Origin: Lewinella sp. 4G2
GTDB taxonomy: Bacteria; Bacteroidota; Bacteroidia; Chitinophagales; Saprospiraceae
NCBI RefSeq assembly: GCF_001625015.1
Contig: NZ_LVWJ02000014.1
Coordinates: 2,542,001-2,606,000 of the forward strand
Direction of reading: 5' to 3'
DNA length: 64,000 nucleotides
The position numbers and the translations under genes were made by a program. The stretch's first letter is position 1; each line of letters opens with the position of its first letter. This document shows positions 1-64,000 of the stretch, piece after piece. Under the pieces are notes generated by a model that was given only the letters and a program-made list of their open reading frames with translations, was not told the DNA's origin and did no database searches.

Positions 1-742
1 TGCTGAAATTGAGGGAACCGCGCACGTCTCCCGGTAGGCTGAATACCACGCTACCCGTATCCGCAAAGTCGTGAAAGTCCTCGTGGTTCTGGTTGGCGAA
101 GCGGGCGAAGTCGATCGTCGGCTCTCCGAAACCCCAGCAGAGGAGATCAATAAAGTGAGCGAACTGGGTGTAAAGGACGCCCCCGTCCAACTCCTGGTGC
201 CCGTGCCAGGGGTGAGGCATTCGATCCGTGGGCGCTGCCGCGGGTGCCGGGTCCGGGACCGAGTAATACCGGTGGTCCCGATTCCAAAAACAGTCCAGGT
301 GGACCTGGAGGACCTTACCCAAGCGCCGTTGATCGAGCAGGGACTTAAGCCAGGCGGAGGCGGGGCTGTATCGATTTTGCATTACGCCGAAAACTTCCCT
401 CTCACTCTTCCGGGCAGCAGTTGCGATCCGTTCCGCATCCTCCGTAGTGAGGGCGATGGGCTTTTCAATTACGACGTGGAGGCCGGCTTCCAATGCCGCT
501 ACGGCTTGGTCAGCGTGTAAGCCATTGGGCGTGCAGATGCAGGCGACGTCGAACTGGCCAGGTCGGGATAAAGCTTGTTCAAGGGAAGGGTAGTGGGTGG
601 TCCCTGCTAACCCGTCGGGCCAGTTCAGGTCAGTAGCTGGCCGGATATCACATACCCCCAGAAGTTGGGCTTCGGGATGGGCGGCAATCAGGGCGGCGTG
701 GCGGCGGCCGATGTGGCCCATGCCTACGACGAGGAACTGTAT
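1..742 (-). CDS. Gfo/Idh/MocA-family NAD(P)-dependent sugar oxidoreductase (3' end outside window)
   Basis: Reading the minus strand gives a Rossmann fold (FLVVGMGHIGRRHAAL), the CTPNGLHADQAVAALEAG segment and the EKPIALT motif typical of this family, so it probably oxidises a nucleotide sugar. It directly follows a WbpD/WlbB-like N-acetyltransferase; in bacteria such pairs make 2,3-diacetamido uronic acids for surface polysaccharide (family knowledge; the substrate is inferred). The frame is open from 799 but has no ATG, GTG or TTG before the glycine-rich loop; the ATG at 721 lies inside that loop and would destroy the fold. The end given here is an ATA codon at 742, a guess. A copy of the window's dispersed 18-base repeat at 230-247 encodes a Pro-Ala-rich stretch in the middle of the protein. 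Confidence 0.85.
   Translation of the reverse strand, partial: MQFLVVGMGHIGRRHAALIAAHPEAQLLGVCDIRPATDLNWPDGLAGTTHYPSLEQALSRPGQFDVACICTPNGLHADQAVAALEAGLHVVIEKPIALTTEDAERIATAARKSEREVFGVMQNRYSPASAWLKSLLDQRRLGKVLQVHLDCFWNRDHRYYSVPDPAPAAAPTDRMPHPWHGHQELDGGVLYTQFAHFIDLLCWGFGEPTIDFARFANQNHEDFHDFADTGSVVFSLPGDVRGSLNFS
230..247 (+). repeat. Dispersed 18-bp repeat, copy 1 (perfect)
   Basis: Exact GGGCGCTGCCGCGGGTGC, followed by CGGGTCCGGGACCG, a longer flank shared with the copies at 29514 and 60938. It lies inside the oxidoreductase gene, where the opposite strand reads PAPAAAP. Confidence 0.85.
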
Positions 743-791
743 TTCTTTTGCCTGTACGATGGTATGAAGTTTGGTGCGAAGGTAAACCGGT

Positions 792-1367
792 TCAGTCGAT
801 TACTACGTGGCAGGTCCCTTTTGTCAATCCGTACTTTTCACCTGCGGCAGCGCAAAATGCGGTGCCGGAAGCGTCAAAGTCTAACCGCTCTCCGGCCTTG
901 CTGACGTAGTAGAGGTGGCGAGCGGGGTTGCCCACCACGAGCGAATAGGGCGCAATGTCTTTAGTGACGACCGAGCCGGCCCCGACCATGGCGTAGTCAG
1001 CGATGGTAGTACCGCAAACGATGACGGCGTTGGCTCCAATCGTGACCCCATCACCCAAAGTGGTAGGTAAGTATTGCCCCCGGCGGTTAACGGCTGAACG
1101 CGGGTTTTTGACGTTAGTAAAAACGGCCGATGGGCCAATAAAAACGTCGTTTCCCGCCGTGACGCCGGTGTAGAGGCTGACGTTGTTTTGCACTTTGCAG
1201 TTACGGCCAAGCGTTACCCCTTCCGCTACGAAAACATTCTGGCCAAGGTTGCAGCGAGCGCCGAGTTGGCAACCGGGCATGAGGTGGCAGAAATGCCAGA
1301 TCTTGGTGCCGTCGCCAAGGCGGGCGCCTTCGTCCACAACCGCCGTGGGGTGAATAAAGATGGCCAT
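792..1367 (-). CDS. Left-handed beta-helix N-acetyltransferase, WbpD/WlbB-like
   Basis: 191 residues. The N-terminus FIHPTAVVDEGARLGDGTKI and repeated hexapeptide turns (for example NVFVAEGVTLGRNCKVQNNV, then TIGANAVIVCG) define a trimeric LbH acyltransferase. The IWHFCH segment and overall length match enzymes that acetylate UDP-2-acetamido-3-amino-2,3-dideoxy-glucuronate for lipopolysaccharide or capsule. The oxidoreductase gene downstream fits the same pathway. Its ATG overlaps the stop codon of the upstream UbiA gene (TGATG at 1365-1369), indicating translational coupling. The C-terminal residues FCAAAGEKYG come partly from a partial copy of the dispersed repeat at 839-853. Substrate identity is inference; fold and family are clear. 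Confidence 0.88.
   Translation of the reverse strand: MAIFIHPTAVVDEGARLGDGTKIWHFCHLMPGCQLGARCNLGQNVFVAEGVTLGRNCKVQNNVSLYTGVTAGNDVFIGPSAVFTNVKNPRSAVNRRGQYLPTTLGDGVTIGANAVIVCGTTIADYAMVGAGSVVTKDIAPYSLVVGNPARHLYYVSKAGERLDFDASGTAFCAAAGEKYGLTKGTCHVVID
839..853 (-). repeat. Dispersed 18-bp repeat, copy 2 (partial, 15 bp)
   Basis: CACCTGCGGCAGCGC matches 15 of the 18 consensus positions. It encodes CAAAGE near the C-terminus of the acetyltransferase, outside the beta-helix core. Confidence 0.6.
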
Positions 1368-2308
1368 CAGGGTGCTACTTTAATCAGAAAGATCAGCGCC
1401 AGTCCACCTAGTAGGAATGCTTTTATTGCCCGGCTGATCAATTTGTAGTCCTTTGAATCCTCCGCCTTGAAGGTTTGGTACATGATGCCCAACAGAATGA
1501 TCACCAGGAAGGCGATGTAGGACATCACGGCAGGGTTGTAGAAGCCCGGCCAGGCCGTAAGGAGCGGGTAAACCAGGTTGATGATCATGAGCCCGCCCAT
1601 GCCCATGGCGATGTACTTCGCTGCGGGAATGCCCCAAATGATCGGCGCCGTCTGCCGCATCCCTACCCGGTCTCCTTCGATGTCCTGCAAATCCTTGATG
1701 ATCTCCCGGTACATCGTGGCTACAATCGCGATGATGAGGAAGAACAAGTACACCGCCTGGACGTGGAGGAAGGACCGGTAATCAATGGAGGCTAACATCC
1801 TGAGGGAGGTCCGCTCCAGCGCAACGACGAGGCCCACAACGGCGCCACAGTAAATGGCCACGATCAGGTTGCCCATAAGCGGTTTCCGCTTCAGGTAAAC
1901 GGAATACATGGCGAGGCTACCCACGAAGAGCGGGTACATCCACAGGGCATCTCTCTCCCCAAGGCGGAAGGCCATCAAATGGCTAATGAGGTACCCACCG
2001 AGTAGCAAGGAGCCGTAGATCCAGTAAGCCCGGTCCGTATTCAAAAAGGGTACGGGATTGGCGCCCGGTCGGTTGATCTCGTCGATCTCAATATCCTGGA
2101 TGTCGTTGATCACGTACCCGGAAGCCGTGATGGCTACCGTAATGGCCGCAAACTCGAGAAATTTCAGTGGCGTAATGACCGGCTTAACGCCAGCTTCCAG
2201 CAACGCGGGGTGGATGACCTGGAACAGGATCAGGTACTGCGTGATCGCCACCATGATCAGGTTGGGGAAACGAAGCAGACGCCAGATTGCGGGGACCATT
2301 GAAAACAT
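1367..2308 (-). CDS. UbiA-family membrane prenyltransferase
   Basis: About 313 residues with roughly eight to nine hydrophobic segments. The first Asp-rich motif NDIQDIEIDEINRPGANP (NDxxDxxxDxxNRP) and the second, REIIKDLQDIEGDR, are the prenyl-diphosphate/Mg binding motifs of UbiA enzymes. Bacteroidota members of this branch are usually annotated as geranylgeranylglycerol-phosphate geranylgeranyltransferase-like; the acceptor cannot be told from sequence. The open frame extends to a GTG at 2332, but I prefer ATG 2308: a TATCTTGG promoter box ends five bases upstream of it, the same spacing as several other genes here. The stop overlaps the next gene's start. Confidence 0.85.
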   Translation of the reverse strand: MFSMVPAIWRLLRFPNLIMVAITQYLILFQVIHPALLEAGVKPVITPLKFLEFAAITVAITASGYVINDIQDIEIDEINRPGANPVPFLNTDRAYWIYGSLLLGGYLISHLMAFRLGERDALWMYPLFVGSLAMYSVYLKRKPLMGNLIVAIYCGAVVGLVVALERTSLRMLASIDYRSFLHVQAVYLFFLIIAIVATMYREIIKDLQDIEGDRVGMRQTAPIIWGIPAAKYIAMGMGGLMIINLVYPLLTAWPGFYNPAVMSYIAFLVIILLGIMYQTFKAEDSKDYKLISRAIKAFLLGGLALIFLIKVAP

Positions 2309-2313
2309 CGGCG

Positions 2314-2321
2314 CCAAGATA
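2314..2321 (-). promoter_or_regulatory. Bacteroidota -7 box (TATCTTGG) for UbiA gene
   Basis: The minus strand reads TATCTTGG, then CGCCG, then ATG. The five-base gap matches the promoters at 4630, 14511, 26216 and 29885 and implies a leaderless or nearly leaderless transcript. Confidence 0.45.
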
Positions 2322-2396
2322 GGCGGCGCCACAGGATTGTTAGGTCGAATAGCTAAATACTTTTACTCCGGCGGGGCGGCAGGGCGGCACCCCGAC

Positions 2397-3557
2397 CTAC
2401 TTGCGCAAAAGGTTCCGGCTGATGACCAGCTTCTGAATTTCCGAGGTGCCCTCACCGATGGTGAGTAGTTTGCAATCCCGGTAGAACTTCTCCGCCGGGT
2501 ATTCCCGCGTGAAGCCGTAACCACCGAAGATCTGTACGCCTTCATTTGCCACCATGCAGGCCGTCTCGCTAGCGTGCAGCTTAGCCATGGCGGACATTTG
2601 GGTGACGGGAAGCCCGGCGTCCTTCAAACGGCCGGCTTCGCGGGTCAGTAATTCGGCGGCCTGGATCTCGGTGGCCATGTGGGCCAACTTGAAGGAGATG
2701 GCCTGGAATTTGCTGATGGCCTTGCCAAACTGCTCGCGTTCTTTGGAGTACGCCAACGCGGCGTCGAAAGCACCGTGAGCGATGCCGACGGAGAGGGCAG
2801 CGATACTGATGCGGCCGCCGTCGAGGATCTTCATGGATTGGATAAAGCCTTCCCCGACTTCGCCGAGGATGCGGTCCGCCGGGAGGTGGCAATCTTCGAA
2901 GATGAGCTCCGCCGTTTCGCTGGCGCGCATCCCGAGTTTCATTTCCTTCTTTCCGCCACGGAAACCCTTATCGCCCCGCTCGACGATGAAGGCCGTCATG
3001 CCATGGCTATCGAGTAGCTCACCCGTCCGGACGATTACTACGGCCACCTCGCCACTGATGCCGTGGGTGATGAAATTCTTTGCGCCATTCAGGATGTAGC
3101 TACCATCGTCTTGTTTGACGGCTACGGTACGCATCCGGCCGGCATCGGAACCAGTGTTGGGCTCCGTCAATCCCCAGGCACCAATGTGTTCGCCACTGGC
3201 GAGGGCGGGCAAGTACTTCTGCTTCTGTTCTTGGTTGCCGAACATCAGGATGTGGTTGGTACACAGAGAGTTGTGTGCCGCCACCGAAAGCCCAATCGAT
3301 CCGCAAACTTTTGCGATCTCATCGATGATCGTGATGTACTCCGCGTAGCCGAGGCCGGTGCCACCGTACTCTTCGGGGACGAGGACGCCGAGGAATCCGT
3401 ATTCCCCCATCATTTTAAAAAGATCCCGTGGGAAGATCTCCTGCTCATCCCACTCCATGAAGTTGGGGCGGATGTGGGCTTCGGCAAAGTCCCGCGCGCT
3501 CTGGCGGATCATTTCCAATTGCTCTTCGGCGGGGGTAAGGGTGGGGGTGGTGACCAT
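2397..3557 (-). CDS. Acyl-CoA dehydrogenase
   Basis: 386 residues, the usual length. It carries the FAD/substrate motifs [16 protein letters not shown] and [10 protein letters not shown], the central [20 protein letters not shown] segment, the C-terminal [20 protein letters not shown] with the flavin/CoA contacts, and the terminal [14 protein letters not shown]. The catalytic base in short-chain enzymes is the Glu in the final GEGTSE, which is present. It catalyses alpha,beta-dehydrogenation of acyl-CoA in beta-oxidation or branched amino-acid breakdown in the cytoplasm; chain-length specificity cannot be read by eye. It stands alone, with about 210 non-coding bases upstream. Confidence 0.95.
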
Positions 3558-3769
3558 GGCGACTATTGGTTGTGGCTATCTATAAACTGTAAAATACCGG
3601 AACCATACAATGGTTGTGTTCCAGCGGTGGAAAGATACACTACGTCGGCCAAATGGCGGGTGATAAATGGCTTTAGGGATCGTAAATAAAGTGGTTTGGT
3701 GTTGCTGTTCCGAAGTTCAGTGCTGGCGGCAAGCGAAGAAATCATAGGTCCTTAAAACCCCTGTTGCCT

Positions 3770-4624
3770 CTATTCTTCCAGCAGCCTTGCCAGGTGGGTG
3801 TTCCAAAAGTTGAGGCTCCACTTCTGGTTAGCCTCATCCAGTGGGTGCTCCTTCCGAAACTGTAGGGCGGCCCTTGCGGCAGCGATGGCCTTTTCGCGGT
3901 AACCCAGGTATTCGTAGACGTCCATCTTAACGCGGTAGGCGCCGGTAGTGGGCTTGGCGAGTAGTTGTCGGTCAGCGAGCTGCAGCGCAAGTTGAAGGTT
4001 ATTCCGGCTCAGGAGGAGGTGTTCACCAGCCCACGCGTAATTAGCATTTGTGTCAATAGGCATCGTCAGCAACCGCTCAAGGTGTGCGGCAACTTCCGCT
4101 GCGGTGGTCGTTTCGACGGGGAAGCTGATCTGGGTATTGCCCCAGGAAAGGTAGAAGCGGGCATTGTCGGGGATCAGGTCAATGTCTATCGTCAGCGACT
4201 CGTAGTGGCGGGTACTTTTCCTGGCCGGTGTCCTGAATCGGATCACGTCTTTTTGCGGGTCATAGTCGTAAGCGCCGTACATGGCCGTATCCTGATTCAG
4301 GATAACTGTCCAATCGTTCGGGGTGGGGATCGTCAGCAAGCTATAGGTGCCGGCAGCCAGTGGTTGGCCACCCATTTTTACCTCACTGTCAACTTTGATG
4401 GTGGTAGAGTAGCCGGCCCCGGTCCGCCAAACCTCGCCGTAGGGAACCAGGCCACCGAAGATCTCGCGGCCTCGGGCGCTCGGCCTTTCGTACCGCACTT
4501 TGATGGTCGTATTTCCCACCTCTTGCTCGATGGTTCCAAGCGGGCTGGGGGAAGGAAGTTGGGCGCTGACGCGGGTGCCAGGCAATAGGAAGAGGAGGCC
4601 TAAAAGGAAGGGGATCAATTTCAT
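3770..4624 (-). CDS. Secreted DUF2911 domain protein
   Basis: 284 residues. There is a signal peptide (about 1-21, ending VSA) followed by the DUF2911 hallmark: KVRYERPSARGREIFGGLVPYGEVWRTGA, then LAAGTYSLLTIP and DWTVILNQD. The C-terminal third resembles helical repeats (NYAWAGEHLLLSRNNLQLALQLADRQL), a common tail for this family in Bacteroidota. Function is unknown; it is probably periplasmic. A TAACTTG promoter box sits five bases before the ATG. Confidence 0.88.
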   Translation of the reverse strand: MKLIPFLLGLLFLLPGTRVSAQLPSPSPLGTIEQEVGNTTIKVRYERPSARGREIFGGLVPYGEVWRTGAGYSTTIKVDSEVKMGGQPLAAGTYSLLTIPTPNDWTVILNQDTAMYGAYDYDPQKDVIRFRTPARKSTRHYESLTIDIDLIPDNARFYLSWGNTQISFPVETTTAAEVAAHLERLLTMPIDTNANYAWAGEHLLLSRNNLQLALQLADRQLLAKPTTGAYRVKMDVYEYLGYREKAIAAARAALQFRKEHPLDEANQKWSLNFWNTHLARLLEE

Positions 4625-4629
4625 GCCCG

Positions 4630-4636
4630 CAAGTTA
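4630..4636 (-). promoter_or_regulatory. -7 box (TAACTTG) for the DUF2911 gene
   Basis: The minus strand reads TAACTTG, then CGGGC, then ATG at 4624. It resembles TAnnTTTG with one position missing; the five-base gap suggests a leaderless mRNA. Confidence 0.4.
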
Positions 4637-4721
4637 TCCGCCAGTAAAAAGGATGCCTCATTTGAATTGTAAAAGGATGTAAACGCCCGGTTAAAGCTCG
4701 TAATTCTCGGTCCCTCACCCC

Positions 4722-4739
4722 GCACCTGCGGCAGCGCCC
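4722..4739 (-). repeat. Dispersed 18-bp repeat, copy 3 (perfect, intergenic)
   Basis: GCACCTGCGGCAGCGCCC in the divergent spacer between the DUF2911 and ATPase genes. The flank CGGTCCC-tca-CCCC resembles the extended flank of copy 1. Confidence 0.85.
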
Positions 4740-4862
4740 GCGTCGAAAAGAGCCAGTCCTCTCAACTCGCCATCATAAAAAGTGAAGCCGGGGCAAAAAA
4801 ACCACACCGTACAACCAAGCACCCCCCTCGCCGTTTACCATTCCCAACCCCCAAACTATCAA

Positions 4863-6341
4863 ATGGCTAATCATCCTACTACCCTCGGCGCCCTCAAGGC
4901 TTCCGACTACACCTCCCGCAGCGTCAAACAGGAACTACGGGAAAACCTGATCAGAAAACTCAAGAATAAGGAGGAAGTATTTCCCGGCATCATTGGTTTC
5001 GACGATACGGTGCTACCCGATATTCAACGCGCCATCCTTAGCCGCCACAGTATCCTGCTACTCGGCTTGCGCGGCCAGGCAAAGACCCGGATCGCCCGCC
5101 TCCTGGTGAACTTGCTCGACGAGTACATGCCCGTAGTGGCCGGCAGCGAATTGAATGACGACCCCCTAAACCCCATCAGCCGCTACGCCGTGGACCTCAT
5201 TGCCGAAAAGGGCGACGACACCCCCGTCGAATGGGTACACCGCGACGACCGCTACGTAGAAAAACTGGCCACCCCCGACGTGAGCGTGGCCGACCTCATC
5301 GGTGACGTAGACCCCATCAAAGCCGCCACCCAAAAACTGACCTACGCTGACGAACGGGTGATCCACTTCGGCCTCGTACCGCGTGCCCACCGGGGATTAT
5401 TCGTCATTAATGAGTTACCCGATCTCCAGGCCCGAATCCAGGTAGCGCTCTTTAATATTTTGCAGGAAGGCGACATCCAAATCCGCGGCTTCAAACTTCG
5501 ACTGGCTTTGGACGTACAGTTCGTCTTCACTGCCAACCCGGAGGATTACACGAACCGCGGGAGTATCATCACGCCGTTGAAGGACCGCATCCAAAGCCAG
5601 ATCCTCACCCACTACCCCAAGACGGTCGAGATCGCCAAAGCCATCACCAAACAGGAGGCTGATCTTCGCAAGGAGCAGTCCGACCTAGTAGCTGTAGACG
5701 ACTTGCTACAAACCATGCTCGAGCAACTCGCCTTCACCGCCCGCGAAAGTGAGTACGTTGACGAAAAGTCTGGCGTCTCCGCCCGGATGAGTATTACGGC
5801 GCTGGAGAACATGATCTCTACCGCCGAACGCCGCGCACTACTGGCGGGGGACACTTCCACGAATGCCCGGATCACCGATTTCTGGGGCGTTGTACCCGCC
5901 ATCACCGGCAAGGTCGAACTCGTCTACGAAGGCGAGCAGGAAGGTGCCTACGGCGTGGCAATGAATCTGCTGAGTAAGGTGATCAAATCCACCTTCCTGG
6001 AGCACTTCCCCGACCCAAATGACGTCAGTGCCGACGGCCGCTCCGATTCGGACCCTTACGGTATTATCCGGGCTTATTTCTCCGGCGGCAACGTAGCGGA
6101 ATTGCTCATCGATGGCTCCAATGATGACTACCGCAAGGCGCTGGACGGAGTAGCCGGTTTGAAGAAATTCGTGACCGGAACGATGGAGCGCCAGCTCTCC
6201 GAAGCCGATACGTACCTCTACATGGAGTTGGTGCTTCACGGCTTAGCCGAAACGGAGATTCTGAATAAGGAATCTATGGAACGGGGCCTCAGCTTTAAAG
6301 ACATCCTATCGGACATGTTTGGCTCGGATGACCTGTACTAG
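4863..6341 (+). CDS. MoxR/ChlI-like AAA+ ATPase
   Basis: 492 residues from the ATG at 4863; an in-frame start at 4782 adds a low-complexity leader and is less likely. Walker A is GLRGQAKT (about 68-75) and a Walker B-like segment is GLFVINELPDL, with Asn-Glu in place of Asp-Glu. A sensor-1-like FVFTANPEDYTNRGSIITPLKDR follows. This is the magnesium-chelatase/MoxR clade; in Bacteroidota it is often labelled magnesium chelatase or sigma-54-interacting protein, but it lacks chlorophyll context and a sigma-54 GAFTGA loop. MoxR ATPases usually act as chaperones with a VWA partner; none is adjacent, and the VWA protein at 28.5 kb is a different type. Client unknown. Confidence 0.82.
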   Translation: MANHPTTLGALKASDYTSRSVKQELRENLIRKLKNKEEVFPGIIGFDDTVLPDIQRAILSRHSILLLGLRGQAKTRIARLLVNLLDEYMPVVAGSELNDDPLNPISRYAVDLIAEKGDDTPVEWVHRDDRYVEKLATPDVSVADLIGDVDPIKAATQKLTYADERVIHFGLVPRAHRGLFVINELPDLQARIQVALFNILQEGDIQIRGFKLRLALDVQFVFTANPEDYTNRGSIITPLKDRIQSQILTHYPKTVEIAKAITKQEADLRKEQSDLVAVDDLLQTMLEQLAFTARESEYVDEKSGVSARMSITALENMISTAERRALLAGDTSTNARITDFWGVVPAITGKVELVYEGEQEGAYGVAMNLLSKVIKSTFLEHFPDPNDVSADGRSDSDPYGIIRAYFSGGNVAELLIDGSNDDYRKALDGVAGLKKFVTGTMERQLSEADTYLYMELVLHGLAETEILNKESMERGLSFKDILSDMFGSDDLY

Positions 6342-6406
6342 TGCTTACCGCTTTCGGGTGGGGGCAAGGCTGTGAACAATGGTAGGAGATGTGCGCTCTA
6401 TGAGCT

Positions 6407-6619
6407 ATGAAACACATCACCACCACTAAGCTATTCACGGCGCTGGCCGTGGTACTAACTACATCATCACTACGCGCCCAGGACGTCGACATCAGCCTCG
6501 ATGGAGACGGTCTGAGCATCAACACTGAGCAGTGGTACGAGAACCCCATCGTTTGGGTCGGTTTCGTGCTATTACTGGTCGTGTTATTCTTTGCACTGCG
6601 GCGCGGCTCCAAAACCTAA
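6407..6619 (+). CDS. Small single-pass membrane protein
   Basis: 70 residues: a cleavable-looking signal (MKHITTTKLFTALAVVLTTS, cut after RAQ), a short acidic stretch DVDISLDGDGLSINTEQWYE, one transmembrane helix (IVWVGFVLLLVVLFFAL) and a basic end RRGSKT. It starts 66 bases after the ATPase gene and ends four bases before the lactonase gene, so it is probably co-transcribed. No family recognised. Confidence 0.7.
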   Translation: MKHITTTKLFTALAVVLTTSSLRAQDVDISLDGDGLSINTEQWYENPIVWVGFVLLLVVLFFALRRGSKT

Positions 6620-6622
6620 AGA

Positions 6623-7666
6623 ATGCTAGTAGTAGGCGGCTATACCCAAAGAATGGACGAGAATACCCCCGGCAAAGCCAGGGGTATTTCCGTTTATGAT
6701 TTCTTCCCGGCGGACGGGGAACTACGTTTCCTCGGCTTCGTCAAAGCGAGTAACCCAAGTTATCTGGTGACGGATCGCTCCCGCCAGATCATCTACGTAG
6801 TGCACGAGCACGCCGCGGGGGAGGGTGCCGGTGTGACCGCTCACAAGGTTAAGCGGGCCAAGGACGGTAAACTCTCCTTTGGCGAACTGGGCTCCGTAAT
6901 GATCGACGGGGCCGACCCCTGCCACCTGGCCTTTGCCGGCCGGCGATTGGTCGTGAGTTGCTACACCAGTGGGCAGGTAATGATCCTTCCACTGGCTAAG
7001 GACGGCAGCCTTTCCGCGGTTAGCCAGACCTTTAGCTTCACCTCCGAAACGAAACGGACCGCCCACGCCCACTGCGCGGTTTACCAACCAGACCCCGCCC
7101 GTTTACTAGTTGCTGATCTCGGAGCGGATAGACTACGCGTCCTCAATGAGTTGCCGGATGGCAGTTTTGACCATGATTCAGCTTCCGATCTACCGTTTTC
7201 GGAATTTGAAGGCCCCCGCCACGTCGCCCTGCACCCTTCCGGTAAGTACGCCGTAGTGAATGGTGAGTGTAAGGGCACCGTCCGCTTAGTCGATGTGTCG
7301 GGTCCGACAATCAAGTTGCTGCACCAGGCCAACGCCCTTCCGGAAAGGGTCATTGATGAGGCCCACGGCGCGGCCATTCGTTTTGGGGGCAACGGTAAGA
7401 TGATCTACGTTTCCGACCGCAATTTCAGCGTGGTCAACGCCCTGCGCCTGGACGAGCGGGCGGGTCAGATTCGATTCCGCCACGCTAACCCAAGTGGTGG
7501 CGACCACCCACGAGATCTTATTCTTTCTCCCGACGGCGAATGGCTCATTACTGCCAACACGAAGAGTAGCAACCTCGGCGTTTTCCGGGTGGACCCGAAG
7601 GGCGAACTTACCCACTACCGAACGGTTCAAAAGGTGCCCACTCCAACTACCCTCGGGTGGCTTTAA
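6623..7666 (+). CDS. Lactonase-family seven-bladed beta-propeller (6-phosphogluconolactonase-like)
   Basis: 347 residues. The N-terminal VVGGYTQ with repeated propeller blades (ISVYDFF, GSVMIDGADPCHLAF, EGPRHVALHPSGKYAVVNGE, GGDHPRDLILSPDGEWLITAN, NLGVFRVDPKGELTHY) matches the lactonase family PF10282. Members such as E. coli Pgl hydrolyse 6-phosphogluconolactone; many relatives act on other sugar lactones or are binding proteins. There is no signal peptide, so it is probably cytoplasmic. It is four bases from the preceding small gene. Confidence 0.85.
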   Translation: MLVVGGYTQRMDENTPGKARGISVYDFFPADGELRFLGFVKASNPSYLVTDRSRQIIYVVHEHAAGEGAGVTAHKVKRAKDGKLSFGELGSVMIDGADPCHLAFAGRRLVVSCYTSGQVMILPLAKDGSLSAVSQTFSFTSETKRTAHAHCAVYQPDPARLLVADLGADRLRVLNELPDGSFDHDSASDLPFSEFEGPRHVALHPSGKYAVVNGECKGTVRLVDVSGPTIKLLHQANALPERVIDEAHGAAIRFGGNGKMIYVSDRNFSVVNALRLDERAGQIRFRHANPSGGDHPRDLILSPDGEWLITANTKSSNLGVFRVDPKGELTHYRTVQKVPTPTTLGWL

Positions 7667-7731
7667 GGCTGCCGATTAATAGTTTAAGCAGCTTCATTTT
7701 TAGCAGCAGCCGAGTATAATCTTCACTAAAT

Positions 7732-8835
7732 ATGAAACCGCACTGGCTCGTTGGCCTGGTCCTGTTACCCATCGGATACGTCGCTCGTAAAGTGCGCAAC
7801 GACCCTCAGTTTGGCGCTGGCGCGGGTGCGATGCGAAGGGAGCGGAACAAACGCAAAGAGCGGCCACTCCGTTGGCGAATGGGCGCCTACCGTAACCTGG
7901 AAAAAACCAAACTGCAGGAGGACTTTCGGAGCCTGATGGGAGACTTGGTCGGCTACCTGCAGGCCAAGAATACCCAGCCCCCCAAGGCTTTGCCGATCGC
8001 GGTTGCCAACGCAAACTCCGTTGTGCAGGATGACCGGGATTACCTCACCTGGTACGGCCACTCCGCCCTCCGATTGGAGAGCCACGGCCGGACGATCCTG
8101 CTGGACCCGATGCTGGGTAACTGGGTAGCGCCGGTCCCCTTCCTCGGCCACCGCTTTCCCTACGAAGGCTACAACCCCGTCGAACAGTTGGGGGACATTG
8201 ACCTCATCGTCTATTCTCACGATCATTACGACCACCTCGATTACGATACTTTTCTGATCCTTAAGGATCGGACCAAGCACTTCCTTACGCCACTTGGGGT
8301 AGGGGCCCATCTCCGTGAGTGGGGTGTTCCCGCAGATCGAATCACCGAACTGGATTGGTGGGAATCCGCCGATCTGGCTGGATGCACCTTCACGGCGACG
8401 CCTGCCCGCCACTTCAGTGGCCGCTCGCCGGGGACGCGGAATAAATCACTATGGTGCGGATTCGCCATTCAGACCCCCAAGCACCGGCTTTTCTTCGGGG
8501 GCGATAGCGGTTACGGTCAGCACTTCGCTGCCATTGGTGAGCGACTGGGGCCGTTTACCCTGACGATGCTCGATAGCGGGCAGTACCACGACCGCTGGCA
8601 GAACGTACACATGACGCCGGAAGAGGCGCTGCGGGCGCACGCAGACCTGCAGGGCTGCAATCTTTTGCCAATCCACTGGGGTGCCTTCTCGCTGAGCGAC
8701 CACGCCTGGTCGGACCCCATCGAACGCATCGTGACGGCGGACGAAAAGGGAGATGTCATCAGCCCAATGGTGGGCCAGCGCTTTGACCTCGGGGACCTAG
8801 AAAACTGCAAGTCCGAATGGTGGCGGGAGTCCTAA
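7732..8835 (+). CDS. NAPE-PLD/UlaG-like metallo-beta-lactamase-fold hydrolase
   Basis: 367 residues. A hydrophobic, basic N-terminus (MKPHWLVGLVLLPIGYVARKVR) suggests membrane attachment. The metal site is the YSHDHYDHLD motif (HxHxDH), followed by ARHFSG, FFGGDSGYG and a late PIHWGAF. WYGHSALRLESHGRTILLDP is typical of the N-acyl-phosphatidylethanolamine phospholipase D / L-ascorbate-6-P lactonase branch. A lipid phosphodiesterase role is possible but inferred from the family only. Confidence 0.85.
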   Translation: MKPHWLVGLVLLPIGYVARKVRNDPQFGAGAGAMRRERNKRKERPLRWRMGAYRNLEKTKLQEDFRSLMGDLVGYLQAKNTQPPKALPIAVANANSVVQDDRDYLTWYGHSALRLESHGRTILLDPMLGNWVAPVPFLGHRFPYEGYNPVEQLGDIDLIVYSHDHYDHLDYDTFLILKDRTKHFLTPLGVGAHLREWGVPADRITELDWWESADLAGCTFTATPARHFSGRSPGTRNKSLWCGFAIQTPKHRLFFGGDSGYGQHFAAIGERLGPFTLTMLDSGQYHDRWQNVHMTPEEALRAHADLQGCNLLPIHWGAFSLSDHAWSDPIERIVTADEKGDVISPMVGQRFDLGDLENCKSEWWRES

Positions 8836-8960
8836 CTCATGGATTCCTTCAGGAAGGGTTATCATCAAGTGCAATCGGGAAGGTGGTCCCGGTCAATACT
8901 GTATTTCGATGAAGGATTTCCAATCCAGTAGAGAACGGGACCTGCCGGCCTAGCCCTTGC

Positions 8961-8968
8961 TACCTTTA
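8961..8968 (+). promoter_or_regulatory. -7 box (TACCTTTA) upstream of the 9020 gene
   Basis: TACCTTTACGGC fits the Bacteroidota -7 consensus and lies about 50 bases upstream of the ATG at 9020. No clear TTG was found at the right distance upstream. Confidence 0.35.
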
Positions 8969-9019
8969 CGGCGAGTCGGTAACCAAGGTCATGACCACTG
9001 ACGACAAACCACGACGATA

Positions 9020-9337
9020 ATGGCAGACTTCCGCGAGAACGAATACTGGGTTTACCGAAAAAAGGACCAATCCCTCGTGGGCGTCCTTGAGGTCACCGAA
9101 CTGGAAGATGTTTTCGACGATATCCGTTTCCTCGTTTGTTCTGGAAAGCTGACCCACCGAGGGCGCACCGATGAGGTTGAGCAACACTTCCGTGGCTGGT
9201 ACGAACTGAAGCACCCGGGTAAGACCGAACACTTCGGTGATTTCGATACCCGGGAGGAAGTGTGCGAAGCCGTGAAGAACCACCCCGATGGCGAGTGTTT
9301 TCTGGTAACGGTTCCGATCTTACCCTTCGTGGATTGA
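9020..9337 (+). CDS. Uncharacterised small acidic protein
   Basis: 105 residues, no signal peptide or membrane segment. It opens MADFRENEYWVYRKKDQSLVGVLEVTELEDVFDDIRF and ends in a hydrophobic LVTVPILPFVD. Composition is globular and acidic. I do not recognise a family. It is preceded by a plausible promoter at 8961 and followed by the sulfur-transporter pair, but nothing ties it to them functionally. Confidence 0.65.
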   Translation: MADFRENEYWVYRKKDQSLVGVLEVTELEDVFDDIRFLVCSGKLTHRGRTDEVEQHFRGWYELKHPGKTEHFGDFDTREEVCEAVKNHPDGECFLVTVPILPFVD

Positions 9338-9408
9338 ACCGTCTTTAAGGCAAGGTGTCATGTATAAGCTCAGGACGTATTGTCAAGAGCCACCATACGA
9401 TATCCACC

Positions 9409-9993
9409 ATGCTTTCACTCCTAAAGGGTTCCTGGCACTGGTCCGTCAGCGGGCTACTGATTGCCGGCGTAATGTTCGCACTCCTCTACGCCGGTAAGCA
9501 GTTTGGCGTTAGTTCTAATCTCCGCACGATGTGTACGCTGGCCGGTGCCGGGAAGCACAGCGACTTCTTCCGGTTCGATTGGAAAGCGCAACGTTGGAAC
9601 CTACTTTTCATCGCCGGTGCGGTGATTGGCGGCTTCATCGCTTCCACCATCCTGGCTAACCCGGAGCCCGTTGCCATCTCTACGGCTACGGAAACCTACC
9701 TGTCATCATTGGGGATCGACGCCCCATCAACTGGTGCGCAGGGAACGGGGTACGTCCCCCACGAACTCTTTAGCCTGGCGGAAATAAATTGGCTTACGCT
9801 GGTCCTGTTAGTGCTCGGTGGTTTTTTGATCGGTTTCGGTACCCGTTGGGCGGGAGGATGTACGAGTGGCCACGCCATTAGTGGGCTATCCAATTTGCAA
9901 GTCCCGAGCCTTATCGCCGTCGTAGGATTCTTCGCCGGCGGTTTACTGATGACCTGGTTGATCCTTCCTCAATTACTCAACCTGGTCGCTTAG
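9409..9993 (+). CDS. YeeE/YedE-family sulfur-compound transporter, large half
   Basis: 194 residues from ATG 9409, with about five membrane segments. The signature GGFLIGFGTRWAGGCTSGHAISGLSNL contains the conserved GCTSGH cysteine motif of YeeE/YedE (TsuA-like) proteins, thought to pass thiosulfate or sulfane sulfur by cysteine relay. The next gene encodes the complementary half, as commonly found in Bacteroidota and Proteobacteria. The frame runs up to 9355, but the extra leader is not membrane-like. Confidence 0.88.
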   Translation: MLSLLKGSWHWSVSGLLIAGVMFALLYAGKQFGVSSNLRTMCTLAGAGKHSDFFRFDWKAQRWNLLFIAGAVIGGFIASTILANPEPVAISTATETYLSSLGIDAPSTGAQGTGYVPHELFSLAEINWLTLVLLVLGGFLIGFGTRWAGGCTSGHAISGLSNLQVPSLIAVVGFFAGGLLMTWLILPQLLNLVA

Positions 9994-10039
9994 CAGAGCG
10001 ACAACCCCACCTTCGTTAAAAAACAATAGAATAAACATC

Positions 10040-10453
10040 ATGCGCACTGCATTCTACCTATTCATTGGTATCGTCTTTGGAATCGTGATGACAAAATCCG
10101 AAGCCGTTTCCTGGTTCCGTATTCAAGAGATGTTTCGGTTCGAATCCTTCCACATGTATGGTATCATCGGCACGGCCGTAGTGGTGGGTGCCATCGGTGT
10201 TGGTCTCGCCAAAAGACTGAATTGGAAGACCGTGGACGGTCATCAATGGAGCCTGAAAGCGAAAGACTTCACCGTACCCCGCTACCTGTTTGGTGGAACG
10301 ATCTTCGGCCTTGGTTGGGCTTTGACGGGTGCTTGCCCCGGGCCAATGTTTACCCTGCTCGGCCACGGGATCTGGGCAATTGGAGTGGTGATCCTAGCCT
10401 CGGTATTTGGTACTTACGTTTATGGTTTGGTGAGGTCTCGGCTGCCGCATTAG
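10040..10453 (+). CDS. YeeE/YedE-family sulfur transporter, small half (DUF6691-like)
   Basis: 137 residues with about four membrane helices. The motif GTIFGLGWALTGACPGPMFTLLG supplies the second conserved cysteine (TGACPG). It begins 46 bases after its partner and presumably forms one transporter with it. KSEAVSWFRIQEMFRFESFHMYG is the typical substrate-side segment of this subfamily. Direction and substrate (thiosulfate or polysulfide import) are family inference. Confidence 0.88.
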   Translation: MRTAFYLFIGIVFGIVMTKSEAVSWFRIQEMFRFESFHMYGIIGTAVVVGAIGVGLAKRLNWKTVDGHQWSLKAKDFTVPRYLFGGTIFGLGWALTGACPGPMFTLLGHGIWAIGVVILASVFGTYVYGLVRSRLPH

Positions 10454-10462
10454 AGGTTCGCC

Positions 10463-10591
10463 AGTCGTCGGACGAAACCAGCCCCTGCTTCGCGGCATCC
10501 TAGTGAATCGTCCGACGACCCGAACTGTACAGTCGTCGGACGATTCACTGGATATTTTCCGTAGGAAAAAGGCCAGCTTCGTCCGACGACT
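10463..10591. repeat. Nested inverted repeats built from four copies of GTCGTCGGACGA
   Basis: AGTGAATCGTCCGACGAC at 10502-10519 is an exact reverse complement of 10532-10549, with a 12-base loop. Outside it, AGTCGTCGGACGAA (10463-10476) exactly matches the reverse complement of 10578-10591. The shared core thus appears four times in alternating orientation. It lies between two co-directional genes and no T-run follows, so a simple terminator is unlikely. Confidence 0.75.
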
Positions 10592-10702
10592 TGTTGTACA
10601 AATCTTGTAACCTACCTCATGGCCAAGCCCTGAAACCCTACACTTACCCTTAACCAACTTTCATTAGTTACCTACCTTACGCTTAAATCACAGTTACACC
10701 CA

Positions 10703-11437
10703 ATGAAGCAACTACTAACTACGGTTCTTACCCTCCTAACTCTTTCCCTAACCGCCCAGATCACCGACCCCGCCGCCACGGAATTTTACACCCCCGTGCC
10801 CCCAAAGGTCACCGCCGGCCAAAGCGTCAATACCGCCCCCAGCGACGCCATCATCCTCTTCGGCGAAGACGGCAGCACGGCAGAGTGGGTCATGAAGGAA
10901 GGAGATGGACCGGTAGAGTGGTCAGTTGCCGACGGCGTCCTAACCGTCAAGCCCGGCACCGGTTTCATCAAAACCCGCCGCGATTTTGGTGACGTCCAGC
11001 TTCACATCGAGTGGCGCAGCCCAAACGAACCCGATAAGGAAGGCCAACTCCGCGGTAACTCCGGAGTCTTTTTCATGGACCGCTACGAAGTACAGGTCCT
11101 CGAAAGCAATGGAAGCGAAACCTACACCAACGGCCAAGCTGGTAGCATCTACAAGGAAAGCCCTCCGCTCGTCAATGCTACCCGCAAGATGGGGGAATGG
11201 AATACCTACGACGTCATCTTCATGAAACCCCACTTCAATAAGGATGGGATGCTCATCCGCCCCGCCACGGTGACGGTGCTACACAACGGCGTGCTCGTCC
11301 AGAACCACCACGTCATCCAAGGCGTGACTGCCTACATTGGCCTCCATACCTACACCGCTCACGGAGATGCGCCCCTCACGTTGCAGGACCACAGTAACGA
11401 AGTTTCCTACCGCAACATTTGGGTACGGGAGCTATAG
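10703..11437 (+). CDS. Secreted DUF1080 (3-keto-disaccharide hydrolase-like) protein
   Basis: 244 residues. A signal peptide (MKQLLTTVLTLLTLSLTAQ) precedes a concanavalin-like fold with FGEDGSTAEWVM, GDVQLHIEWRSP, GNSGVFFMDRYEVQVLES and a final NEVSYRNIWVREL, all hallmarks of DUF1080/PF06439. Characterised members hydrolyse 3-keto-glycosides in the periplasm. No dehydrogenase partner is adjacent. The spacers on both sides hold long inverted repeats. Confidence 0.9.
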   Translation: MKQLLTTVLTLLTLSLTAQITDPAATEFYTPVPPKVTAGQSVNTAPSDAIILFGEDGSTAEWVMKEGDGPVEWSVADGVLTVKPGTGFIKTRRDFGDVQLHIEWRSPNEPDKEGQLRGNSGVFFMDRYEVQVLESNGSETYTNGQAGSIYKESPPLVNATRKMGEWNTYDVIFMKPHFNKDGMLIRPATVTVLHNGVLVQNHHVIQGVTAYIGLHTYTAHGDAPLTLQDHSNEVSYRNIWVREL

Positions 11438-11513
11438 GTCGTCAGGAAGCTTAACTAGAAGGTCTAGGCTTTTGATTGGTAGATGTATTCAGTTGAAGTC
11501 CTCCGTGTCTCAC

Positions 11514-11628
11514 CGGACGCTTGGAGGAGCTACGCACGCTCCAAGGACCTTTATTCTACGTAGTTAGGACCTTGGAGCGTCGCCAGCTCTAAAGCGTAGC
11601 GGAAGAGTTGGCGTCCTCCAAGCGTCCG
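11514..11628. repeat. 115-bp element that can fold as a three-way junction
   Basis: The outer arms CGGACGCTTGGAGGA (11514-11528) and 11614-11628 are perfect inverted repeats. Inside are one hairpin (11536-11550 with 11566-11580, one mismatch) and a second (11582-11590 with 11604-11612, one mismatch). It fills the spacer before the glycerate kinase gene. It could be a small mobile palindromic element or a structured leader RNA; no coding potential seen. Confidence 0.65.
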
Positions 11629-11668
11629 TTCCTAATGGCAGAATTTCCCACATTCTACCCGTGAACCC

Positions 11669-12787
11669 ATGAACATCCTCGTCTGTCCCGATAAATTCAA
11701 AGACTCCCTTTCCGCCTCGGAAGCAGTGGCCGCCATTCGTGAAGGAATCCTCAGGGTTCTCCCCGATGCCATCGTTACCGGCCAGCCGTTGGCGGATGGT
11801 GGCGAAGGATCGCTGCAAATCCTCCAGCAACTCCTGCCGCTGAAGGAACACCGGCTGGAAGTAACCGGCCCCCTCCGCCGGCCCGTCTCCGCCCGGTACC
11901 TTATGGGAGCCGGTAAAGCTTATATCGAATCCGCCGAAGCCTGCGGTTTGCAGCACGTTCCCCGCCACCGTCGCGACCCGGGCTTCACCACCACCATCGG
12001 TGTAGGGCAGCTAATTGAAGACGCTCTGGCCCGCGGAGCAACAGAGATAAACCTGTTCCTCGGGGGAAGTGCTACCAACGACGGGGGAGCCGGAATGGCC
12101 GCCGCCCTGGGCTATACTTTTCGGTCGGATCGTGGCAACGACTTCGTCCCTTCCGGCAATTCTCTCCGCTACGTCACCCGCATCGGCCGCGAAGCGGGAA
12201 GTACGGACTTGCGAAGCGTCACCTTTCGGGCCGTCTGCGATGTCAACAATCCACTCCTCGGGCCAGCGGGAGCTACCTATACCTACGCGACCCAGAAGGG
12301 CGCCCAGCCGGAGGACTTACCCACGCTGGAAGCCCACCAAAAAGCCTGGGCCGCGGTCGTCAGTGATGCTTGCGGCATGGACCATTCATCCACCCCCGGA
12401 GCTGGTGCGGCAGGAGGGTTGGGTTACGGTGCCCTCTCTTTCCTAAACGCAGAGATCGTATCCGGAACCGACTGGCTGATCGAGGCCGTAGGGCTCCGTC
12501 AACTAGCCGCCACGGCGGACCTCATCATCACCGGCGAAGGGCAAATCGACGAGCAAACGCTCTCCGGAAAAGTAGTCGCGGGAGTAGGGCGACTCGCTTA
12601 TGATTCCAAAACGAAAGCCTGGGCCATCTGTAGCAGCAGTCGGCTACCCAATGGCGTCAATCCCGTTGGTATTGAGCGGGTGATCAGTTTGGTGGAAGCC
12701 AATACTATCAGCCCGGAGGAATCCATCAACAACGGTAAATACTGGCTGACTAAGACGATCGCTGATCAACTCCGGCAGTTTGCTTAG
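11669..12787 (+). CDS. glxK: Glycerate kinase (GlxK/GarK type)
   Basis: 372 residues, standard length. The N-terminus NILVCPDKFKDSLSASEAVAAIREG, the LADGGEGSLQIL motif, LFLGGSATNDGGAGMAAALGY, PGAGAAGGLGYG and DLIITGEGQIDEQTLSGK are the signature blocks of glycerate 2-kinase class II. It phosphorylates D-glycerate with ATP to 2-phosphoglycerate in the cytoplasm. Nearby, on the other strand, is a 2-hydroxyacid dehydrogenase that could in principle supply glycerate, but that link is speculative. The 115-base structured element lies directly upstream. Confidence 0.93.
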   Translation: MNILVCPDKFKDSLSASEAVAAIREGILRVLPDAIVTGQPLADGGEGSLQILQQLLPLKEHRLEVTGPLRRPVSARYLMGAGKAYIESAEACGLQHVPRHRRDPGFTTTIGVGQLIEDALARGATEINLFLGGSATNDGGAGMAAALGYTFRSDRGNDFVPSGNSLRYVTRIGREAGSTDLRSVTFRAVCDVNNPLLGPAGATYTYATQKGAQPEDLPTLEAHQKAWAAVVSDACGMDHSSTPGAGAAGGLGYGALSFLNAEIVSGTDWLIEAVGLRQLAATADLIITGEGQIDEQTLSGKVVAGVGRLAYDSKTKAWAICSSSRLPNGVNPVGIERVISLVEANTISPEESINNGKYWLTKTIADQLRQFA

Positions 12788-12808
12788 CGGGGAAGGGTAG
12801 CGGAACCG

Positions 12809-13444
12809 CTAATCAATCCCCATCAATTTATGGGTCTGCAGGCTGATGCGCCATTGGGGATGCTCCATACAGTAGGCTACCGTCGCCGGCGTGTGATCGT
12901 GGCCCCGTTCGTCCTTTGGTTGGAGGAAGAAATGGGTGAAATTGAGGTTCACAAATTGCTCGGGTTGCGCACCTACTTCAGGTTGTGGGTAGACCAACTT
13001 GAGCTCATCCCCTTTCGTCACGACCAGCTCTGCGTTGGCTTTGGGGCTCACGCAAACCCAGTCGATGCTTTCTGGCACCGCGACCGTCCCATTAGTCTCA
13101 ACGGCGACCTCAAAACCACGTAAGTGGAGGGCTTCAATCAGCGGTTCATCCAGCTGCAGTAGCGGCTCCCCGCCCGTACAAACAACGTAGGGTTTCCCTC
13201 CACCAGGCCAGAGACTGGCCACGAGATTTGCGCAGGCCTCCAGGTCGTAGCGGCCGCCGTTTTGTCCGTCGGTACCGATGAAGTCAGTATCGCAGAACTT
13301 ACAAACGGCCTCCGTCCGGTCTTCTTCCCGGCCACTCCAGAGGTTGCAACCTGTGAACCGTAGGAACACGGCGGCGCGGCCGGCCTGAGCGCCTTCGCCC
13401 TGGAGGGTGTAAAAGGATTCCTTGATCTTGTAGGTTCTGGCCAA
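12809..13444 (-). CDS. queE: 7-carboxy-7-deazaguanine synthase, CX14CX2C type
   Basis: 211 residues. The N-terminus KIKESFYTLQGEGAQAGRAAVFLRFTGCNLW is diagnostic of QueE, a radical-SAM enzyme converting carboxy-tetrahydropterin to 7-carboxy-7-deazaguanine for queuosine. The cluster cysteines are C33, C48 and C51, a CX14CX2C spacing instead of CX3CX2C, a known QueE variant. VCTGGEPLLQLD supplies the SAM-binding GGE motif. The best in-frame start is TTG at 13444; a TACCTTTG promoter box lies about 25 bases upstream. No other queuosine genes are in the window. Confidence 0.93.
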   Translation of the reverse strand: MARTYKIKESFYTLQGEGAQAGRAAVFLRFTGCNLWSGREEDRTEAVCKFCDTDFIGTDGQNGGRYDLEACANLVASLWPGGGKPYVVCTGGEPLLQLDEPLIEALHLRGFEVAVETNGTVAVPESIDWVCVSPKANAELVVTKGDELKLVYPQPEVGAQPEQFVNLNFTHFFLQPKDERGHDHTPATVAYCMEHPQWRISLQTHKLMGID

Positions 13445-13551
13445 AGCGCAGGTTGGATTTGAGCGCGCAAAGGTACGGGCGGACCGGGGAATTCCCAGCC
13501 ACGCCGCGACGGAACAAAAGTTGGTGCACGGTCAAAGTATTGCTTACACGG

Positions 13552-14505
13552 TTAGCCAGCTTGCTTGCGAAAGGCCACCTCCAGCTTAGCGAACAAGGTA
13601 TGGGCGTGGCCCTCCTCGGCATCCTCGCTCCAACCGGCGATGTGGGGCGTCAGCACCGTGCGGTCGCTATCGTGGAGGTACTGAAAAGGGGCGGGCAGAT
13701 CCGCTGGGTCCAGGTGGACGAACGATTTGTCCTCGTATTCGTGGACGTCCAGCGCAGCGCCCAGTACTTTCCCGCTTTCCATCGCTTCCACGAGGTCTTC
13801 GGTCTTGACGATCGGGCCGCGGGCGGTATTGATGAGGTAGATCGGCTTGGCAAATGCGGCGAACCATTCCTTATCGGCGTAGTAGTGATTGCCCTCCAGG
13901 AACATGTGCAGGGAAACTACGTCCGCCTCTTCCTGAATCTGTTCCAAGGTTGCTTCTTCCGCGTACTCATCGCCGTAGTTCTTGCGGAATTTATCGTGGG
14001 TGAGCACTTTGCAGCCGAAGCCACTCAGTCGTTGGGCGGTGTTTTGGCCCATGTTTCCGTAGCCAATAAGCCCTACGGTGAGGTGACCCAATTCCGTTCC
14101 AATATTGCCGCGGCGAATCCAGCCGCCGTCGCGAATCTGCCGGTCCGCCCGGCCGAGGTGGTTAAGGAGCATCAGCATCATTCCTACGGTATGTTCGGCC
14201 ACCGTGTGCTTGCTGCCTTCCGGGCTATTGAAAACCTGGATACCTTTCTCCTTGGCGTATTCGAGATCGATGTGGTCCGTCCCGACACCCCAGCGGGCGA
14301 CGAAGCGGAAGTGGGGTGGGCAGGCATCGAGCAATTCCCGGTCGATGTCGAGGCGGCTACGGATCATCAGCCCGTCGTAAAGCTGAAGGGCTTGCAGCAC
14401 GTCGGGCCGCGTCAGGTGATCGAGTTCATCTACGGTGTGGCCTTCCATTTGGAGGGCGTTCTTTAGGTAGGGGTGGGCGGCTTTGTCGAGGAAGGCTATT
14501 CGCAT
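13552..14505 (-). CDS. D-2-hydroxyacid dehydrogenase (phosphoglycerate-dehydrogenase-like)
   Basis: 317 residues. The NAD-binding loop is VGLIGYGNMGQNTAQRL, followed by YLINTARGPIVKTEDLVEAME (Arg of the catalytic triad), ALDVHEYED (Glu region) and a late LTPHIAGWSEDA (catalytic His). SerA-like substrate residues occur in ARWGVGTDHIDLEYA. It lacks a C-terminal ACT domain, so it belongs to the short form. Substrate may be 3-phosphoglycerate or another 2-hydroxyacid. The ATG is preceded by TAGCTTTG with a five-base gap. Confidence 0.9.
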   Translation of the reverse strand: MRIAFLDKAAHPYLKNALQMEGHTVDELDHLTRPDVLQALQLYDGLMIRSRLDIDRELLDACPPHFRFVARWGVGTDHIDLEYAKEKGIQVFNSPEGSKHTVAEHTVGMMLMLLNHLGRADRQIRDGGWIRRGNIGTELGHLTVGLIGYGNMGQNTAQRLSGFGCKVLTHDKFRKNYGDEYAEEATLEQIQEEADVVSLHMFLEGNHYYADKEWFAAFAKPIYLINTARGPIVKTEDLVEAMESGKVLGAALDVHEYEDKSFVHLDPADLPAPFQYLHDSDRTVLTPHIAGWSEDAEEGHAHTLFAKLEVAFRKQAG

Positions 14506-14510
14506 GTGAG

Positions 14511-14518
14511 CAAAGCTA
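14511..14518 (-). promoter_or_regulatory. -7 box (TAGCTTTG) five bases before the dehydrogenase ATG
   Basis: The minus strand reads TAGCTTTG, CTCAC, ATG, a perfect TAnnTTTG. Transcription would begin at or next to the start codon. Confidence 0.5.
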
Positions 14519-14529
14519 CTTCCCCGAGC

Positions 14530-16329
14530 CTAATTCTTGCTCTTTTGTTTGCGCAGTTTGCGGGTGGTCTTGCGCTTGTTTTTGGTAGTGATGTAGACGG
14601 CCCCGTCAAAGCCCTGGAGACCATCTCGGTCCAGTTGTTCACGGTCTTTCACGACGGTAATGGAAAGGATATCGTCCGGGTTGACGAACTTAAGACCGGG
14701 TGTTGGTTCGACGCGAGTTCCGTGCAGGAAGTAGGCAATGTTTCCTTCCTCCACGCCACGGATTTTTATGGGGGACGACTTTTCTTCTTTGAGCATTTTG
14801 CGGACCCCATCCTTTGTCGTCACGTCCACGAGGCCTTCGTATTCCTCAAACCCGAGCGCACGCAGGCTTTCCTTATCCTTGGTGATATCGATTTGCTCAA
14901 TGCGCTGTGCGTCGAGGTCATTCAGGCTCATTTCCTTCATCACTACGCCGTCAATCCGAATCACCACGTTTTCAACGTTGGTGCCGCTGGTCCGGACTTG
15001 CACATTGGTTACTGTCCCGGAGGCATCGAGTTCCAGCGTTTCCCGGTCCTCGTTATCAATTTCAAATTCCTCCGGTTTGATCGTATCCAACGCTACTTCA
15101 GCGGGCGCTGCCGCGGGTGCGGGGGAAAGGGTAGGGGTGGCGACGACGGTGGGTATGACTTCCTCCACGGTGACGGGAACAGTGGCTGGTGGTGGGGTTG
15201 CCGCAGGGGGATTAACCGGTTGGGCTTCCTCCGTTGGAAGGACATCCAAGTCGTTAAGGGCAATGATCTCCGGCAATGGGGTGACTACCGGTTTATCTTC
15301 TTGCAAACAATTCACGGCACCTGCGGCAGCGCCCGCTTGCTTCAGTGGGAATTGAGTGATAGCAAGCGTAAGCAGGAATAGGGCCGACAGGGCAAAGCGG
15401 CCATCCTTCGGCGCGCGGTCGCCGTTGAAGAGGCGGTGAATACGGAAGGTGAACGGGGTTTTAGATGCGCTCATGGCAAGGGGATTTGAGGTGTAAGAAA
15501 ATTGGGCCGCCGCCACCAGCGCGGAGGCGTAAGTACGGCGATCGGAACACTGGCGGGCAACCCAGTCGTCACAACGGTGCTCTCGCTCGCGGTCAATAAT
15601 GCGGCAGAGGGCGTGGACGGCGGGGTGGTAGAAAAACAGCACGCGCAAGACTTGCTGTGGGTAATTCAGGAGGTGGTCGTAGTGGCGGACGTGGGCCAAC
15701 TCGTGCAATAGCAACGTGCGCGCCATCTCCGGGCTGATCTGATTAGCGAGGGCCACCGGCACGACGATGATGGGGGACCAAAATCCGACGGTCATCACCT
15801 CCGTAGCTACTGAACTGAGGTGCAGGCTAACGGTACGGGTAAGCGGGTGAGCCTCGAGAATTGGCCGAATGGAAGATTGCCAGGCAGCCGGCATTTTGCT
15901 CAGGCCCGTGCTACGCAAGCGCTGAATTTCCTGGTGTTTGCGAAACAGTAAAAACGCCGCGGGCAACAGGCCGATCAGGTAGCAAAGGCTCAGCCAGGGG
16001 GTGAAGACCGTGAAGTTAGACGAAAGCTCACTTGGCGGCGTCGTAGTGCTAGGGCTAACGGACATAGAGAATACTTCCGGTGGGGGCGCCAGCAGCAGGT
16101 TTTCGCAAATGGGCGCTACGTAATAGGTATCGTAAAAGGCGTACGCAGACCCAAATCCAACAGTTAGCAGCCCCACGTAAGCCAGGAAGTACCGACCGGA
16201 AGCGGTTGGGAGCAGCGGCGCGATCGTCCGAACCAAGACGTACACCAACAGGCCGATCCAACAACTGTGGAGCAGCGTGAAACCGAAGGCGGAGGCCAGT
16301 GGCAGTAGGGTAGTTGTCAGGTCAGCCAT
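14530..16329 (-). CDS. BlaR1-type M56 membrane metallopeptidase with plug-like C-terminal repeats
   Basis: 599 residues. The first 330 hold about four membrane helices and the zinc protease motif HELAH (209-213), with a downstream EREHRCDDW. The tail contains a Pro/Ala/Thr-rich linker and two regions resembling TonB-receptor plug domains (VVIRIDGVVMKE...DVTTKDG and PDDILSITVVKD...AVYITTKNK), a common layout in Bacteroidota M56 proteins. By family analogy it senses an envelope signal and leads to cleavage of the repressor encoded just upstream. Two copies of the dispersed repeat sit in the tail in opposite orientation, encoding PAPAAAP and AGAAAGA. Confidence 0.9.
   Translation of the reverse strand: MADLTTTLLPLASAFGFTLLHSCWIGLLVYVLVRTIAPLLPTASGRYFLAYVGLLTVGFGSAYAFYDTYYVAPICENLLLAPPPEVFSMSVSPSTTTPPSELSSNFTVFTPWLSLCYLIGLLPAAFLLFRKHQEIQRLRSTGLSKMPAAWQSSIRPILEAHPLTRTVSLHLSSVATEVMTVGFWSPIIVVPVALANQISPEMARTLLLHELAHVRHYDHLLNYPQQVLRVLFFYHPAVHALCRIIDREREHRCDDWVARQCSDRRTYASALVAAAQFSYTSNPLAMSASKTPFTFRIHRLFNGDRAPKDGRFALSALFLLTLAITQFPLKQAGAAAGAVNCLQEDKPVVTPLPEIIALNDLDVLPTEEAQPVNPPAATPPPATVPVTVEEVIPTVVATPTLSPAPAAAPAEVALDTIKPEEFEIDNEDRETLELDASGTVTNVQVRTSGTNVENVVIRIDGVVMKEMSLNDLDAQRIEQIDITKDKESLRALGFEEYEGLVDVTTKDGVRKMLKEEKSSPIKIRGVEEGNIAYFLHGTRVEPTPGLKFVNPDDILSITVVKDREQLDRDGLQGFDGAVYITTKNKRKTTRKLRKQKSKN
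15104..15121 (+). repeat. Dispersed 18-bp repeat, copy 4 (perfect)
   Basis: Exact GGGCGCTGCCGCGGGTGC inside the M56 gene; in the gene's sense it reads PAPAAAP in the linker. Confidence 0.85.
15317..15334 (-). repeat. Dispersed 18-bp repeat, copy 5 (perfect, inverted relative to copy 4)
   Basis: Exact GCACCTGCGGCAGCGCCC, 196 bases from copy 4 in the same gene but opposite orientation; in the gene's sense it reads GAAAGA. Confidence 0.85.
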
Positions 16330-16703
16330 TATCCTTTCTGTTTTTTGATCCAGGCTTCCAGCTCCTCCAGTTCGGCGGGGCTGGGTGTCTCATTGCCCAG
16401 CGCACGCAGGGCCAGGTTCACCTTACTGCCTCCAAAGGCGGTGTTCGCGAGCCGGCCAAAGACGGATTGCTCGATGGCTTCGCGCAGGTGGGCCGCCACG
16501 TAGGTGTGGGTGCGCTGGTCGGTATTCCTTTCCACGAGGCCGGACTTCGCCATGCGCTGCAGTTGGGTAAGCACGGTGTTGTAGCTCACCTGCCGCCGGT
16601 CGGCTAAGCGGGCGTGGAGTTGTTGCACGGTGGCGGGTTGGTCCGTCCAAAGCAAGTCAAGGATCTCCAATTGGGCTTCCGAAGGGTGGGGGAGGGCAGG
16701 CAT
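16329..16703 (-). CDS. BlaI/MecI/CopY-family transcriptional repressor
   Basis: 124 residues. A winged-helix domain begins HPSEAQLEILDLLWTDQPATVQQLHARLADRRQVSYNTVLTQLQRMAKSGLVER, the canonical BlaI fold, followed by a dimerisation tail. It abuts the M56 peptidase gene (shared base at 16329), the classic sensor-repressor pair. Two BlaI-like dyads overlap its promoter, so autoregulation is likely. No beta-lactamase gene is adjacent, so the regulon lies elsewhere or the pair monitors another envelope signal. Confidence 0.93.
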   Translation of the reverse strand: MPALPHPSEAQLEILDLLWTDQPATVQQLHARLADRRQVSYNTVLTQLQRMAKSGLVERNTDQRTHTYVAAHLREAIEQSVFGRLANTAFGGSKVNLALRALGNETPSPAELEELEAWIKKQKG

Positions 16704-16719
16704 AAATAGTATTGTGCGG

Positions 16720-16757
16720 TAAAGTTAGTACTACAAGTGTAATACTACAAGAGTAGT
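16720..16757 (-). promoter_or_regulatory. Promoter with two BlaI-type operators
   Basis: On the minus strand TTG (16750-16748), a 20-base spacer and TAACTTTA (16727-16720) form a promoter. The dyad AGTACTACA-AG-TGTAATACT (16727-16746) fills the spacer, and a second dyad ACTAC-AAGA-GTAGT (16744-16757) covers the TTG box. TACTACA/TGTAGTA half-sites are those of BlaI/MecI repressors, so the repressor should shut off its own operon. Confidence 0.75.
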
Positions 16758-16942
16758 TTTGAAAAAGGTTGGATTTATTTCGATGCAGTTTCAATGCGCT
16801 ACGGAGGATAATTTTGCTACTGGACTATTTTGGAAACTTATTGAGTGTGAAAACATTCTGCGTACGCTATATTGACCTCAATTCATGAATTTACATCCCG
16901 CCGTAGGTTCCTGCCGGTGGGTTGAAACCTAAACGATTGCCC

Positions 16943-17557
16943 ATGCTTATTTCCATTAATGCCGATAACCCCCAACCACGCCTCATCCAGCAAATGGTGG
17001 ACATCCTCGAAGACGGCGGCGTAATTATCTACCCCACCGATACGGTTTACGGCATTGGCTGCGACATCACGAACAAGAATGCCGTCGAGCGCGTCGCCCG
17101 CATCCGGGGTCTGGACCCCAGCAAGGCCCTGTTCAGCTTTATGTGTCAGGATATCTCCCAGATCACTGACTACTCCAAGACGATCAACAATGATGTCTTC
17201 CGGGTCATCAAGCACAACACGCCCGGCCCCTTCACCTTCATCCTGAACTCCAACAACAAGACGCCGAAGATCCTGAAGAACCGGAAGGAAACCATTGGTG
17301 TACGCCTCGTGGACAACAATATTGTCGACGCCCTGGTGCGTGGGCTCGGCCGGCCCATTCTGACGGCCTCCGTAAAACGGGAAGGGGACGATGTACAGGA
17401 GTACTTCAGTGACCCTCAGGAAATCTACGAGGTGTACGGCAAGCGCGTGGATGCAGTCATCGACGGTGGGATGAGCAGTAACCGGCCCAGTACCGTCATC
17501 ATCTGTACGGGTGACCAACCGGAAGTATACCGCGAAGGTGCCGGGGTACTTAAATAG
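16943..17557 (+). CDS. YrdC/Sua5-domain protein, YciO-like
   Basis: 204 residues from ATG 16943. INADNPQPRLIQQMVDILEDGG, YPTDTVYGIGCDITNK and HNTPGPFTFIL closely follow the E. coli YciO layout rather than TsaC. YrdC-fold proteins bind ATP, threonine and bicarbonate; TsaC/Sua5 make threonylcarbamoyl-AMP for tRNA t6A. Whether this copy performs that essential step or is the YciO side-branch cannot be decided without knowing whether another copy exists. A GC-rich hairpin follows the gene. Confidence 0.88.
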   Translation: MLISINADNPQPRLIQQMVDILEDGGVIIYPTDTVYGIGCDITNKNAVERVARIRGLDPSKALFSFMCQDISQITDYSKTINNDVFRVIKHNTPGPFTFILNSNNKTPKILKNRKETIGVRLVDNNIVDALVRGLGRPILTASVKREGDDVQEYFSDPQEIYEVYGKRVDAVIDGGMSSNRPSTVIICTGDQPEVYREGAGVLK

Positions 17558-17581
17558 TATTTGCCACATCACTCTGCGGAT

Positions 17582-17615
17582 AGCGCCCCTCGTACTCACC
17601 CGTGCGAGGGGCGCT
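17582..17615 (+). terminator. Hairpin after the YciO-like gene
   Basis: AGCGCCCCTCG (17582-17592) pairs perfectly with 17605-17615. There is no T-run after it, so it may be a weak terminator or an mRNA 3'-end stabiliser. Confidence 0.5.
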
Positions 17616-17723
17616 GCTATTAGTGACCGGTGGTGCCGGTTCGGACTATTTCCCGCGTAAAAGAGGAACTCACCACGAAGATTTGGTGCCGGTAATGGGG
17701 TAGCCGCCCTCCACTGATTTGGC

Positions 17724-17731
17724 TATCTTTG
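17724..17731 (+). promoter_or_regulatory. -7 box (TATCTTTG) of the TonB-receptor gene
   Basis: A perfect TAnnTTTG 26 bases upstream of the ATG at 17758. No TTG is seen at the exact -33 distance. Confidence 0.5.
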
Positions 17732-17757
17732 CCGCCCCAGCCAAAACCACCTTATAC

Positions 17758-20082
17758 ATGCGTTTCTTCAGCTTTCTTTTGCTGCTTTGTTTGTCAGCTA
17801 CCGCCTTCGGCCAATCGGCCATCATCCGCGGAAATGTATTCGACGAAGAAACCGGTGAGCCCATTTCTTTTGGTACCGTACAGTTGCTCGGCCCCGACGA
17901 TCTTAACCGTGGAGAGAATACGGACGTCGATGGCTTTTTCAGTTTTGCCAACCTACCGGTGGGTGACTTTACCCTCATCGTACGCTACGTCGGTTACGAC
18001 AGCACCGCGACGGCCGTAACCATCGCCAGAGAGAGCCAAATTGAGTATAAACGACTGACGATCAGTGTGGACGGTGGTGTAAAGCTGGAAACCGTATCGG
18101 TAAGTGCTCGCCGCGAGCAGGCGCGTTCCGACGTCGCCGTAGCCAAGGTTACCTTCTCGGGGGAGGAAATTATGGCCATCCCCGCCACCGGTGGTGAGCC
18201 GGATATCGCCCAGTACCTGACCGTCCTGCCGGGCGTAGTAAGCACCGGCGACCAGGGTGGGCAACTCTACATTCGGGGTGGTAGCCCCGTACAGAATAAG
18301 CTGTTGTTGGATGGGATGACGATCTACAATCCGTTCCACTCCATCGGTCTTTTCTCCGTTTTCGAAACGGAGGCCATTCGCTCGGCGGATGTCTACACGG
18401 GGGGCTTCAACGCCGAATACGGTGGCCGCATCTCCGCCATTGTGGACATTAAAACGCGGGAGGGCGACAAAAAGAAATTTAGTGGCCTCGTAAGTGCCAG
18501 CCCCTTTCAGGCCAAAGTGCTCGCGGAAGGTCCCATCAAGAAATTGGATCCGGAAACCGGCAGTAGTGTCAGTTTCCTCGTAACGGGTAAACGTAGCCTC
18601 CTTGCCGAAACGAGCCCCAACCTCTACGGCTACGCCGTCCAAGAAAACTTCTTCAACCTGGAGGATAGCGTAGACGCCAAAGACATTGGCCTTCCCTACG
18701 ACTATCAGGATATTTACGGCAAGATCAGTTTCGTCGGCGGCAATGGTTCCAAGCTGAATTTGTTTGGCTTCAACTACACTGATGACTTCCTCGTACCCGG
18801 GGTAGCGAACCTGGATTGGACCAACTCCGGTGGTGCGGCCAGCTTTAACGTCGTCCCCCCAAGCAGTAACGTGGTGATTGATGGAGTGATCTCCGCCTCC
18901 AACTACCAGGTGAACCTTAGTGAACGGAACAGTACCCCGAGGAGTAGCTCCATTGCGAACTACGTTGCCCAACTCAACTTTACCTACTTCGGCGACGGCG
19001 CCTCCTTCGCCTACGGCTTCGACTACAACGGATTGAACACCAACTTCACCTTCGTTAACCCCGTTGGTATCACCTTTGAGCAGGAGGACTTCACGACGGA
19101 ATTGAACGGTTACGTCAAGTACAAGAAGAAGATCGGTAACCTCATCATCGAGCCCGGCCTCCGCGCGCAGTACTACGCCAGCCAGAATGCGATCAGCATC
19201 GAGCCGCGGTTCGGAATGAAGTACAATGCTTCCACCAAACTCCGCTTCAAGGCGGCGGGTGGCCTGTACAGCCAGAACCTGATCTCCACCCAGAACGATT
19301 TGGACATCGTCAACTTCTTCTCCGGCTTCCTGGTCGGGCCGGAGGGCACCATCTTCGATTCCAATGGTGAGGCGACGGACGATAACTTGCAGAAGGCCAT
19401 CCACGCCATTGGTGGGGTGGAGTACGACGTGAATAAGGACATCACCGTCAACATTGAAGGTTACTACAAGGGCTTTAACCAACTCATTGAACTTAACCGC
19501 AACAAACTCAGCGCGCAGGATGCCAACTTCATTGCGCTGGACGGGGTGGCTTACGGTGGTGACGTCTCCGTCGAGTACCGGAAGGGAAGTTTACTCCTGG
19601 CTTCTAATTACAGCCTCGGTTTCGTCACTCGTGACGACGGTTTCGAAGAGTACCCCACCAGCTTCGATCGCCGCCACAACGTGAATGCTTACGGCTCCTA
19701 CGCTTTCGGTAAGGACCAGCAGTGGCTGGCCGGCTTCAAGTTTAACTTCGGTTCCGCCTTCCCTTTCACCGAGACGGTTGGTTTCGTGGAGGAGCCCGAT
19801 CTCAGTACCAACCCCATCACCCCGAACGTGCTGACGGGTAACGGCTCACTCGGTGTACTGCTCAGTGGTGACCGTAACGGTGGCCGTCTGTCCGATTTCC
19901 ACCGCCTCGACCTAAGCTTACAGCGGACCTTTAATTTCGGGGAAAGCTCCCGCCTGGAGATTACGGCTTCGGTGACCAACGCCTACAACCGGGAAAACAT
20001 CTTCTACGTGGATCGGATCTCGAACGAACGGGTGGACCAGTTGCCTATCCTGCCGTCGTTGAATGCTACCTTTTACTGGTAG
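17758..20082 (+). CDS. TonB-dependent receptor with N-terminal carboxypeptidase-like domain
   Basis: 774 residues from ATG 17758. A signal peptide (to AFGQ) is followed by a CarboxypepD_reg-like domain (IIRGNVFDEETGEPISFGTVQLLG), a plug domain (ETVSVSARREQ...GGQLYIRGGSPVQNKLLLDGMTIYNP...NAEYGGRISAIVDIKTREG) and a beta-barrel ending in NAYNRENIFYVDR...LNATFYW with a terminal aromatic. It imports an unknown ligand across the outer membrane with TonB energy. No SusD-like partner is adjacent, so it is not a Sus pair. Confidence 0.93.
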   Translation: MRFFSFLLLLCLSATAFGQSAIIRGNVFDEETGEPISFGTVQLLGPDDLNRGENTDVDGFFSFANLPVGDFTLIVRYVGYDSTATAVTIARESQIEYKRLTISVDGGVKLETVSVSARREQARSDVAVAKVTFSGEEIMAIPATGGEPDIAQYLTVLPGVVSTGDQGGQLYIRGGSPVQNKLLLDGMTIYNPFHSIGLFSVFETEAIRSADVYTGGFNAEYGGRISAIVDIKTREGDKKKFSGLVSASPFQAKVLAEGPIKKLDPETGSSVSFLVTGKRSLLAETSPNLYGYAVQENFFNLEDSVDAKDIGLPYDYQDIYGKISFVGGNGSKLNLFGFNYTDDFLVPGVANLDWTNSGGAASFNVVPPSSNVVIDGVISASNYQVNLSERNSTPRSSSIANYVAQLNFTYFGDGASFAYGFDYNGLNTNFTFVNPVGITFEQEDFTTELNGYVKYKKKIGNLIIEPGLRAQYYASQNAISIEPRFGMKYNASTKLRFKAAGGLYSQNLISTQNDLDIVNFFSGFLVGPEGTIFDSNGEATDDNLQKAIHAIGGVEYDVNKDITVNIEGYYKGFNQLIELNRNKLSAQDANFIALDGVAYGGDVSVEYRKGSLLLASNYSLGFVTRDDGFEEYPTSFDRRHNVNAYGSYAFGKDQQWLAGFKFNFGSAFPFTETVGFVEEPDLSTNPITPNVLTGNGSLGVLLSGDRNGGRLSDFHRLDLSLQRTFNFGESSRLEITASVTNAYNRENIFYVDRISNERVDQLPILPSLNATFYW

Positions 20083-20083
20083 G

Positions 20084-20160
20084 GCTTAGTCGGGTAGTCA
20101 GGTAGTCGGGTAGTCAGGTAGTACGTATTACCTGACTACCCGACTACGATACTACCTGAC
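20084..20160. terminator. Long perfect hairpin between convergent genes, made of a tandem repeat
   Basis: GTAGTCGGGTAGTCAGGTA (20102-20120) pairs perfectly with 20129-20147 around an eight-base loop; a second tandem copy of the unit precedes the left arm (from 20087) and part follows the right arm. The site lies between the TonB-receptor and a convergent small gene, so it may terminate both. Flanking T-runs are absent, so a palindromic repeat is the alternative. Confidence 0.6.
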
Positions 20161-20163
20161 TGA

Positions 20164-20385
20164 TCAAGCTTCAACGCGGTCCCAGTTTGTGCTTCCGATA
20201 TAGATCATGATGATGCCTACGATGACCATCCCCAGTCGTACGGCGAAGGAGAGGGCTACATTGTAGCGGTAGAGCCAGTCGAGGATGACCAGGTCTACGC
20301 CCACCATATTGATGAAGAGGGTGAATAGCCCAATAATCAAAAGAAGGAAACCGATTACGCGGATGGTGGTGGCGTGCTTGAGCAT
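20164..20385 (-). CDS. Small two-helix membrane protein
   Basis: 73 residues with two hydrophobic helices (IRVIGFLLLIIGLFTLFINMV and FAVRLGMVIVGIIMIYIG) separated by VDLVILDWLYRYNVALS. No family recognised. It is convergent with the TonB-receptor gene and close to the hairpin at 20102-20147. Membrane topology and its own spacer upstream make it plausible as a real gene. Confidence 0.6.
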   Translation of the reverse strand: MLKHATTIRVIGFLLLIIGLFTLFINMVGVDLVILDWLYRYNVALSFAVRLGMVIVGIIMIYIGSTNWDRVEA

Positions 20386-20570
20386 GAGGAAACGTTTTGG
20401 GTAGCGAGCTTAGTGACTGCACTCTGGTGCAAAACTAAGGCGAGCGTAAAGGTGTTGCGCCGGTAAGTCCTTATTTTACCTTCCCATTACCCACGGAGTA
20501 CCTATTCCGGCCTATTCCACGCGACCTAACCAATCCGTGGTGGAATCCGCTCCATACTTTAGTCCTGACC

Positions 20571-21425
20571 GTGCCCACCGCTCCCATTAAGATCATTGAA
20601 TGCCCCCGCGATGCGATGCAGGGGCGCCACGATTTCATCCCCACCGCGGTGAAGGCAGCCTACCTGCAACAACTGCTGGCCTGCGGGTTCGATACCCTCG
20701 ACTTTGGCAGTTTCGTCTCGCCCAAGGCCATCCCACAGATGCGGGACACGGCGGAGGTGCTCGGGCAATTGGACCTTTCCGTTACTGATACCAAACTCCT
20801 GGCCATCGTAGCCAACCGGCGGGGAGCAACGGATGCGCTGAGCCACGCGGAGATCGATTACCTGGGTTACCCCTTCAGTATCAGCGAAACCTTTCAGCTC
20901 CGGAACACCAACGCGACGTTGGCGGAGAGCCTGGACCGGGTGAAGCAGATCCAGGATATGACCCTGGCCGCCGGAAAAGAGATGGTCCTCTACATCAGCA
21001 TGGGCTTCGGCAATCCTTACGGTGACCCCTGGAACGTTGACGTGGTAGAGGAATGGGTAAGCCGTTTAGCGGCGCTGGACCTTAAGATCTTCCAGTTGTC
21101 CGATACCGTCGGGGTAAGTAGCCCGGAGAATATCTCCTACCTCTTCAGCAACCTGATCCCTCGCTACCCGGAACTGGAGATCGGGGCCCATCTCCACACT
21201 ACGCCCTCGACCTGGCGGGAAAAAGTGGAGGCCGCCACCAACTCCGGTTGCCGCCGCTTCGATGGTGCCATCCGCGGCTTCGGAGGTTGCCCCATGGCGA
21301 AGGACGACCTCACCGGTAATATGGCGACGGAGAACCTGCTGGCTTACCTCGGCTTTGCGGAGACGAACGTAAACGAATCAGCCTTTGCGGAAGCGATGGC
21401 GGCCTCGGGCGGGGTGTTCATTTGA
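20571..21425 (+). CDS. Hydroxymethylglutaryl-CoA lyase
   Basis: 284 residues with a GTG start. The opening IKIIECPRDAMQGRHDFIPT holds the catalytic metal-binding Asp, DTLDFGSFVSPKAIPQMRDTAEV is the HMG-CoA lyase signature, LQLSDTVGVSS-type residues follow (KIFQLSDTVGVSSPENI), HLHTT gives the metal-binding histidines, and FGGCPMAKDDLTGNMATE holds the catalytic Cys loop. It cleaves HMG-CoA to acetyl-CoA and acetoacetate in leucine or ketone-body metabolism. It stands alone; the leader has a TACTTTA box within 20 bases of the GTG. Confidence 0.92.
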   Translation: MPTAPIKIIECPRDAMQGRHDFIPTAVKAAYLQQLLACGFDTLDFGSFVSPKAIPQMRDTAEVLGQLDLSVTDTKLLAIVANRRGATDALSHAEIDYLGYPFSISETFQLRNTNATLAESLDRVKQIQDMTLAAGKEMVLYISMGFGNPYGDPWNVDVVEEWVSRLAALDLKIFQLSDTVGVSSPENISYLFSNLIPRYPELEIGAHLHTTPSTWREKVEAATNSGCRRFDGAIRGFGGCPMAKDDLTGNMATENLLAYLGFAETNVNESAFAEAMAASGGVFI

Positions 21426-21467
21426 TGCCCACGGATCAAATCTTCCCTAAAGTTTGATTTCTCCGGT

Positions 21468-24400
21468 TTACCGAATGACCAATCTCTTTACGATCGTTTG
21501 CCCCTCCGAGCTCACCTTTAGTACGTATGCGCCGCTGGGTAATCCTTGGGTTTCGTACGGTCCGGATTGCTTGCCTTCCCAGCTTTGCATCCTGCGGCCG
21601 CGCATATCGAAAAGGGCAACGGTTAGTTCTGCTTGATTGGCGGGTAAACCACGCAGGGTAAAGACGCCACTATTCGGATTTGGCACGATCTGTAGCCTGG
21701 TTGGATCATCCTGAAAACTGGTGCTGGACGTGTTCTCTAGAGTGGTACAACAGGTGGTGAAACCATTGCCATCACGATTGCGTGACACGCATACGCGGGC
21801 GCTGGTGCCGAAGGGAACGGGAATGAAGATGCTGTTGAAGCGCCCGGCTTCTTCTTCGTTGACCGTCCAACGAACGTCGTTGCGATCACCGGGGACGGTG
21901 ACCCGGAATATATCACCGCCCTGAAATTCGACGGTGATGTCCCCCTCGCAATTGCTGGGGTTACAGTTGTCGACTACCACGTATTCGGATTCGTAGCAAG
22001 TATTACCACGGAAGTAGGAAACGTAGTAGCACTCGGGCGCGCCGCAATCATCGTTGGTGTAGGGTACGAAGGCTGTTTGTCCGCTATTTAACAGTCTGGT
22101 GCTGTTGTCGTCGTTCAAACGGTACCACTGGATACGGCTGGTTCCGTTAGCCGCGAAGACCAGGTCGATCCCCGAACCATCCGCCGAGGGTCGGACGATG
22201 GATTGGCGGCTTTCCGTGTGCTCATCCGTGATACAATAGGTGGCGCAGCAGTAGTCCGCGCAGCCCAGATTGTCAGCCGCCTCGGAGTAGCAGATCTGAT
22301 ACTCACCGCTTCGTGGAAAGGTGATGCGTAGGCTACCATTCGTTTGGAGGGATGCACCGGCGACTGACGGCAACGGCCGACTATTCACGAGCCAATCCCG
22401 GATACCGTTGCCACTACTGCGAAGCGGCGTAAAATCGTAAGTGAGTGGGAGGTCCGGATCGACGACCGTTTGGCGCAAGCCGGTACACAAACGATCCGTT
22501 TGGCTGCGGATACAACGGAGACCGCAACGTAGGTTCAGCGTGAAATTGCCCCTTTCTTCCTGGGATCCGTATACGTACACGTAATAAATAGCATCAACCT
22601 CGGTACTGACGGTTACGGACGATGCCTCGCCGCAAGCATTGGAGTTCACGCCGACGCAGGTTAGCTCTCCGCAAACATCGCCGGAGAAGACGGCCATACG
22701 CGTATTGTAATTACTCTCCCAACAAAGGTTGGGCGTCATGGGCCGGCCCGTACCTACGAAGGAATACCAAACACCCGGCGGGGAGCCGTCCACGTGGCCA
22801 CATTCCGTATCACTGAGGGTGGACGCAGCCCGGAGGGTACTGCCTTCAATCAGCTGATCGCAGCCGATGGGGATGGCCTGGCTACAGAGATCATTCGGTG
22901 CTACGAGACTCAGGAAGGATACCGAGTAGTCCTCTACCACCAAATCACCACCGGTTTGGCACGGGCCGTTGATGGCTTCGGGGCTCATCATCACCCGTAA
23001 TCGGGAGGGGCCCGTGGTGACCGTTGCTGGAATCGTAATGCTGGAAATTACCGCCTGATCCGCAGCGTTTTGGGCGGTAACCAGTAATTCGTTGTCCTCG
23101 AAGCTGTTGTTCCGGTTGAGGTCCAGGTAGACGCGCCAGTTGAGTGGCTGGTCAGTTGTTGACAAGTCCGTAGCGGCCTGGAGGTTGACGGGGTAATCGT
23201 CTCCCGGCCCAAACTGGGCCAGGGTAGGCTGAAACTGCGTGTAGCCGTACGCAGCGCCGGAAACCTGGTTGACGTCACCAACCATCACGCTGCTGATCCA
23301 GTAAGGCTCGCTCGCGCCGTAGGATGGGCAGTATTCCTCACCGCAGCCGAGAGTGCTGATAAATTCAGATTCGCCCCAGGTGGCGTCGCCCGTACAGATT
23401 GGGCGCAGTTGGACCTCAAAATCGGTACAGGGCGCAAGACCGGAGATGACGTTGTTGCTGGCATCCGCGAAGATCACCCAATCTTCGTCCGATCCGACGG
23501 GCCGTACCCGGGCGTCGGCGAGGATTTGCTCCTGGCCATCCCAGGCGAGGCTGAAGTAGTTGAAGCCGGTTTCACCATCGAAGAATACCTCCGGAGAGAT
23601 GCAACCTTCACAATCCAGCGTAAGGGTAAACGGGCGGTCGTTCCGAGTATTACCGCCCACGTAGATGTAGTAGTCCTTATCCGGATCAGTCAGGTAAGTT
23701 GCCTGCACGCCATCGCCCGTCCCACGGGTGAAGGGTTGCTCGCAGGTGAAGCTTCCGCAGGAGCCACTGAAGACATCCAACTGCATGAATCCTACGTCGG
23801 GCGTCAGGTCCAGGCTCAACTGGCCATCCTGGCCCGGCCAGTAATACCAGAGGCCGGGCTCCTGGCTTCCGTTAAATCCACAATTTTCGTCTACGTCGAA
23901 GGTGAAGCCGGCGGCTTCCACGCGGCCCTGCGTCGTCGTTCCACAGGAGAGTTCGATGGCGCCTTCGCACAGTTCATTTGCCTGGGGCATGCCGCCGCTG
24001 ATGTTGACCAGGTAGTCTTCCGTTTCCGCATCGCCGGTGGCTGTGCAATCATCCCGGTTGGGGTCACCGCTGAGGATGACGCGCAGGCGGGAGGGCCCGT
24101 TGTAGCGAGCTACCGGCATCGTGAATTCCCCAATCTCAGTTTGGGTGGCGTTGGCGTCGCGGCTAAAGATCAATTCACCTTCGTCTTCGAAATCGTTGTC
24201 ACCATTGAGGTCCAGGTAGATCCGCCAGCTGGCGGCTTGATCACCATTTTCGACGGGGCCGACGACGAAGGGATAATTAGTGCCCCGCTCCAGTTGCATC
24301 GTTTCGGCCTGGTAGAAAAGGTATCCGTTGTCCACTCCGGTGGACCGTTGAATGTTGGCGATCTGTACCCGGCCGATGGCGTAGGCTTCCGGCCGGCCGT

Positions 24401-25985
24401 AGCTCGCGCAGTAGTCGTCCGTACAAACAGGGCTGGGGTCGACGATAATGGGTTCGGACCACAAGCCGAATACGTTGTCGCAAATACCGCGGTACTCGAT
24501 GAACTCCAGGCCACAGGCTTCCTCGACCTCGATCCGGAAAGGTGGGGTAGGATTGGTGTAGATTACGCCTTCGTTTCCAAAGACGGCACCGACGCGGAGT
24601 TCGAACTCGTTGGTTTGATCCGGCGTCCAGTCTACGATCAGATAGTTGTGGTTCCGTTCGGTGACCCGCACGTCGGCGGGCGCGGGGCAGTTTGCCGAGA
24701 CGCAGGAAATTTCCAATTCGTAGTTGCCGACTGATTCATCGATCCCGGTGACGTAGAGGTAGTAGTCCGTCCCAGCCTCGGTGGGGAAGGTGGCGAAGGA
24801 GCCCGGTGCTTGTTGGTTGGAACACCGATCGCCAGGGAGATTTATGCACACCAAATCATCGCAGGCTCCGGTGAAGACGGCGAGGTGGCCGAAGAGTTCT
24901 CCGTCACACAGGCGGGCGGTGATTTGCGAACCATCTCCGGCGTAGCGGTACCATACACCACGGGTCGCACCAGTATTGACGCGGCCGCAAAATTCGGGCG
25001 ATTGGTCAATGGAGGCACCGGTGATGGAGCCGGTTTTGGTTTCGCCACAGTTGATCGGTAGTGCATCAACGCAAAAGTCATTCTGAGGTGGGCTGTAATC
25101 CGAACAGACGAGATAGGAGCGGGACTCATTCAGGTAGAAATCCATCCGGTCGTACTGCCCATTGGTAAAAGCGTCCCGGCAGAACGATGGCGCGTACGAC
25201 ATAATATTGTCCGTAAGCGGTTGGTACGCAGCACCATTTGCGTCGCGGCGGGTTCCCGTGTACTGGCAATTCCCGCCAATTTCTGAAGCACTACAGCCTG
25301 GCCCGCGTAGGTTGGGGTCGGCGGGGGTATCACAAATGTCATCTCCAGTAAAATCACAGTTACTACCATCCACCAATTCGTCAGTCAGATCTTCGCAGTT
25401 GGATTTCCCGTGGGTATGGTAAAGCCCCAGGTAGTGGCCAATCTCGTGGCTGAGGGTGGCACCATTATTGAAGCAATCGGCGTCCATGAGAATCAGGTCG
25501 CGGCCGGGGGGAAGATACGTGTAGCCGCAAACGTCGCTGGTTCCGGTGGATACTTCGTCGGCTACGAAAATATTGATCACTTCCGGAATGGCGTACGCGG
25601 TCCGGACGAAGGCTTCGTCATCCAGCCGGTTAAAATCAAAGCGATCACCGTCGTCGTAGTAGCGGGGAGCGGCGCAGTCTACGAAGCGAATGCCCATGGG
25701 GGCGTAATCCTCGTTTGCATCCGCCAAACCAACTTGGTAGGAGGTCAGGCTGAGGCCGCCAAATCCATTATCATCGTTGAAAATATGGGCCTGCACCGGT
25801 ACCTCAATCATCGCGCCATTCTTGCCTCGAGTTGTGGGCCGCACGTACGCCTGGGCCGCTTTACGCGTAGCATCCAGGTAAGCCCGGGCGGCGGGGGAGG
25901 GTTCCGTTCCGCATACTTCTTGGGCAAAAACGGAAGTGGATTGAAAGCATAGGAATGCTACCAACAGGGCGAAAAATCTCAACAT
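21468..25985 (-). CDS. Large type IX-secreted M43 (pappalysin-like) metalloprotease with GEVED domains
   Basis: 1505 residues. A signal peptide (ends VFAQ) precedes an M43 protease domain with zinc motif HEIGHYLGLYH (180-190) and a Met-turn NIMSYAPSF near 265. Then come repeated modules: a CBM/PPC-like domain (DALPINCGETKTGSI...), a fibronectin-like segment, and GEVED domains (YCASYGRPEAYAIGRVQI...AETEDYLVNISG and YCPSYGASEPYWISSVMV...VVEDYSVSF). The tail LQIVPNPNSGVFTLRGL...GAYVLKVSSEGQTIVKRLVIR is a type IX C-terminal sorting domain. It is probably attached to or released from the cell surface to degrade proteins. Confidence 0.93.
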   Translation of the reverse strand: MLRFFALLVAFLCFQSTSVFAQEVCGTEPSPAARAYLDATRKAAQAYVRPTTRGKNGAMIEVPVQAHIFNDDNGFGGLSLTSYQVGLADANEDYAPMGIRFVDCAAPRYYDDGDRFDFNRLDDEAFVRTAYAIPEVINIFVADEVSTGTSDVCGYTYLPPGRDLILMDADCFNNGATLSHEIGHYLGLYHTHGKSNCEDLTDELVDGSNCDFTGDDICDTPADPNLRGPGCSASEIGGNCQYTGTRRDANGAAYQPLTDNIMSYAPSFCRDAFTNGQYDRMDFYLNESRSYLVCSDYSPPQNDFCVDALPINCGETKTGSITGASIDQSPEFCGRVNTGATRGVWYRYAGDGSQITARLCDGELFGHLAVFTGACDDLVCINLPGDRCSNQQAPGSFATFPTEAGTDYYLYVTGIDESVGNYELEISCVSANCPAPADVRVTERNHNYLIVDWTPDQTNEFELRVGAVFGNEGVIYTNPTPPFRIEVEEACGLEFIEYRGICDNVFGLWSEPIIVDPSPVCTDDYCASYGRPEAYAIGRVQIANIQRSTGVDNGYLFYQAETMQLERGTNYPFVVGPVENGDQAASWRIYLDLNGDNDFEDEGELIFSRDANATQTEIGEFTMPVARYNGPSRLRVILSGDPNRDDCTATGDAETEDYLVNISGGMPQANELCEGAIELSCGTTTQGRVEAAGFTFDVDENCGFNGSQEPGLWYYWPGQDGQLSLDLTPDVGFMQLDVFSGSCGSFTCEQPFTRGTGDGVQATYLTDPDKDYYIYVGGNTRNDRPFTLTLDCEGCISPEVFFDGETGFNYFSLAWDGQEQILADARVRPVGSDEDWVIFADASNNVISGLAPCTDFEVQLRPICTGDATWGESEFISTLGCGEEYCPSYGASEPYWISSVMVGDVNQVSGAAYGYTQFQPTLAQFGPGDDYPVNLQAATDLSTTDQPLNWRVYLDLNRNNSFEDNELLVTAQNAADQAVISSITIPATVTTGPSRLRVMMSPEAINGPCQTGGDLVVEDYSVSFLSLVAPNDLCSQAIPIGCDQLIEGSTLRAASTLSDTECGHVDGSPPGVWYSFVGTGRPMTPNLCWESNYNTRMAVFSGDVCGELTCVGVNSNACGEASSVTVSTEVDAIYYVYVYGSQEERGNFTLNLRCGLRCIRSQTDRLCTGLRQTVVDPDLPLTYDFTPLRSSGNGIRDWLVNSRPLPSVAGASLQTNGSLRITFPRSGEYQICYSEAADNLGCADYCCATYCITDEHTESRQSIVRPSADGSGIDLVFAANGTSRIQWYRLNDDNSTRLLNSGQTAFVPYTNDDCGAPECYYVSYFRGNTCYESEYVVVDNCNPSNCEGDITVEFQGGDIFRVTVPGDRNDVRWTVNEEEAGRFNSIFIPVPFGTSARVCVSRNRDGNGFTTCCTTLENTSSTSFQDDPTRLQIVPNPNSGVFTLRGLPANQAELTVALFDMRGRRMQSWEGKQSGPYETQGLPSGAYVLKVSSEGQTIVKRLVIR

Positions 25986-26039
25986 GGCGGAAAGACTAAT
26001 AGGGTAGTGAAAGACGATCTAAACAATAATAAACTGCTA

Positions 26040-26047
26040 CAAAGATA
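26040..26047 (-). promoter_or_regulatory. -7 box (TATCTTTG) upstream of the M43 protease gene
   Basis: The minus strand reads TATCTTTG about 55 bases before the ATG at 25985. The rest of the 240-base divergent spacer shows only a short CCCC/GGGG hairpin near 26054-26068. Confidence 0.4.
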
Positions 26048-26215
26048 AATAAACCCCGTTTCAGGGGCTTTAGCCTAGTTGGTATTCCTGAGCCGTTGGC
26101 CTTCCAGCTTACTAATTCGGTAGCTAAAAATGCTACCCGAATATTACGAACTGTAACCGTGCCTCCATAAAGAAGCCTTTTCTAATTCTGCTTACGAGGG
26201 ACCGCCAAACCATCT

Positions 26216-26223
26216 TATCTTCG
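26216..26223 (+). promoter_or_regulatory. -7 box (TATCTTCG) five bases before the lipoprotein ATG
   Basis: TATCTTCG, CGGCG, ATG. One mismatch to TAnnTTTG; spacing matches the other leaderless candidates. Confidence 0.45.
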
Positions 26224-26228
26224 CGGCG

Positions 26229-26750
26229 ATGAAGCTACCTTACTTTCTCTTCCTATCCGCCGGTCTGTTGGTCTTCGTTGCTTGCCAAAACAACCCGGAA
26301 CCCGCGGCAGCGCCCGCTGCTGAAAATGGCGCGGTGGCTGACGTAGAAGCCATCGCAAAATCCCTTCTTGGGACCTGGGAGACCGTGGAGGTCGACGTGC
26401 TTTTCCACTCCTACGAAAACCGGGATACGAGCTTCCGCCAAACCATCCGTGAAGCCGACTGGGGGCAGGTGTTCGGCGTGAAACCCGCCCGCACCGAATT
26501 CACCGCCGACGGTAAGCACAAGCGTACCCACCGGATGGAGAACGGGTCCGTGGCCGACATCACCAATGGCGTCTGGAAAGTGAAGAGTACCGACAGCCTA
26601 CTGGTGATCGAACCCAACAAAACGCTGTATTACGCCCACGAAATGAAGGGTGACCAGCTCATTCTGACGGGCTTCGTCGACTACGACTACGACGGGGAAG
26701 CGGACGATGAATACCGCTCCGTCATGCGCCTCGTCAGCCGGACCCAGTAA
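26229..26750 (+). CDS. Lipocalin-like lipoprotein
   Basis: 173 residues. MKLPYFLFLSAGLLVFVACQNN has a lipobox (VFVAC, Cys19). A Pro-Ala-rich linker made by a copy of the dispersed repeat is followed by a small beta-rich domain: SLLGTWETVEVDV...EFTADGKHKRTHRMENGSVADITNGVWKVKSTDSLLVIEP...DQLILTGFVDYDYDGE, resembling lipocalin-like families of Bacteroidota. Ligand unknown. The glycosyltransferase gene starts one base after its stop, so the two are an operon. Confidence 0.75.
   Translation: MKLPYFLFLSAGLLVFVACQNNPEPAAAPAAENGAVADVEAIAKSLLGTWETVEVDVLFHSYENRDTSFRQTIREADWGQVFGVKPARTEFTADGKHKRTHRMENGSVADITNGVWKVKSTDSLLVIEPNKTLYYAHEMKGDQLILTGFVDYDYDGEADDEYRSVMRLVSRTQ
26298..26315 (-). repeat. Dispersed 18-bp repeat, copy 6 (17/18)
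   Basis: GAACCCGCGGCAGCGCCC encodes EPAAAP in the linker right after the lipidated cysteine. Confidence 0.8.
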
Positions 26751-26751
26751 A

Positions 26752-28458
26752 GTGAAACTCCCCGCCAAATCCATCAATCCGCTCTACCTGCTGGCCCTCT
26801 GGCTGGTAGTTTGCCTCGTACAGGCGTGGGGAACGCCGCTGGACCCGGACGAGACCTACTACTGGATGTACGCCGGTAACATCGACTGGGGCTACTACGA
26901 CCACCCGCCCGCCGTAGCGCTGCTCGTAGCCATCGGTAAGGATTGGCTCCCCGGCCCCCTCGGCCTGCGCTTGGGCCACGTTTTAGTATCTGCCCTTACG
27001 ATGATTGGCCTTTGGCACCTGCTGGAACGACCTTTCGGCAAATGGCTGTGGGTGGCCGCGGCCCTGGCTTTCGCTCAACCCTTCCTCAACGTCTACGGCT
27101 TCATCGCCACGCCGGATGGCCCCCTGTTGCTCTTTACGGTGGTTTACCTGTTGGCCTACCGCCGTTTTCTGGATGCACCCACCGTTGCGAACGGCGCAAT
27201 CTGGGGCCTGACGATGGCTGGCGCCCTATACTCTAAGTACCACGGGGTGATGTTGATCTTTTTCTCCGTCCTCCCTAACCTGTGGTGGCTGCTGCGCCGG
27301 CCCGGTGCCTGGGTGGCGGCACTCGGTGGTGCTGCCCTGTACTTTCCCCATCTCTACTGGCAGTACGCGAACGATTTCCCTTCCTTTCGCTATCACCTGC
27401 AGGGGCGCGACGACCCCTACCAATTCAAGTACACAACGGAGTACCTGCTGAACCAACTCGTCATCTTCAGCCCCTTCCTGCTGTGGTTTTACGTGAAGAC
27501 TTTCTGGAAGGACGACAGCCGGAAGGACCGGTTCCTGACCGCCAACCGCTGGCTGGTGCTCGGCTTCCTGGTCTTCTTCTTGTACACGACCTCAAAGGGC
27601 GGCACCGAGGCGCAGTGGACGGCTCTGCTCAGCTTCCCCCTCGTTTACCTGACCTACCGCGCGGCCCGCGACCGCTTCCCGGAATGGGCACCGAAGTTGT
27701 GGACGCTTTCCCTCATCACGATCGGCATCCTAACGCTGGCCCGTCTCCTCTTGCTGGCGCCACGTGAATGGCTGCCCTTCCAAAAACCCTTCGACCACGA
27801 GCCGTGGACGCAGCAGCTCGCCGAGCGGGCAAACGGTCAGCCGGTGATGTTCGAAAACACCTACCGCTTCTCTTCGCTCTACGAATTCTACACTGGCCAG
27901 CCGGGGTGGACGATGACCAACGTCGACTACCGACGCAATCAGTACGATCTCTGGTACGGGGATTCGATATACCATAATCAGCAGGTCCTCGTGGTCGGGC
28001 AAAAGAACTGGGCCACCGAGGGCGCCGAACCCTTCCGCGCTTTCCGGGGCGATATGCTCATCAAAACCGTCGATAATTTTCAGGTGCTGAAAAGCATCGA
28101 CCTCGAACTGGCGGAGTCTCCCGAAGTACTTCCCATCGGTGGGGAGGTGCCTATTTCATTGCTGGCCAAGCTGCCTAAAGCAGCGGGGCTACGGTCCGTA
28201 GATCTCTCCACGGCCGCAGCCCCACGCCTGTTCGTCACCATCTATTTGCCGGACGGAGAGAAAGAGTTCTACCCGATTGGTACGCTCGCCGTTGCCGCCA
28301 TTAGTGTCGGGGAGGAAGTCGTTCTGTTCCGGGGCAGTTTCCGCGTTCTGGATAAGTTGCCGGCTGGTCCGGCCACCATGGAGTTTGGTCTCGCGTACCC
28401 GGGTATGCCGCCGCTGCGCGGGATGGGGCCGGTTTATCCGGTTGAGCTGCGTGATTAG
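26752..28458 (+). CDS. Membrane glycosyltransferase of the PMT/ArnT (GT39/GT83) superfamily
   Basis: 568 residues from GTG 26752. The first loop LDPDETYYWMYAGNIDWGYYDHPPAVALLV contains the acidic pair and HPP motif of ArnT/PMT-like GT-C enzymes. About ten membrane helices follow, then a C-terminal soluble part (from about residue 350). Such enzymes transfer sugars from polyprenyl-phosphate donors to lipids or proteins at the outer face of the inner membrane. It is coupled to the lipoprotein gene and overlaps the convergent VWA gene by four bases at its stop. Confidence 0.85.
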   Translation: MKLPAKSINPLYLLALWLVVCLVQAWGTPLDPDETYYWMYAGNIDWGYYDHPPAVALLVAIGKDWLPGPLGLRLGHVLVSALTMIGLWHLLERPFGKWLWVAAALAFAQPFLNVYGFIATPDGPLLLFTVVYLLAYRRFLDAPTVANGAIWGLTMAGALYSKYHGVMLIFFSVLPNLWWLLRRPGAWVAALGGAALYFPHLYWQYANDFPSFRYHLQGRDDPYQFKYTTEYLLNQLVIFSPFLLWFYVKTFWKDDSRKDRFLTANRWLVLGFLVFFLYTTSKGGTEAQWTALLSFPLVYLTYRAARDRFPEWAPKLWTLSLITIGILTLARLLLLAPREWLPFQKPFDHEPWTQQLAERANGQPVMFENTYRFSSLYEFYTGQPGWTMTNVDYRRNQYDLWYGDSIYHNQQVLVVGQKNWATEGAEPFRAFRGDMLIKTVDNFQVLKSIDLELAESPEVLPIGGEVPISLLAKLPKAAGLRSVDLSTAAAPRLFVTIYLPDGEKEFYPIGTLAVAAISVGEEVVLFRGSFRVLDKLPAGPATMEFGLAYPGMPPLRGMGPVYPVELRD

Positions 28459-29669
28459 TTGCTGTAGCCCTTCTTTTTGAGCTGGCGCTTCACGCTGCTT
28501 TTCATACGTTCGCCGAGGGTGTTTTCTTCCGTTTCGGCGAGGTCTTTTTTGGCGTCGGCGACGAAGCTTTCGCGTTGCTCGCTGAGTTCGGCGAGGCGTT
28601 GTTTCAGCTCGTTGCGCTTCTGGGCGAGGTGGTCGATCTTGGCGGTGAGTTCGGCGTCGCTCAGCGTCCGGAGGCTATCGGGCAGGGCACCTTTTTGTTC
28701 CAGGATCTTTTTGTTGTCGGCCCGGGCGGCGTCGACTAGGTCCCAGCTTTCGTTCTTGTAATTTTTGCTGGCCTTGTACTTGGCGCGTGAGCTGAGGTTG
28801 GCCTTGCTGTAGCTGGTGGCGTTGGCGTCCTCCACCGCGAGGCGTTGCTTTTTCGCGACGGCGGCCTGGTTGATGGGTACGTAGGTGTCGTTCAGCTGGG
28901 CGTTCAGTTGTTCGATCGGCGCGTCGTAGGGGGATTCCACGTAGGCGACGGCCTGGTCCTGATTAATCGAGAAGTGGTCCCCATCCAGGCGGGTGGCGGC
29001 GGAAGCCCAGAGGCGGGCCTCGCCATCGTTCGGATTATTACAGTAGATAGTATTGACGACGATGCCCTTATCCTGCGCGGCCTTCAGCCCGGCGGACATG
29101 GCGACGGGCCCCTGGGTGAATTCTTCGTTGCCGGCAATGTAGAGCAGTTTTACGGTGGCGTCATCGGCGTCCCACATCAGTTCCTGGGCGGCGCGCTGGA
29201 TGGCCATGGGGCAGTATTCGTCGCCACCGGAAGTCGTAAGGGCAAACAGTTTTTCACTGATCTCGTCCACCTCCGTCGTCATGGGCACGATCATTTTGAT
29301 GTAGCCATTATTGGCGGAGAGCCGGTCGTTGCCGTATTCGTAGAGGGCCACTTCGATGTCGGGTGCGACGCCATTGCGGGTTGATTCCATGGTTTCGTTC
29401 AGGATGTTCCACAGCCGTGCCTTGGCCTGGTCGATGAGCCCTTCCATCGAACCACTGGTATCCAATAAGAAGGCGATCTGGATCTTATTATTGGATGCAT
29501 TCACCGTCGTAGTGGGCGCTGCCGCGGGTGCCGGGTCCGTAGGGGGAGCGACGTAAGTTGGGTTGGGGACCGAGCTCGTACCCAGTAGGTAATGGCTGAT
29601 ACCGAGGAACAAAACGGTTGCGGAAAGTGCGGCGGCCAGCAGCCAGCGAAAAGTGGAAGAAAAAGGCAT
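28455..29669 (-). CDS. Membrane-anchored von Willebrand factor A domain protein
   Basis: 404 residues from ATG 29669. One N-terminal membrane anchor (WLLAAALSATVLFLGISHYLL), a Pro-Ala-rich linker (partly the dispersed repeat), then a VWA domain with the metal-binding DTSGSMEGL motif. The C-terminal third is charged and coiled-coil-like (LTAKIDHLAQKRNELKQRLAELSEQRESF), ending SSVKRQLKKKGYSN. VWA domains mediate metal-dependent protein contacts in the periplasm; the partner is unknown. A longer frame to 29873 lacks signal character. Confidence 0.85.
   Translation of the reverse strand: MPFSSTFRWLLAAALSATVLFLGISHYLLGTSSVPNPTYVAPPTDPAPAAAPTTTVNASNNKIQIAFLLDTSGSMEGLIDQAKARLWNILNETMESTRNGVAPDIEVALYEYGNDRLSANNGYIKMIVPMTTEVDEISEKLFALTTSGGDEYCPMAIQRAAQELMWDADDATVKLLYIAGNEEFTQGPVAMSAGLKAAQDKGIVVNTIYCNNPNDGEARLWASAATRLDGDHFSINQDQAVAYVESPYDAPIEQLNAQLNDTYVPINQAAVAKKQRLAVEDANATSYSKANLSSRAKYKASKNYKNESWDLVDAARADNKKILEQKGALPDSLRTLSDAELTAKIDHLAQKRNELKQRLAELSEQRESFVADAKKDLAETEENTLGERMKSSVKRQLKKKGYSN
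29514..29531 (+). repeat. Dispersed 18-bp repeat, copy 7 (perfect)
   Basis: GGGCGCTGCCGCGGGTGC followed by CGGGTCCG, the extended flank also seen at copy 1. In the VWA gene's sense it reads PAPAAAP. Confidence 0.85.
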
Positions 29670-29884
29670 CGGGATGGTGTGTTTAGGGAAGGGTCCGCCG
29701 CCTTTCTTGCGGGCCACCCTTCCGGTGAATGATGACCCAAAGGTGGGGGCACCTCCCACCTGGAAAAAGCGCCACTTTGTAAACGGCCATTCCCACTTCG
29801 TAAGTGAGACGAACCGGTTGGTGAGCTGGGTAGATTGGTCCGTTTTCCGCGGAGAACGGTGGGTTCGCTTCATTTTCTAGCCCC

Positions 29885-29892
29885 TACATTTA
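29885..29892 (+). promoter_or_regulatory. -7 box (TACATTTA) five bases before the LytS-type ATG
   Basis: TACATTTA, CGCCA, ATG at 29898. It differs from TAnnTTTG at the last base; spacing matches other leaderless candidates. Confidence 0.4.
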
Positions 29893-29897
29893 CGCCA

Positions 29898-31334
29898 ATG
29901 CGGATCTACTTCTTCCTTTTGTTAGCCCTCATCTCCTTCGCCCTGCCGGCGCAAAAGGAGAAACTGTCGCGTTCGCGGACCCTTCAGAAGGAAGAGCGGA
30001 TTGACCTGTTGCAGCAGGCTACACTTTTGCGGGAGGAGGACCCCAAAAGAGCCATCCAATTGCTGAGTGAACTGATCTACAGCAAACCGGCCGCCGAGGA
30101 ATTGACGGAAGCTTTCACGCTGCTGGGGGATATCTACGGCGATGTCGGTCAGTACGACCTGGCCCTGGAGCGTTACGGTCAGGCGTTGGAGGCTATTCCA
30201 GTCAGGAAAGGGAAGAAATCCACCAGCCCCTTCGCCCCCGCCCTTCACCTCAAGATGGGGGACGGCCACCGCCTTCTCGGGGATAGCAAAATGGCCTGGA
30301 TGAGTTATACCCGTTGTCTTTCCACCGCACCTGCGTACAGCGCCCAAAAACAAACGTGCGAAGAACGGCTGGCCATCCTGGATCGGCTCGGTTCGATCTC
30401 CGCCGAACAAGCGTCCTCGGTTGATGCGGATGCAATTGGCGACCGGCAGGACGGTTATTCGGTATCCACCAAGGCGGACCTGGCGCGTAATTCTCAACTA
30501 CAAGTAGAAGTGCTGCGGGAGCAAAATACCATCGATCTCGGCCTTAAAGACATCGCCGCCGAAGAAGCCGAACTCCGCTACGTGGAGGACCGCATGCAAC
30601 TCCAACAGTGGTTGATTTACCTGCTGGGGCTACTGCTGTTGGGAGCGCTGATCTCCGTAGCCATCATCCTCCGGAACGTGCGCAAGCGCCGCCGGGCCAA
30701 CCAGGAATTGCTGTTGCGGAACCTGCAGACCCGGATGAACCCTCACTTCATCTTTAATAGCCTAAACAGCATCAACAACTACATCGCCCGGCAGGATGAG
30801 CGTTCGGCCAACCGTTACCTCGGCCGCTTCGCCCGGTTGATGCGCAAGGTGCTGGACCAGTCCGGTCGCGATTTCGTCCCCCTCAGCGAAGAGATTGAAC
30901 AGTTGGGGCTCTACCTCGAACTGGAGCAGGAACGCTTCGCCGGGAAGTTTACCTATACCATCGAAGCACCCGCCCCGGAAGACCTGGACGCTGACGACAT
31001 ACTGGTTCCCCCCATGCTCCTCCAACCCTTCGTGGAAAACGCCATCTGGCACGGCCTCCGCTACCGCGATGGTGGTGGAGTGCTGACAGTAGACTTCGGC
31101 CTCGAAGATGGCCGGCCCACCGCTACCATTACGGATAATGGAATTGGCCGTAAGCGGTCCCGCGAACTCAAAACCGACAACCAACTCAAACAGGGGAGCC
31201 AGGGAATGAACATCACCGCCAAGCGGATCGAACTCATCAACGAGCACTTCGGAAAGTCGTTGTCCGTCGACGTCAGCGACGCCTTCCCCGGCGCAGAACA
31301 CGTAGGGACGCGGGTTCGGCTGCAGCTTTCTTGA
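29898..31334 (+). CDS. LytS-type sensor histidine kinase with TPR sensor region
   Basis: 478 residues from ATG 29898. Signal peptide (ends LPAQ), tetratricopeptide-like region (about 30-170), one membrane helix (WLIYLLGLLLLGALISVAIIL) and a PF06580 kinase core: NLQTRMNPHFIFNSLNSINNYI with the phospho-His, PPMLLQPFVENAIWHGL (N box) and ITDNGIGRK with later GMNITAKRIELIN. It phosphorylates the LytTR regulator encoded 92 bases downstream. A variant copy of the dispersed repeat gives STAPAYSAQ in the TPR region. Confidence 0.92.
   Translation: MRIYFFLLLALISFALPAQKEKLSRSRTLQKEERIDLLQQATLLREEDPKRAIQLLSELIYSKPAAEELTEAFTLLGDIYGDVGQYDLALERYGQALEAIPVRKGKKSTSPFAPALHLKMGDGHRLLGDSKMAWMSYTRCLSTAPAYSAQKQTCEERLAILDRLGSISAEQASSVDADAIGDRQDGYSVSTKADLARNSQLQVEVLREQNTIDLGLKDIAAEEAELRYVEDRMQLQQWLIYLLGLLLLGALISVAIILRNVRKRRRANQELLLRNLQTRMNPHFIFNSLNSINNYIARQDERSANRYLGRFARLMRKVLDQSGRDFVPLSEEIEQLGLYLELEQERFAGKFTYTIEAPAPEDLDADDILVPPMLLQPFVENAIWHGLRYRDGGGVLTVDFGLEDGRPTATITDNGIGRKRSRELKTDNQLKQGSQGMNITAKRIELINEHFGKSLSVDVSDAFPGAEHVGTRVRLQLS
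30327..30345 (-). repeat. Dispersed 18-bp repeat, copy 8 (variant with one-base insertion)
   Basis: GCACCTGCGTACAGCGCCC differs from consensus by TA replacing G in the centre. It is coding within the LytS gene; weaker than other copies. Confidence 0.5.
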
Positions 31335-31426
31335 CGGACCTCTTCTGCATTACAATCAACTCCTTTTCGACCCCGTAGGAGTAGCGTAGCTAAACGTTTT
31401 TCCTCCAGTAATCTAAACCTCGTACC

Positions 31427-32173
31427 GTGAAGGCACTCATCATCGACGACGAAGCTCCCAACCGGGAAGCCCTGGCGCACTACCTGACGAAGTATTGCCC
31501 CGGCGTAACCGTCGTCGGCCAGGCGGACAGCGTCGCCCCTGCTCTCGAACTTATCGCGGCCGAGGAACCGGACCTGCTTTTTCTCGATATCGAGATGCCC
31601 TTCGGTAACGGCTTCGATCTGCTGGAGCGGCTACCGGAAGGCACCAACCCGCAGGTCGTTTTCGTGACGGCCTACGAACAGTACGCCCTCCGTGCCCTGA
31701 GAATGAGCGCCGCCCACTACCTCCTCAAGCCGGTGGATATCGATGAACTGATCGAAGCCGTCGCCCGCGTCCGCTCCCGGTTGGCGATGGGGGAGAGCGG
31801 GCGGGTGCACGAAACCTTGCTCCACAACCTCAAAAAGGAAAGGGCCGCCCCACCGGAGCGGCTCGCCCTCCCGTTGCTGGATGGCCTGGAAATCGTCCGC
31901 CCCGCGGAGATCCGTTATTTGGAAGCAGCCGATAACTTCACCGTCTTCCACCTGGCGGATGGCCGCCAACTCATGATCTGTCGCAAACTCCGCTTCTACG
32001 CTGATTTGCTGGAGGGGAGTGGTTTTTACCGTATCCACCGGTCCACGGTCATCAACTTAGCCGAGGTGCAGCGTTACCACCGGGGGAAGGGCGGTACTGT
32101 TACTCTCCGCGGTGGGGTGGAGTTGGACGTGGCGGGGGCGCGGAAGAAGGGGTTGTTGGAGGTGTTGGGGTGA
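31427..32173 (+). CDS. LytTR-family response regulator
   Basis: 248 residues with a GTG start. A receiver domain (KALIIDDEAPNREAL; phospho-Asp in LLFLDIEMPFGNGF; VTAYEQYALRAL; LLKPVD) is joined by a short linker to a LytTR DNA-binding domain (IRYLEAADNFTVFHLADGRQLMICRKLRFYADLL...FYRIHRSTVINLAEVQRYHRGKGGTVTLRGG). It is the partner of the upstream LytS-like kinase; targets are unknown. Confidence 0.94.
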   Translation: MKALIIDDEAPNREALAHYLTKYCPGVTVVGQADSVAPALELIAAEEPDLLFLDIEMPFGNGFDLLERLPEGTNPQVVFVTAYEQYALRALRMSAAHYLLKPVDIDELIEAVARVRSRLAMGESGRVHETLLHNLKKERAAPPERLALPLLDGLEIVRPAEIRYLEAADNFTVFHLADGRQLMICRKLRFYADLLEGSGFYRIHRSTVINLAEVQRYHRGKGGTVTLRGGVELDVAGARKKGLLEVLG

Positions 32174-32195
32174 GGTTTTTTGGCTGCGCCGGGTT

Positions 32196-32345
32196 TTCTA
32201 CAAGGGGAATAAGGCGGGAAGGGAGGACAAGAGGATTAGCCTTCGGCAGTTTTCTTTCTCTTTGGGCTGATTGGTTGATGAGGAAGCTATGTGTACGTAG
32301 CTTTTGTAGCTTCGCTACTTTTCGCAAAGGAGATTAAGGCGGAAG
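32196..32345. repeat. Degenerate repeats of GCAAAGGAGWTTAAGGCGG
   Basis: A GGAATAAGGCGGGAAGGGAGG block at about 32205 and a CGCAAAGGAGATTAAGGCGG block at about 32324 resemble a third at about 32915. They flank the small membrane protein gene at 32361. The longer flanks drift, so these look like old repeat copies. No gene is seen in 32174-32360. Confidence 0.45.
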
Positions 32346-32360
32346 AGAGGAAAAAGAGGT

Positions 32361-32771
32361 TTAGCCCCTGGCTGTTCGTGGCAACTGCTTGGCAACGCTC
32401 CATTCCAGCCGTGCCAAACCCAAAATTATGGCTATTTCTAGGATAAGGTAGAGCCAGGCCAGCCCCGTGTACGTCGTAAAGTGCCAGCAAGCGACGGCCA
32501 CCGTCAGGCAACAGTAGCCGACGTTCAGCAAGGCGATTATACGGAGTGCCCAAGCGGCATCCACCCGCGGAAAGAGCACGGAGTAGAGGTCGAAGACCAC
32601 GAAGAAGACCGGCACGGTAGCCAGCAAGTACAGTGCGCTCAGCGGTATACCGAAATAAGCTTGAAAGTGGACCAGCACTACCCGCGTCACGAAAATGGAA
32701 ACGAAGGCACCCATGGCGTCCAGCAACAGCAGTTTTTTGGGTTGTCCAGTAAAGTAGCGGATGGCATCCAT
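32361..32771 (-). CDS. Four-helix membrane protein of unknown function
   Basis: 136 residues with about four transmembrane segments (LLLDAMGAFVSIFVTRVVLV, ALYLLATVPVFFVVFDLYSVL, ALRIIALLNVGYCCLTVAVAC, GLAWLYLILEIAIILGLARL). No catalytic motif. It resembles small conserved membrane proteins of Bacteroidota, but I cannot assign a family. It is flanked by degenerate repeats. Confidence 0.7.
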   Translation of the reverse strand: MDAIRYFTGQPKKLLLLDAMGAFVSIFVTRVVLVHFQAYFGIPLSALYLLATVPVFFVVFDLYSVLFPRVDAAWALRIIALLNVGYCCLTVAVACWHFTTYTGLAWLYLILEIAIILGLARLEWSVAKQLPRTARG

Positions 32772-32818
32772 AGTGGGTTGAAGTTACACCGGCTACCATT
32801 TAAGCTGTGCGTTCTCCC

Positions 32819-33052
32819 TTGTCTCCTTTTCCGTCTTTGCCTTCCCTCAGAAAAAAAGCCGGAATCCCCGCGGGCTGCCCTCGGCCCCACTGCTTCTCTG
32901 TTTGCGCAAAGGAGTTTAAGGCGGTAGAGAAGTGAGAGAAGCCAGTCTTCTTGCTCTCCTTTCCCGTCCTTGCCTTCCCTCGGAAAAAGGAGCCGCAGGC
33001 GCCCTTTAACGTCCAACGTCCAACGTCCAAAATCTAACGTCCAAAATCTAAC
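32819..33052. repeat. Imperfect direct repeats and a GTCCAAC heptamer tract
   Basis: CTCCTTTTCCGTCTTTGCCT (32821) and CTCCTTTCCCGTCCTTGCCT (32958) start two blocks about 137 bases apart that run on through CCCTC-GAAAAA. The last 45 bases before dinB (33008-33052) are a tract of AACGTCC heptamers that degrades into AAAATCTAACGTCC units. No gene is seen in 32772-33057. Confidence 0.55.
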
Positions 33053-33057
33053 CTCTA

Positions 33058-34191
33058 TCAAGCCTTCAACACCGCCCCATTCCCAAACCGCCTCCGCACC
33101 TTATCCAGCGCCAGCATCAGGTTATTATCCTCTTTGGTATTGGTGAAGAGATCGAGTTGGGTATGCCCTTGAGCCAGGCGGTCGAACCGGACGCCGATGA
33201 GGCGGATGCACTGGCGGCGGGTGAACAGCCGGTTGAAGAGGTCATTCGCAACGGGGAGGAGTTGCTGATCGTGGGCCGTCAGTTTGATGCGTTGGCTGCG
33301 GGAGTAGGTGTTGAAATCCGTATAGCGGATCTTGACGGTGACGCCGGCCGTCAGCTTACCAGCCGCGCGCATGTCGTAGCTGAGTTTCATGGTCATGTCC
33401 CGCAGTTTGCGGCGGAGGAATTCTACGTCGATGGTATCCGTCTGGAAGGTGGTCTCGGTAGAGAAAGACTTCCTTTCGGTGTAGGGGACGACGGGCCGGT
33501 GGTCAATCCCATTCGCCCGGCGGTGGAACTCCCGGCCGGGTTTACCGAATTCCCGCTCTAGGAGATCGATGGGTACCTGGCTTAGCGTCCCCGTTTTGCG
33601 GATGCCCAACAGGCTGAGTTTACGGGCCGTCTCCTTACCGATGGAGGGGATCTTACGGACGGGTAGGGGAGCCAGGAAGGAGCGTTCCTTCCCCGTTTCG
33701 ACCCAGCCGGAACCATTGGGCTTGGCTTCCCCGGCCCGGACTTTGGAGACCAATTTATTCGTCGCCAGGCCAGCGGAAAGGGGCAAGCCGGTTTCTTTGA
33801 GGATGCGCTGCCTCAACTCCTTGCTCCACTGGAGGCAACCGATGTAACGGTCCATGCCGGAGATGTCCAGGTAGAACTCATCGATGGAAGCCTTTTCGAA
33901 GATGGGCCCTTCCTCCGCGATGATCTCGGTGATGATACCGGATTGCTTTTCGTACTCCTCGTAGTCTCCCCGGACAACCTTCGCCGTCGGGCAGCGCCGT
34001 AGGGCCACGGCCATCGGCATGGCGGAGTGGATCCCGAAGTGGCGGGCCTCGTAGTTGCACGATGATACTACCCCCCGCCCACCGAGACCTCCGACGATGA
34101 CGGGCCGGCCGGCCAGGCGGCTGTTCTTTCTAATCTCGATGGAGGCAAAAAAAGCGTCCATATCCAGGTGGAGGATGGCCTTTTGAAACAT
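33058..34191 (-). CDS. dinB: DNA polymerase IV (Y-family)
   Basis: 377 residues from ATG 34191. LHLDMDAFFASIE and ASIDEFYLDISGMDR carry the catalytic acidic residues; VVSSCNYEARHFGIHSAMPM is the finger region; LPVRKIPSIGKETARKLSLLGI is the helix-hairpin-helix thumb; the little-finger domain follows. The tail TQLDLF resembles a sliding-clamp binding motif (QLxLF), close to the C-terminus. It performs error-prone translesion synthesis. No LexA box was recognised in the upstream spacer. Confidence 0.95.
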   Translation of the reverse strand: MFQKAILHLDMDAFFASIEIRKNSRLAGRPVIVGGLGGRGVVSSCNYEARHFGIHSAMPMAVALRRCPTAKVVRGDYEEYEKQSGIITEIIAEEGPIFEKASIDEFYLDISGMDRYIGCLQWSKELRQRILKETGLPLSAGLATNKLVSKVRAGEAKPNGSGWVETGKERSFLAPLPVRKIPSIGKETARKLSLLGIRKTGTLSQVPIDLLEREFGKPGREFHRRANGIDHRPVVPYTERKSFSTETTFQTDTIDVEFLRRKLRDMTMKLSYDMRAAGKLTAGVTVKIRYTDFNTYSRSQRIKLTAHDQQLLPVANDLFNRLFTRRQCIRLIGVRFDRLAQGHTQLDLFTNTKEDNNLMLALDKVRRRFGNGAVLKA

Positions 34192-34310
34192 GCTGGGTGT
34201 AAATCTGAGTGAGTCGAAATCCAATAACGTAGGGTAAAGAACGGGGGTTAGGGCGCTATTTGCAAACTATTTGTTTGTTAAATGTGAGATATATTTAATT
34301 TGTTGCGAGT

Positions 34311-34550
34311 CCGGTTCCCGACCTCCGGTCGGGAGTTTGGACTGCATATCCTTTTCGGGCTAAACCTAATTTCATGGACTGGGAATCACCGGTTCTCATC
34401 CCAACCGGAGGTCCTAAACCGGGGACTGAATCCGGTCTAATCGTACTTTTCCGGTAGGGATTTTGGACACTTTCGGCTCCCGGCCTCCAGGCCGGGTCAG
34501 GTGGCTCTTTCCTCTTTAGATATGCCCGACCTGGAGGTCGGGAGCCGGTT
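34311..34550. repeat. REP-like palindromes, cluster A (three copies)
   Basis: Hairpins CCCGACC-tcc-GGTCGGG (34317-34333), CCCGGCCT-cc-AGGCCGGG (34479-34496) and, inverted, CCCGACCT-gg-AGGTCGGG (34525-34542), each next to a GGTTC or GGCTC foot. The last two face each other like a bacterial interspersed mosaic element. The 34192-34697 spacer otherwise holds one dispersed 18-bp repeat and a terminator. Confidence 0.8.
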
Positions 34551-34594
34551 GCTACGGCCTCCTCTCATTTACCATCTACTCGCCCACCTCCCCG

Positions 34595-34612
34595 ACACCC
34601 GCGGCAGCGCCC
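34595..34612 (-). repeat. Dispersed 18-bp repeat, copy 9 (17/18, intergenic)
   Basis: ACACCCGCGGCAGCGCCC just downstream of the REP-like cluster and upstream of a terminator. Confidence 0.8.
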
Positions 34613-34640
34613 TGCACCGCAATTGGTATTTGCGCACGAA

Positions 34641-34672
34641 AAAAGGGGACGCACATAAGCACGTCCCCTTTT
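34641..34672 (-). terminator. Intrinsic terminator of the response-regulator gene
   Basis: AAAAGGGGACG (34641-34651) pairs with CGTCCCCTTTT (34662-34672). The minus strand gives a GC stem followed by a T-run, 26 bases after the regulator's stop; it could also work from the other side. Confidence 0.8.
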
Positions 34673-34697
34673 GACCATTTATTTTTTGGAAGCCGCT

Positions 34698-35111
34698 CTA
34701 GGCCACCATAAAGTACTCGTCGAGAATACGATTGAGCTCCGCTACCGTGAGTGGTTTTTGCTGGAAGCCATTGATCTCCTCGATGGATTCAGCCCGGCGC
34801 TGATCGTCCGGATTAAGTGAAGTGGTGAGCATGACGATGACGATGCCGCCGCGTTGTTGCTCGGGTAATTGGCGGTAAGCTTCCAGGAATTCCCAACCGC
34901 TCATGCCGGGCATGTTGATGTCAAGGAAGATGAGATCCGGCTTTGGGTAGTCAGCACTGACGCCGGGGGAAGTCAGGTAGCTGATGGCGTCCTCACCTCC
35001 CGTACAAACGTGGACGTGGCCCACCCGACCAGATTTGCGTAACACGCGGGCGTGCAGAAAATTGGTCGCCTGATTATCGTCGATAAGAAGAATACTGGGT
35101 AACTGAACCAT
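34698..35111 (-). CDS. Single-domain response regulator (CheY/Rcp1-like)
   Basis: 137 residues, receiver domain only. LLIDDNQATNFLHARVL has the acidic pocket, DLIFLDINMPGMSGWEF the phospho-Asp, VIVMLTTSLNP the Thr and FQQKPLT the Lys. The FLHARVL helix is typical of Rcp1-like regulators paired with PAS or phytochrome kinases, and such a kinase is divergently encoded 183 bases away. Output is presumably by protein contact since no DNA-binding domain exists. Confidence 0.93.
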   Translation of the reverse strand: MVQLPSILLIDDNQATNFLHARVLRKSGRVGHVHVCTGGEDAISYLTSPGVSADYPKPDLIFLDINMPGMSGWEFLEAYRQLPEQQRGGIVIVMLTTSLNPDDQRRAESIEEINGFQQKPLTVAELNRILDEYFMVA

Positions 35112-35294
35112 GTCAGAATCTTGTTAGGGTGGTATGCTAGCTTAAGCGCAAGCAGTAGACCACATGTTTATCAGCGCGGCAAATATCTGAATTATTTCAG
35201 CTTACATTTGTCCGGATACGCCCCTGCCAACAACCACCCTCTGGGATGACTCCCCGTTGTCACCGAGGGGACGCTATCCAGCAATACCATCAGC

Positions 35295-36794
35295 ATGAAT
35301 TATTTGAAAAAGGAACTGTACGAACTCATCAAAACGGATGACGCCATCTTTGACTTCCTGCAGAATTCTTCACTCGACGGCCTTTGGTACTGGGACCTCG
35401 AAAACCGGGAGCAAGAGTGGATGAACGCTCGCTTCTGGGAAACCCTCGGCTACGACCCAGCCGAAATGCCACACCTGGCTTCCGCCTGGCAGGGTATCAT
35501 CAACCAGGAGGATCTGGCCGGCGCCATCGAGCGGGTAGGGCAGCACCTCGCGGATCCCAGCGTCCCCTACGATCAGGTCGTACGGTACCGGCATAAGGAC
35601 GGGCATACCGTATTTATTCGCTGCCGGGGGATGGCCATTCGGGATGAAAACGGTCAGCCTACTCGCCTGCTCGGTGCGCATATCGACATTACCCAGGAGA
35701 AGGAAAAGGAAATCCTCCTCGCCCGCAGCCAGGAGGCCGCCCGGATTGGAACTTGGTCAGTTGATCTCGTCTCCAATACGATCATGTGGGACGATATGAC
35801 GAAGGCCATCCACCAGGTAGAACCAGATTACGTACCGCAGTTGGACGAGGCGCTATCTTTCTACAAGGATGGTACCAGCCGGGAAACCATTACCGCACTC
35901 TTTCAACGGGCGGTAGAGAAGGGTGAATCCTACGATACTGAATTGGAACTCGTGACCAGGAATGGCAATGAGATCTGGGTCCGCGCCATGGGCCACGCCG
36001 AAATGGCCAACGGAGAATGCGTACGCGTCTACGGTATATTTCAGGACATCAACCTCCGCCGCCGCAACGAAGAGCGCGTCCTGAACTATTCCATCCTGGA
36101 AGCGAAGAGTAAGGAAATGGAACAGTTCGCCTACATTGCCTCCCACGATCTGCGGGAACCGCTACTGACCATTCAGGGCTACCTGGAAGTTATTCAGGAG
36201 GACCACATTGGTGAGGTCTCGGATCAGGTCAAAGAGTACATGGAAACCATCAGCAATGCCGCCACGCGGATGGACCAACTCATCAAGGGGCTACTCGATT
36301 ACTCCCGGTTAAGCAAGATCAAGCAATTGCAGTTGGTGGACCTCAAAAAAACTGTTGACGCGGTGATGGAAGACCTCCAGTCCATTACGAAGGGAATCAA
36401 CGTCAAGGTGACCTATACGGACCTCCCCGAAGTGATGGGCTACCCCCTCGAACTCAAAGTCCTCCTCCAAAACCTGATTGGGAACGCCATCAAGTACCGG
36501 CAGTCAGCGGAGGACGTGCAGATAGAGATCACTTGCAGCGATTTAGCCAAGGGCTGGGAGATCAAGGTGGCGGACAACGGCATCGGGATCGCAGAGAAAA
36601 ACCTGCAACAGATCTTCAAACTGTTTCGGCAACTTCATAATACCGGCACGTACACCGGTAGCGGAATCGGACTGGCCAACTGCCAGAAGATTGCAGAACT
36701 ACACGGTGGGCGAATCTGGGCGACCAGCAAACTGGGAGTAGGCTCCCAGTTCCATTTCACCATCCTTACCCGGGCGGAAACGGAGACGGCATAA
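35295..36794 (+). CDS. Cytoplasmic PAS-PAS sensor histidine kinase
   Basis: 499 residues with no signal or membrane segment. PAS 1 spans about 17-135 (SSLDGLWYWDLENREQEWMN...GAHIDITQEK) and PAS 2 about 145-260, each ending in a PAC motif. The dimerisation helix contains YIASHDLREPLLTIQGYLEVI with the phospho-His near 285, followed by HATPase boxes (LLQNLIGNAIKYR, VADNGIGIAEKN, TGSGIGLANCQKI). It probably phosphorylates the divergent single-domain regulator. The sensed signal is unknown; no cofactor-binding Cys is obvious. Confidence 0.92.
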   Translation: MNYLKKELYELIKTDDAIFDFLQNSSLDGLWYWDLENREQEWMNARFWETLGYDPAEMPHLASAWQGIINQEDLAGAIERVGQHLADPSVPYDQVVRYRHKDGHTVFIRCRGMAIRDENGQPTRLLGAHIDITQEKEKEILLARSQEAARIGTWSVDLVSNTIMWDDMTKAIHQVEPDYVPQLDEALSFYKDGTSRETITALFQRAVEKGESYDTELELVTRNGNEIWVRAMGHAEMANGECVRVYGIFQDINLRRRNEERVLNYSILEAKSKEMEQFAYIASHDLREPLLTIQGYLEVIQEDHIGEVSDQVKEYMETISNAATRMDQLIKGLLDYSRLSKIKQLQLVDLKKTVDAVMEDLQSITKGINVKVTYTDLPEVMGYPLELKVLLQNLIGNAIKYRQSAEDVQIEITCSDLAKGWEIKVADNGIGIAEKNLQQIFKLFRQLHNTGTYTGSGIGLANCQKIAELHGGRIWATSKLGVGSQFHFTILTRAETETA

Positions 36795-36866
36795 ATTGAT
36801 ACGTTCTCACGATGTTGCCAGGGGTTAGCTGATCAGTCTCGCAAAACCAACAGTGTATAATTGAGT

Positions 36867-37133
36867 CTACGCCACCTGCTTAGCTGGCTCCTCCTTTGGG
36901 TCTCCCTCACTGATCCGGGCAGCGGGGTAGGACTTAAAGATGTGCTCCTGCATGTAGCGGCCAACGCTATTGACGGCCCGCAGCCGCTGCCAGTGTACCG
37001 AGGGCACCTTGAAGTAGGCGTACACCGCGCCGTTGTTTCGAAATTTTACGAAAAGCGTCTCCGCCGAACGGAGGTACCCCATCTCCGAGAGCATGGTAGA
37101 ATTTGCTTTTTGCATCACAATGGGAAGCGCCAT
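36867..37133 (-). CDS. KTSC-domain small protein
   Basis: 88 residues. NSTMLSEMGYLRSAETLFVKFRNNGAVYAYFKVPSVHWQRLRAVNSVGRYMQEHIFKSYPAARI matches the KTSC domain pattern (a beta-sheet small domain often found with lysyl-tRNA synthetase or nucleic-acid proteins), although the KTSC tetrad itself is changed. Function is not known. Two TTGACAGTCA repeats lie about 90-120 bases upstream. Confidence 0.75.
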   Translation of the reverse strand: MALPIVMQKANSTMLSEMGYLRSAETLFVKFRNNGAVYAYFKVPSVHWQRLRAVNSVGRYMQEHIFKSYPAARISEGDPKEEPAKQVA

Positions 37134-37220
37134 GAGTCAACTGTTTTCTGAACGGATTACGTAAAGAAAACACTACTTAAAACAAATTGGTTTGTTTTTA
37201 GAAGGCTTTAATACCCAAAT

Positions 37221-37252
37221 TTGACAGTCAAGGCGCGTTGATTGACAGTCAG
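37221..37252 (-). promoter_or_regulatory. Tandem TTGACAGTCA sites, 21 bp apart
   Basis: TTGACAGTCA at 37221-37230 and 37242-37251; with the next base the first is the perfect palindrome TTGAC-A-GTCAA. A 21-base offset is two helical turns. They lie between the DegT and KTSC genes, upstream of the latter, so an operator is plausible. Confidence 0.4.
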
Positions 37253-37344
37253 TTATCGCAGGATGTACGATTGAAGCTATCTCATCGAATTGCCCCCGCC
37301 TTCCGATATGCCGAAATTTGTTTGAAAAGTCCGGAGGGTGATCT

Positions 37345-38520
37345 CTAGCTGCAAAAAGCCCGTACGGTCTCCGTGATGTACCGCAGCGTAGCCTCGTCCA
37401 TCTCACTGTGCATAGGGAGGGAGATCACCTCTTTGATCAGCACGTCCGTATTGGGCAGCGACGTAATGTTATTGGCCGCCGTACCCCGGAAGGCCTCCTG
37501 GTCGTACAGCGCGACGGGGTAGTAGATCATACTGGGGATGCCGGCTTCCCTCAGGTAAGCCTGCAACTCATCACGCCGGCCACCGTCGATGCGCAAAGTG
37601 TACTGGTGAAATACGTGGGTGCTGTTGGCCTGCCGCTGCGGAGTGAGTAAACCATCCAAACCCTGCAAGGCAGCGTCGTAGTAATCCGCAGCCGCCCGGC
37701 GCCGGTCGCTGTAACCGTCGAGACGGGGCAACTTACAGTTCAGCACGGCGGCCTGGATGGAATCGAGCCGGGAGTTGCAACCCACCACGTCGTGGTAGTA
37801 GCGGCGGCTCTGCCCGTGGTTGGCGACCATCCGAAGTTTGGCAGCCAGCTCTTCGGAATTCGTGTTGATGGCGCCACCGTCGCCGTACGCGCCGAGGTTC
37901 TTACTTGGGTAAAAACTGGTGCAGCCAATGGTGCCAAGGGTACCCGTCCGCCGCACTTTACCGTCGCTGAAGGTGTAGTTTGCGCCGATGGCCTGGGCGT
38001 TGTCCTCTACGATGGCGATCCCGTGCTTCTCAGCCAAGGCGATGATGGGCTCCATATCACAACTCTGTCCGTAGAGGTGAACGGGGATGATGGCCTTCGT
38101 CTTATCGGTAATGGCCGCCTCAATGTCTTCGGCCCGAACGTTAAAGGTGCGGGGGTCCACGTCCACCATCACTGGGCTGAGGCGCAGCAGGGCGATCACT
38201 TCAGCGGAGGCTACGTAGGTGAAGGCGGGGACGATCACCTCATCCCCAGGCTCCAAACCCAGTGCCATGAGGGCGATCTGCAAAGCGTCCGTCCCATTAG
38301 CGCAGGGGATGACGTGTTTAGCGCCCAGGTAATCCTCCAATCCGGCCTGAAAATTCTTCACCGCCGGCCCGTTGATGAAGGCGCCACTGCGCACGACGTC
38401 GATAATGGCCTGGTCCACCTCTTCCTGCATGGCTTCGTACTGGGCTTTGAGGTCAACCATTTGAATTTGGGCGACGGGGGGGAGTTGGGCGCGGCCATCA
38501 GCGGTAGTAGGGGTAGCCAT
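37345..38520 (-). CDS. DegT/DnrJ/EryC1/StrS sugar aminotransferase
   Basis: 391 residues. IQMVDLKAQYEAMQEEVDQAIIDVVRSGAFINGPAVKNFQ, HVIPCANGTDALQIALMALG, DEVIVPAFTYVASAEVIALL, EDNAQAIGANYTF and the PLP-lysine motif SFYPSKNLGAYGDGG define this family, which adds amino groups to keto nucleotide sugars. It is likely part of surface polysaccharide or O-antigen synthesis, like the genes at 0-2 kb, but stands alone here. A TACCTTAG promoter-like box lies about 35 bases upstream. Confidence 0.94.
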   Translation of the reverse strand: MATPTTADGRAQLPPVAQIQMVDLKAQYEAMQEEVDQAIIDVVRSGAFINGPAVKNFQAGLEDYLGAKHVIPCANGTDALQIALMALGLEPGDEVIVPAFTYVASAEVIALLRLSPVMVDVDPRTFNVRAEDIEAAITDKTKAIIPVHLYGQSCDMEPIIALAEKHGIAIVEDNAQAIGANYTFSDGKVRRTGTLGTIGCTSFYPSKNLGAYGDGGAINTNSEELAAKLRMVANHGQSRRYYHDVVGCNSRLDSIQAAVLNCKLPRLDGYSDRRRAAADYYDAALQGLDGLLTPQRQANSTHVFHQYTLRIDGGRRDELQAYLREAGIPSMIYYPVALYDQEAFRGTAANNITSLPNTDVLIKEVISLPMHSEMDEATLRYITETVRAFCS

Positions 38521-38644
38521 GGGTAGTAGGGATATTTAAAATGTAATGCCGCTAAGGTAAGGAACTGCCGCCCGTTAGCTCTTCCCAATGGAAGCTACTC
38601 TGGCGCTTTTGGGTTGGAGGACAACTTTTGGACCGGTACTAAAA

Positions 38645-38676
38645 AACCACCTCCCGCGCGGTAGCCGGAGGTGGTT
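38645..38676 (-). terminator. Intrinsic terminator of the 70-residue gene
   Basis: AACCACCTCC (38645-38654) pairs perfectly with 38667-38676, with A/T runs on both sides. On the minus strand it lies about 30 bases after the small gene's stop. Confidence 0.75.
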
Positions 38677-38707
38677 AAAAAAGAAGTCTTGCTGGGTTGC
38701 TTGGTTA

Positions 38708-38920
38708 TTACGTTCGGTCAGGTGCAAATCCACTGCCACCACCGTAGCCGCCCTGGCTTTGATCTACGTTCTGCAGATCGTCGCCGGAGCCGTCCTGGCC
38801 GGTGGTATTCGTCTGTTGGGGTGTTGTCGTTGGTGTCTTGTCGGCTGGCTTAGTCTCCAGCGCAAAGGGTGGAATACCCTGGGGGGAATAAAAACGGTAA
38901 CGTGTCTTGCGGTTGTTCAT
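38708..38920 (-). CDS. Small Gly/Thr/Gln-rich protein, stand-alone transcription unit
   Basis: 70 residues. A basic aromatic N-terminus (MNNRKTRYRFYSPQGIPPFAL) is followed by a hydrophilic Thr/Gln/Asp tail ending GGYGGGSGFAPDRT. There is no signal peptide or membrane segment. Its own terminator (38645-38676) and an inverted repeat GTGAATAG/CTATTCAC (38922-38952) just upstream of the ATG argue that it is expressed. It could be a structural peptide or a peptide precursor with a leader and a Gly-rich core; no maturation enzymes are adjacent, so this is speculation. Confidence 0.5.
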   Translation of the reverse strand: MNNRKTRYRFYSPQGIPPFALETKPADKTPTTTPQQTNTTGQDGSGDDLQNVDQSQGGYGGGSGFAPDRT

Positions 38921-38921
38921 G

Positions 38922-38952
38922 GTGAATAGTTTACGATGAGAATGCTATTCAC
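38922..38952. promoter_or_regulatory. Inverted repeat next to the small gene's start
   Basis: GTGAATAG (38922-38929) and CTATTCAC (38945-38952) are perfect inverted repeats starting one base upstream of the ATG; a 5'-UTR hairpin or an operator. Confidence 0.4.
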
Positions 38953-39127
38953 ATAACTCCAATTCACCCGAAATGGGTTCGGTCCGGGCAAACAAAAGAC
39001 TACACCGTGTTGAAGCACCTGGCTCCGTCGAGAAATTGCGGGCTTTAGTCTATGGTAGTAGGTGCCTTTCGGTGGATAGTCCGTTCTTTGCTTTGTATTA
39101 ATTACCAATCGCTACAATCATTTCACG

Positions 39128-39454
39128 ATGCCCAAGACCAAATTGACCGGTTTCAGCCGCCTGCTCCTGTTCCTCTTGATCTTCCTGCCCCTGGCTTACT
39201 TCGGGGCGAGCTACTACAACGGAGAGGACCCGATCGGAAAGATCAAAGGAATGTTCGGCCAAACGGAGAGTGGCGGTGACGAGTACAACAACCACCGTCC
39301 CGAAAGTGATACTTACGATCCCAACTCCACTACCGAAAAGCCGGCCACGTTCGAGAACGTCAGCGCCATGCGCAGTGAGATTACGGACCTTAAACAGAAG
39401 CTCGCCGTAGCCGAAGAGAAGTTGGCCCGCTGCCAGACGGAAAACGTTCAGTAA
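39128..39454 (+). CDS. Small membrane-anchored coiled-coil protein
   Basis: 108 residues. One N-terminal membrane helix (LLLFLLIFLPLAYFGASYY), a polar Asp/Glu/Ser/Thr spacer, and a C-terminal heptad region (VSAMRSEITDLKQKLAVAEEKLARCQTENVQ). No family recognised. It lies 40 bases upstream of a GTG-started membrane protein gene in the same direction. Confidence 0.7.
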   Translation: MPKTKLTGFSRLLLFLLIFLPLAYFGASYYNGEDPIGKIKGMFGQTESGGDEYNNHRPESDTYDPNSTTEKPATFENVSAMRSEITDLKQKLAVAEEKLARCQTENVQ

Positions 39455-39494
39455 GCCAATCACCTAATCACCCAACACCTAAACGCAGTCTGCA

Positions 39495-40376
39495 GTGTTT
39501 GATCGCGCACGCTCCGCCATCCATGAATGCATCTACACCCTGCTCGCCTTTCCCCGGGCCTGGCGTTTTATGTGGCACAATCAGCTCTGGGTGGGTCTGC
39601 GGCAGTACGGTTGGGTGGCGCGTGGCCTGTTATTCTTCGCCGTTATTCTCGGCATCTATATGATCTCCGAGGCCGTCGATTTCTACTCCGACCACCGTAA
39701 TGATGCCGTCCAGGCCCTCTTCATGAGTGAGGATAGCCTCTTTCTACGTTTGGGGCGGGATGCTTATGATTCCCTCTCCGAAGGCTCACTGAAGTGGGTG
39801 ATCCTGATCCTCATGGAAGTGGTCATCTACCATTTCATGCGGCGCACGCTCGCCATCGTACTGAACAAACAGATTGAGGATGCCCATACTTTCAAACCCT
39901 TCTACCACGCACAGATACGTATGATCGCCGTCTCGGTAATTGCCCTCACGGTGGAAAGTGTGACCCTGGGTATCCTCGGTTCACTGTCGCTCGGGCCAGC
40001 TTACTGGCCACTTTCCGTACTGGTCAGTTCCGCCTTCCTCGGCTTCGTAATCGCTGATAACTACAACGAGCAGTTCAACCTCAGCATCAGCCAGAGTATG
40101 CGGGATCTCAGCCGCAACTACGTCGGCATCTGTATTGGCCTCGGCCTGCCACTGTTTTTCATGTTAAAGGTGCCCTTCCTGGGGGCCCTAGTTGGGCCAT
40201 TGGTTACGTCGGTTACCGCCGCCATCGTTCTGCGCGAACGGAGTGACCTCCACATCATCGGTTACCAGATGTCAGAGAGCGAAGCCAAGAGCGCCGCCAA
40301 AAAAGAAGCTCGGGCCGCCCGCAAAGCCGCCCGCAAACTCAAGCGAAAAAGAAAACGCTCCAGCGTAAGTGCCTGA
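39495..40376 (+). CDS. Polytopic membrane protein with Lys/Arg-rich tail
   Basis: 293 residues, GTG start. About five to six membrane segments, a topology like the EI24/CysZ-like envelope proteins (AFPRAWRFMWHNQLWVG...). The C-terminus is a strongly basic alanine-rich helix (AKSAAKKEARAARKAARKLKRKRKRSS), probably cytoplasmic and binding nucleic acid or phospholipid head groups. Function unknown. A perfect dispersed 18-bp repeat begins two bases after its stop. Confidence 0.8.
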   Translation: MFDRARSAIHECIYTLLAFPRAWRFMWHNQLWVGLRQYGWVARGLLFFAVILGIYMISEAVDFYSDHRNDAVQALFMSEDSLFLRLGRDAYDSLSEGSLKWVILILMEVVIYHFMRRTLAIVLNKQIEDAHTFKPFYHAQIRMIAVSVIALTVESVTLGILGSLSLGPAYWPLSVLVSSAFLGFVIADNYNEQFNLSISQSMRDLSRNYVGICIGLGLPLFFMLKVPFLGALVGPLVTSVTAAIVLRERSDLHIIGYQMSESEAKSAAKKEARAARKAARKLKRKRKRSSVSA

Positions 40377-40377
40377 T

Positions 40378-40395
40378 GGGCGCTGCCGCGGGTGC
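40378..40395 (+). repeat. Dispersed 18-bp repeat, copy 10 (perfect, intergenic)
   Basis: GGGCGCTGCCGCGGGTGC one base after a TGA stop, followed by AAAGTAAGGA, similar to the AAAG flank at copies 11 and 13. Confidence 0.85.
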
Positions 40396-40504
40396 AAAGT
40401 AAGGACCGAAAAAAGACTGGTCTACGAATCCCGTAGATTACCTTTCCGAAAGGACCGACCTAAAGAGTAATGACCGATTAGAACGAAAGGGTAGGGGAGA
40501 AGAA

Positions 40505-41116
40505 CTACCGTACAGCCTCCTCCTGCAACAACTTAAACACCTCCTGCCCCTGCCGGTAAAATTGCTCGATCTGGGCGCTGGGGATCAACATCCCCTTCCG
40601 GTAAATGACCAGGTAAAAGCCCAGCCCTTCCACCGTCCAGCCTTTGTTGACCGTAAAGTAATTCAGTACCTTATCGGTGAAGTGGTGGCGGATGTAGACC
40701 TCGTCGTCCCCCGTCAGCCGGTACTGTCCGGAAAATTTGGGGAAGCGCACGAAGTCGATGTCGTGGAAACCCACCAGCTCCCCGATCTTATGCATGATGG
40801 TCTCCGGCTGCATGTGTAAGGCCGGTAAGCTCAACTGCTGGCTCTGCACGAAGAACACCGTTTGGTAGATCTGCTTCGCCTTATTGTTTTTAGAGCCCGA
40901 CCACTTGGTGTAGCTATAGTCGAAAACGGAGATGTCGAAATCCATCAACCCGTGCTGATGGCGCAGTACCCGCTTGATGGAGCGGTTGCGCCCCTCAGCA
41001 AACAAACGGAAGTCCTGCAACTGGGGCATCAGGCCCGTTTTATCCTCCTCGCTAAAGGAAAAGCCAAGCCGGTCGGCTAATTCCGCCAGATTGCGGGAAC
41101 GGTAAGGGTGGATCAT
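40505..41116 (-). CDS. Uncharacterised protein (DUF3137-like)
   Basis: 203 residues, no membrane segment. The core DFDISVFDYSYTK...KAKQIYQTVFFVQSQQLSLPALHMQPE and FVRFPKFSGQYRLTGDDEVYIRHHFTDKVLNYF resemble the soluble half of DUF3137 proteins, but the membrane half is missing. Function unknown. A strong GC hairpin lies just upstream at 41155-41185. Confidence 0.7.
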   Translation of the reverse strand: MIHPYRSRNLAELADRLGFSFSEEDKTGLMPQLQDFRLFAEGRNRSIKRVLRHQHGLMDFDISVFDYSYTKWSGSKNNKAKQIYQTVFFVQSQQLSLPALHMQPETIMHKIGELVGFHDIDFVRFPKFSGQYRLTGDDEVYIRHHFTDKVLNYFTVNKGWTVEGLGFYLVIYRKGMLIPSAQIEQFYRQGQEVFKLLQEEAVR

Positions 41117-41154
41117 ATCGAGTGTGAAATTACATGTTGGGGCCTAAACGACAA

Positions 41155-41185
41155 ACGCCCCGCCCCCAGAATAGGGGCGGGGCGT
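41155..41185 (-). terminator. GC-rich hairpin after the DUF1573 gene
   Basis: ACGCCCCGCCCC (41155-41166) pairs perfectly with 41174-41185, 37 bases after the stop of the upstream minus-strand DUF1573 gene. There is only a short T-run on the minus strand. Confidence 0.65.
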
Positions 41186-41221
41186 CCACCGAAGTTTCCG
41201 CAATCTGCGGTTTAGTGGGAA

Positions 41222-41704
41222 TTACTTGCCACCGCTCTTAAACATACCATCCTCACCGGCGGGGACGGCTGCTGGCTCAGCGGCCTTTGGCTCGACCTTA
41301 CCCTTGATGGTGAGTACGATTGGGTCACCGGGTACGTTCGTCGTCAGCGTTACGCGCTTACGGAACTGGCCGATGCGGTGCGTGTCGTAACGAACCTTGA
41401 TTTCGGAGCTTTCACCCGGTGCAACGGGAGCCTTGGAGTAGCTGGGTACCGTACAACCGCAGGATCCACGGGCGTTGAGGATCAGCGCGGGCTCGGAGCC
41501 GGTGTTGGTGAACTTGAATACGCGGAAGGGCTCGCTATCCTGAGCAATCGTGCCGTAATCAACCTCAACTGCTTCAAATGTCATCTGTGGGCCATCAGCA
41601 TCTACCTCAGTAGTGGCTGCTGGAGCTGCGGCGGCAGGGGTTTGCGCCTGGAGGCCAAAGGTGGTCGCCGAAGCGAGGAGAAGGAGTAAGAAAAAGCGTT
41701 TCAT
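41222..41704 (-). CDS. Secreted DUF1573 protein
   Basis: 160 residues. Signal peptide ending GLQAQ, an Ala-Pro linker, then the DUF1573 domain: FEAVEVDYGTIAQDSEPFRVFKFTNTGSEPALILNARGSCGCTVPSYSKAPVAPGESSEIKVRYDT...KRVTLTTNVPGDPIVLTIKGKV, with the conserved GSCGCTVP. The fold is immunoglobulin-like (ASPM/SPD-2/Hydin type); function unclear. Its Ala-Pro linker is not encoded by the dispersed repeat, a useful control. Confidence 0.92.
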   Translation of the reverse strand: MKRFFLLLLLASATTFGLQAQTPAAAAPAATTEVDADGPQMTFEAVEVDYGTIAQDSEPFRVFKFTNTGSEPALILNARGSCGCTVPSYSKAPVAPGESSEIKVRYDTHRIGQFRKRVTLTTNVPGDPIVLTIKGKVEPKAAEPAAVPAGEDGMFKSGGK

Positions 41705-41939
41705 GTGATTTATTTTCGTTCAGCAAATATAGTGAGCTTATCGAATTAGCCCGGTTAATAGCTTGTTAAGTGGGCCACCCCACCACCCATGCATAGGGTG
41801 GTACGGAAGACCCCGTATTAATGGATCCCCTTTAAGACGCAAACCTTACCCCGGAGGTTACCTCTCCAGCGTTAATACTTTCCAAAAATTTACCGGTAAC
41901 GGCTGGTGAGAAAAAAGGAAAGAATCTTCCGCGCTCTTC

Positions 41940-41970
41940 TTGTACAGTAAAAAACCACGATCTATCTTTG
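41940..41970 (+). promoter_or_regulatory. Promoter of tRNA-Ala
   Basis: TTG (41940-41942), 20 bases, TATCTTTG (41963-41970), then about ten bases to the tRNA 5' end. The best match to the Bacteroidota consensus in the window. The rest of 41705-41939 holds a short ACCACCC/GGGTGGT hairpin near 41780 and no gene. Confidence 0.75.
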
Positions 41971-41980
41971 CCGCCGCTCT

Positions 41981-42054
<74 letters not shown>

Positions 42055-42059
42055 CATTT

Positions 42060-42098
42060 CGCCCTATCTCTAGTGTTTACTAGGGGTAGGGCGTTTTT
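42060..42098 (+). terminator. Intrinsic terminator of tRNA-Ala
   Basis: CGCCCTA...CTAGT pairs with ACTAG...TAGGGCG, followed by TTTTT at 42094, six bases after the tRNA. Confidence 0.85.
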
Positions 42099-42100
42099 AT

Positions 42101-42118
42101 TTGGCGACGCGTCGCCAA
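42101..42118. promoter_or_regulatory. Perfect 18-bp palindrome upstream of the hybrid kinase
   Basis: TTGGCGACGCGTCGCCAA is fully self-complementary, 102 bases upstream of the hybrid-kinase ATG and next to the tRNA terminator. A dimeric regulator site is plausible. Confidence 0.4.
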
Positions 42119-42220
42119 GGACGTATTTGCTCGCCGCGCTCAGGACTCAAAAAGGTAGACCTGACGAGCGTTAGTTGCGAATTCACGAAGTTTGCTGCCC
42201 GTCCACCCGTCATCTCCCTC

Positions 42221-45064
42221 ATGCTTCACCAGTTCCGACAAGTCTGCCTGCTCTGCGCAATGCTGTCACTTTGCCCGGGCAACTCCTCGGCGCAGGCGGT
42301 GGAAGGATATGATATAGATGGTTTTCTACTGGCGCTTAGCTCCGAGAGTGCAGACAACGAGAATGGCCCCTTTGACGTATCGGCGCTTTTGAGCCGATAC
42401 TGCGAGAGCGACTACGCTTGCCAGGTAAGCCTCCTCAAGGCGGGCGCTGACAATTTCAAAAAGGAACACGACTACCTTCCCGCGCTGCTCCTGGCCGAAC
42501 AGTTGGAAAAAGTCGCAACCGAACGGTCGGACGATAGTAATCTGCTGATTGCTCTGAGCGACCAGTCTCACCTCCTCAACTTCTTGCACGACCGGGAAAA
42601 TACACGTTTGGTATTTGCCCGGATGGCCGCACTCTACGAGCGAACGGGGGACGCTGGCCAGTCCTACTACTTTCAGACGCTGGTATTGGAGGGGGATGTT
42701 TTCTATGCCGAAGACCCGTCGCCCGCCATCACCCAAATCGAGAACCTATGGAGGCAGGCCGAAGACGAAGGTTACGAGGAGCAAGCCAACAACATATTAA
42801 CGCGGCTGAAGTACATCTACGAAGAGTTCGGGATGTTTGACCGCTTGGAAGTAGCCGTGAAAAAGCTGGAGGAAATCATCGCCGCCACCCCGGCGAACGT
42901 CCAGAGCCCCTACCGGCTGCCGGCTTACAGCGGAAGGGGAGACCTGCAACGTCGCTTCGGAGACTACCAAGCGGCCGAACGCAGCTACCAGACGGGCCTG
43001 CAGTTTGTACGCCTGCACGACGATGAATTTGGACAGCCTTGGTCCCAGGGCTATCTCCTACTTCGGTTGGCTCACCTGGAATGGGAACAGCACCAGCAGG
43101 AGCAGGCCGTCAATTACCTGGATACCGTCCTGTATCTCGGAACGACCTATCAGCTGGAGGATCTACTGAGCCAACAGTATGAACTAAGGATCGAAATCGC
43201 TGAGTCCGCCGGTGATTACGCCACCGCCTTGGCCTACACCCGCGAACAGAGTGCCCACCAACAGACGATTGATAGCGCCGAAGCTAGCTTCGATCTCCGC
43301 CGCCAGAACTTACAGTTTGCCGTCGACCAACTGGAGGCGGAAAGGCAGAACCAGGAGTTGGAACTAGCACTGGCGAGGAATAATTCACGGAATTACTTGC
43401 TCCTCGGCGGGCTATTGGGGCTGCTCACCCTCCTGCTCGGCGCCGGGTTTTACTACCAGCGCCGGTCAAAAAAGCAACTGGCGGAAAAGAATACCCTCAT
43501 TCAGCAACAGGCCAACCGGCTATTGCGACTGGATGAAACCAAATCAAGGTTCTTCGCCAACGTAAGCCATGAACTCAGGACGCCCCTGTCACTCCTCACC
43601 GGGCCCGTAGACACCCTGCTGCGGGATCCCGACAACCTCACTACTAAGCAACGGGAGTTGTTACGCACGGCGGCAACGGGCGGAGTAAATCTGAGTACCC
43701 TGATTCAAAAGATCCTCGACCTCGGCCGGCTGGAAGCCCATAAAGTAACGGCGCACCCCGTTTCGACCCGGCTGAAGTATTACTTCCAAACTCACCTGCA
43801 ATCCTTTCAGCCGCTCGCCGAGCAGCACCGCATTGATTACTCCTACACAGTGGAGGTGCCCGAGAATAGGCTGGCGGAAATTGATCCGGAGCTTGTCCGC
43901 CAGATCCTGTCTAACCTGATCAGTAACAGCCTCAAATTCACGCCACCCGGCGAGCGCGTGTCCGTCACGGCTCGCCTTACTGATGGGCGTTTGTGCTTAC
44001 GGGTGGCAGATACCGGGCCCGGCGTCCACCCGGAAGATCGCCCCCGTATTTTTGAGCGCTTTTATCAGAGTGAACAGGCGAACGCAGCCGTTGCGGGTGG
44101 CACGGGCATTGGCTTGGCGCTCGTTCGGGAGTACACCCACCTGTTTCAGGGCGAGGTCGCGGTAACTGATACTCCGGGCGGGGGGGCAACTTTTACGGTC
44201 AGTTTTCCGGTCGTTTATGTTGATTCACCACCACCCACTCCAGTACTGGTTAGTGAAGGGGCAACCAGCGAATTTCAATCCAATGGGGCTACGCTCCCGT
44301 GCGTCGTCGTCGTTGAAGACAACGTATCACTTCGAGCTTACCTCGTGACCGAATTGGAGCAGTTCTACCGGGTGAAAGATTTTCCTAACGGCGCGGATGC
44401 CTGGGCCTTTATCCAGCGGGACCCTCAGGCCGTTAACCTCGTCCTCAGCGATTACATGATGCCGGTTATGGATGGGTTTCAGTTGTTGCAGCGGTGTAAG
44501 GAGCATTCACCAACTGCCGGTATCCCCTTCGTCCTGCTAACTGCCCGGGCCGAACCGGAAGACCGGCTAAGCGCGCTGCGGGTAGGGGTAGATGACTACC
44601 TCATCAAGCCCTTCACTACCCCTGAATTGCGTACCCATCTCGATGCGTTGTTGGGTCACCTGAATACCCGGGAAAGCAATCTCACCGAGGAGGACAATGA
44701 TACGGCGCTGCCGCGGGTGCAAAGCAAAGAAGAACGAGCCTGGCTGGAGGAGTTGGAGACCTACGTCAAAGCAAATTTGCACGACTCTCAGTTGAAAGTA
44801 GGCTCCCTGAGTAAAGCCTTTTTGATGAGTGATTCGGCTTTGCTGAGACAGGTCAAACGCCTGACTGGATTAACGATACAGCAGTACATCACCGAACTAC
44901 GGCTGGCCACCGCGCGCCGTTTACTCGAGACGCGTGCGGTGGTTTCCGCCCGAAAAGCCGGGGAAGCGGTGGGCTACGCAAACGTAGGTTCCTTCAACAG
45001 ACGCTTCAAACAACGTTACGGGCGCTTGCCCTCCGATTTACTCGTCGAGCGAGTGAACAAGTAG
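42221..45064 (+). CDS. Hybrid two-component protein: periplasmic TPR sensor, kinase, receiver, AraC-type HTH
   Basis: 947 residues from ATG 42221, whose signal peptide ends SSAQA; the longer frame from 42101 runs through non-coding DNA. Tetratricopeptide-like repeats fill the periplasmic half, then a membrane helix (about 391-411), HisKA with NVSHELRTPLSLL (His near 450), HATPase (ISNSLKFTPPG, VADTGPGV, GGTGIGLAL), a receiver with LVLSDYMMPVMDG (Asp near 744) and KPF, and an AraC helix-turn-helix to the end. It joins outside sensing to transcription in one chain; no transport or glycan genes are adjacent to suggest the ligand. A dispersed repeat copy encodes part of the receiver-to-HTH linker. 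Confidence 0.94.
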   Translation: MLHQFRQVCLLCAMLSLCPGNSSAQAVEGYDIDGFLLALSSESADNENGPFDVSALLSRYCESDYACQVSLLKAGADNFKKEHDYLPALLLAEQLEKVATERSDDSNLLIALSDQSHLLNFLHDRENTRLVFARMAALYERTGDAGQSYYFQTLVLEGDVFYAEDPSPAITQIENLWRQAEDEGYEEQANNILTRLKYIYEEFGMFDRLEVAVKKLEEIIAATPANVQSPYRLPAYSGRGDLQRRFGDYQAAERSYQTGLQFVRLHDDEFGQPWSQGYLLLRLAHLEWEQHQQEQAVNYLDTVLYLGTTYQLEDLLSQQYELRIEIAESAGDYATALAYTREQSAHQQTIDSAEASFDLRRQNLQFAVDQLEAERQNQELELALARNNSRNYLLLGGLLGLLTLLLGAGFYYQRRSKKQLAEKNTLIQQQANRLLRLDETKSRFFANVSHELRTPLSLLTGPVDTLLRDPDNLTTKQRELLRTAATGGVNLSTLIQKILDLGRLEAHKVTAHPVSTRLKYYFQTHLQSFQPLAEQHRIDYSYTVEVPENRLAEIDPELVRQILSNLISNSLKFTPPGERVSVTARLTDGRLCLRVADTGPGVHPEDRPRIFERFYQSEQANAAVAGGTGIGLALVREYTHLFQGEVAVTDTPGGGATFTVSFPVVYVDSPPPTPVLVSEGATSEFQSNGATLPCVVVVEDNVSLRAYLVTELEQFYRVKDFPNGADAWAFIQRDPQAVNLVLSDYMMPVMDGFQLLQRCKEHSPTAGIPFVLLTARAEPEDRLSALRVGVDDYLIKPFTTPELRTHLDALLGHLNTRESNLTEEDNDTALPRVQSKEERAWLEELETYVKANLHDSQLKVGSLSKAFLMSDSALLRQVKRLTGLTIQQYITELRLATARRLLETRAVVSARKAGEAVGYANVGSFNRRFKQRYGRLPSDLLVERVNK
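44703..44720 (+). repeat. Dispersed 18-bp repeat, copy 11 (17/18)
   Basis: CGGCGCTGCCGCGGGTGC, followed by AAAG. It is read in a different codon register from the other coding copies, giving ALPRVQ in the linker of the hybrid kinase. Confidence 0.8.
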
Positions 45065-45271
45065 AGGGATCGGGGAAATCCTGATCCTACAGTGTAATCG
45101 CCGAATTTTGCGGGTGAATTGACGGATTTTGCAGGCCAAAGCGTGCAGTTTGCCGGATTTGGTACCCCATGCTGGCGGACCTTTGAGCCAACATTGTAAT
45201 CTCAAGGAAAACACGTTGTATTCAGCTGCGGAAGCACACTGTCACTTTTTTAAAACGACACTGTTGGTTTT

Positions 45272-45350
45272 GAACCTCGCCCTCCACTAGTTCCGGTCGA
45301 TCTACCGCAAGATGATCAATCGGCATTATTGGTCGGCGAGGTTCTTTTTT
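45272..45350 (+). other. Possible small RNA or leader with terminator stem; rest of 45065-45493 spacer
   Basis: GAACCTCGCC (45272-45281) pairs perfectly with 45335-45344 across 53 bases and is followed at once by TTTTTT, the look of an intrinsic terminator closing a structured RNA. It ends about 145 bases before the ornithine aminotransferase ATG. Upstream, 45065-45250 shows nothing clear; downstream lies dispersed-repeat copy 12. Confidence 0.4.
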
Positions 45351-45383
45351 GGGTCTTATCCTGGTTCATTTATCCCTCGCCTA

Positions 45384-45401
45384 GCACCTGCGTGAGCGCC
45401 C
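45384..45401 (-). repeat. Dispersed 18-bp repeat, copy 12 (16/18, long form, intergenic)
   Basis: GCACCTGCGTGAGCGCCC followed by AACTC and about 35 more bases that align with the flank of copy 15 at 61841, so the pair forms a roughly 55-base longer repeat. Confidence 0.7.
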
Positions 45402-45467
45402 AACTCCTCTTGGATATTATTGGGAGCAGCACCCTAGAACGGCGAGCGCTTAATTGACGGGACGTGG

Positions 45468-45475
45468 TACCTTTG
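45468..45475 (+). promoter_or_regulatory. -7 box (TACCTTTG) of the ornithine aminotransferase gene
   Basis: A perfect TAnnTTTG 18 bases upstream of the ATG at 45494, followed by CGGCC as at other starts in this window. Confidence 0.5.
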
Positions 45476-45493
45476 CGGCCTAACCCTCCGATC

Positions 45494-46795
45494 ATGACCA
45501 CTACCAGCTTTACCACCACCACGAAAGCACAAGAATACATCGCGCTGGAAGACCAGCACGGCGCCCATAATTACCACCCTCTGCCCGTTGTACTCGCCGA
45601 AGGGCGGGGCTGTTACGTCTGGGATGTGGATGGCAAACAGTACTACGATTTCCTTAGCGCTTACTCGGCCGTCAACCAGGGCCACTGCCACCCGCGGATC
45701 ATCAGCAAGATGGTCGAACAGAGCCAAAAACTTACGCTGACCAGCAGGGCCTTTCACAATGACCAACTCGGCGTCTACGAAAAGTACGTCACGGACTACT
45801 TCGGGTTCGATAAGGTCCTACCCATGAATACTGGTGCGGAAGCCGTCGAGACCGCCATCAAGATCTGCCGGAAATGGGGCTACGAGGTCAAGGGCATTCC
45901 CGAAAACCAGGCCCGCATTATCGTCTGTGGCAAAAACTTCCACGGCCGGACGGTGACCATCATCTCCTTCTCTTCGGACAGTGGCGCCCGCGACAATTTT
46001 GGCCCCTACACCCCCGGATTCGAAAGCGTTCCCTACGGTGACGTCGAAGCGATGCGCCGGGCGATCGGGAACGACCCCGCCACCATCGCCGGCGTGCTCG
46101 TAGAACCCATTCAGGGTGAAGCGGGGGTCTTCGTGCCCGAGGATGGCTACCTGGCCGCCGTGGCCGAAGCCTGTAAAGAGAATAACGTACTCTTTATTGC
46201 GGACGAGATCCAAACGGGTGTCGCCCGCACGGGTGCATTACTACGTATCTGTGGTGATTGTACTTGCACCAAAACCTGTGAGCGGCAACCGGCTACTTAC
46301 CTCCGGCCGGATATCCTGATCCTGGGTAAAGCACTCAGTGGCGGAGCCTATCCCGTATCAGCCGTGCTGGCGGATAACGCCGTCATGGACGTCATCCAAC
46401 CGGGGCAACACGGTTCTACCTTTGGTGGTAACCCCGTCGCCTGCGCCGTTGCCATGGAAGCTCTGCAGGTGGTGACCGACGAACAACTGATTCTCAACGC
46501 CCGAACGTTGGGCACCCTGTTCCGCGCTGAAATGCAAAAATTGGTGGACGCCTATCCCGCTCTGCTGAAGCTGGTACGGGGTAAGGGGCTGCTGAACGCG
46601 CTCGTAATTAATGACAGCCCCGAAAGTGATACGGCCTGGAACTTCTGCCTTGCCCTCGCTGAAGGTGGCCTACTGGCGAAGCCTACCCACGGCAACATCA
46701 TCCGTTTTGCGCCGCCCCTGGTCATCTCGGAAGATCAATTGCTGGAGGCCTGCGCCATCATCGGTCGGGTAGTTAAAAGTATGGCTGAAGCCTAA
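45494..46795 (+). CDS. rocD: Ornithine-oxo-acid aminotransferase
   Basis: 433 residues from ATG 45494. EDQHGAHNYHPLPVVLAEGRGCYVWDVDGK, LPMNTGAEAVETAIKICRKWGY, IIVCGKNFHGRTVTIISFSSD, LVEPIQGEAGVFVP, LFIADEIQTGVARTG and ILILGKALSGGAYPVSAVL (PLP lysine) are the RocD blocks. It converts ornithine and 2-oxoglutarate to glutamate semialdehyde and glutamate. After VARTGALL there is an inserted segment with four cysteines (CGDCTCTKTC) that the standard enzyme lacks; it could bind a metal. The VOC gene follows after ten bases. Confidence 0.93.
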   Translation: MTTTSFTTTTKAQEYIALEDQHGAHNYHPLPVVLAEGRGCYVWDVDGKQYYDFLSAYSAVNQGHCHPRIISKMVEQSQKLTLTSRAFHNDQLGVYEKYVTDYFGFDKVLPMNTGAEAVETAIKICRKWGYEVKGIPENQARIIVCGKNFHGRTVTIISFSSDSGARDNFGPYTPGFESVPYGDVEAMRRAIGNDPATIAGVLVEPIQGEAGVFVPEDGYLAAVAEACKENNVLFIADEIQTGVARTGALLRICGDCTCTKTCERQPATYLRPDILILGKALSGGAYPVSAVLADNAVMDVIQPGQHGSTFGGNPVACAVAMEALQVVTDEQLILNARTLGTLFRAEMQKLVDAYPALLKLVRGKGLLNALVINDSPESDTAWNFCLALAEGGLLAKPTHGNIIRFAPPLVISEDQLLEACAIIGRVVKSMAEA

Positions 46796-46805
46796 ATATA
46801 CCAGC

Positions 46806-47204
46806 ATGGATTACGCCGATACTGGGTTCATCCTTTACGTCGTCGAGTACGAAGCTTCCGTTCGTTTCTACGAAGAGGTGCTTTCGCTGCCTGTTCTCTA
46901 TCGAAAAGACGGCCTGGTCTGTTTCTCCTTCGGAAGCGCCTACCTGATGGTGGAATTGGATGATCGCAAGGGCGCCAGTGCCCGTAATGATGAGGAACCC
47001 AACAGAACCTGTCTCCGCCTGAACGTTTTGGACCTGCAAGCGGCCCGGCGTAACCTCGACCAGCATGATATAGACTACACTTATGCTGCGTATTCCTGGG
47101 GTACCGTGATGAAATTTCGGGATCCAGCTGGTAATCTTGTGGCCTATCGATCGGCATCCGAACACCGGGCCGATATTGATGCTTTTAAGTCGAATCCTTA
47201 CTAA
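46806..47204 (+). CDS. VOC-fold (glyoxalase/bleomycin-resistance-like) protein
   Basis: 132 residues. GFILYVVEYEASVRFYEEVLSLPVLYRKDGLVCFSFGSAYLMVEL and the second half ending GTVMKFRDPAGNLVAYR form the two beta-alpha-beta-beta-beta modules of the vicinal-oxygen-chelate fold. Metal-binding residues would be near the N-terminus and the Glu of YLMVEL. Substrate unknown. It is ten bases after rocD and probably co-transcribed. Confidence 0.88.
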   Translation: MDYADTGFILYVVEYEASVRFYEEVLSLPVLYRKDGLVCFSFGSAYLMVELDDRKGASARNDEEPNRTCLRLNVLDLQAARRNLDQHDIDYTYAAYSWGTVMKFRDPAGNLVAYRSASEHRADIDAFKSNPY

Positions 47205-47336
47205 AGGCTGGCGAATCCTCGTTCCCGATCCTCCACTAACAGGATTATACCGAACTTCGCCCCGTAAGCGTTTGCTCTACTTTACTAATATGATTGAGTA
47301 GGGCCATAACGCCCATATTGTTTCAAACCAACTTGC

Positions 47337-49904
47337 ATGTCTAAGCTCTCTGAATTTTTGTACGGTGGCGTCCAGCGGGATAGCCACCGCACGGCCATTA
47401 AGTGGATGTGGCGCGCGGCGATTGCGCTACCCATTCTGGCCATTCTCTTCTTCGTCGGGCTCGCCTTTACGGACCTGCCTTCCGTCGTTGAGCTGGAAAA
47501 CCCGAAGAACAACGAAGCCAGCCGTATTCTGGCGGCGGATGAATCCGTTCTCGGCCGCTACTACCTGGAAAACCGGGTAATGGTGGACTTCGACGAGCTC
47601 AGCCCCAATCTCGAGCGCGCCCTTGTTGCTACGGAGGACGAACGTTACTACGAGCACAGTGGTATCGATTATCGATCCCTTGGCCGGGCCGTTATCCTAA
47701 CGGGCGTACTGGGGCGGGAGAGCAGCGGCGGTGGTTCCACCATCAGCCAACAGCTAGCCAAATTGCTATTTACCGGCCCCGCCGCCCGCAATATCGTGGA
47801 ACGTGGCTTCGAGAAATTTAAAGAATGGATCATCGCCGTTCGCCTCGAACGGAAGTACACTAAAGAGGAAATTATTGCGATGTACCTCAACCGGTACGAT
47901 TTTATCAACGGCGCCCAGGGCATCCGGGCCGCTTCGGAAAACTACTTCGGTAAGAGCCCCGCGGAACTGACGATTCCTGAATCCGCCATGCTCGTCGGGA
48001 TGCTCAAAAACGCATCCTACTACAATCCCCTCCGCCGCCCCGAACTGGTAATGGATCGCCGAAACACGGTGATGTCCCAAATGGTCCGCAACGACTTTCT
48101 GACGCAGGAACAGTACGATACCCTGAAGCAGACCCCCCTGGGTGTAACCTTCTCCGTGCAAAAGCACGACGATGGTCTGGCGCCTTACTTCCGTATGGTC
48201 CTGAAGCAGGAGGCGAAGAAGATCCTGGCGCAACCGCAGTACCACAAGGCCGGTGGCCAGGTGTACAACATCGACCGGGACGGGCTGACCTTTTATACGA
48301 CCATCGACCCACGGATGCAAGCCCACGCCGAAGAGCAGGCTCGTATCCATATGAAGGGACTACAAAAGGAGTTTTTCCGCCACTGGCGCAACGAGGACCC
48401 CTGGACCTACGAGAGCCCCACCAGCGAAACCGAAGTAGCGGTGGAAGTACGCGAGGAAAGCCTGCAAAAGGCCATTTGCAAATCAGATCGGTATCAACGC
48501 CTACGTAGTAAGTTCTTGACGGAGCCCATCCGCGCCATCAATCAGAAGAGTGACCTGAAATTCAATACGGATGATCGGGAGATCAGCCGCATGATACAGG
48601 AACTGGAAGATGGTTCTACGATCACTAATCTTGTTCGTCGCAAACTCATCAGCAAACCACTGGCCGCCGAACACCGGCGGGTAATGAAGATGGATGCCTT
48701 CGGCGATCTAAAAGCTGCCTGGAACAAACTGCAGGCCGCCGTAAAGGAGGAATTCAACACGGAAACCAAAATGCGGGTCTTCACCTACGACAACGCCAGG
48801 ATGGAGACCGATACGTTGATGACGCCCCTCGACAGCATACGTTACCACAAGATGATCCTTCAGATCGGTAGTATGTCGGTTGAGCCAACGACCGGGTTTG
48901 TCCGGACGTGGGTAGGTGGTTCCAACTTCAAGTGGTTCCAGTTTGACCACGTGACGACCAAGCGCCAAGTGGGGTCCACCTTCAAGCCCTTCATCTACGC
49001 AGCCTCGGTTGATTTACGCGGTATCAGCCCCTGTTTTGAAGTGCTGGACCAACCCATCACCATTGCCCCGGGTGACGGTAGCTTCTACCTCACCGAACCC
49101 TGGACGCCCAGAAACGCTACGGATGATTACTCTGGCGAATTCATGAACCTCTACACGGGGCTGAAGAAATCCGTCAACTCCGTGTCCGCTTACCTCATGC
49201 AGGAATTGGGATCACCCGACCCCGTCCGTAACATGGTGGCTAACATGGGTTTGCCGAAGGATGAAGTTCCTTCCGTCCCCTCTATTGCCCTCGGTTCGGT
49301 GGACCTCACCGTACAGCAGATGACCGGTGCCTACACCACCTTTGGAAACAACGGCGTCTTTAATCGCCCCATTTTCCTCACCAAGATTGTCGACCGCACG
49401 GGAAGGGTAGTGTACGAGTACATCCCCGATGACCGCCGTGCGCTAAGCCCCTCCGCCAACTACGTAATGGTGCGGATGCTCCAGCAAGCTTCCGTGGGCA
49501 ACCTCCGCGGTGTCTCCGGCCCCGTCGGTGGTAAAACGGGTACGACCAACGACCAGACGGATGGTTGGTACATGGGCATCACTCCAGAACTGGTCGTCGG
49601 AACCTGGGTAGGGGGTGACGACCGGTGGATTCGCTTCCGTAGCCTCGGGCTTGGTGGCGGCTCCCACATGGCCAAGCCCTTCTTCCGGGAGTTCGTAGAG
49701 GCTTCCCAAAAAGATGAATCCATCGAATGGGATACCAAACGCGACTTCTTCCGCCCCCGTGGCGACCTCGGCATTGAGCTGGACTGCGACGCCTACGCCG
49801 GCAGCAACGATGACGTTTTCGAAGACGGCGAAGAGGATACTGACCGTAGCTTGCCGGATGACCCGTTCGGTGGTGGTGGGCTGGATAATACGCCAGATTT
49901 TTAG
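47337..49904 (+). CDS. Class A penicillin-binding protein 1A
   Basis: 855 residues. A cytoplasmic start and one membrane helix (AAIALPILAILFFVGLAF) lead to a GT51 transglycosylase domain (ALVATEDERYYEHSGIDYRSL, SGGGSTISQQLAKLL, ERKYTKEEIIAMYLNRYDF) and a transpeptidase domain with STFK (active Ser near 548), SVNS and KTGTTND. The tail is acidic. It polymerises and cross-links peptidoglycan at the inner-membrane surface. REP-like palindromes follow directly. Confidence 0.95.
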   Translation: MSKLSEFLYGGVQRDSHRTAIKWMWRAAIALPILAILFFVGLAFTDLPSVVELENPKNNEASRILAADESVLGRYYLENRVMVDFDELSPNLERALVATEDERYYEHSGIDYRSLGRAVILTGVLGRESSGGGSTISQQLAKLLFTGPAARNIVERGFEKFKEWIIAVRLERKYTKEEIIAMYLNRYDFINGAQGIRAASENYFGKSPAELTIPESAMLVGMLKNASYYNPLRRPELVMDRRNTVMSQMVRNDFLTQEQYDTLKQTPLGVTFSVQKHDDGLAPYFRMVLKQEAKKILAQPQYHKAGGQVYNIDRDGLTFYTTIDPRMQAHAEEQARIHMKGLQKEFFRHWRNEDPWTYESPTSETEVAVEVREESLQKAICKSDRYQRLRSKFLTEPIRAINQKSDLKFNTDDREISRMIQELEDGSTITNLVRRKLISKPLAAEHRRVMKMDAFGDLKAAWNKLQAAVKEEFNTETKMRVFTYDNARMETDTLMTPLDSIRYHKMILQIGSMSVEPTTGFVRTWVGGSNFKWFQFDHVTTKRQVGSTFKPFIYAASVDLRGISPCFEVLDQPITIAPGDGSFYLTEPWTPRNATDDYSGEFMNLYTGLKKSVNSVSAYLMQELGSPDPVRNMVANMGLPKDEVPSVPSIALGSVDLTVQQMTGAYTTFGNNGVFNRPIFLTKIVDRTGRVVYEYIPDDRRALSPSANYVMVRMLQQASVGNLRGVSGPVGGKTGTTNDQTDGWYMGITPELVVGTWVGGDDRWIRFRSLGLGGGSHMAKPFFREFVEASQKDESIEWDTKRDFFRPRGDLGIELDCDAYAGSNDDVFEDGEEDTDRSLPDDPFGGGGLDNTPDF

Positions 49905-49911
49905 TGGAGAC

Positions 49912-50012
49912 CCGGTTCCCGACCTCAGGTCGGGATATGCCACCGGCTCCCGACGTCTACGTCGGGCTTACAACACCGTGATGTATCCCCGGTTCCCGAT
50001 CTCAGGTCGGGA
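49912..50012. repeat. REP-like palindromes, cluster B (three copies)
   Basis: CCCGACCT-c-AGGTCGGG (49918-49934), CCCGACGT-ct-ACGTCGGG (49949-49966) and CCCGATCT-c-AGGTCGGG (49995-50011), each preceded by CCGGTT or CCGGCT. Same family as 34311-34550. They sit at the edge of the intron-bounded accessory segment. Confidence 0.82.
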
Positions 50013-50048
50013 TCTTATTTCGTATTCAAGTTTCATCGCTTTAGATAG

Positions 50049-50441
50049 ATGCTTCGCCACGTATCCCTTCTACGCGGTAATGGGCGCAATATTGGCAGCT
50101 TTATCCTCGAAGACCTTAACCCGGTTATCCGAGGATGGGCGATGTACTTTTCATTGAGTGAGACGAAGAAATGGATGGAACCACTAGACAGTTGGTTGCG
50201 TTGCCGTCTGCGCAAGGTGAGATGGCAGCGGTGGAAACGCAACTGGACGCGCTTTGAGGGACTGATGAAACGGGGGCTGGAAGAAGAGCGCGCCGCGAGG
50301 AGCGCCTTTAACCGGCTAGGCCCGTGGTTTAACTCGGGTGCCTCCCATATGAACCAAGCCTTCCCGAAGAGCTACTACGACAAGATCGGACTGGTCAGGA
50401 TAACCGCGACGATTAACAAGCGCAAGGCCGATAGGAAATGA
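50049..50441 (+). pseudogene. Group II intron maturase remnant (C-terminal part only)
   Basis: The frame GRNIGSFILEDLNPVIRGWAMYFSLSETKKWMEPLDSWLRCRLRKVRWQRW encodes the maturase (domain X) end of a group II intron protein. The reverse transcriptase domain is missing. From about 50122 to 50435 it matches 57287-57600 with roughly eight differences. It lacks the intron 3' end: homology stops at GCCGATAGG and the M41 protease fragment begins. Confidence 0.85.
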
Positions 50442-51265
50442 TATATCGTAACGGCGTCTTTCCCGTCCAGGGCGTGCGGCCCGTATTTAGTTCGGTTGTG
50501 GATATACTGGAAGCTAACCTTAGCACTTTTATGGTCCGCGCTCTGATGGCGGAGGCGCCCGGTCTGCACGTGCGATACAACCGGGCTGAAAAAGAATTGA
50601 TCGGTACCTACGGAGGGGAGTCGTCAACCATCAAATACGTGGGGCGCATCGATGCCGTACGCCAAAGTAATGAAGAGGACGTAACGGCAAACATTTACGT
50701 ACACGAAAGTGGGCACGCCGTCGTCTATATGATTCTGACTGGGATGGTGCCTTTGCAATTGAAAAGTCGGGTAGCGAATAGCTACGCGGGTGGTTTCACG
50801 TTATCTCACCAAATGGATTCCACGAAGAAAAGCCTGCTCGATAAAGTCAAAATCTACCTGGCGGGCGGATTGGCCGATGAACAGGTCTTTGGTGAGGAAA
50901 ATGCCAGCGTTGGGCGCATAAGCGATCGCCTGGAAACTTCGGGGATGGTGGCCGACTACATTAGGCCACAAGGTTATGATCATGATTACCAAGCCGTTTA
51001 TAATGCCGAGCATTATCCCAGAAAAATGGACTGGAAGGTGACCGATTACCGCGTCGAGCAAATGATGCGATCGCTCGCAGCCGATACCAAACAATTGCTT
51101 CTGAAGCACGATCGGCTGCTTATTGAACTCAGCGAGGCTTTGAATAAATTAGGTCGCCTGGATGCCAATAGCATTAAACCCATCGCCGAGCAGCATGGGC
51201 TTAATGTTCAGATCTTCTCTGAAGGGCATCTTTACATTACGGACTATCAGAGTAAGTTAAATTAA
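50438..51265 (+). pseudogene. FtsH-like M41 protease remnant lacking its AAA+ domain
   Basis: 275 residues. RNGVFPVQGVRPVFSSVVDILEANL resembles the segment following the ATPase in AAA/M41 proteins, and YVHESGHAVVYMIL (HExGH) is the M41 zinc motif; LAGGLADEQVFGEENASVGRISDRLETSG continues the protease domain. The expected Walker A/B ATPase upstream is absent: the first codons directly abut the intron remnant (ATGA overlap at 50438-50441). It is therefore probably a decapitated gene; expression as a stand-alone peptidase cannot be excluded, as the frame is intact and followed by a terminator. Confidence 0.75.
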
Positions 51266-51300
51266 AAAAGCGCCGCTATCGTTTCCGTAGCGGCGCTTTT
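51266..51300. terminator. Bidirectional terminator
   Basis: AAAAGCGCCGCTA (51266-51278) pairs with TAGCGGCGCTTTT (51288-51300) between the M41 remnant and the convergent TPR gene. Confidence 0.85.
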
Positions 51301-51318
51301 CTGATTCAACCATGCAAG

Positions 51319-52560
51319 TTACTTACCGAGCATGGCCAAGTATTCAGGGTGTTTACTGTCCGTCGTTCCGGCGGCCTTGATGTAGGGCGCCGCCGTATCG
51401 GCCATCCCCTTTTTTAAATAAAGAGATGCCATCATTCTGCTCACGTCAATATTTTCCGGGCGTTTTTTATATTCCCGTTCGGCGTAAACGATAGCCTTAT
51501 CGTAATCCTCAAAATGATCGCGATAGAGCGCGGCGTATTCCAAATCCATGTTGTGCCCGGAATCTACGTCGTCCTGCAGCATCACGAAAATTTCATCTTC
51601 AATCTTCTCTGTTTTCTCTTTTTGGTTAGTCTGTTTGTAAATCTCGGCCAGTTGAATGTAGTAACCTACTTCCGGGATAATGTCAGCGGCTTCTTGAACG
51701 AGCATTTCGGCTTCCGGGTAATTTCCCTTATCCAGTTCTAGCTGACCGAGTGCGGCAATGGCGAAAGGATAATTCGGACGTTCCCGAAGTATGATTTCAA
51801 ATTGCTTTTTGGCCGCTTCTTCATCACCGTATCGTTGGTACAATTCACCAAGGGTAAGCCTGGCCCAGGCCGAGCTTTCGTATCCTGGCGCTCCCGCTTT
51901 GACCGCGCTGATCATAGCCTCTTTAGCGCCCACCACGTCACCGTGAATTTCACGCAAGTAGGAAACCCGGCTGTAAGACCGCAGATCCGGGCGGATCTTC
52001 ACCATTTTATCGGCGGCTGCCACGGCTTCGTCGTAGCGCCCCAGCTCAACGTTGACATCAACTAGCGCTCCGTAGATTTGCGCATTGTGCGGGTTGATTT
52101 CAATGGCCCGATTCGCCGTTTGAAGCGCCTCTTTGAACTCGTGCTGCGAAAGCTGAACGCCGGCCTTGGTGGAAAGGGCAAGAAACTCGAGATTTGTGTC
52201 TTTTCCTCGATTTAAGTCGAGCGCTTCGTTGACCATTTTTAAGGCGGCTGGGTAATAATGGCCGTGTTCACCGGTCACCCGGGCTTCGTTTACGAAGATT
52301 TGCGCCAAAGTTACGCGGGGTTTAATGGCCTTTGCGTCTTTTAAACGTAAGTCGCTAGCCAGTTGCATATATCCACTTTGGGTCCTGTCCCATTCCATCG
52401 CATTCTGCAAGGCGGCGGGGCGGGGTAGGAGTTCGGGGATTTCCACGTCATTGATGCCGGCGCTCTTTTCCTCATCTTTACCTGGGGCGCTGTCGCAGGT
52501 GCAAAGGAAAAGGGAGCACAGCAGGAGTATTGAGAAGGGGGAAATTATTGATTTTATCAT
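51319..52560 (-). CDS. TPR-repeat lipoprotein
   Basis: 413 residues. The N-terminus MIKSIISPFSILLLCSLFLC is a lipoprotein-type signal with candidate lipid cysteines 20 and 22 (FLCTCDSAPG). Tetratricopeptide repeats follow (for example FKEALQTANRAIEINPHNAQIYGALVDVNVELGRYDEAVAAADKMVKIRPD and NYPEAEMLVQEAADIIPEVGYYIQLAEIYKQ). It is likely a scaffold facing the periplasm. The codons around the lipobox are formed by a dispersed-repeat copy. It is downstream of the DUF4331 pair in the same direction. Confidence 0.85.
   Translation of the reverse strand: MIKSIISPFSILLLCSLFLCTCDSAPGKDEEKSAGINDVEIPELLPRPAALQNAMEWDRTQSGYMQLASDLRLKDAKAIKPRVTLAQIFVNEARVTGEHGHYYPAALKMVNEALDLNRGKDTNLEFLALSTKAGVQLSQHEFKEALQTANRAIEINPHNAQIYGALVDVNVELGRYDEAVAAADKMVKIRPDLRSYSRVSYLREIHGDVVGAKEAMISAVKAGAPGYESSAWARLTLGELYQRYGDEEAAKKQFEIILRERPNYPFAIAALGQLELDKGNYPEAEMLVQEAADIIPEVGYYIQLAEIYKQTNQKEKTEKIEDEIFVMLQDDVDSGHNMDLEYAALYRDHFEDYDKAIVYAEREYKKRPENIDVSRMMASLYLKKGMADTAAPYIKAAGTTDSKHPEYLAMLGK
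52485..52502 (+). repeat. Dispersed 18-bp repeat, copy 13 (17/18)
   Basis: GGGCGCTGTCGCAGGTGC followed by AAAG; in the lipoprotein's sense it reads CTCDSAP in a third register. Confidence 0.75.
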
Positions 52561-52592
52561 GTCTACTTCAGATTTAAATTAGTGGTAGCGGT

Positions 52593-52663
52593 CTACTCAA
52601 TGCTCAGTCGTAGCATGGAAGCCGGTGAGCTACACCGGCTTACCATACCACGCATCTGAGTAG
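52593..52663. other. Two-level hairpin in the TPR/DUF4331 spacer
   Basis: CTACTCA (52593-52599) pairs with 52657-52663, enclosing a perfect AAGCCGGTG/CACCGGCTT hairpin (52619-52641). It lies 33 bases upstream of the TPR gene; it could be a leader structure. Confidence 0.4.
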
Positions 52664-52739
52664 AAAATCGCTGGCGCTCAGTTCGGGCGCATCAACCAAG
52701 GTCCGTATTGATCCTGGTATAATAGTATTGTACAAAAGC

Positions 52740-52771
52740 ACGGCCGGGTCAAACTGAGTCAACCCGGCCGT
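52740..52771 (-). terminator. Hairpin terminator of the first DUF4331 gene
   Basis: ACGGCCGGGT (52740-52749) pairs perfectly with 52762-52771, just after the stop codon at 52793 on the minus strand; only a weak T-run follows. Confidence 0.65.
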
Positions 52772-52792
52772 ATGCCTTGTAAAAGCGTTGAA

Positions 52793-54859
52793 TTAATTAC
52801 TCTTCACCATCTGAATGGTTTGGAGAACGCTGCCAGCTCCGTTGCGGACAACGGCAAAGTAGGTTCCAGCGGGGAGGTTATTCACCTGAACCGGAACTTG
52901 ATGTTCACCCGTTGTGAACGTTTGGCGAGCCAAATTCCGCATCAGGCGGCCGTTAACGTCATGCAAGTCAATGCTGACGGCGGTCAGCTCACGCACGCGT
53001 AACTTGATCGTTGTTTGCGTTTGGAATGGATTCGGGAAGTTCACCCCAATCACGTTCGGCGCGCTGGCACCAACTCCATCCTCATTGAAAAAGTCTCCCG
53101 TGGAGGTAGTAACCGCGCCACCACATTCACCCTTAGCGCCAGCGGGTAGCGCCATGAAGGGGAATGAGCCGCGGAAATCCTTGTCATTAGCTTCGACACC
53201 GGTCGTGTAACCCAGGACGCCCAGTAGATCGTCCGTTACCGGGCTCGGGCTCGTTGCTGGGTCGTAATCATCATAGAATAAACCTATAGCGGCCAGAACA
53301 ACACCACTTACGGCTTGAAGCTCAATCCGGGTGACGTCATCTTCGAGACGGCGACCATTCGGGAAACCGTCCATATTAGGAATTTCGGCAAGATCAGCGT
53401 TCGCATTAAAACGTGGATCCGTTAAACCGAGTACGGCTGCCTGGACTAGGCCGAGGGAGCTGAAATCTTCACTATCGCGTGGTGTCGGCGGGACGGCCAT
53501 GTTCAAGCGCAACATATCACCACCGTTGGGCAAGAAGTTATTGATGAAAGGTTTACCAGCGGCCAGGACGTTACCGGCTTTCCCGGTTGCCAATTGATAA
53601 GGGGGAAGGTTGGGTACGCCCGTGTGGAAGATTGGCCAAAGGTCTACCGAGCGTGGTTTGCCGGGGCCAGGAAGGAGCAGGTCGACAAAGGGTGAAGCGC
53701 TGCCGAGGGCGGTACCGTCAAGCGCCGCATTGCCTTTGGCTACGAATAGTCCGTCAGCTCCATTAGAAAAGTCTACCGCACCTAGTGGGGTCACGCTGGC
53801 TTTCTGGACGCGAAGAGGCTCGAAAGCGGGTACGGCCGCGGCAAACTGGTCTTCATCCATGTAGAGGGCCAGCTCGGGATTGTAAAAGAAACCGTCGAGG
53901 GTCGTGTCGGCCAATTCATCGTAAGGGGTGATGGCGTTCCAGTAATCCTTCATGCCTACGGGAATCACCGCTTCGTTAGTAAGAGGCATACCCAAGCGAG
54001 ACACCTGGATCCATTCGCCTCCTACGACTGGCTTGGAGCCATCCGTTTGTAGCGTGGACATGGATGGCCGGCTTGCGGAAGCCCACACGCCGATTACGTA
54101 GTCCGCGTCTAGAATATTAGCCGGTGTGTTGGCGCCGTCTTTTTGCAGCATGGTGATCGGCACGTTAATGGCAATGGCGCTAGTATTGAAGCAAGCCAAA
54201 CCGTCAATGGGGTCCCCGTTTTGGCGGGGGGCATCACCAAGGTCGAAGATTCCGCCGAGGTCAACAAAGAAAGGGTCATCGACCGGGCCGGCAAAAACAA
54301 CTTCACTGTCGTTCGTAAGGCTGCTGATCTTACTCGTCCAGTGAGCTTCGTAAGAATCAGCCCCCAATCCTACCGGTGACGTAATGGAGCGTTCTCCAAT
54401 GTTGTTAGCGGGGACTTCGCCGTCATCAATGATGGTAGCGAAGGATACTCCACCGTCCATACTGCGCTCCATGATGTAAGTCGTCTTCAGGTTTTCGCCC
54501 TGGCGAATATTGAAGAATGTTCCGGGAACCTCGTTTGTCCGTTGAAAAGTGAAGCGGTAGATAATGTCATCACCCATGGTCGTGGCATCGTTGTCGATGT
54601 GTATCTCGTACCGGATGTCCTCGCCAAAGTGATAGTAATTCGGCCCGCCGTGAGGAAGTTGCATCGGGATGTAAGTCGCGATGAGGGTGATGTATTGGGG
54701 GTCTTCCGGGCTGCGGAAGGCGTAGACGTCGACGTTATCCGCCAGTGGATCGTCCGCGATAAGTGGTGCTTCCCGGTGGCTGGAGGCGGATGCTGATACG
54801 GAGATCAGTATGCCCAACAGCAGCGTGAAAACGCACTTGTTTAGAAATGAATATTGCAT
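52793..54859 (-). CDS. DUF4331 protein with type IX sorting domain
   Basis: 688 residues. Signal peptide, then the DUF4331 opening ASSHREAPLIADDPLADNVDVYAFRSP, GPNYYHFGEDIRYEIHIDND, VADDVTRIELQAVSGVVLAAIG-like C-terminal part and HTGVPNLPPYQLATGKAGN. The last 80 residues (NFPNPFQTQTTIKL...LPAGTYFAVVRNGAGSVLQTIQMVKSN) are a Por-type sorting domain, so it should be exported to the surface. Function of DUF4331 is unknown. It is a tandem paralogue of the next gene. Confidence 0.92.
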   Translation of the reverse strand: MQYSFLNKCVFTLLLGILISVSASASSHREAPLIADDPLADNVDVYAFRSPEDPQYITLIATYIPMQLPHGGPNYYHFGEDIRYEIHIDNDATTMGDDIIYRFTFQRTNEVPGTFFNIRQGENLKTTYIMERSMDGGVSFATIIDDGEVPANNIGERSITSPVGLGADSYEAHWTSKISSLTNDSEVVFAGPVDDPFFVDLGGIFDLGDAPRQNGDPIDGLACFNTSAIAINVPITMLQKDGANTPANILDADYVIGVWASASRPSMSTLQTDGSKPVVGGEWIQVSRLGMPLTNEAVIPVGMKDYWNAITPYDELADTTLDGFFYNPELALYMDEDQFAAAVPAFEPLRVQKASVTPLGAVDFSNGADGLFVAKGNAALDGTALGSASPFVDLLLPGPGKPRSVDLWPIFHTGVPNLPPYQLATGKAGNVLAAGKPFINNFLPNGGDMLRLNMAVPPTPRDSEDFSSLGLVQAAVLGLTDPRFNANADLAEIPNMDGFPNGRRLEDDVTRIELQAVSGVVLAAIGLFYDDYDPATSPSPVTDDLLGVLGYTTGVEANDKDFRGSFPFMALPAGAKGECGGAVTTSTGDFFNEDGVGASAPNVIGVNFPNPFQTQTTIKLRVRELTAVSIDLHDVNGRLMRNLARQTFTTGEHQVPVQVNNLPAGTYFAVVRNGAGSVLQTIQMVKSN

Positions 54860-54934
54860 TTATGTTTATGATGTGCCCCGTCGGCAAATGGGCCGCGGGG
54901 AGGTCATTTAATATGGTTAATCCTTTGGAATTAC

Positions 54935-56686
54935 TTATTCCGGATTGGTATGGTCGACCTCCGTTCCACTCCAGGGCATGGCCACGTAGGGGAAGGTGGA
55001 AGAGAAGGGGCGATCGTTAGCCTCTACCTCGGTAGTATAACCGAGTACATCCAGGAGGTCCTGGGTCAGCAACGGGCTATCAGCGGCGGCACGGTCATCG
55101 TAACCCAGGCCAATAGCGGCCAGCACGACGCCAGCGACGGCCTGAAGCTCGATGCGGGTAACGTCATCTTCCAGGCGGCGACCGTTCGGGAAACCATCCA
55201 TATTAGGAATGAATTGCACGTCGGTATTGGCGTAGGTAGCATCGGTTAATCCAAGCACAGCTGCCTGAATCAGCCCGAGAGAGCTAAAGGATTCGCTGTC
55301 ACGAGCCGTGACTGGCGTGGCCATATTCAAGCGAAGCATATCTCCACCGTTGGGCAGGAAGTTGTTGATGAATGGCTTACCAGCGGCTAAGGGATTGCCA
55401 GCGGGCTTACCAGTCGCCAATTGGTATGGAGGTAAATTAGGAACTCCCGTATGGAATATAGGCCACAAGTCTACGGAGCGCGGCGCTCCGGCGCTCGGTA
55501 GTAGCAAATCCTGGAAGCCGGCAGCTGGGCCTAAGGCCGTACCATTCAGCGCGGCATTACCACGAAGAATGAAAAGACCATCGGCGCCGTTACTGAAGTC
55601 AACGTTACCGAGTACTGTTTTCGCAGCCGTCTGTACCCGTAAAGGGGCAAAAGCTGGGACGACACTACCGAACTGGTCATCATCCATGTAAAGCGCTAAT
55701 TCGGGATTGTAAAAATAGCCGTCTAACCGGGTATCCGTGATTTCGTCGTAGGGAGAAATGGCGTTCCAGTAGTCTTTGTCCCCAATTGGAACAACGGCTT
55801 CATTCGTTAGGGGCATCCCCAGGCGGGAGACCTGTACCCAGTCGCCGGCGTAGGTGGCCGTATCGCCCGCGATCAAAGTTCTGGTGGCTGGGCGACTGGC
55901 GGAAGCCCATACTCCGATGACGTAGTCCGGGTCGAGGATGCTGGTTGGCGTTGCTGGTGCGCTGGATTTTAGCAGTGTCGCTATAGGAATCTTGAGCGCG
56001 ATGGTATGTACGTTAAATTGAGCCAAACCATCACGGCTTTTCTGACCGTCCGACTGGCGCGGGCTATCACCCAAATCAAAAATTCCGGCAAGATCCACAA
56101 AGAATGGATCGTCAGAAGGGCCAGCCCATACCGTTTCACCGGTGGACGCCGTAGTAATGGCACTAGCCATTAACTGCTCGTAACTGGAATCCAAACCAGG
56201 GCCTCCGCCAGTAATGCTGCGAGGGCCTATGTTGTTAGGCGGCACGATGCCATCCTCCAAAATAGTTTCGAAACTCATGCCACCGTCGAGGCTTCGTTCG
56301 AGGGTGTAGGTGGCTTTGATATTTTCTCCGAATCGAACGTTAAAAAAAGTTGTCGGGTCTTCGTTCGTGCGGGTGAAAGTAAAACGGTAGGTTACGTCGT
56401 CACCAGCCGTCGAGGCATCGTTGTCTACGTGAATCTCGTAGCGAATATTTTCGCCGAAAGTGTAATAATTCGGCCCACCCTGGGGAAGCTGCATGGGTAT
56501 GTAGCTGGCCAAAATTGTAATGGTGTTAGGGTCGTCCGGGCTTCGGAAGGCATAAACATCGGTGTTGTCCGCCAAAGGATCATCCGCAATGAGAGGGGCT
56601 TCCCGGTGCGAGGAAGCGGCCAACCCAAAAGAAAGCAGAAGGAGTAAGGCGAAACCAGCCGACTTGCGAAGTATAACTTGCTGCAT
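54935..56686 (-). CDS. DUF4331 protein without sorting domain
   Basis: 583 residues. Signal peptide followed by the same DUF4331 blocks as its downstream neighbour (AASSHREAPLIADDPLADNTDVYAFRSPDDP; GPNYYTFGENIRYEIHVDND; FSNGADGLFILRGNAALNGTALG). It stops at PWSGTEVDHTNPE with no sorting domain, so it should remain periplasmic. The close similarity and 75-base spacing show a tandem duplication with different destinations for the products. Confidence 0.92.
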   Translation of the reverse strand: MQQVILRKSAGFALLLLLSFGLAASSHREAPLIADDPLADNTDVYAFRSPDDPNTITILASYIPMQLPQGGPNYYTFGENIRYEIHVDNDASTAGDDVTYRFTFTRTNEDPTTFFNVRFGENIKATYTLERSLDGGMSFETILEDGIVPPNNIGPRSITGGGPGLDSSYEQLMASAITTASTGETVWAGPSDDPFFVDLAGIFDLGDSPRQSDGQKSRDGLAQFNVHTIALKIPIATLLKSSAPATPTSILDPDYVIGVWASASRPATRTLIAGDTATYAGDWVQVSRLGMPLTNEAVVPIGDKDYWNAISPYDEITDTRLDGYFYNPELALYMDDDQFGSVVPAFAPLRVQTAAKTVLGNVDFSNGADGLFILRGNAALNGTALGPAAGFQDLLLPSAGAPRSVDLWPIFHTGVPNLPPYQLATGKPAGNPLAAGKPFINNFLPNGGDMLRLNMATPVTARDSESFSSLGLIQAAVLGLTDATYANTDVQFIPNMDGFPNGRRLEDDVTRIELQAVAGVVLAAIGLGYDDRAAADSPLLTQDLLDVLGYTTEVEANDRPFSSTFPYVAMPWSGTEVDHTNPE

Positions 56687-56922
56687 AGTGGTATCTGGTT
56701 AAAAAATTTACTAATGCCAAAACGACACTGTCTTAGTAAAGCTACAACGGAACCCTTCGGTATTAGTTCTCACCATTGAGAAACAATTATTTTAATAGTC
56801 GCCGCGAATTCCAAACAAGACTACTCTTTTTTGACGATTGGTCTATAATATATTCGGTCACGGATCAGACCGTATAAGCCTCAACCATATCGATTTGGAA
56901 GCGGAGGGATTACTTTGCGGCC

Positions 56923-57022
56923 GTGAACCTCCAACGACTACAATTTTTCCGAATCTACGCATGTGCAATCCTTTTTGCGCTGGTGTCCCTTTCCCCCCCG
57001 AACGGTGGTGGCGCAGACCACC
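56923..57022 (+). pseudogene. VanZ-like gene remnant (first ~30 codons)
   Basis: A GTG-started frame reads NLQRLQFFRIYACAILFALV then SLSPPNGGG-ADHL, which looks like the first helix and loop of a VanZ-family membrane protein. A TACTTTG box ends five bases before the GTG. The frame is cut by the group II intron remnant and ends at a stop at 57058; no VanZ remainder is found beyond it. Confidence 0.5.
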
Positions 57023-57724
57023 TCACTGATTGTCAAGTGGAGAAAGGAGTCCGTTGCTAAATCTTTGTTGTGCGCCAGGCATGGCGCACGTCTACCGGCG
57101 GGTCAAGAGTAATAAGGGCAGCGCGGGCTTCGACGGGATGACCGTCGATGCGCTCAAAGCCCATCTTGATTCCAACTGGGAGGCGGTCAAAGTAGCGTTG
57201 TTGAATGATGATTACCATCCGCAGGCGATCCGCCGGGTGATGATCCCGAAGCCTTCGGGCGGGGAACGTCAGCTGGGGATACCTACGGTGATCCGAGGAT
57301 GGGCGATGTACTTTTCATTGAGTGAGACGAAGAAATGGATGGAACCACTAGACAGTTGGTTGCGCCGCCGTCTGCGCAAGGTGAGATGGCAGCAATGGAA
57401 ACGCAACTGGACGCGCTTTGAGGGACTGATTAAACGGGGGCTGGAAGAAGAGCGCGCCGCGAGGAGCGCCTTTAACCGGCTAGGCCCGTGGTTCAACTCG
57501 GGTGCCTCCCATATGAACCAAGCCTTCCCGAAGAGCTACTACGACAAGATCGGACTGGTCAGGATAACCGCAACGATTAACAAGCGCAAGGCCGATAGGC
57601 AATTTAAGGGAACCGCCGTGATACGGAACCGTACGTCCGGTGGTGTGAGAGGGCCAGGGGGAAGACGACTACCTTTGTGGAATCCACAGGTTTAAATAGT
57701 TACCTTCTCCTCACCCTACTCGAT
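57023..57724 (+). mobile_element. Internally deleted group II intron with intact 3' end
   Basis: It contains a maturase gene with a large internal deletion, then a domain V-like hairpin (ACCGCC...ACGG-aa-CCGT...GGTGGT, about 57611-57644), the GTGTGAGAGG sequence and the CCTACTCGAT 3' terminus of many bacterial group II introns, ending near 57724. The 5' ribozyme half was not recognised. The 3' side lies 15 bases from the next gene's stop. Confidence 0.8.
57030..57695 (+). pseudogene. Group II intron reverse transcriptase/maturase with RT core deleted
   Basis: 221 codons from a TTG. The start is RT domain 0/1 (MAHVYRRVKSNKGSAGFDGM...IRRVMIPKPSGGERQLGIPTV); normally DRLIQQAI and the YADD-box region follow, but here the frame jumps directly to VIRGWAMYFSLSETKKW of the maturase domain. 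Without the catalytic YxDD region it cannot reverse-transcribe. The domain X part matches 50122-50435 almost exactly. Confidence 0.88.
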
Positions 57725-57738
57725 TCTTCCAGACTCGG

Positions 57739-58593
57739 TTAGAAGGTGTAACAACCAGACTTGCCAGAACCACGCCCAATGGCAATGCCCAGCGTAAGCC
57801 CACCAACAAAGTAGTAGTCATTGTTTTCACCACCGCGGTTGTAGGTGAGGTCGGGCACATCCGACGGTGAGGTGACGGCGGGGTTGGAGAAGAAAGCGCC
57901 GGCGGAACCGGTTTGGCTCAGGACATCGGAGTAGCGGACCAGCTGGCTGCTGATGTCGTCCAGATTATCCGTGCCCGGGATGCGGCCGCCCAGTTCAAGG
58001 CCAACGACGAAGCGTTCGGCGAAGCGGACGCGGACGCCACCACCGACGATCCCTACGGTAGTAGTCAATTCATAAGGGGTGGGTTCGTAGCCGGGGAGGC
58101 CCGAGCCCTGTCCCTGGGTACGGAGCGGCTGCAGGTCCACGTAATTACCTTCCTGGTTGCGGGCCTGGGGGTTGAAGCTCAGGACGCCGATACCCGCGAA
58201 AATGTAGGGAGCCAAAAAATTACTTTCCGGATCGCCAACGTAGAACAGATCGAGTTCCGCCACGATGTTGAATTCTGAAAGGGAAGAACGGAATTCCCGC
58301 CTCACTTCCGTGCGCTCACCGAAACCGTTCGGTAGGCTGGTGATATCCTCCCCCGAAAGGCGGCCGAAATTACCGTTCACCCGAACGCCAAAGCGAGTGG
58401 TGGGGCGGTAACGGAGGTAGGCACCACCGGCGAAATTGATATCATCAGCGAAAATACCGAAGGTGCTCGGGCTGAGGTCGCCGCTGTAAACGGAGCCACC
58501 TGCCTTTACGCCCAGTTCTAGCTGCGCCGAAAGGGCAGTGGAAGTCAAAGCAAGCAGGAAAACAAAGAAGAGTTGGTTTAGTGGGGAACGCAT
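57739..58593 (-). CDS. DUF6089-like outer-membrane beta-barrel protein
   Basis: 284 residues. Signal peptide (ends LSAQ), then ELGVKAGGSVYSGDLSPSTFG...FAGGAYLRYRPTTRFGVRVNGNFGRLSGED, APYIFAGIGVLSFNPQ and GGGVRVRFAERFVVGLELGGRI: alternating beta-strands of a small outer-membrane barrel. The family is common in Bacteroidota; a role in cell-envelope integrity is only surmised. Confidence 0.85.
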   Translation of the reverse strand: MRSPLNQLFFVFLLALTSTALSAQLELGVKAGGSVYSGDLSPSTFGIFADDINFAGGAYLRYRPTTRFGVRVNGNFGRLSGEDITSLPNGFGERTEVRREFRSSLSEFNIVAELDLFYVGDPESNFLAPYIFAGIGVLSFNPQARNQEGNYVDLQPLRTQGQGSGLPGYEPTPYELTTTVGIVGGGVRVRFAERFVVGLELGGRIPGTDNLDDISSQLVRYSDVLSQTGSAGAFFSNPAVTSPSDVPDLTYNRGGENNDYYFVGGLTLGIAIGRGSGKSGCYTF

Positions 58594-58896
58594 ACGCGGA
58601 AGACAAGCTTTACGACCCGATTTACTAGGGCCAGTTCGACATACGGTGATCAGAATACTAGCGGAAAGGTGGGCCGCAAACCAGCAAATAGCCAGTGTGC
58701 TGCCTTCCAGTCATTATCCCTAACGCGAAGCACGCTTAGGAATTTCAAAGGTAGGCTGTTTTTTCCCATCCAATCGTCTTTGGTGGGGTACTGACGTACT
58801 TCAGAAGTGGCCCAACGTCCAATTCCGGTCATTTTCGAGGTGGCTCGGGCTACCATTGCATCTTCAAGGCCGTTGCGTCGTTTCTTTGCGTAGCCT
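58594..58896. other. Divergent spacer with no recognised feature
   Basis: About 300 bases between the divergent barrel and ABC-transporter genes. I see no convincing gene, repeat copy or hairpin; promoters for both sides should lie here but no perfect TAnnTTTG pair was found. Confidence 0.5.
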
Positions 58897-60726
58897 ATGC
58901 GAACAACTAAGGAAAAAGAAGAAACGCCAGATTCCGGGCGGACGAAGAAGGAGAAGCTGCAACGTTCCTACCGCATCTTCGGCTACGTCGAACGTTTTAA
59001 GTGGAAGTTCCTCCTCAGCTTTGTCATTCTCGTACTGAGTTCGCTGGTCTTCCTCGTTATCATGCAACTACCGGGGGAGGCTCTGAACGTGCTCAACGGG
59101 GAAGGGAGTTACGGCCTTACCGTCAAGGAAATATTCACCCTGCTCTTCGTACTACTCGCCATCCAGGCACCGCTGAGTTTTTTGCGGGTGCGTCTTCAGG
59201 CAGAAGTCAGCGAGAAAGCCATGGGAGCTCTACGGAAGGATCTTTACGGACAAATTCTTCGACTCCAAATCCCTTTCTTCGAGAGCAATCGGGTGGGGGA
59301 GTTGACAAGCCGAATCACCAACGACATCACCCAGATCCAGGGCATCTTCGCCCTTACGCTGGCCGAGTTTTTGCGGCAGATGATCATCCTGTTGGGGGCC
59401 ATCGCATTCATTTTTTACACGATGAGCAAGCTGGCATTGGTGAGCCTGGCCATCTTCCCCGTCGTCGTGATTGCCGCCATGTTCTTTGGCCGCTACGTGC
59501 GCAAAATGACGAAGGCGCGCCAGGAGCAACTAGCTACCTCCAACGTGATCGTGGAGGAAAGTCTCCAGTCCATCAATACAGTAAAAGCTTACACGAACGA
59601 GGAATACGAACTCGTCCGCTACGCGAAAAGTATTGACGAAACGATTCGCATTTCTCTCAAGACGGCCTCCGCCCGCGGCCTCTTTTCGGCGTTTATCGTG
59701 ACGGTCATGTTCGGCTCCCTATTTTACATCATTTACCGCGCTACTTTACTGGTACAGGCCGGTAGCCTGGAGACGGGTGATCTTTTCAGTTTCGTCATCT
59801 TCGTTGCCCTCATCGGTGGTTCCATTGCCAGCCTGGGTAATTTCTACACCGAGATCCTTTCCGCACTCGGTGCCTCGGATCGGGTGGTCGACATCCTGGA
59901 AAGCAAAGAGGTGGAAGCCATCCCCAACCCTGCCGTCGGTAAGCAGATCGACCAACCTGCGGCGAAGAAACAATTGTTTCGGGGGAAGATCCAGTACGAT
60001 CAGGTTCGTTTCCATTACCCGACGCGGCCAGACGTAGAAGTCCTAAAGTCCATCTCCCTGACGGTGGAACCGGGGCAGAAGGTCGCCCTCGTTGGAGCAA
60101 GCGGGAGTGGCAAATCCACCATCGTTAAGCTACTGTTGCGTTTCTACCCCCTCACTTCGGGTGAAATCAGCGTGGATGGCCAGGACGTCAATGAATTCGA
60201 TCTCCACGAGTTCCGGGAGCATTTGGCGCTCGTCCCTCAGGAAGTGATGCTTTTCGGCGGCACCATCCGGGAGAACATTGCCTACGGTAGCCTTGGCGCT
60301 TCCGACGAAATGATCTTCGAAGCAGCGCGCAAAGCGAATGCGTTTGACTTCATCCAGAAATTCCCCGAAGGCTTCGATACGGTGGTCGGTGATCGCGGCA
60401 TCCAGTTGTCCGGTGGGCAGCGGCAACGCGTCGCCATCGCCCGGGCGATCCTCAAAGATCCTGCTATTCTGTTGCTGGACGAAGCGACCTCCAGTCTCGA
60501 CGCCGAGAGCGAACGCGTCGTTCAGGATGCCCTCAACCGCCTCATGGAAGGCCGTACCAGCATCATCATCGCCCACCGTTTGGCGACCATCCGCGAGGTG
60601 GACCGCATCTACGTGATCGAGAACGGCCGCATCGTCGAGGCCGGTACCCACGATGAGCTCAGCGCCATCCCCGGCGGTGCCTATTCCGCGCTCGCCCGTC
60701 TCCAATTTGAACCCGTCGCCGAATGA
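58897..60726 (+). CDS. ABC exporter (fused membrane and ATPase domains, MsbA-like)
   Basis: 609 residues. A basic N-terminus, six membrane helices (residues about 40-330) and an ATPase domain with Walker A GASGSGKST (about 398-406), Q-loop VPQEVMLFGGT, signature LSGGQRQR (near 504), Walker B ILLLDEATSSLD and switch IIAHRLATI. Half-transporters like this dimerise to flip lipids, lipid A or drugs. The last bases overlap the murB start (ATGA), so the two are coupled. Confidence 0.93.
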   Translation: MRTTKEKEETPDSGRTKKEKLQRSYRIFGYVERFKWKFLLSFVILVLSSLVFLVIMQLPGEALNVLNGEGSYGLTVKEIFTLLFVLLAIQAPLSFLRVRLQAEVSEKAMGALRKDLYGQILRLQIPFFESNRVGELTSRITNDITQIQGIFALTLAEFLRQMIILLGAIAFIFYTMSKLALVSLAIFPVVVIAAMFFGRYVRKMTKARQEQLATSNVIVEESLQSINTVKAYTNEEYELVRYAKSIDETIRISLKTASARGLFSAFIVTVMFGSLFYIIYRATLLVQAGSLETGDLFSFVIFVALIGGSIASLGNFYTEILSALGASDRVVDILESKEVEAIPNPAVGKQIDQPAAKKQLFRGKIQYDQVRFHYPTRPDVEVLKSISLTVEPGQKVALVGASGSGKSTIVKLLLRFYPLTSGEISVDGQDVNEFDLHEFREHLALVPQEVMLFGGTIRENIAYGSLGASDEMIFEAARKANAFDFIQKFPEGFDTVVGDRGIQLSGGQRQRVAIARAILKDPAILLLDEATSSLDAESERVVQDALNRLMEGRTSIIIAHRLATIREVDRIYVIENGRIVEAGTHDELSAIPGGAYSALARLQFEPVAE

Positions 60727-61748
60727 TTCAGCACGACGTCAGCCTGCGGGGGCTCAACACTTTTGGCCTGCCATCCGTGGCGGAATCCTACCTGCCGTTG
60801 CGTGATCTCGCGCAACTGGAAAGTCCTCATTTTCGCACTACGCCGGCTCTCGTACTCGGCGGGGGTAGCAATCTCTTGCTCCGGGAAAACGTGCCCGGTC
60901 TCACCGTCCACGTCCTGCTCGGGGGCGTACAAGAATTAGGCGCTGCCGCAGGTGCCGGGTCGGGGACCGGAACGGACGTCCACCTCCGGGTGGGTGGGGG
61001 AGTGGATTGGAACCAACTCGTCCGCTATACGTTGGACCAAGGTTTGGCGGGGATGGAAAACCTCGTCCTCATCCCCGGGACGGTCGGCGCGAGCCCGGTT
61101 CAAAACATCGGTGCCTATGGTGCTGAGGTGGCCGACTTGATCACCGCCGTCCACGTCTGGGAATACGGCCACGGCGCCCGCACCCTCCGACCGGATGAGT
61201 GTGACTTTGGCTACCGGGATAGCCGCTTCAAGAAAGAACCGGGACGTTTCCTGATCACCGCCGTTGACTTCCGGTTGCAGCGGAATGCGTCTTCCGTCAA
61301 CACCAGCTACGGCGCCATCATTGCAGAACTTGAGAGGCTAGGCGTTGACCAAGCCACCCCGGCGGATGTTGCGCTGGCGGTGACGAACATCCGGCGGAGC
61401 AAACTTCCCGATTGGTTCTTCCTCGGCAACAGCGGTAGTTTCTTTAAAAACCCGGTGGTGCCCAAGACTACGCACGAGCGTATTCAGCAAGATTATCCGC
61501 AAGCTCCGTCCTATCCCATCGACACCGACCACGTCAAGCTACCCGCCGGTTGGTTAATTGACCGGGCTGGCCTCCGCGGTGCACGGGACGGGCAGGTAGG
61601 GACTTACGCCAAACAAGCACTGGTGATGGTCAACCACGGTGGCGCTACTGGTGAGGATATCCTTGCCTTCAGTTCCCGGGTACAAACGACCGTCCTTGAA
61701 AAATTTGGCGTCAATCTTGAGCGGGAGGTCCGGCTCATCGGAGGATGA
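60723..61748 (+). CDS. murB: UDP-N-acetylmuramate dehydrogenase
   Basis: 341 residues. HDVSLRGLNTFGLPSVAESYLPL, LVLGGGSNLLLRENVPG (FAD loop), GMENLVLIPGTVGASPVQNIGAYGAEV, ECDFGYRDSRFKKEPGRFL and a late GNSGSFFKNPVV (catalytic Ser) match MurB; the C-terminal Glu is in NLEREVRLIGG or nearby. It reduces UDP-GlcNAc-enolpyruvate to UDP-MurNAc for peptidoglycan. Compared with E. coli MurB, the loop before LRVGGGVDW is longer by about seven residues (GAAAGAGSGTG), and that extra segment is a dispersed-repeat copy with its flank. It overlaps the ABC gene by four bases. Confidence 0.94.
   Translation: MIQHDVSLRGLNTFGLPSVAESYLPLRDLAQLESPHFRTTPALVLGGGSNLLLRENVPGLTVHVLLGGVQELGAAAGAGSGTGTDVHLRVGGGVDWNQLVRYTLDQGLAGMENLVLIPGTVGASPVQNIGAYGAEVADLITAVHVWEYGHGARTLRPDECDFGYRDSRFKKEPGRFLITAVDFRLQRNASSVNTSYGAIIAELERLGVDQATPADVALAVTNIRRSKLPDWFFLGNSGSFFKNPVVPKTTHERIQQDYPQAPSYPIDTDHVKLPAGWLIDRAGLRGARDGQVGTYAKQALVMVNHGGATGEDILAFSSRVQTTVLEKFGVNLEREVRLIGG
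60938..60955 (+). repeat. Dispersed 18-bp repeat, copy 14 (17/18)
   Basis: AGGCGCTGCCGCAGGTGC followed by CGGGTCGGGGACCGG, the same longer flank as copy 1. It encodes LGAAAGAGSGTG inside murB. Confidence 0.85.
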
Positions 61749-61840
61749 CTTAGCCGTACCGGCCTTTTAATGGAGGCGCTCCTATTGCCGTTAGCATCGA
61801 ATCAAGGCTGATGTTTAATCCCCTGAGCCCCCATCACCTG

Positions 61841-61858
61841 GCACCTGCGGCAGCGCCC
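61841..61858 (-). repeat. Dispersed 18-bp repeat, copy 15 (perfect, long form, intergenic)
   Basis: GCACCTGCGGCAGCGCCC followed by a flank (to about 61896, with a second GGCAGCGCCCAA at 61884) that aligns with that of copy 12. It lies between murB and the LysE-like gene. Confidence 0.85.
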
Positions 61859-61898
61859 AACTCGTCGTGCATACTATCGGGGGCAGCGCCCAAGAATA

Positions 61899-62591
61899 TT
61901 ATACCTGCTGGAATAATTGGACGACGGCCAGTAGCGCCAGCATCCCCGACAAAAAGAAGTACAGATTGCGGGTGAAAAAGGCAGCGTGGCGGCTGATCCA
62001 ATCGGCCGAGCGCGAGTAACCACAGAGGACTGCGAAGGAACCAAGGGCCGTCCCGGGGATGTAGGCCACCCGACCGGAGACGGAATTTGGCAGCGTTTCG
62101 TGGGCCAGCAAAAAGCCGGCGATGGCAAAAATAAAGGGGATGTTGAGCAGGTTCATGGCACTCATCATGACGCCGCGCCAGAAGGGGCCGCCAGTGTACT
62201 TCTTGTCCTCTTTCCTTTTACGGGCGTTGCGGGCGAAGTAGCCCTTGATCCCGAAACCCAGAGCAAGCACGAGGAGAATGTGCATCGCGTACTCGCGAAT
62301 GGTGGTTACGATGTGGAGGTCACCCGTCAAAAAATCAGCAAAGAGTACGGCTAAGGTTGCCTGCACGGCGATGATGAGCACCATACCCAGCGCAAAGACG
62401 TACCCGCCGTTCCGGCCCAGCCGCAAAGACGTAGATACAACCTGCATGTTAAGCATCCCGGGCAGCAGGGAGATGAAAATACCGGTAGCAATACCGGCTA
62501 AAAAACCGTTAACGGGGTCCACGGCCGCAAAGGTACTGGGAATTGGGCTACTTTGGAGGACGCGGTGACTATTGAAAGGGTCTGCCAACAT
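61899..62591 (-). CDS. LysE-family-like membrane exporter
   Basis: 230 residues with about six membrane segments. NGFLAGIATGIFISLLPGMLNMQVVSTSLRLGRNGGYVFALGMVLIIAVQATLAVLF resembles the N-terminal half of LysE/RhtB translocators (the conserved GPG region reads LPGML). Such proteins export amino acids, but Bacteroidota homologues are uncharacterised. It is convergent with murB, with a dispersed-repeat copy between them. Confidence 0.75.
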   Translation of the reverse strand: MLADPFNSHRVLQSSPIPSTFAAVDPVNGFLAGIATGIFISLLPGMLNMQVVSTSLRLGRNGGYVFALGMVLIIAVQATLAVLFADFLTGDLHIVTTIREYAMHILLVLALGFGIKGYFARNARKRKEDKKYTGGPFWRGVMMSAMNLLNIPFIFAIAGFLLAHETLPNSVSGRVAYIPGTALGSFAVLCGYSRSADWISRHAAFFTRNLYFFLSGMLALLAVVQLFQQV

Positions 62592-62747
62592 TATGCTTGG
62601 TAAAGGCGGTTCCGATTGGTGCTGGATTTGTCCGGATTCTGGTTCGTAGGGTAAGAGAATTGGTAGCTGCCGTATGAGTTGAGTTCACTTTAAACAAATA
62701 GCGAGTACCTTGCTATCGTATAGTTAACCAAAACCACAAACACGCAC

Positions 62748-64000
62748 ATGACACCAGTAAAGATCAAATTTGGTACGGACGGATGGCGCGCCATCATCGC
62801 CCAAGAGTATACCGTTGACAACGTAAAACGCGTCGCCGAAGGCACGGCCCTTTGGCTTAAGGAACAGGGCGGTAGCCGGGTAGTGATCGGTTACGACTGC
62901 CGGTTCGCCGGAGAACTGTTCACTGAAACGACCGCCCGGGTATTCGGGAAGCACGGCATCACCAGCCTCGTGGCCCCCGGCTACATCTCGACCCCGATGG
63001 TGAGCCTGGGCGTCGTCAAAACCGGCGCGGACCTCGGCGTGGTGATTACCGCCAGCCACAACCCGCCCAGCTACAATGGCTATAAACTCAAATCCAAACT
63101 CGGTGGCCCTTCCGTACCAGCGGACGTTACCGCCGTGGAAAACCTCATCCCCGACGCTGTACCCGAGGATCTGCCGACCTACTCGGAGCTCAAAGAAAAG
63201 GGGCTGGTGGAAGAGCACGACTTCGAGCAGATCTACCTGGACCACGTTTACCAGGGTTTTGACGTGGAACTAATCCGTAATTCCGGAATCGGTATCGCCT
63301 ACGACGCCATGTACGGTGCCGGGCAGAGTGCCATGAAAAAACTGCTCCCCAATGCCACTCACCTTCACTGCGAGGTGAACCCCGGCTTTGACGGGCAGGC
63401 TCCGGAACCCATCGGCCGCAACCTAACGGAACTGGCGGAAACGATCAAAAACGATGACTCCATCGACCTCGGCATTGCCAACGACGGCGACGCCGACCGG
63501 ATCGGACTATTCGATGCGGACGGGGAATTCGTGGACAGCCACCACATCCTCCTGTTGCTGCTGATGTACCAATACGAGTACAAAGGGATCAAGAACGGAG
63601 AGGTAATCCTGACCTTCTCGGTGACCGACAAGCTGAAGCAACTCGCCGAAGAGTACGGTCTGGACTACGAAGTGACCAAGATCGGATTCAAGTACATCGC
63701 CGAAATCATGGCCGAGCGCGACGTCATCGTAGGTGGCGAAGAATCTGGTGGCCTCGCCGTCTCCGGCCACATCCCCGAACGGGATGGCATCTGGATCGGA
63801 TTAATGATTGCTGAATACATGGCGAAAACGGGCAAATCCCTGAAAGAACTCATCCAGGAACTCTACGCGAAAGTCGGTTCCTTCAACTGTAACCGGGATG
63901 ACGTCCACGTCGAAAACGACCGCAAGTGGGAGATCGTCAAGCAGGCTAAGGAAGCTCCTTTCAAGACGGTAGGCCCCTACCAAGTGACGAACGTCGCCCA
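62748..64000 (+). CDS. Phosphoglucomutase/phosphomannomutase (runs off the window end)
   Basis: The 417 codons seen begin MTPVKIKFGTDGWRAIIAQEYTVDNVKRVAEGTA. ITASHNPPSYNGYK contains the phospho-serine loop, IANDGDADRIGLFD the metal-binding loop (DGDADR) and VGGEESGGLAVSGHIPERDG the sugar-binding loop. The alpha-D-phosphohexomutase interconverts hexose 1- and 6-phosphates for polysaccharide precursors. The C-terminal phosphate-binding domain is beyond 64000. Confidence 0.93.
   Translation, partial: MTPVKIKFGTDGWRAIIAQEYTVDNVKRVAEGTALWLKEQGGSRVVIGYDCRFAGELFTETTARVFGKHGITSLVAPGYISTPMVSLGVVKTGADLGVVITASHNPPSYNGYKLKSKLGGPSVPADVTAVENLIPDAVPEDLPTYSELKEKGLVEEHDFEQIYLDHVYQGFDVELIRNSGIGIAYDAMYGAGQSAMKKLLPNATHLHCEVNPGFDGQAPEPIGRNLTELAETIKNDDSIDLGIANDGDADRIGLFDADGEFVDSHHILLLLLMYQYEYKGIKNGEVILTFSVTDKLKQLAEEYGLDYEVTKIGFKYIAEIMAERDVIVGGEESGGLAVSGHIPERDGIWIGLMIAEYMAKTGKSLKELIQELYAKVGSFNCNRDDVHVENDRKWEIVKQAKEAPFKTVGPYQVTNVA

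Follow-up and report, generated by a model that had tools for sequence, protein, structure and literature searches.

Why should one 18-bp sequence recur throughout a stretch of bacterial DNA, in genes and spacers alike? The question is raised by the window analysed here, 64 kb of a 5.21-Mb genome of the genus Neolewinella (Bacteroidota; G000, the source genome). We describe the copies and their abundance, their taxonomic limits and dialects, their conservation between species and their arrangement on the two strands, and then weigh what may read them.

Copies in the window and in the genome

Allowing up to 3 mismatches, the 18-mer is matched 16 times in the window, 9 times on the plus and 7 times on the minus strand; 100 dinucleotide shuffles gave 0.30 matches on average and never more than 2. 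They are given below together with one spacing variant.

230..247, plus: motif core, perfect match to the 18-mer
838..855, minus: motif core, 3 mismatches, within hexapeptide-repeat protein gene (792-1367, minus)
4561..4578, plus: motif core, 1 mismatch, close to the 5' end of DUF2911 gene (3770-4624, minus); convergent with 4722
4722..4739, minus: motif core, perfect, spacer; forms a convergent pair with 4561
7812..7829, plus: motif core, 2 mismatches, in beta-lactamase-superfamily fold gene (7732-8835, plus)
15103..15120, plus: motif core, perfect, in M56/BlaR1-like gene (14530-16329, minus); convergent with 15317; absent from 9 aligned congeners
15317..15334, minus: motif core, perfect, in the same M56/BlaR1-like gene; motif-like in all 10 genomes in which the gene was found (G000 and 9 congeners)
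26298..26315, minus: motif core, 1 mismatch, close to the 5' end of ORF 26229-26750 (plus)
29514..29531, plus: motif core, perfect, in VWA-domain gene (28455-29873, minus)
30327..30344, minus: +1 spacing variant GGCGCTGTACGCAGGTGC
34595..34612, minus: motif core, 1 mismatch, spacer
40378..40395, plus: motif core, perfect, spacer right behind the stop of ORF 39495-40376
44703..44720, plus: motif core, 1 mismatch, in histidine-kinase-like gene (42101-45064, plus)
45384..45401, minus: motif core, 2 mismatches, spacer; the corresponding spacer of G019 carries the motif on the same strand
52485..52502, plus: motif core, 1 mismatch, in TPR protein gene (51319-52560, minus), covering its lipobox-like region (CTCDSAP)
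60938..60955, plus: motif core, 1 mismatch, in an indel-rich loop of murB-like gene (60723-61748, plus); the corresponding place in G019 carries that species' own dialect
61841..61858, minus: motif core, perfect, spacer

The dispersed repeat reported by the first-pass annotation is therefore real, and was understated: the source genome contains 454 perfect 18-mers (224 plus, 230 minus) and none of the pattern read backwards. All seven copies that it called perfect are so, one of them after a shift of its start from 15104 to 15103. Seven of its eight imperfect copies also stand (838, 26298, 34595, 44703, 45384, 52485 and 60938); the eighth, at 30327, is not recovered at 3 mismatches and is the +1 spacing variant. 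Two copies, at 4561 (1 mismatch) and 7812 (2 mismatches), had been overlooked.

The site consists of an asymmetric 18-bp core, of the form GGGCGCTG-C-CGC[A/G]GGTGC, followed on its 3' side by a graded tail of about 19 bp that is rich in purines. The variant at 30327 reads GCACCTGCGTACAGCGCC, or GGCGCTG-TA-CGCAGGTGC in reverse complement, and copies so spaced are rare among those sampled from G000 (1 exact copy against 111 normally spaced). The shorter string GGCGCTGNCGCRGGTGC occurs 888 times genome-wide (445 and 443 by strand; control 0), and the core has 80 exact matches in 464 kb of the source genome, while one order-3 Markov simulation gave none. Shuffles, reversed control and simulation together reject chance or base composition. 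The density is 0.22 copies per kb of sampled genome. No homology between copies was seen beyond core and tail, and a longer repeat as the unit was accordingly rejected. An RNA family scan of the window returned only tRNA.

The motif occurs in coding and intergenic DNA, with spacers above their share: 97 of 141 G000 sites lie in genes and 44 in spacers, which make up 15.4% of bases by a rough gene call. Among 116 in-gene sites on the strand opposite to the gene, 49 fall in the first fifth of the gene and 6 in the last. The earlier view that DNA rather than a peptide is kept is borne out by the use of both strands, several registers, and genes as well as spacers.

Genus limit and species dialects

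The motif marks the genus Neolewinella: its general form has 92-1022 matches in 18 of 21 genomes of the genus and 0-8 in 99 genomes outside it. The whole-genome count proposed in the first-pass annotation thus lies far above control, and the motif is no codon string common to distant genera, the other outcome that would have spoken against a DNA-level signal.

Dialects differ between Neolewinella species. Searches without a fixed pattern recovered the G000 motif as top k-mers and found dialects in nine congeners (G005, G014, G001, G002, G009, G011, G012, G013 and G015). In several species a first such search picked up codon periodicity or tandem repeats instead; when repeated with a stricter threshold, it showed no such motif in G004, G006, G007, G016, G017, G019 and G020, and the forms given for remaining species come from a model that took the general form as its seed. 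Two divergent dialects were counted genome-wide. That of G001 has 235 matches (reversed control 0), and that of G011 has 75, with 0 in the other 20 genomes; 63 of these 75 sites were typed, single-site contigs being omitted, and the lists partly overlap the sampled stretches. In some congeners (G007, G015) the motif is weak.

Conservation of sites between species

Orthologous places were compared in G009 and G012 over 25 records, the unalignable record B12987 being set aside. A80440 and B19701 are one site recorded twice, so that the 25 records represent 24 sites. The motif is present in both species in 17 records (16 sites). Gaps contain or adjoin five of the eight one-species records, among them a 21-nt gap beside B82398. 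One-species sites are not clearly products of point mutation, and because so many of their records touch gaps, some may have arrived by insertion or recombination. Over all 25 records the core is not clearly better kept than its flanks (conservation 0.681 versus 0.605, core higher in 18 of 25); for the 17 shared records the values are 0.855 and 0.68, a difference partly built in by the selection of records.

Two species-specific islands of about 7 kb, one each in G009 and G012, carry no site, where only about 1.3 and 1.6 would be expected (derived from 29 and 22 sites). GC content is unusual in the G012 island and ordinary in that of G009. Between the source genome and G019, whose synteny ends about 1 kb beyond the window, the murB site is found in each species' own dialect. 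The site at 52485 is motif-like in these two genomes and not in the other 14 species aligned.

Same-orientation exclusion

Copies in the same orientation exclude each other at short range, up to about 2.5-4 kb, and copies in opposite orientation do not. Pairs of sites were analysed in 15 species, that is, all but G007, G015, G016 and G020, whose models are weak, and the unsampled G003 and G010. Below 1 kb, only 5 of 92 pairs share an orientation (permuted mean 44.9), below 2.5 kb 40 of 215 (105.4), and below 4 kb 91 of 343 (168.1, the lowest of 2000 permutations being 132). Control patterns give same-orientation fractions of 0.45-0.53. With the simple pattern, 11 of 66 pairs at 1-2.5 kb share an orientation. 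At 2.5-4 kb the range depends on how sites are called: model-called sites give 0.60 of the expected same-orientation pairs, whereas the simple pattern gives 38 same and 37 opposite. This short-range exclusion is, as such, a new finding.

Orientation alternates along G000, in 94 of 123 neighbours against 61.9 expected; three species with weak motifs show no alternation (G015 7/16, G016 9/19, G020 13/26). Convergent pairs below 1 kb are enriched 2.6, 3.1, 1.3 and 2.2 fold by bin, and at 100-600 bp they number 31 against 5 divergent ones; divergent pairs above 1 kb stand at 0.6-1.3 of expectation. The interiors of close convergent pairs appear unrelated by eye. Plus and minus counts differ by no more than 2 in each sampled G000 locus. 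A polarity over megabases had been suggested by contig C14, seemingly plus only, and was discarded, the sampled C14 stretches carrying both strands.

A candidate uptake sequence

On balance, we infer that the motif serves as a DNA uptake sequence for self-recognition, comparable to the DUS of Neisseria and the USS of Haemophilus; like these, it is strongly over-represented genome-wide in both orientations. A surface or periplasmic receptor would read the motif on incoming DNA, and same-species DNA would thereby be preferred and passed to ComEC. Copies would accumulate by molecular drive, because motif-bearing fragments would be imported and recombined more often, and drift in receptor specificity would lead to dialect change. 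The strand rule would be explained if import began at the motif and proceeded one way for a few kb: within that reach, a second copy pointing the same way would be redundant and gain no drive, and an opposite copy would serve the other direction or strand. Neither an uptake sequence nor a strand rule figured among the readings of the first-pass annotation.

The ComEC domain is found in 21 of 21 Neolewinella genomes and also in 10 of 14 control genomes; being common, it proves little. Type IV pilus ATPases were sought and gave partial matches only: hits to the T2SSE family are short and partial in 20 of 21 genomes, just over the cut-off in 11 of 21, and are read as probable cross-hits of other ATPases. 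Since they are no better than this, the known pilus-borne receptors are not simply to be assumed. Nor is the strand rule a known mark of uptake sequences, because USS uptake is reported to be orientation-independent (PMC1939737). A more specific proposal, which we put forward tentatively and with some doubt, is that of a polar uptake code outside both known families, in Bacteroidota and with no clear type IV pilus ATPase. The orientation of the motif would set the direction of import, or the strand imported, over about 2.5-4 kb; the copies would form two self-spacing strand sets, and rapid dialect turnover would act as a species barrier.

Other explanations

Another reader of the same polar motif could be a nucleoid or loop-forming protein, with opposite, often convergent neighbours bounding small domains. 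The genome-wide spread, the orientation alternation and the enrichment of convergent pairs below 1 kb agree with such a chromosome-organising site. Known sites of this kind, such as parS or matS, are however strongly conserved, whereas the present motif shifts between congeners, is weak in some and is missing from both 7-kb islands, for which few copies would be expected; divergent pairs above 1 kb are not consistently avoided either. We regard this explanation as unlikely. Marginally less credit goes to a different polar DNA-processing site, be it Chi-like, a nicking, export or gene-transfer packaging signal acting one way over a few kb. Asymmetry and same-orientation exclusion over 2.5-4 kb are what it would predict, but Chi and KOPS are about 8 bp long and follow the replication strand, while our motif is balanced between strands both overall and locus by locus, and fast dialect change is unexpected of a core repair site. 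For the strand rule alone, recombination between close direct repeats might delete the intervening DNA and so purge them, inverted repeats being tolerated. This accounts for the loss of same-orientation pairs without a polar reader; yet imperfect repeats of 18-35 bases give rise to deletions at a low rate that declines with distance, the exclusion is still strong at 1-2.5 kb, and the preference for convergent over divergent pairs at 100-600 bp is left unexplained. Here too we judge the explanation unlikely.

One of the readings offered by the first-pass annotation, a mini mobile element, would be an inserted repeat, possibly with target immunity spacing its copies. The gaps in or beside which five of the eight one-species records lie, including the 21-nt gap at B82398, are in its favour. 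It fits poorly with 17 of 25 records being shared by two species, with dialects that differ genome-wide, with the lack of homology outside core and tail and of any palindrome beyond the motif, and with an exclusion that is orientation-specific; close convergent pairs, their interiors being unrelated by eye, do not look like element ends. Viral spread was also rejected, a viral scan having given 28 contigs with one match each. We consider a mobile element improbable. Protein constraint or base composition alone might be suggested by Ala/Gly/Pro-rich translations in fairly GC-rich genes, but is refuted by the counts, 454 against 0 for the reversed pattern, and by the excess of intergenic sites and the several frames and both strands in which the motif is read; its probability is negligible.

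Abundant, dialect-bearing uptake sequences are established in Neisseriaceae and Pasteurellaceae, and it is still debated whether molecular drive or mate choice explains their evolution. If the uptake reading is true, such sequences would have arisen a third time, independently and in a distant phylum, and the 21 Neolewinella species with their several dialects would serve as a natural replicate; the reach and direction of import from a site could then be read from the genome through the strand-specific exclusion zone. If it is not, the strand rule points to a hitherto unknown polar reader of chromosomal DNA.

Comparison with known systems

As a short dispersed repeat, the Neolewinella site resembles REP/REPIN, HIP1 and Rickettsia palindromic elements. 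These are palindromic or longer mobile elements, HIP1 being a short palindromic octamer, whereas the present site is asymmetric and has no internal element; the earlier statement that it is not HIP1 agrees with its asymmetric 18-bp core.

The core of USS is asymmetric and adjoined by a weaker one-sided tail, and the Neolewinella site is likewise asymmetric with a one-sided tail. It differs from USS in its unrelated sequence, its purine-rich tail, dialects that vary within one genus, and the strand rule. Reverse-complement USS are reported to be biased to gene 5' ends (PMC2346458), as are the reverse-complement copies here (49 in the first fifth against 6 in the last, n=116).

With the DUS of Neisseriaceae the motif shares its great number of copies, which lie in genes as well as spacers and on either strand, and the existence of dialects. 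DUS dialects with a common core are described as tracking phylogeny (PMC3630211). DUS spacing is reported to match the length of conversion fragments, with a mean distance of about 1,150 bases in meningococci, and, as the title of a supplement states, DUS are under-represented in strain-specific insertions (PMC2397512). DUS are shorter (10-12 bp) and denser than the 18-bp core with tail, at 0.22 per kb, and the Bacteroidota host is without clear PilB/PilT ATPase; we found no description of same-orientation exclusion for DUS. Within Bacteroidota, the k-mers listed in the available part of a study on Riemerella columbina are all A/T-rich and no longer than 10 bases, with no motif of the Neolewinella kind among them (PMC7965970). 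In that species competing own DNA nevertheless reduces transformation more than foreign DNA does (PMC7965970), a preference for own DNA in the same phylum as Neolewinella.

Abundance and anatomy of the motif

With up to three mismatches allowed, the 18-mer GGGCGCTGCCGCRGGTGC is matched 16 times in the window against 0.30 expected from dinucleotide shuffles. The genome-wide count proposed in the first-pass annotation bears out its claim of a dispersed sequence: the 5.21-Mb genome of the window (G000) carries 454 perfect copies, 224 and 230 by strand, and no occurrence of the reversed control, the same pattern read backwards. The 17-bp core GGCGCTGNCGCRGGTGC is found 888 times in this genome (445/443 by strand; control 0). 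Fourteen of the 15 window sites originally listed were located with their start correct to within one base; the remaining one, at 30327, is a +1 spacing variant, and copies at 4561 and 7812 had been overlooked.

An alignment of 108 copies with 0-2 mismatches, drawn from the window and other sampled parts of G000, defines an 18-bp core of near-maximal information except at three softer positions (the first G, the ninth C>A and the thirteenth, A or G). It is preceded by 4 bp that are weakly A/T-rich and followed by a purine-rich 3' tail, N-R-R-G-T-A-A-G-G-G-G, which fades out about 19 bp past the core; no shared sequence was detected beyond core and tail in this alignment. Matches with 0, 1, 2, 3 and 4 mismatches number 55, 31, 22, 8 and 22 in the G000 window and samples, so that the majority of copies lie near the consensus. 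The refined model places 141 sites in 644 kb of G000 (0.22 per kb). According to our own rough gene call, 44 of them occupy spacers, which make up 15.4% of bases, and 97 are genic, on both strands and in several reading frames, as had been noticed from the window.

Species dialects and taxonomic range

When no fixed pattern was given, the motif or a relative was the leading k-mer in G000 and was also recovered in the congener genomes G001, G002, G005, G009, G011, G012, G013, G014 and G015; this pattern-free search did not recover it in G004, G006, G007, G016, G017, G019 and G020. Species-specific forms, or dialects, came from a model whose seed was the general form, except that G001 and G011 had seeds of their own; the models are weak for G007, G015, G016 and G020.

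Dialects of the motif in the genus
GGCGCTG-CGC: G000
GGCGCGG-CGC: G019, G002, G005, G006, G014
GGGCGGGG-CGC: G012; G009 mixed
GGGCGGGGaCGCaGGAGC: G017; similar in G004
GGCGGCGGAGCGCAGGTA: G001 (own seed)
TTTTG-CTAACAAAGTAGCAATG: G011 (own seed)

The G001 form has 235 matches in its own genome (reversed control 0), 57 in G007, 53 in G015 and 0-30 in the remaining genomes of the genus. The AT-richer word TTGNCTAACAAAGTAGCAA of G011, the most divergent congener, occurs 75 times there in near-equal orientations and is absent from the other 20 genus genomes; from its layout we infer that it belongs to the motif system, possibly as a far dialect, or it may be a separate system. A spacing variant, GGCGNCGGAGCGCAGGT, accompanies the main dialect in G002 (30), G006 (24) and G015 (53), as if both were tolerated.

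Other repeats are present as well. Tandem arrays of 7-8-bp units are abundant in samples of G000, G002, G004, G007, G011, G017, G019 and G020, the unit differing per species (AGTCTAT/AGACTAT and GAGTTGC in G000, ACTAAAAG in G007, GTAGTTCG in G020). The motif search also revealed a second repeat family in G019 stretches L048-L051, with 32 similar 36-bp stretches, TACTACATTACGCAGGATACGAGCTTTAC, in 80 kb.

The general core form gives 92-1022 matches in 18 of the 21 genus genomes (reversed control at most 34) and 0-8 in 99 genomes outside the genus. Across GTDB representative genomes, a scan matched at least 118 stretches; the matches listed include Neolewinella agarilytica, N. aurantiaca, N. lacunae and Lewinella sp. 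IMCC34183, along with single matches in many unrelated, mostly GC-rich genomes. G014 has sequence in common with the N. aurantiaca SSH13 record, and we take the genus of the carriers to be Neolewinella (Lewinellaceae, Bacteroidota). Searches of the open-licence PMC literature listed no report of the motif in Lewinella or Neolewinella, nor of a comparable uptake sequence in Bacteroidota.

The strand rule

Copies in the same orientation are rare near each other. Neighbouring sites are oppositely oriented in 94 of 123 pairs in G000 (61.9 expected; reached by 0 of 4000 permutations) and in 63 of 100 in G019 (50.5 expected, P 0.0075); with fewer sites, 12 of 15 other species lean the same way, and G015, G016 and G020 have no lean. 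When every pair of sites in 15 species is counted, those in the same orientation reach 0.00-0.33 of the expected number across the four bins below 1 kb; the ratio is 0.24 for distances of 1-1.5 kb, 0.48 for 1.5-2.5 kb and 0.60 for 2.5-4 kb, and is about 1 farther out. Opposite-orientation pairs beyond 1 kb remain at 0.6-1.3 of expectation; below 1 kb, convergent pairs are enriched 2.6, 3.1, 1.3 and 2.2 fold by bin, with 31 convergent against 5 divergent pairs at 100-600 bp.

With positions held and orientations permuted, same-orientation pairs amount to 5 of 92 below 1 kb (44.9 expected), 40 of 215 below 2.5 kb (105.4) and 91 of 343 below 4 kb (168.1), with z from -8.3 to -9.0. Simple-pattern sites in nine species give same/opposite counts of 5/46 (30 bp-1 kb), 11/55 (1-2.5 kb), 38/37 (2.5-4 kb) and 133/139 (4-8 kb). 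For the two control patterns the same-orientation share is 0.45-0.53 in each distance bin. The rule applies whether both sites are in genes, both in spacers or one in each. The listed genome positions, some of which are also in the samples, give 9 opposite and 3 same-orientation pairs below 2.5 kb.

Retention at orthologous positions

G000 and G019 share about 75% aligned identity over the stretch of the window common to both. Each has a motif copy in its own dialect at one and the same position of murB; among 20 aligned species the full motif is present there in G000, G019, G006 and G005, variant or decayed in G002 and absent from the rest, within an indel-rich loop.

Window features compared among species
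14530-16329 (-): gene in which an M56/BlaR1-like peptidase domain is combined with a C-terminal region weakly matching a TonB-dependent receptor plug; both of its motif copies are located between these parts or next to them
15103: copy in the M56 gene, in G000 only (G000 and nine congeners compared)
15317: copy in the M56 gene, motif-like in 10 of 10 genomes having the gene (G000 and nine congeners)
52485: lipobox-like site, motif in G000 and G019, absent from 14 other species aligned

G009 and G012 have about 97 kb in common, with 25 judgeable records representing 24 sites. The motif is in both species in 17 records and in one in 8, 5 of which lie within or adjoin gaps. Identity over all records is 0.681 in the core against 0.605 in the flank (core higher in 18 of 25); in the 17 shared records it is 0.855 against 0.68, a difference partly built in by record choice, and in the 11 records whose flanks are poorly conserved it is 0.485 against 0.427. 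These counts and identities thus establish retention in place and, at best for a few sites, origin by substitution; other copies may have originated by insertion or recombination. Two species-specific islands of about 7 kb, one in G009 and one in G012, contain no motif (about 1.3 and 1.6 expected); GC is low in the G012 island (0.507 vs 0.594) and ordinary in that of G009 (0.599 vs 0.592).

Candidate mechanism and known uptake systems

The observed abundance, asymmetry, dialects and retention would be explained by a DNA uptake sequence, whose trans-acting reader would drift in specificity and whose copies would be favoured by drive or selection through DNA import. Polar import could underlie the strand rule; alternatively, direct repeats lying close together may be purged, or a different polar process may produce the deficit of same-orientation neighbours. 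As for machinery compatible with an uptake sequence, ComEC is encoded in all 21 genus genomes. The matches to the T2SSE ATPase family are short and partial, and we read them as cross-hits; they occur in 20 of the 21 genomes, in 11 barely above the cut-off. In Riemerella, also of the Bacteroidota, transformation is described in part of PMC8459023 as involving ComEC, DprA, ComF, RecA and proteins of unknown function, and a passage of PMC7965970 reports that R. columbina prefers its own DNA.

A reader combined with drive or selection through import is described, in passages of PMC3630211, PMC1939737, PMC2397512 and PMC2346458, for the Neisseria DNA uptake sequence and the uptake signal sequence (USS) of Haemophilus and other Pasteurellaceae. 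Passages of PMC1939737 cite a 1996 analysis by Karlin and others that found even USS spacing, and report USS uptake to be independent of orientation; polarity of import, if it operates here, would therefore be new.
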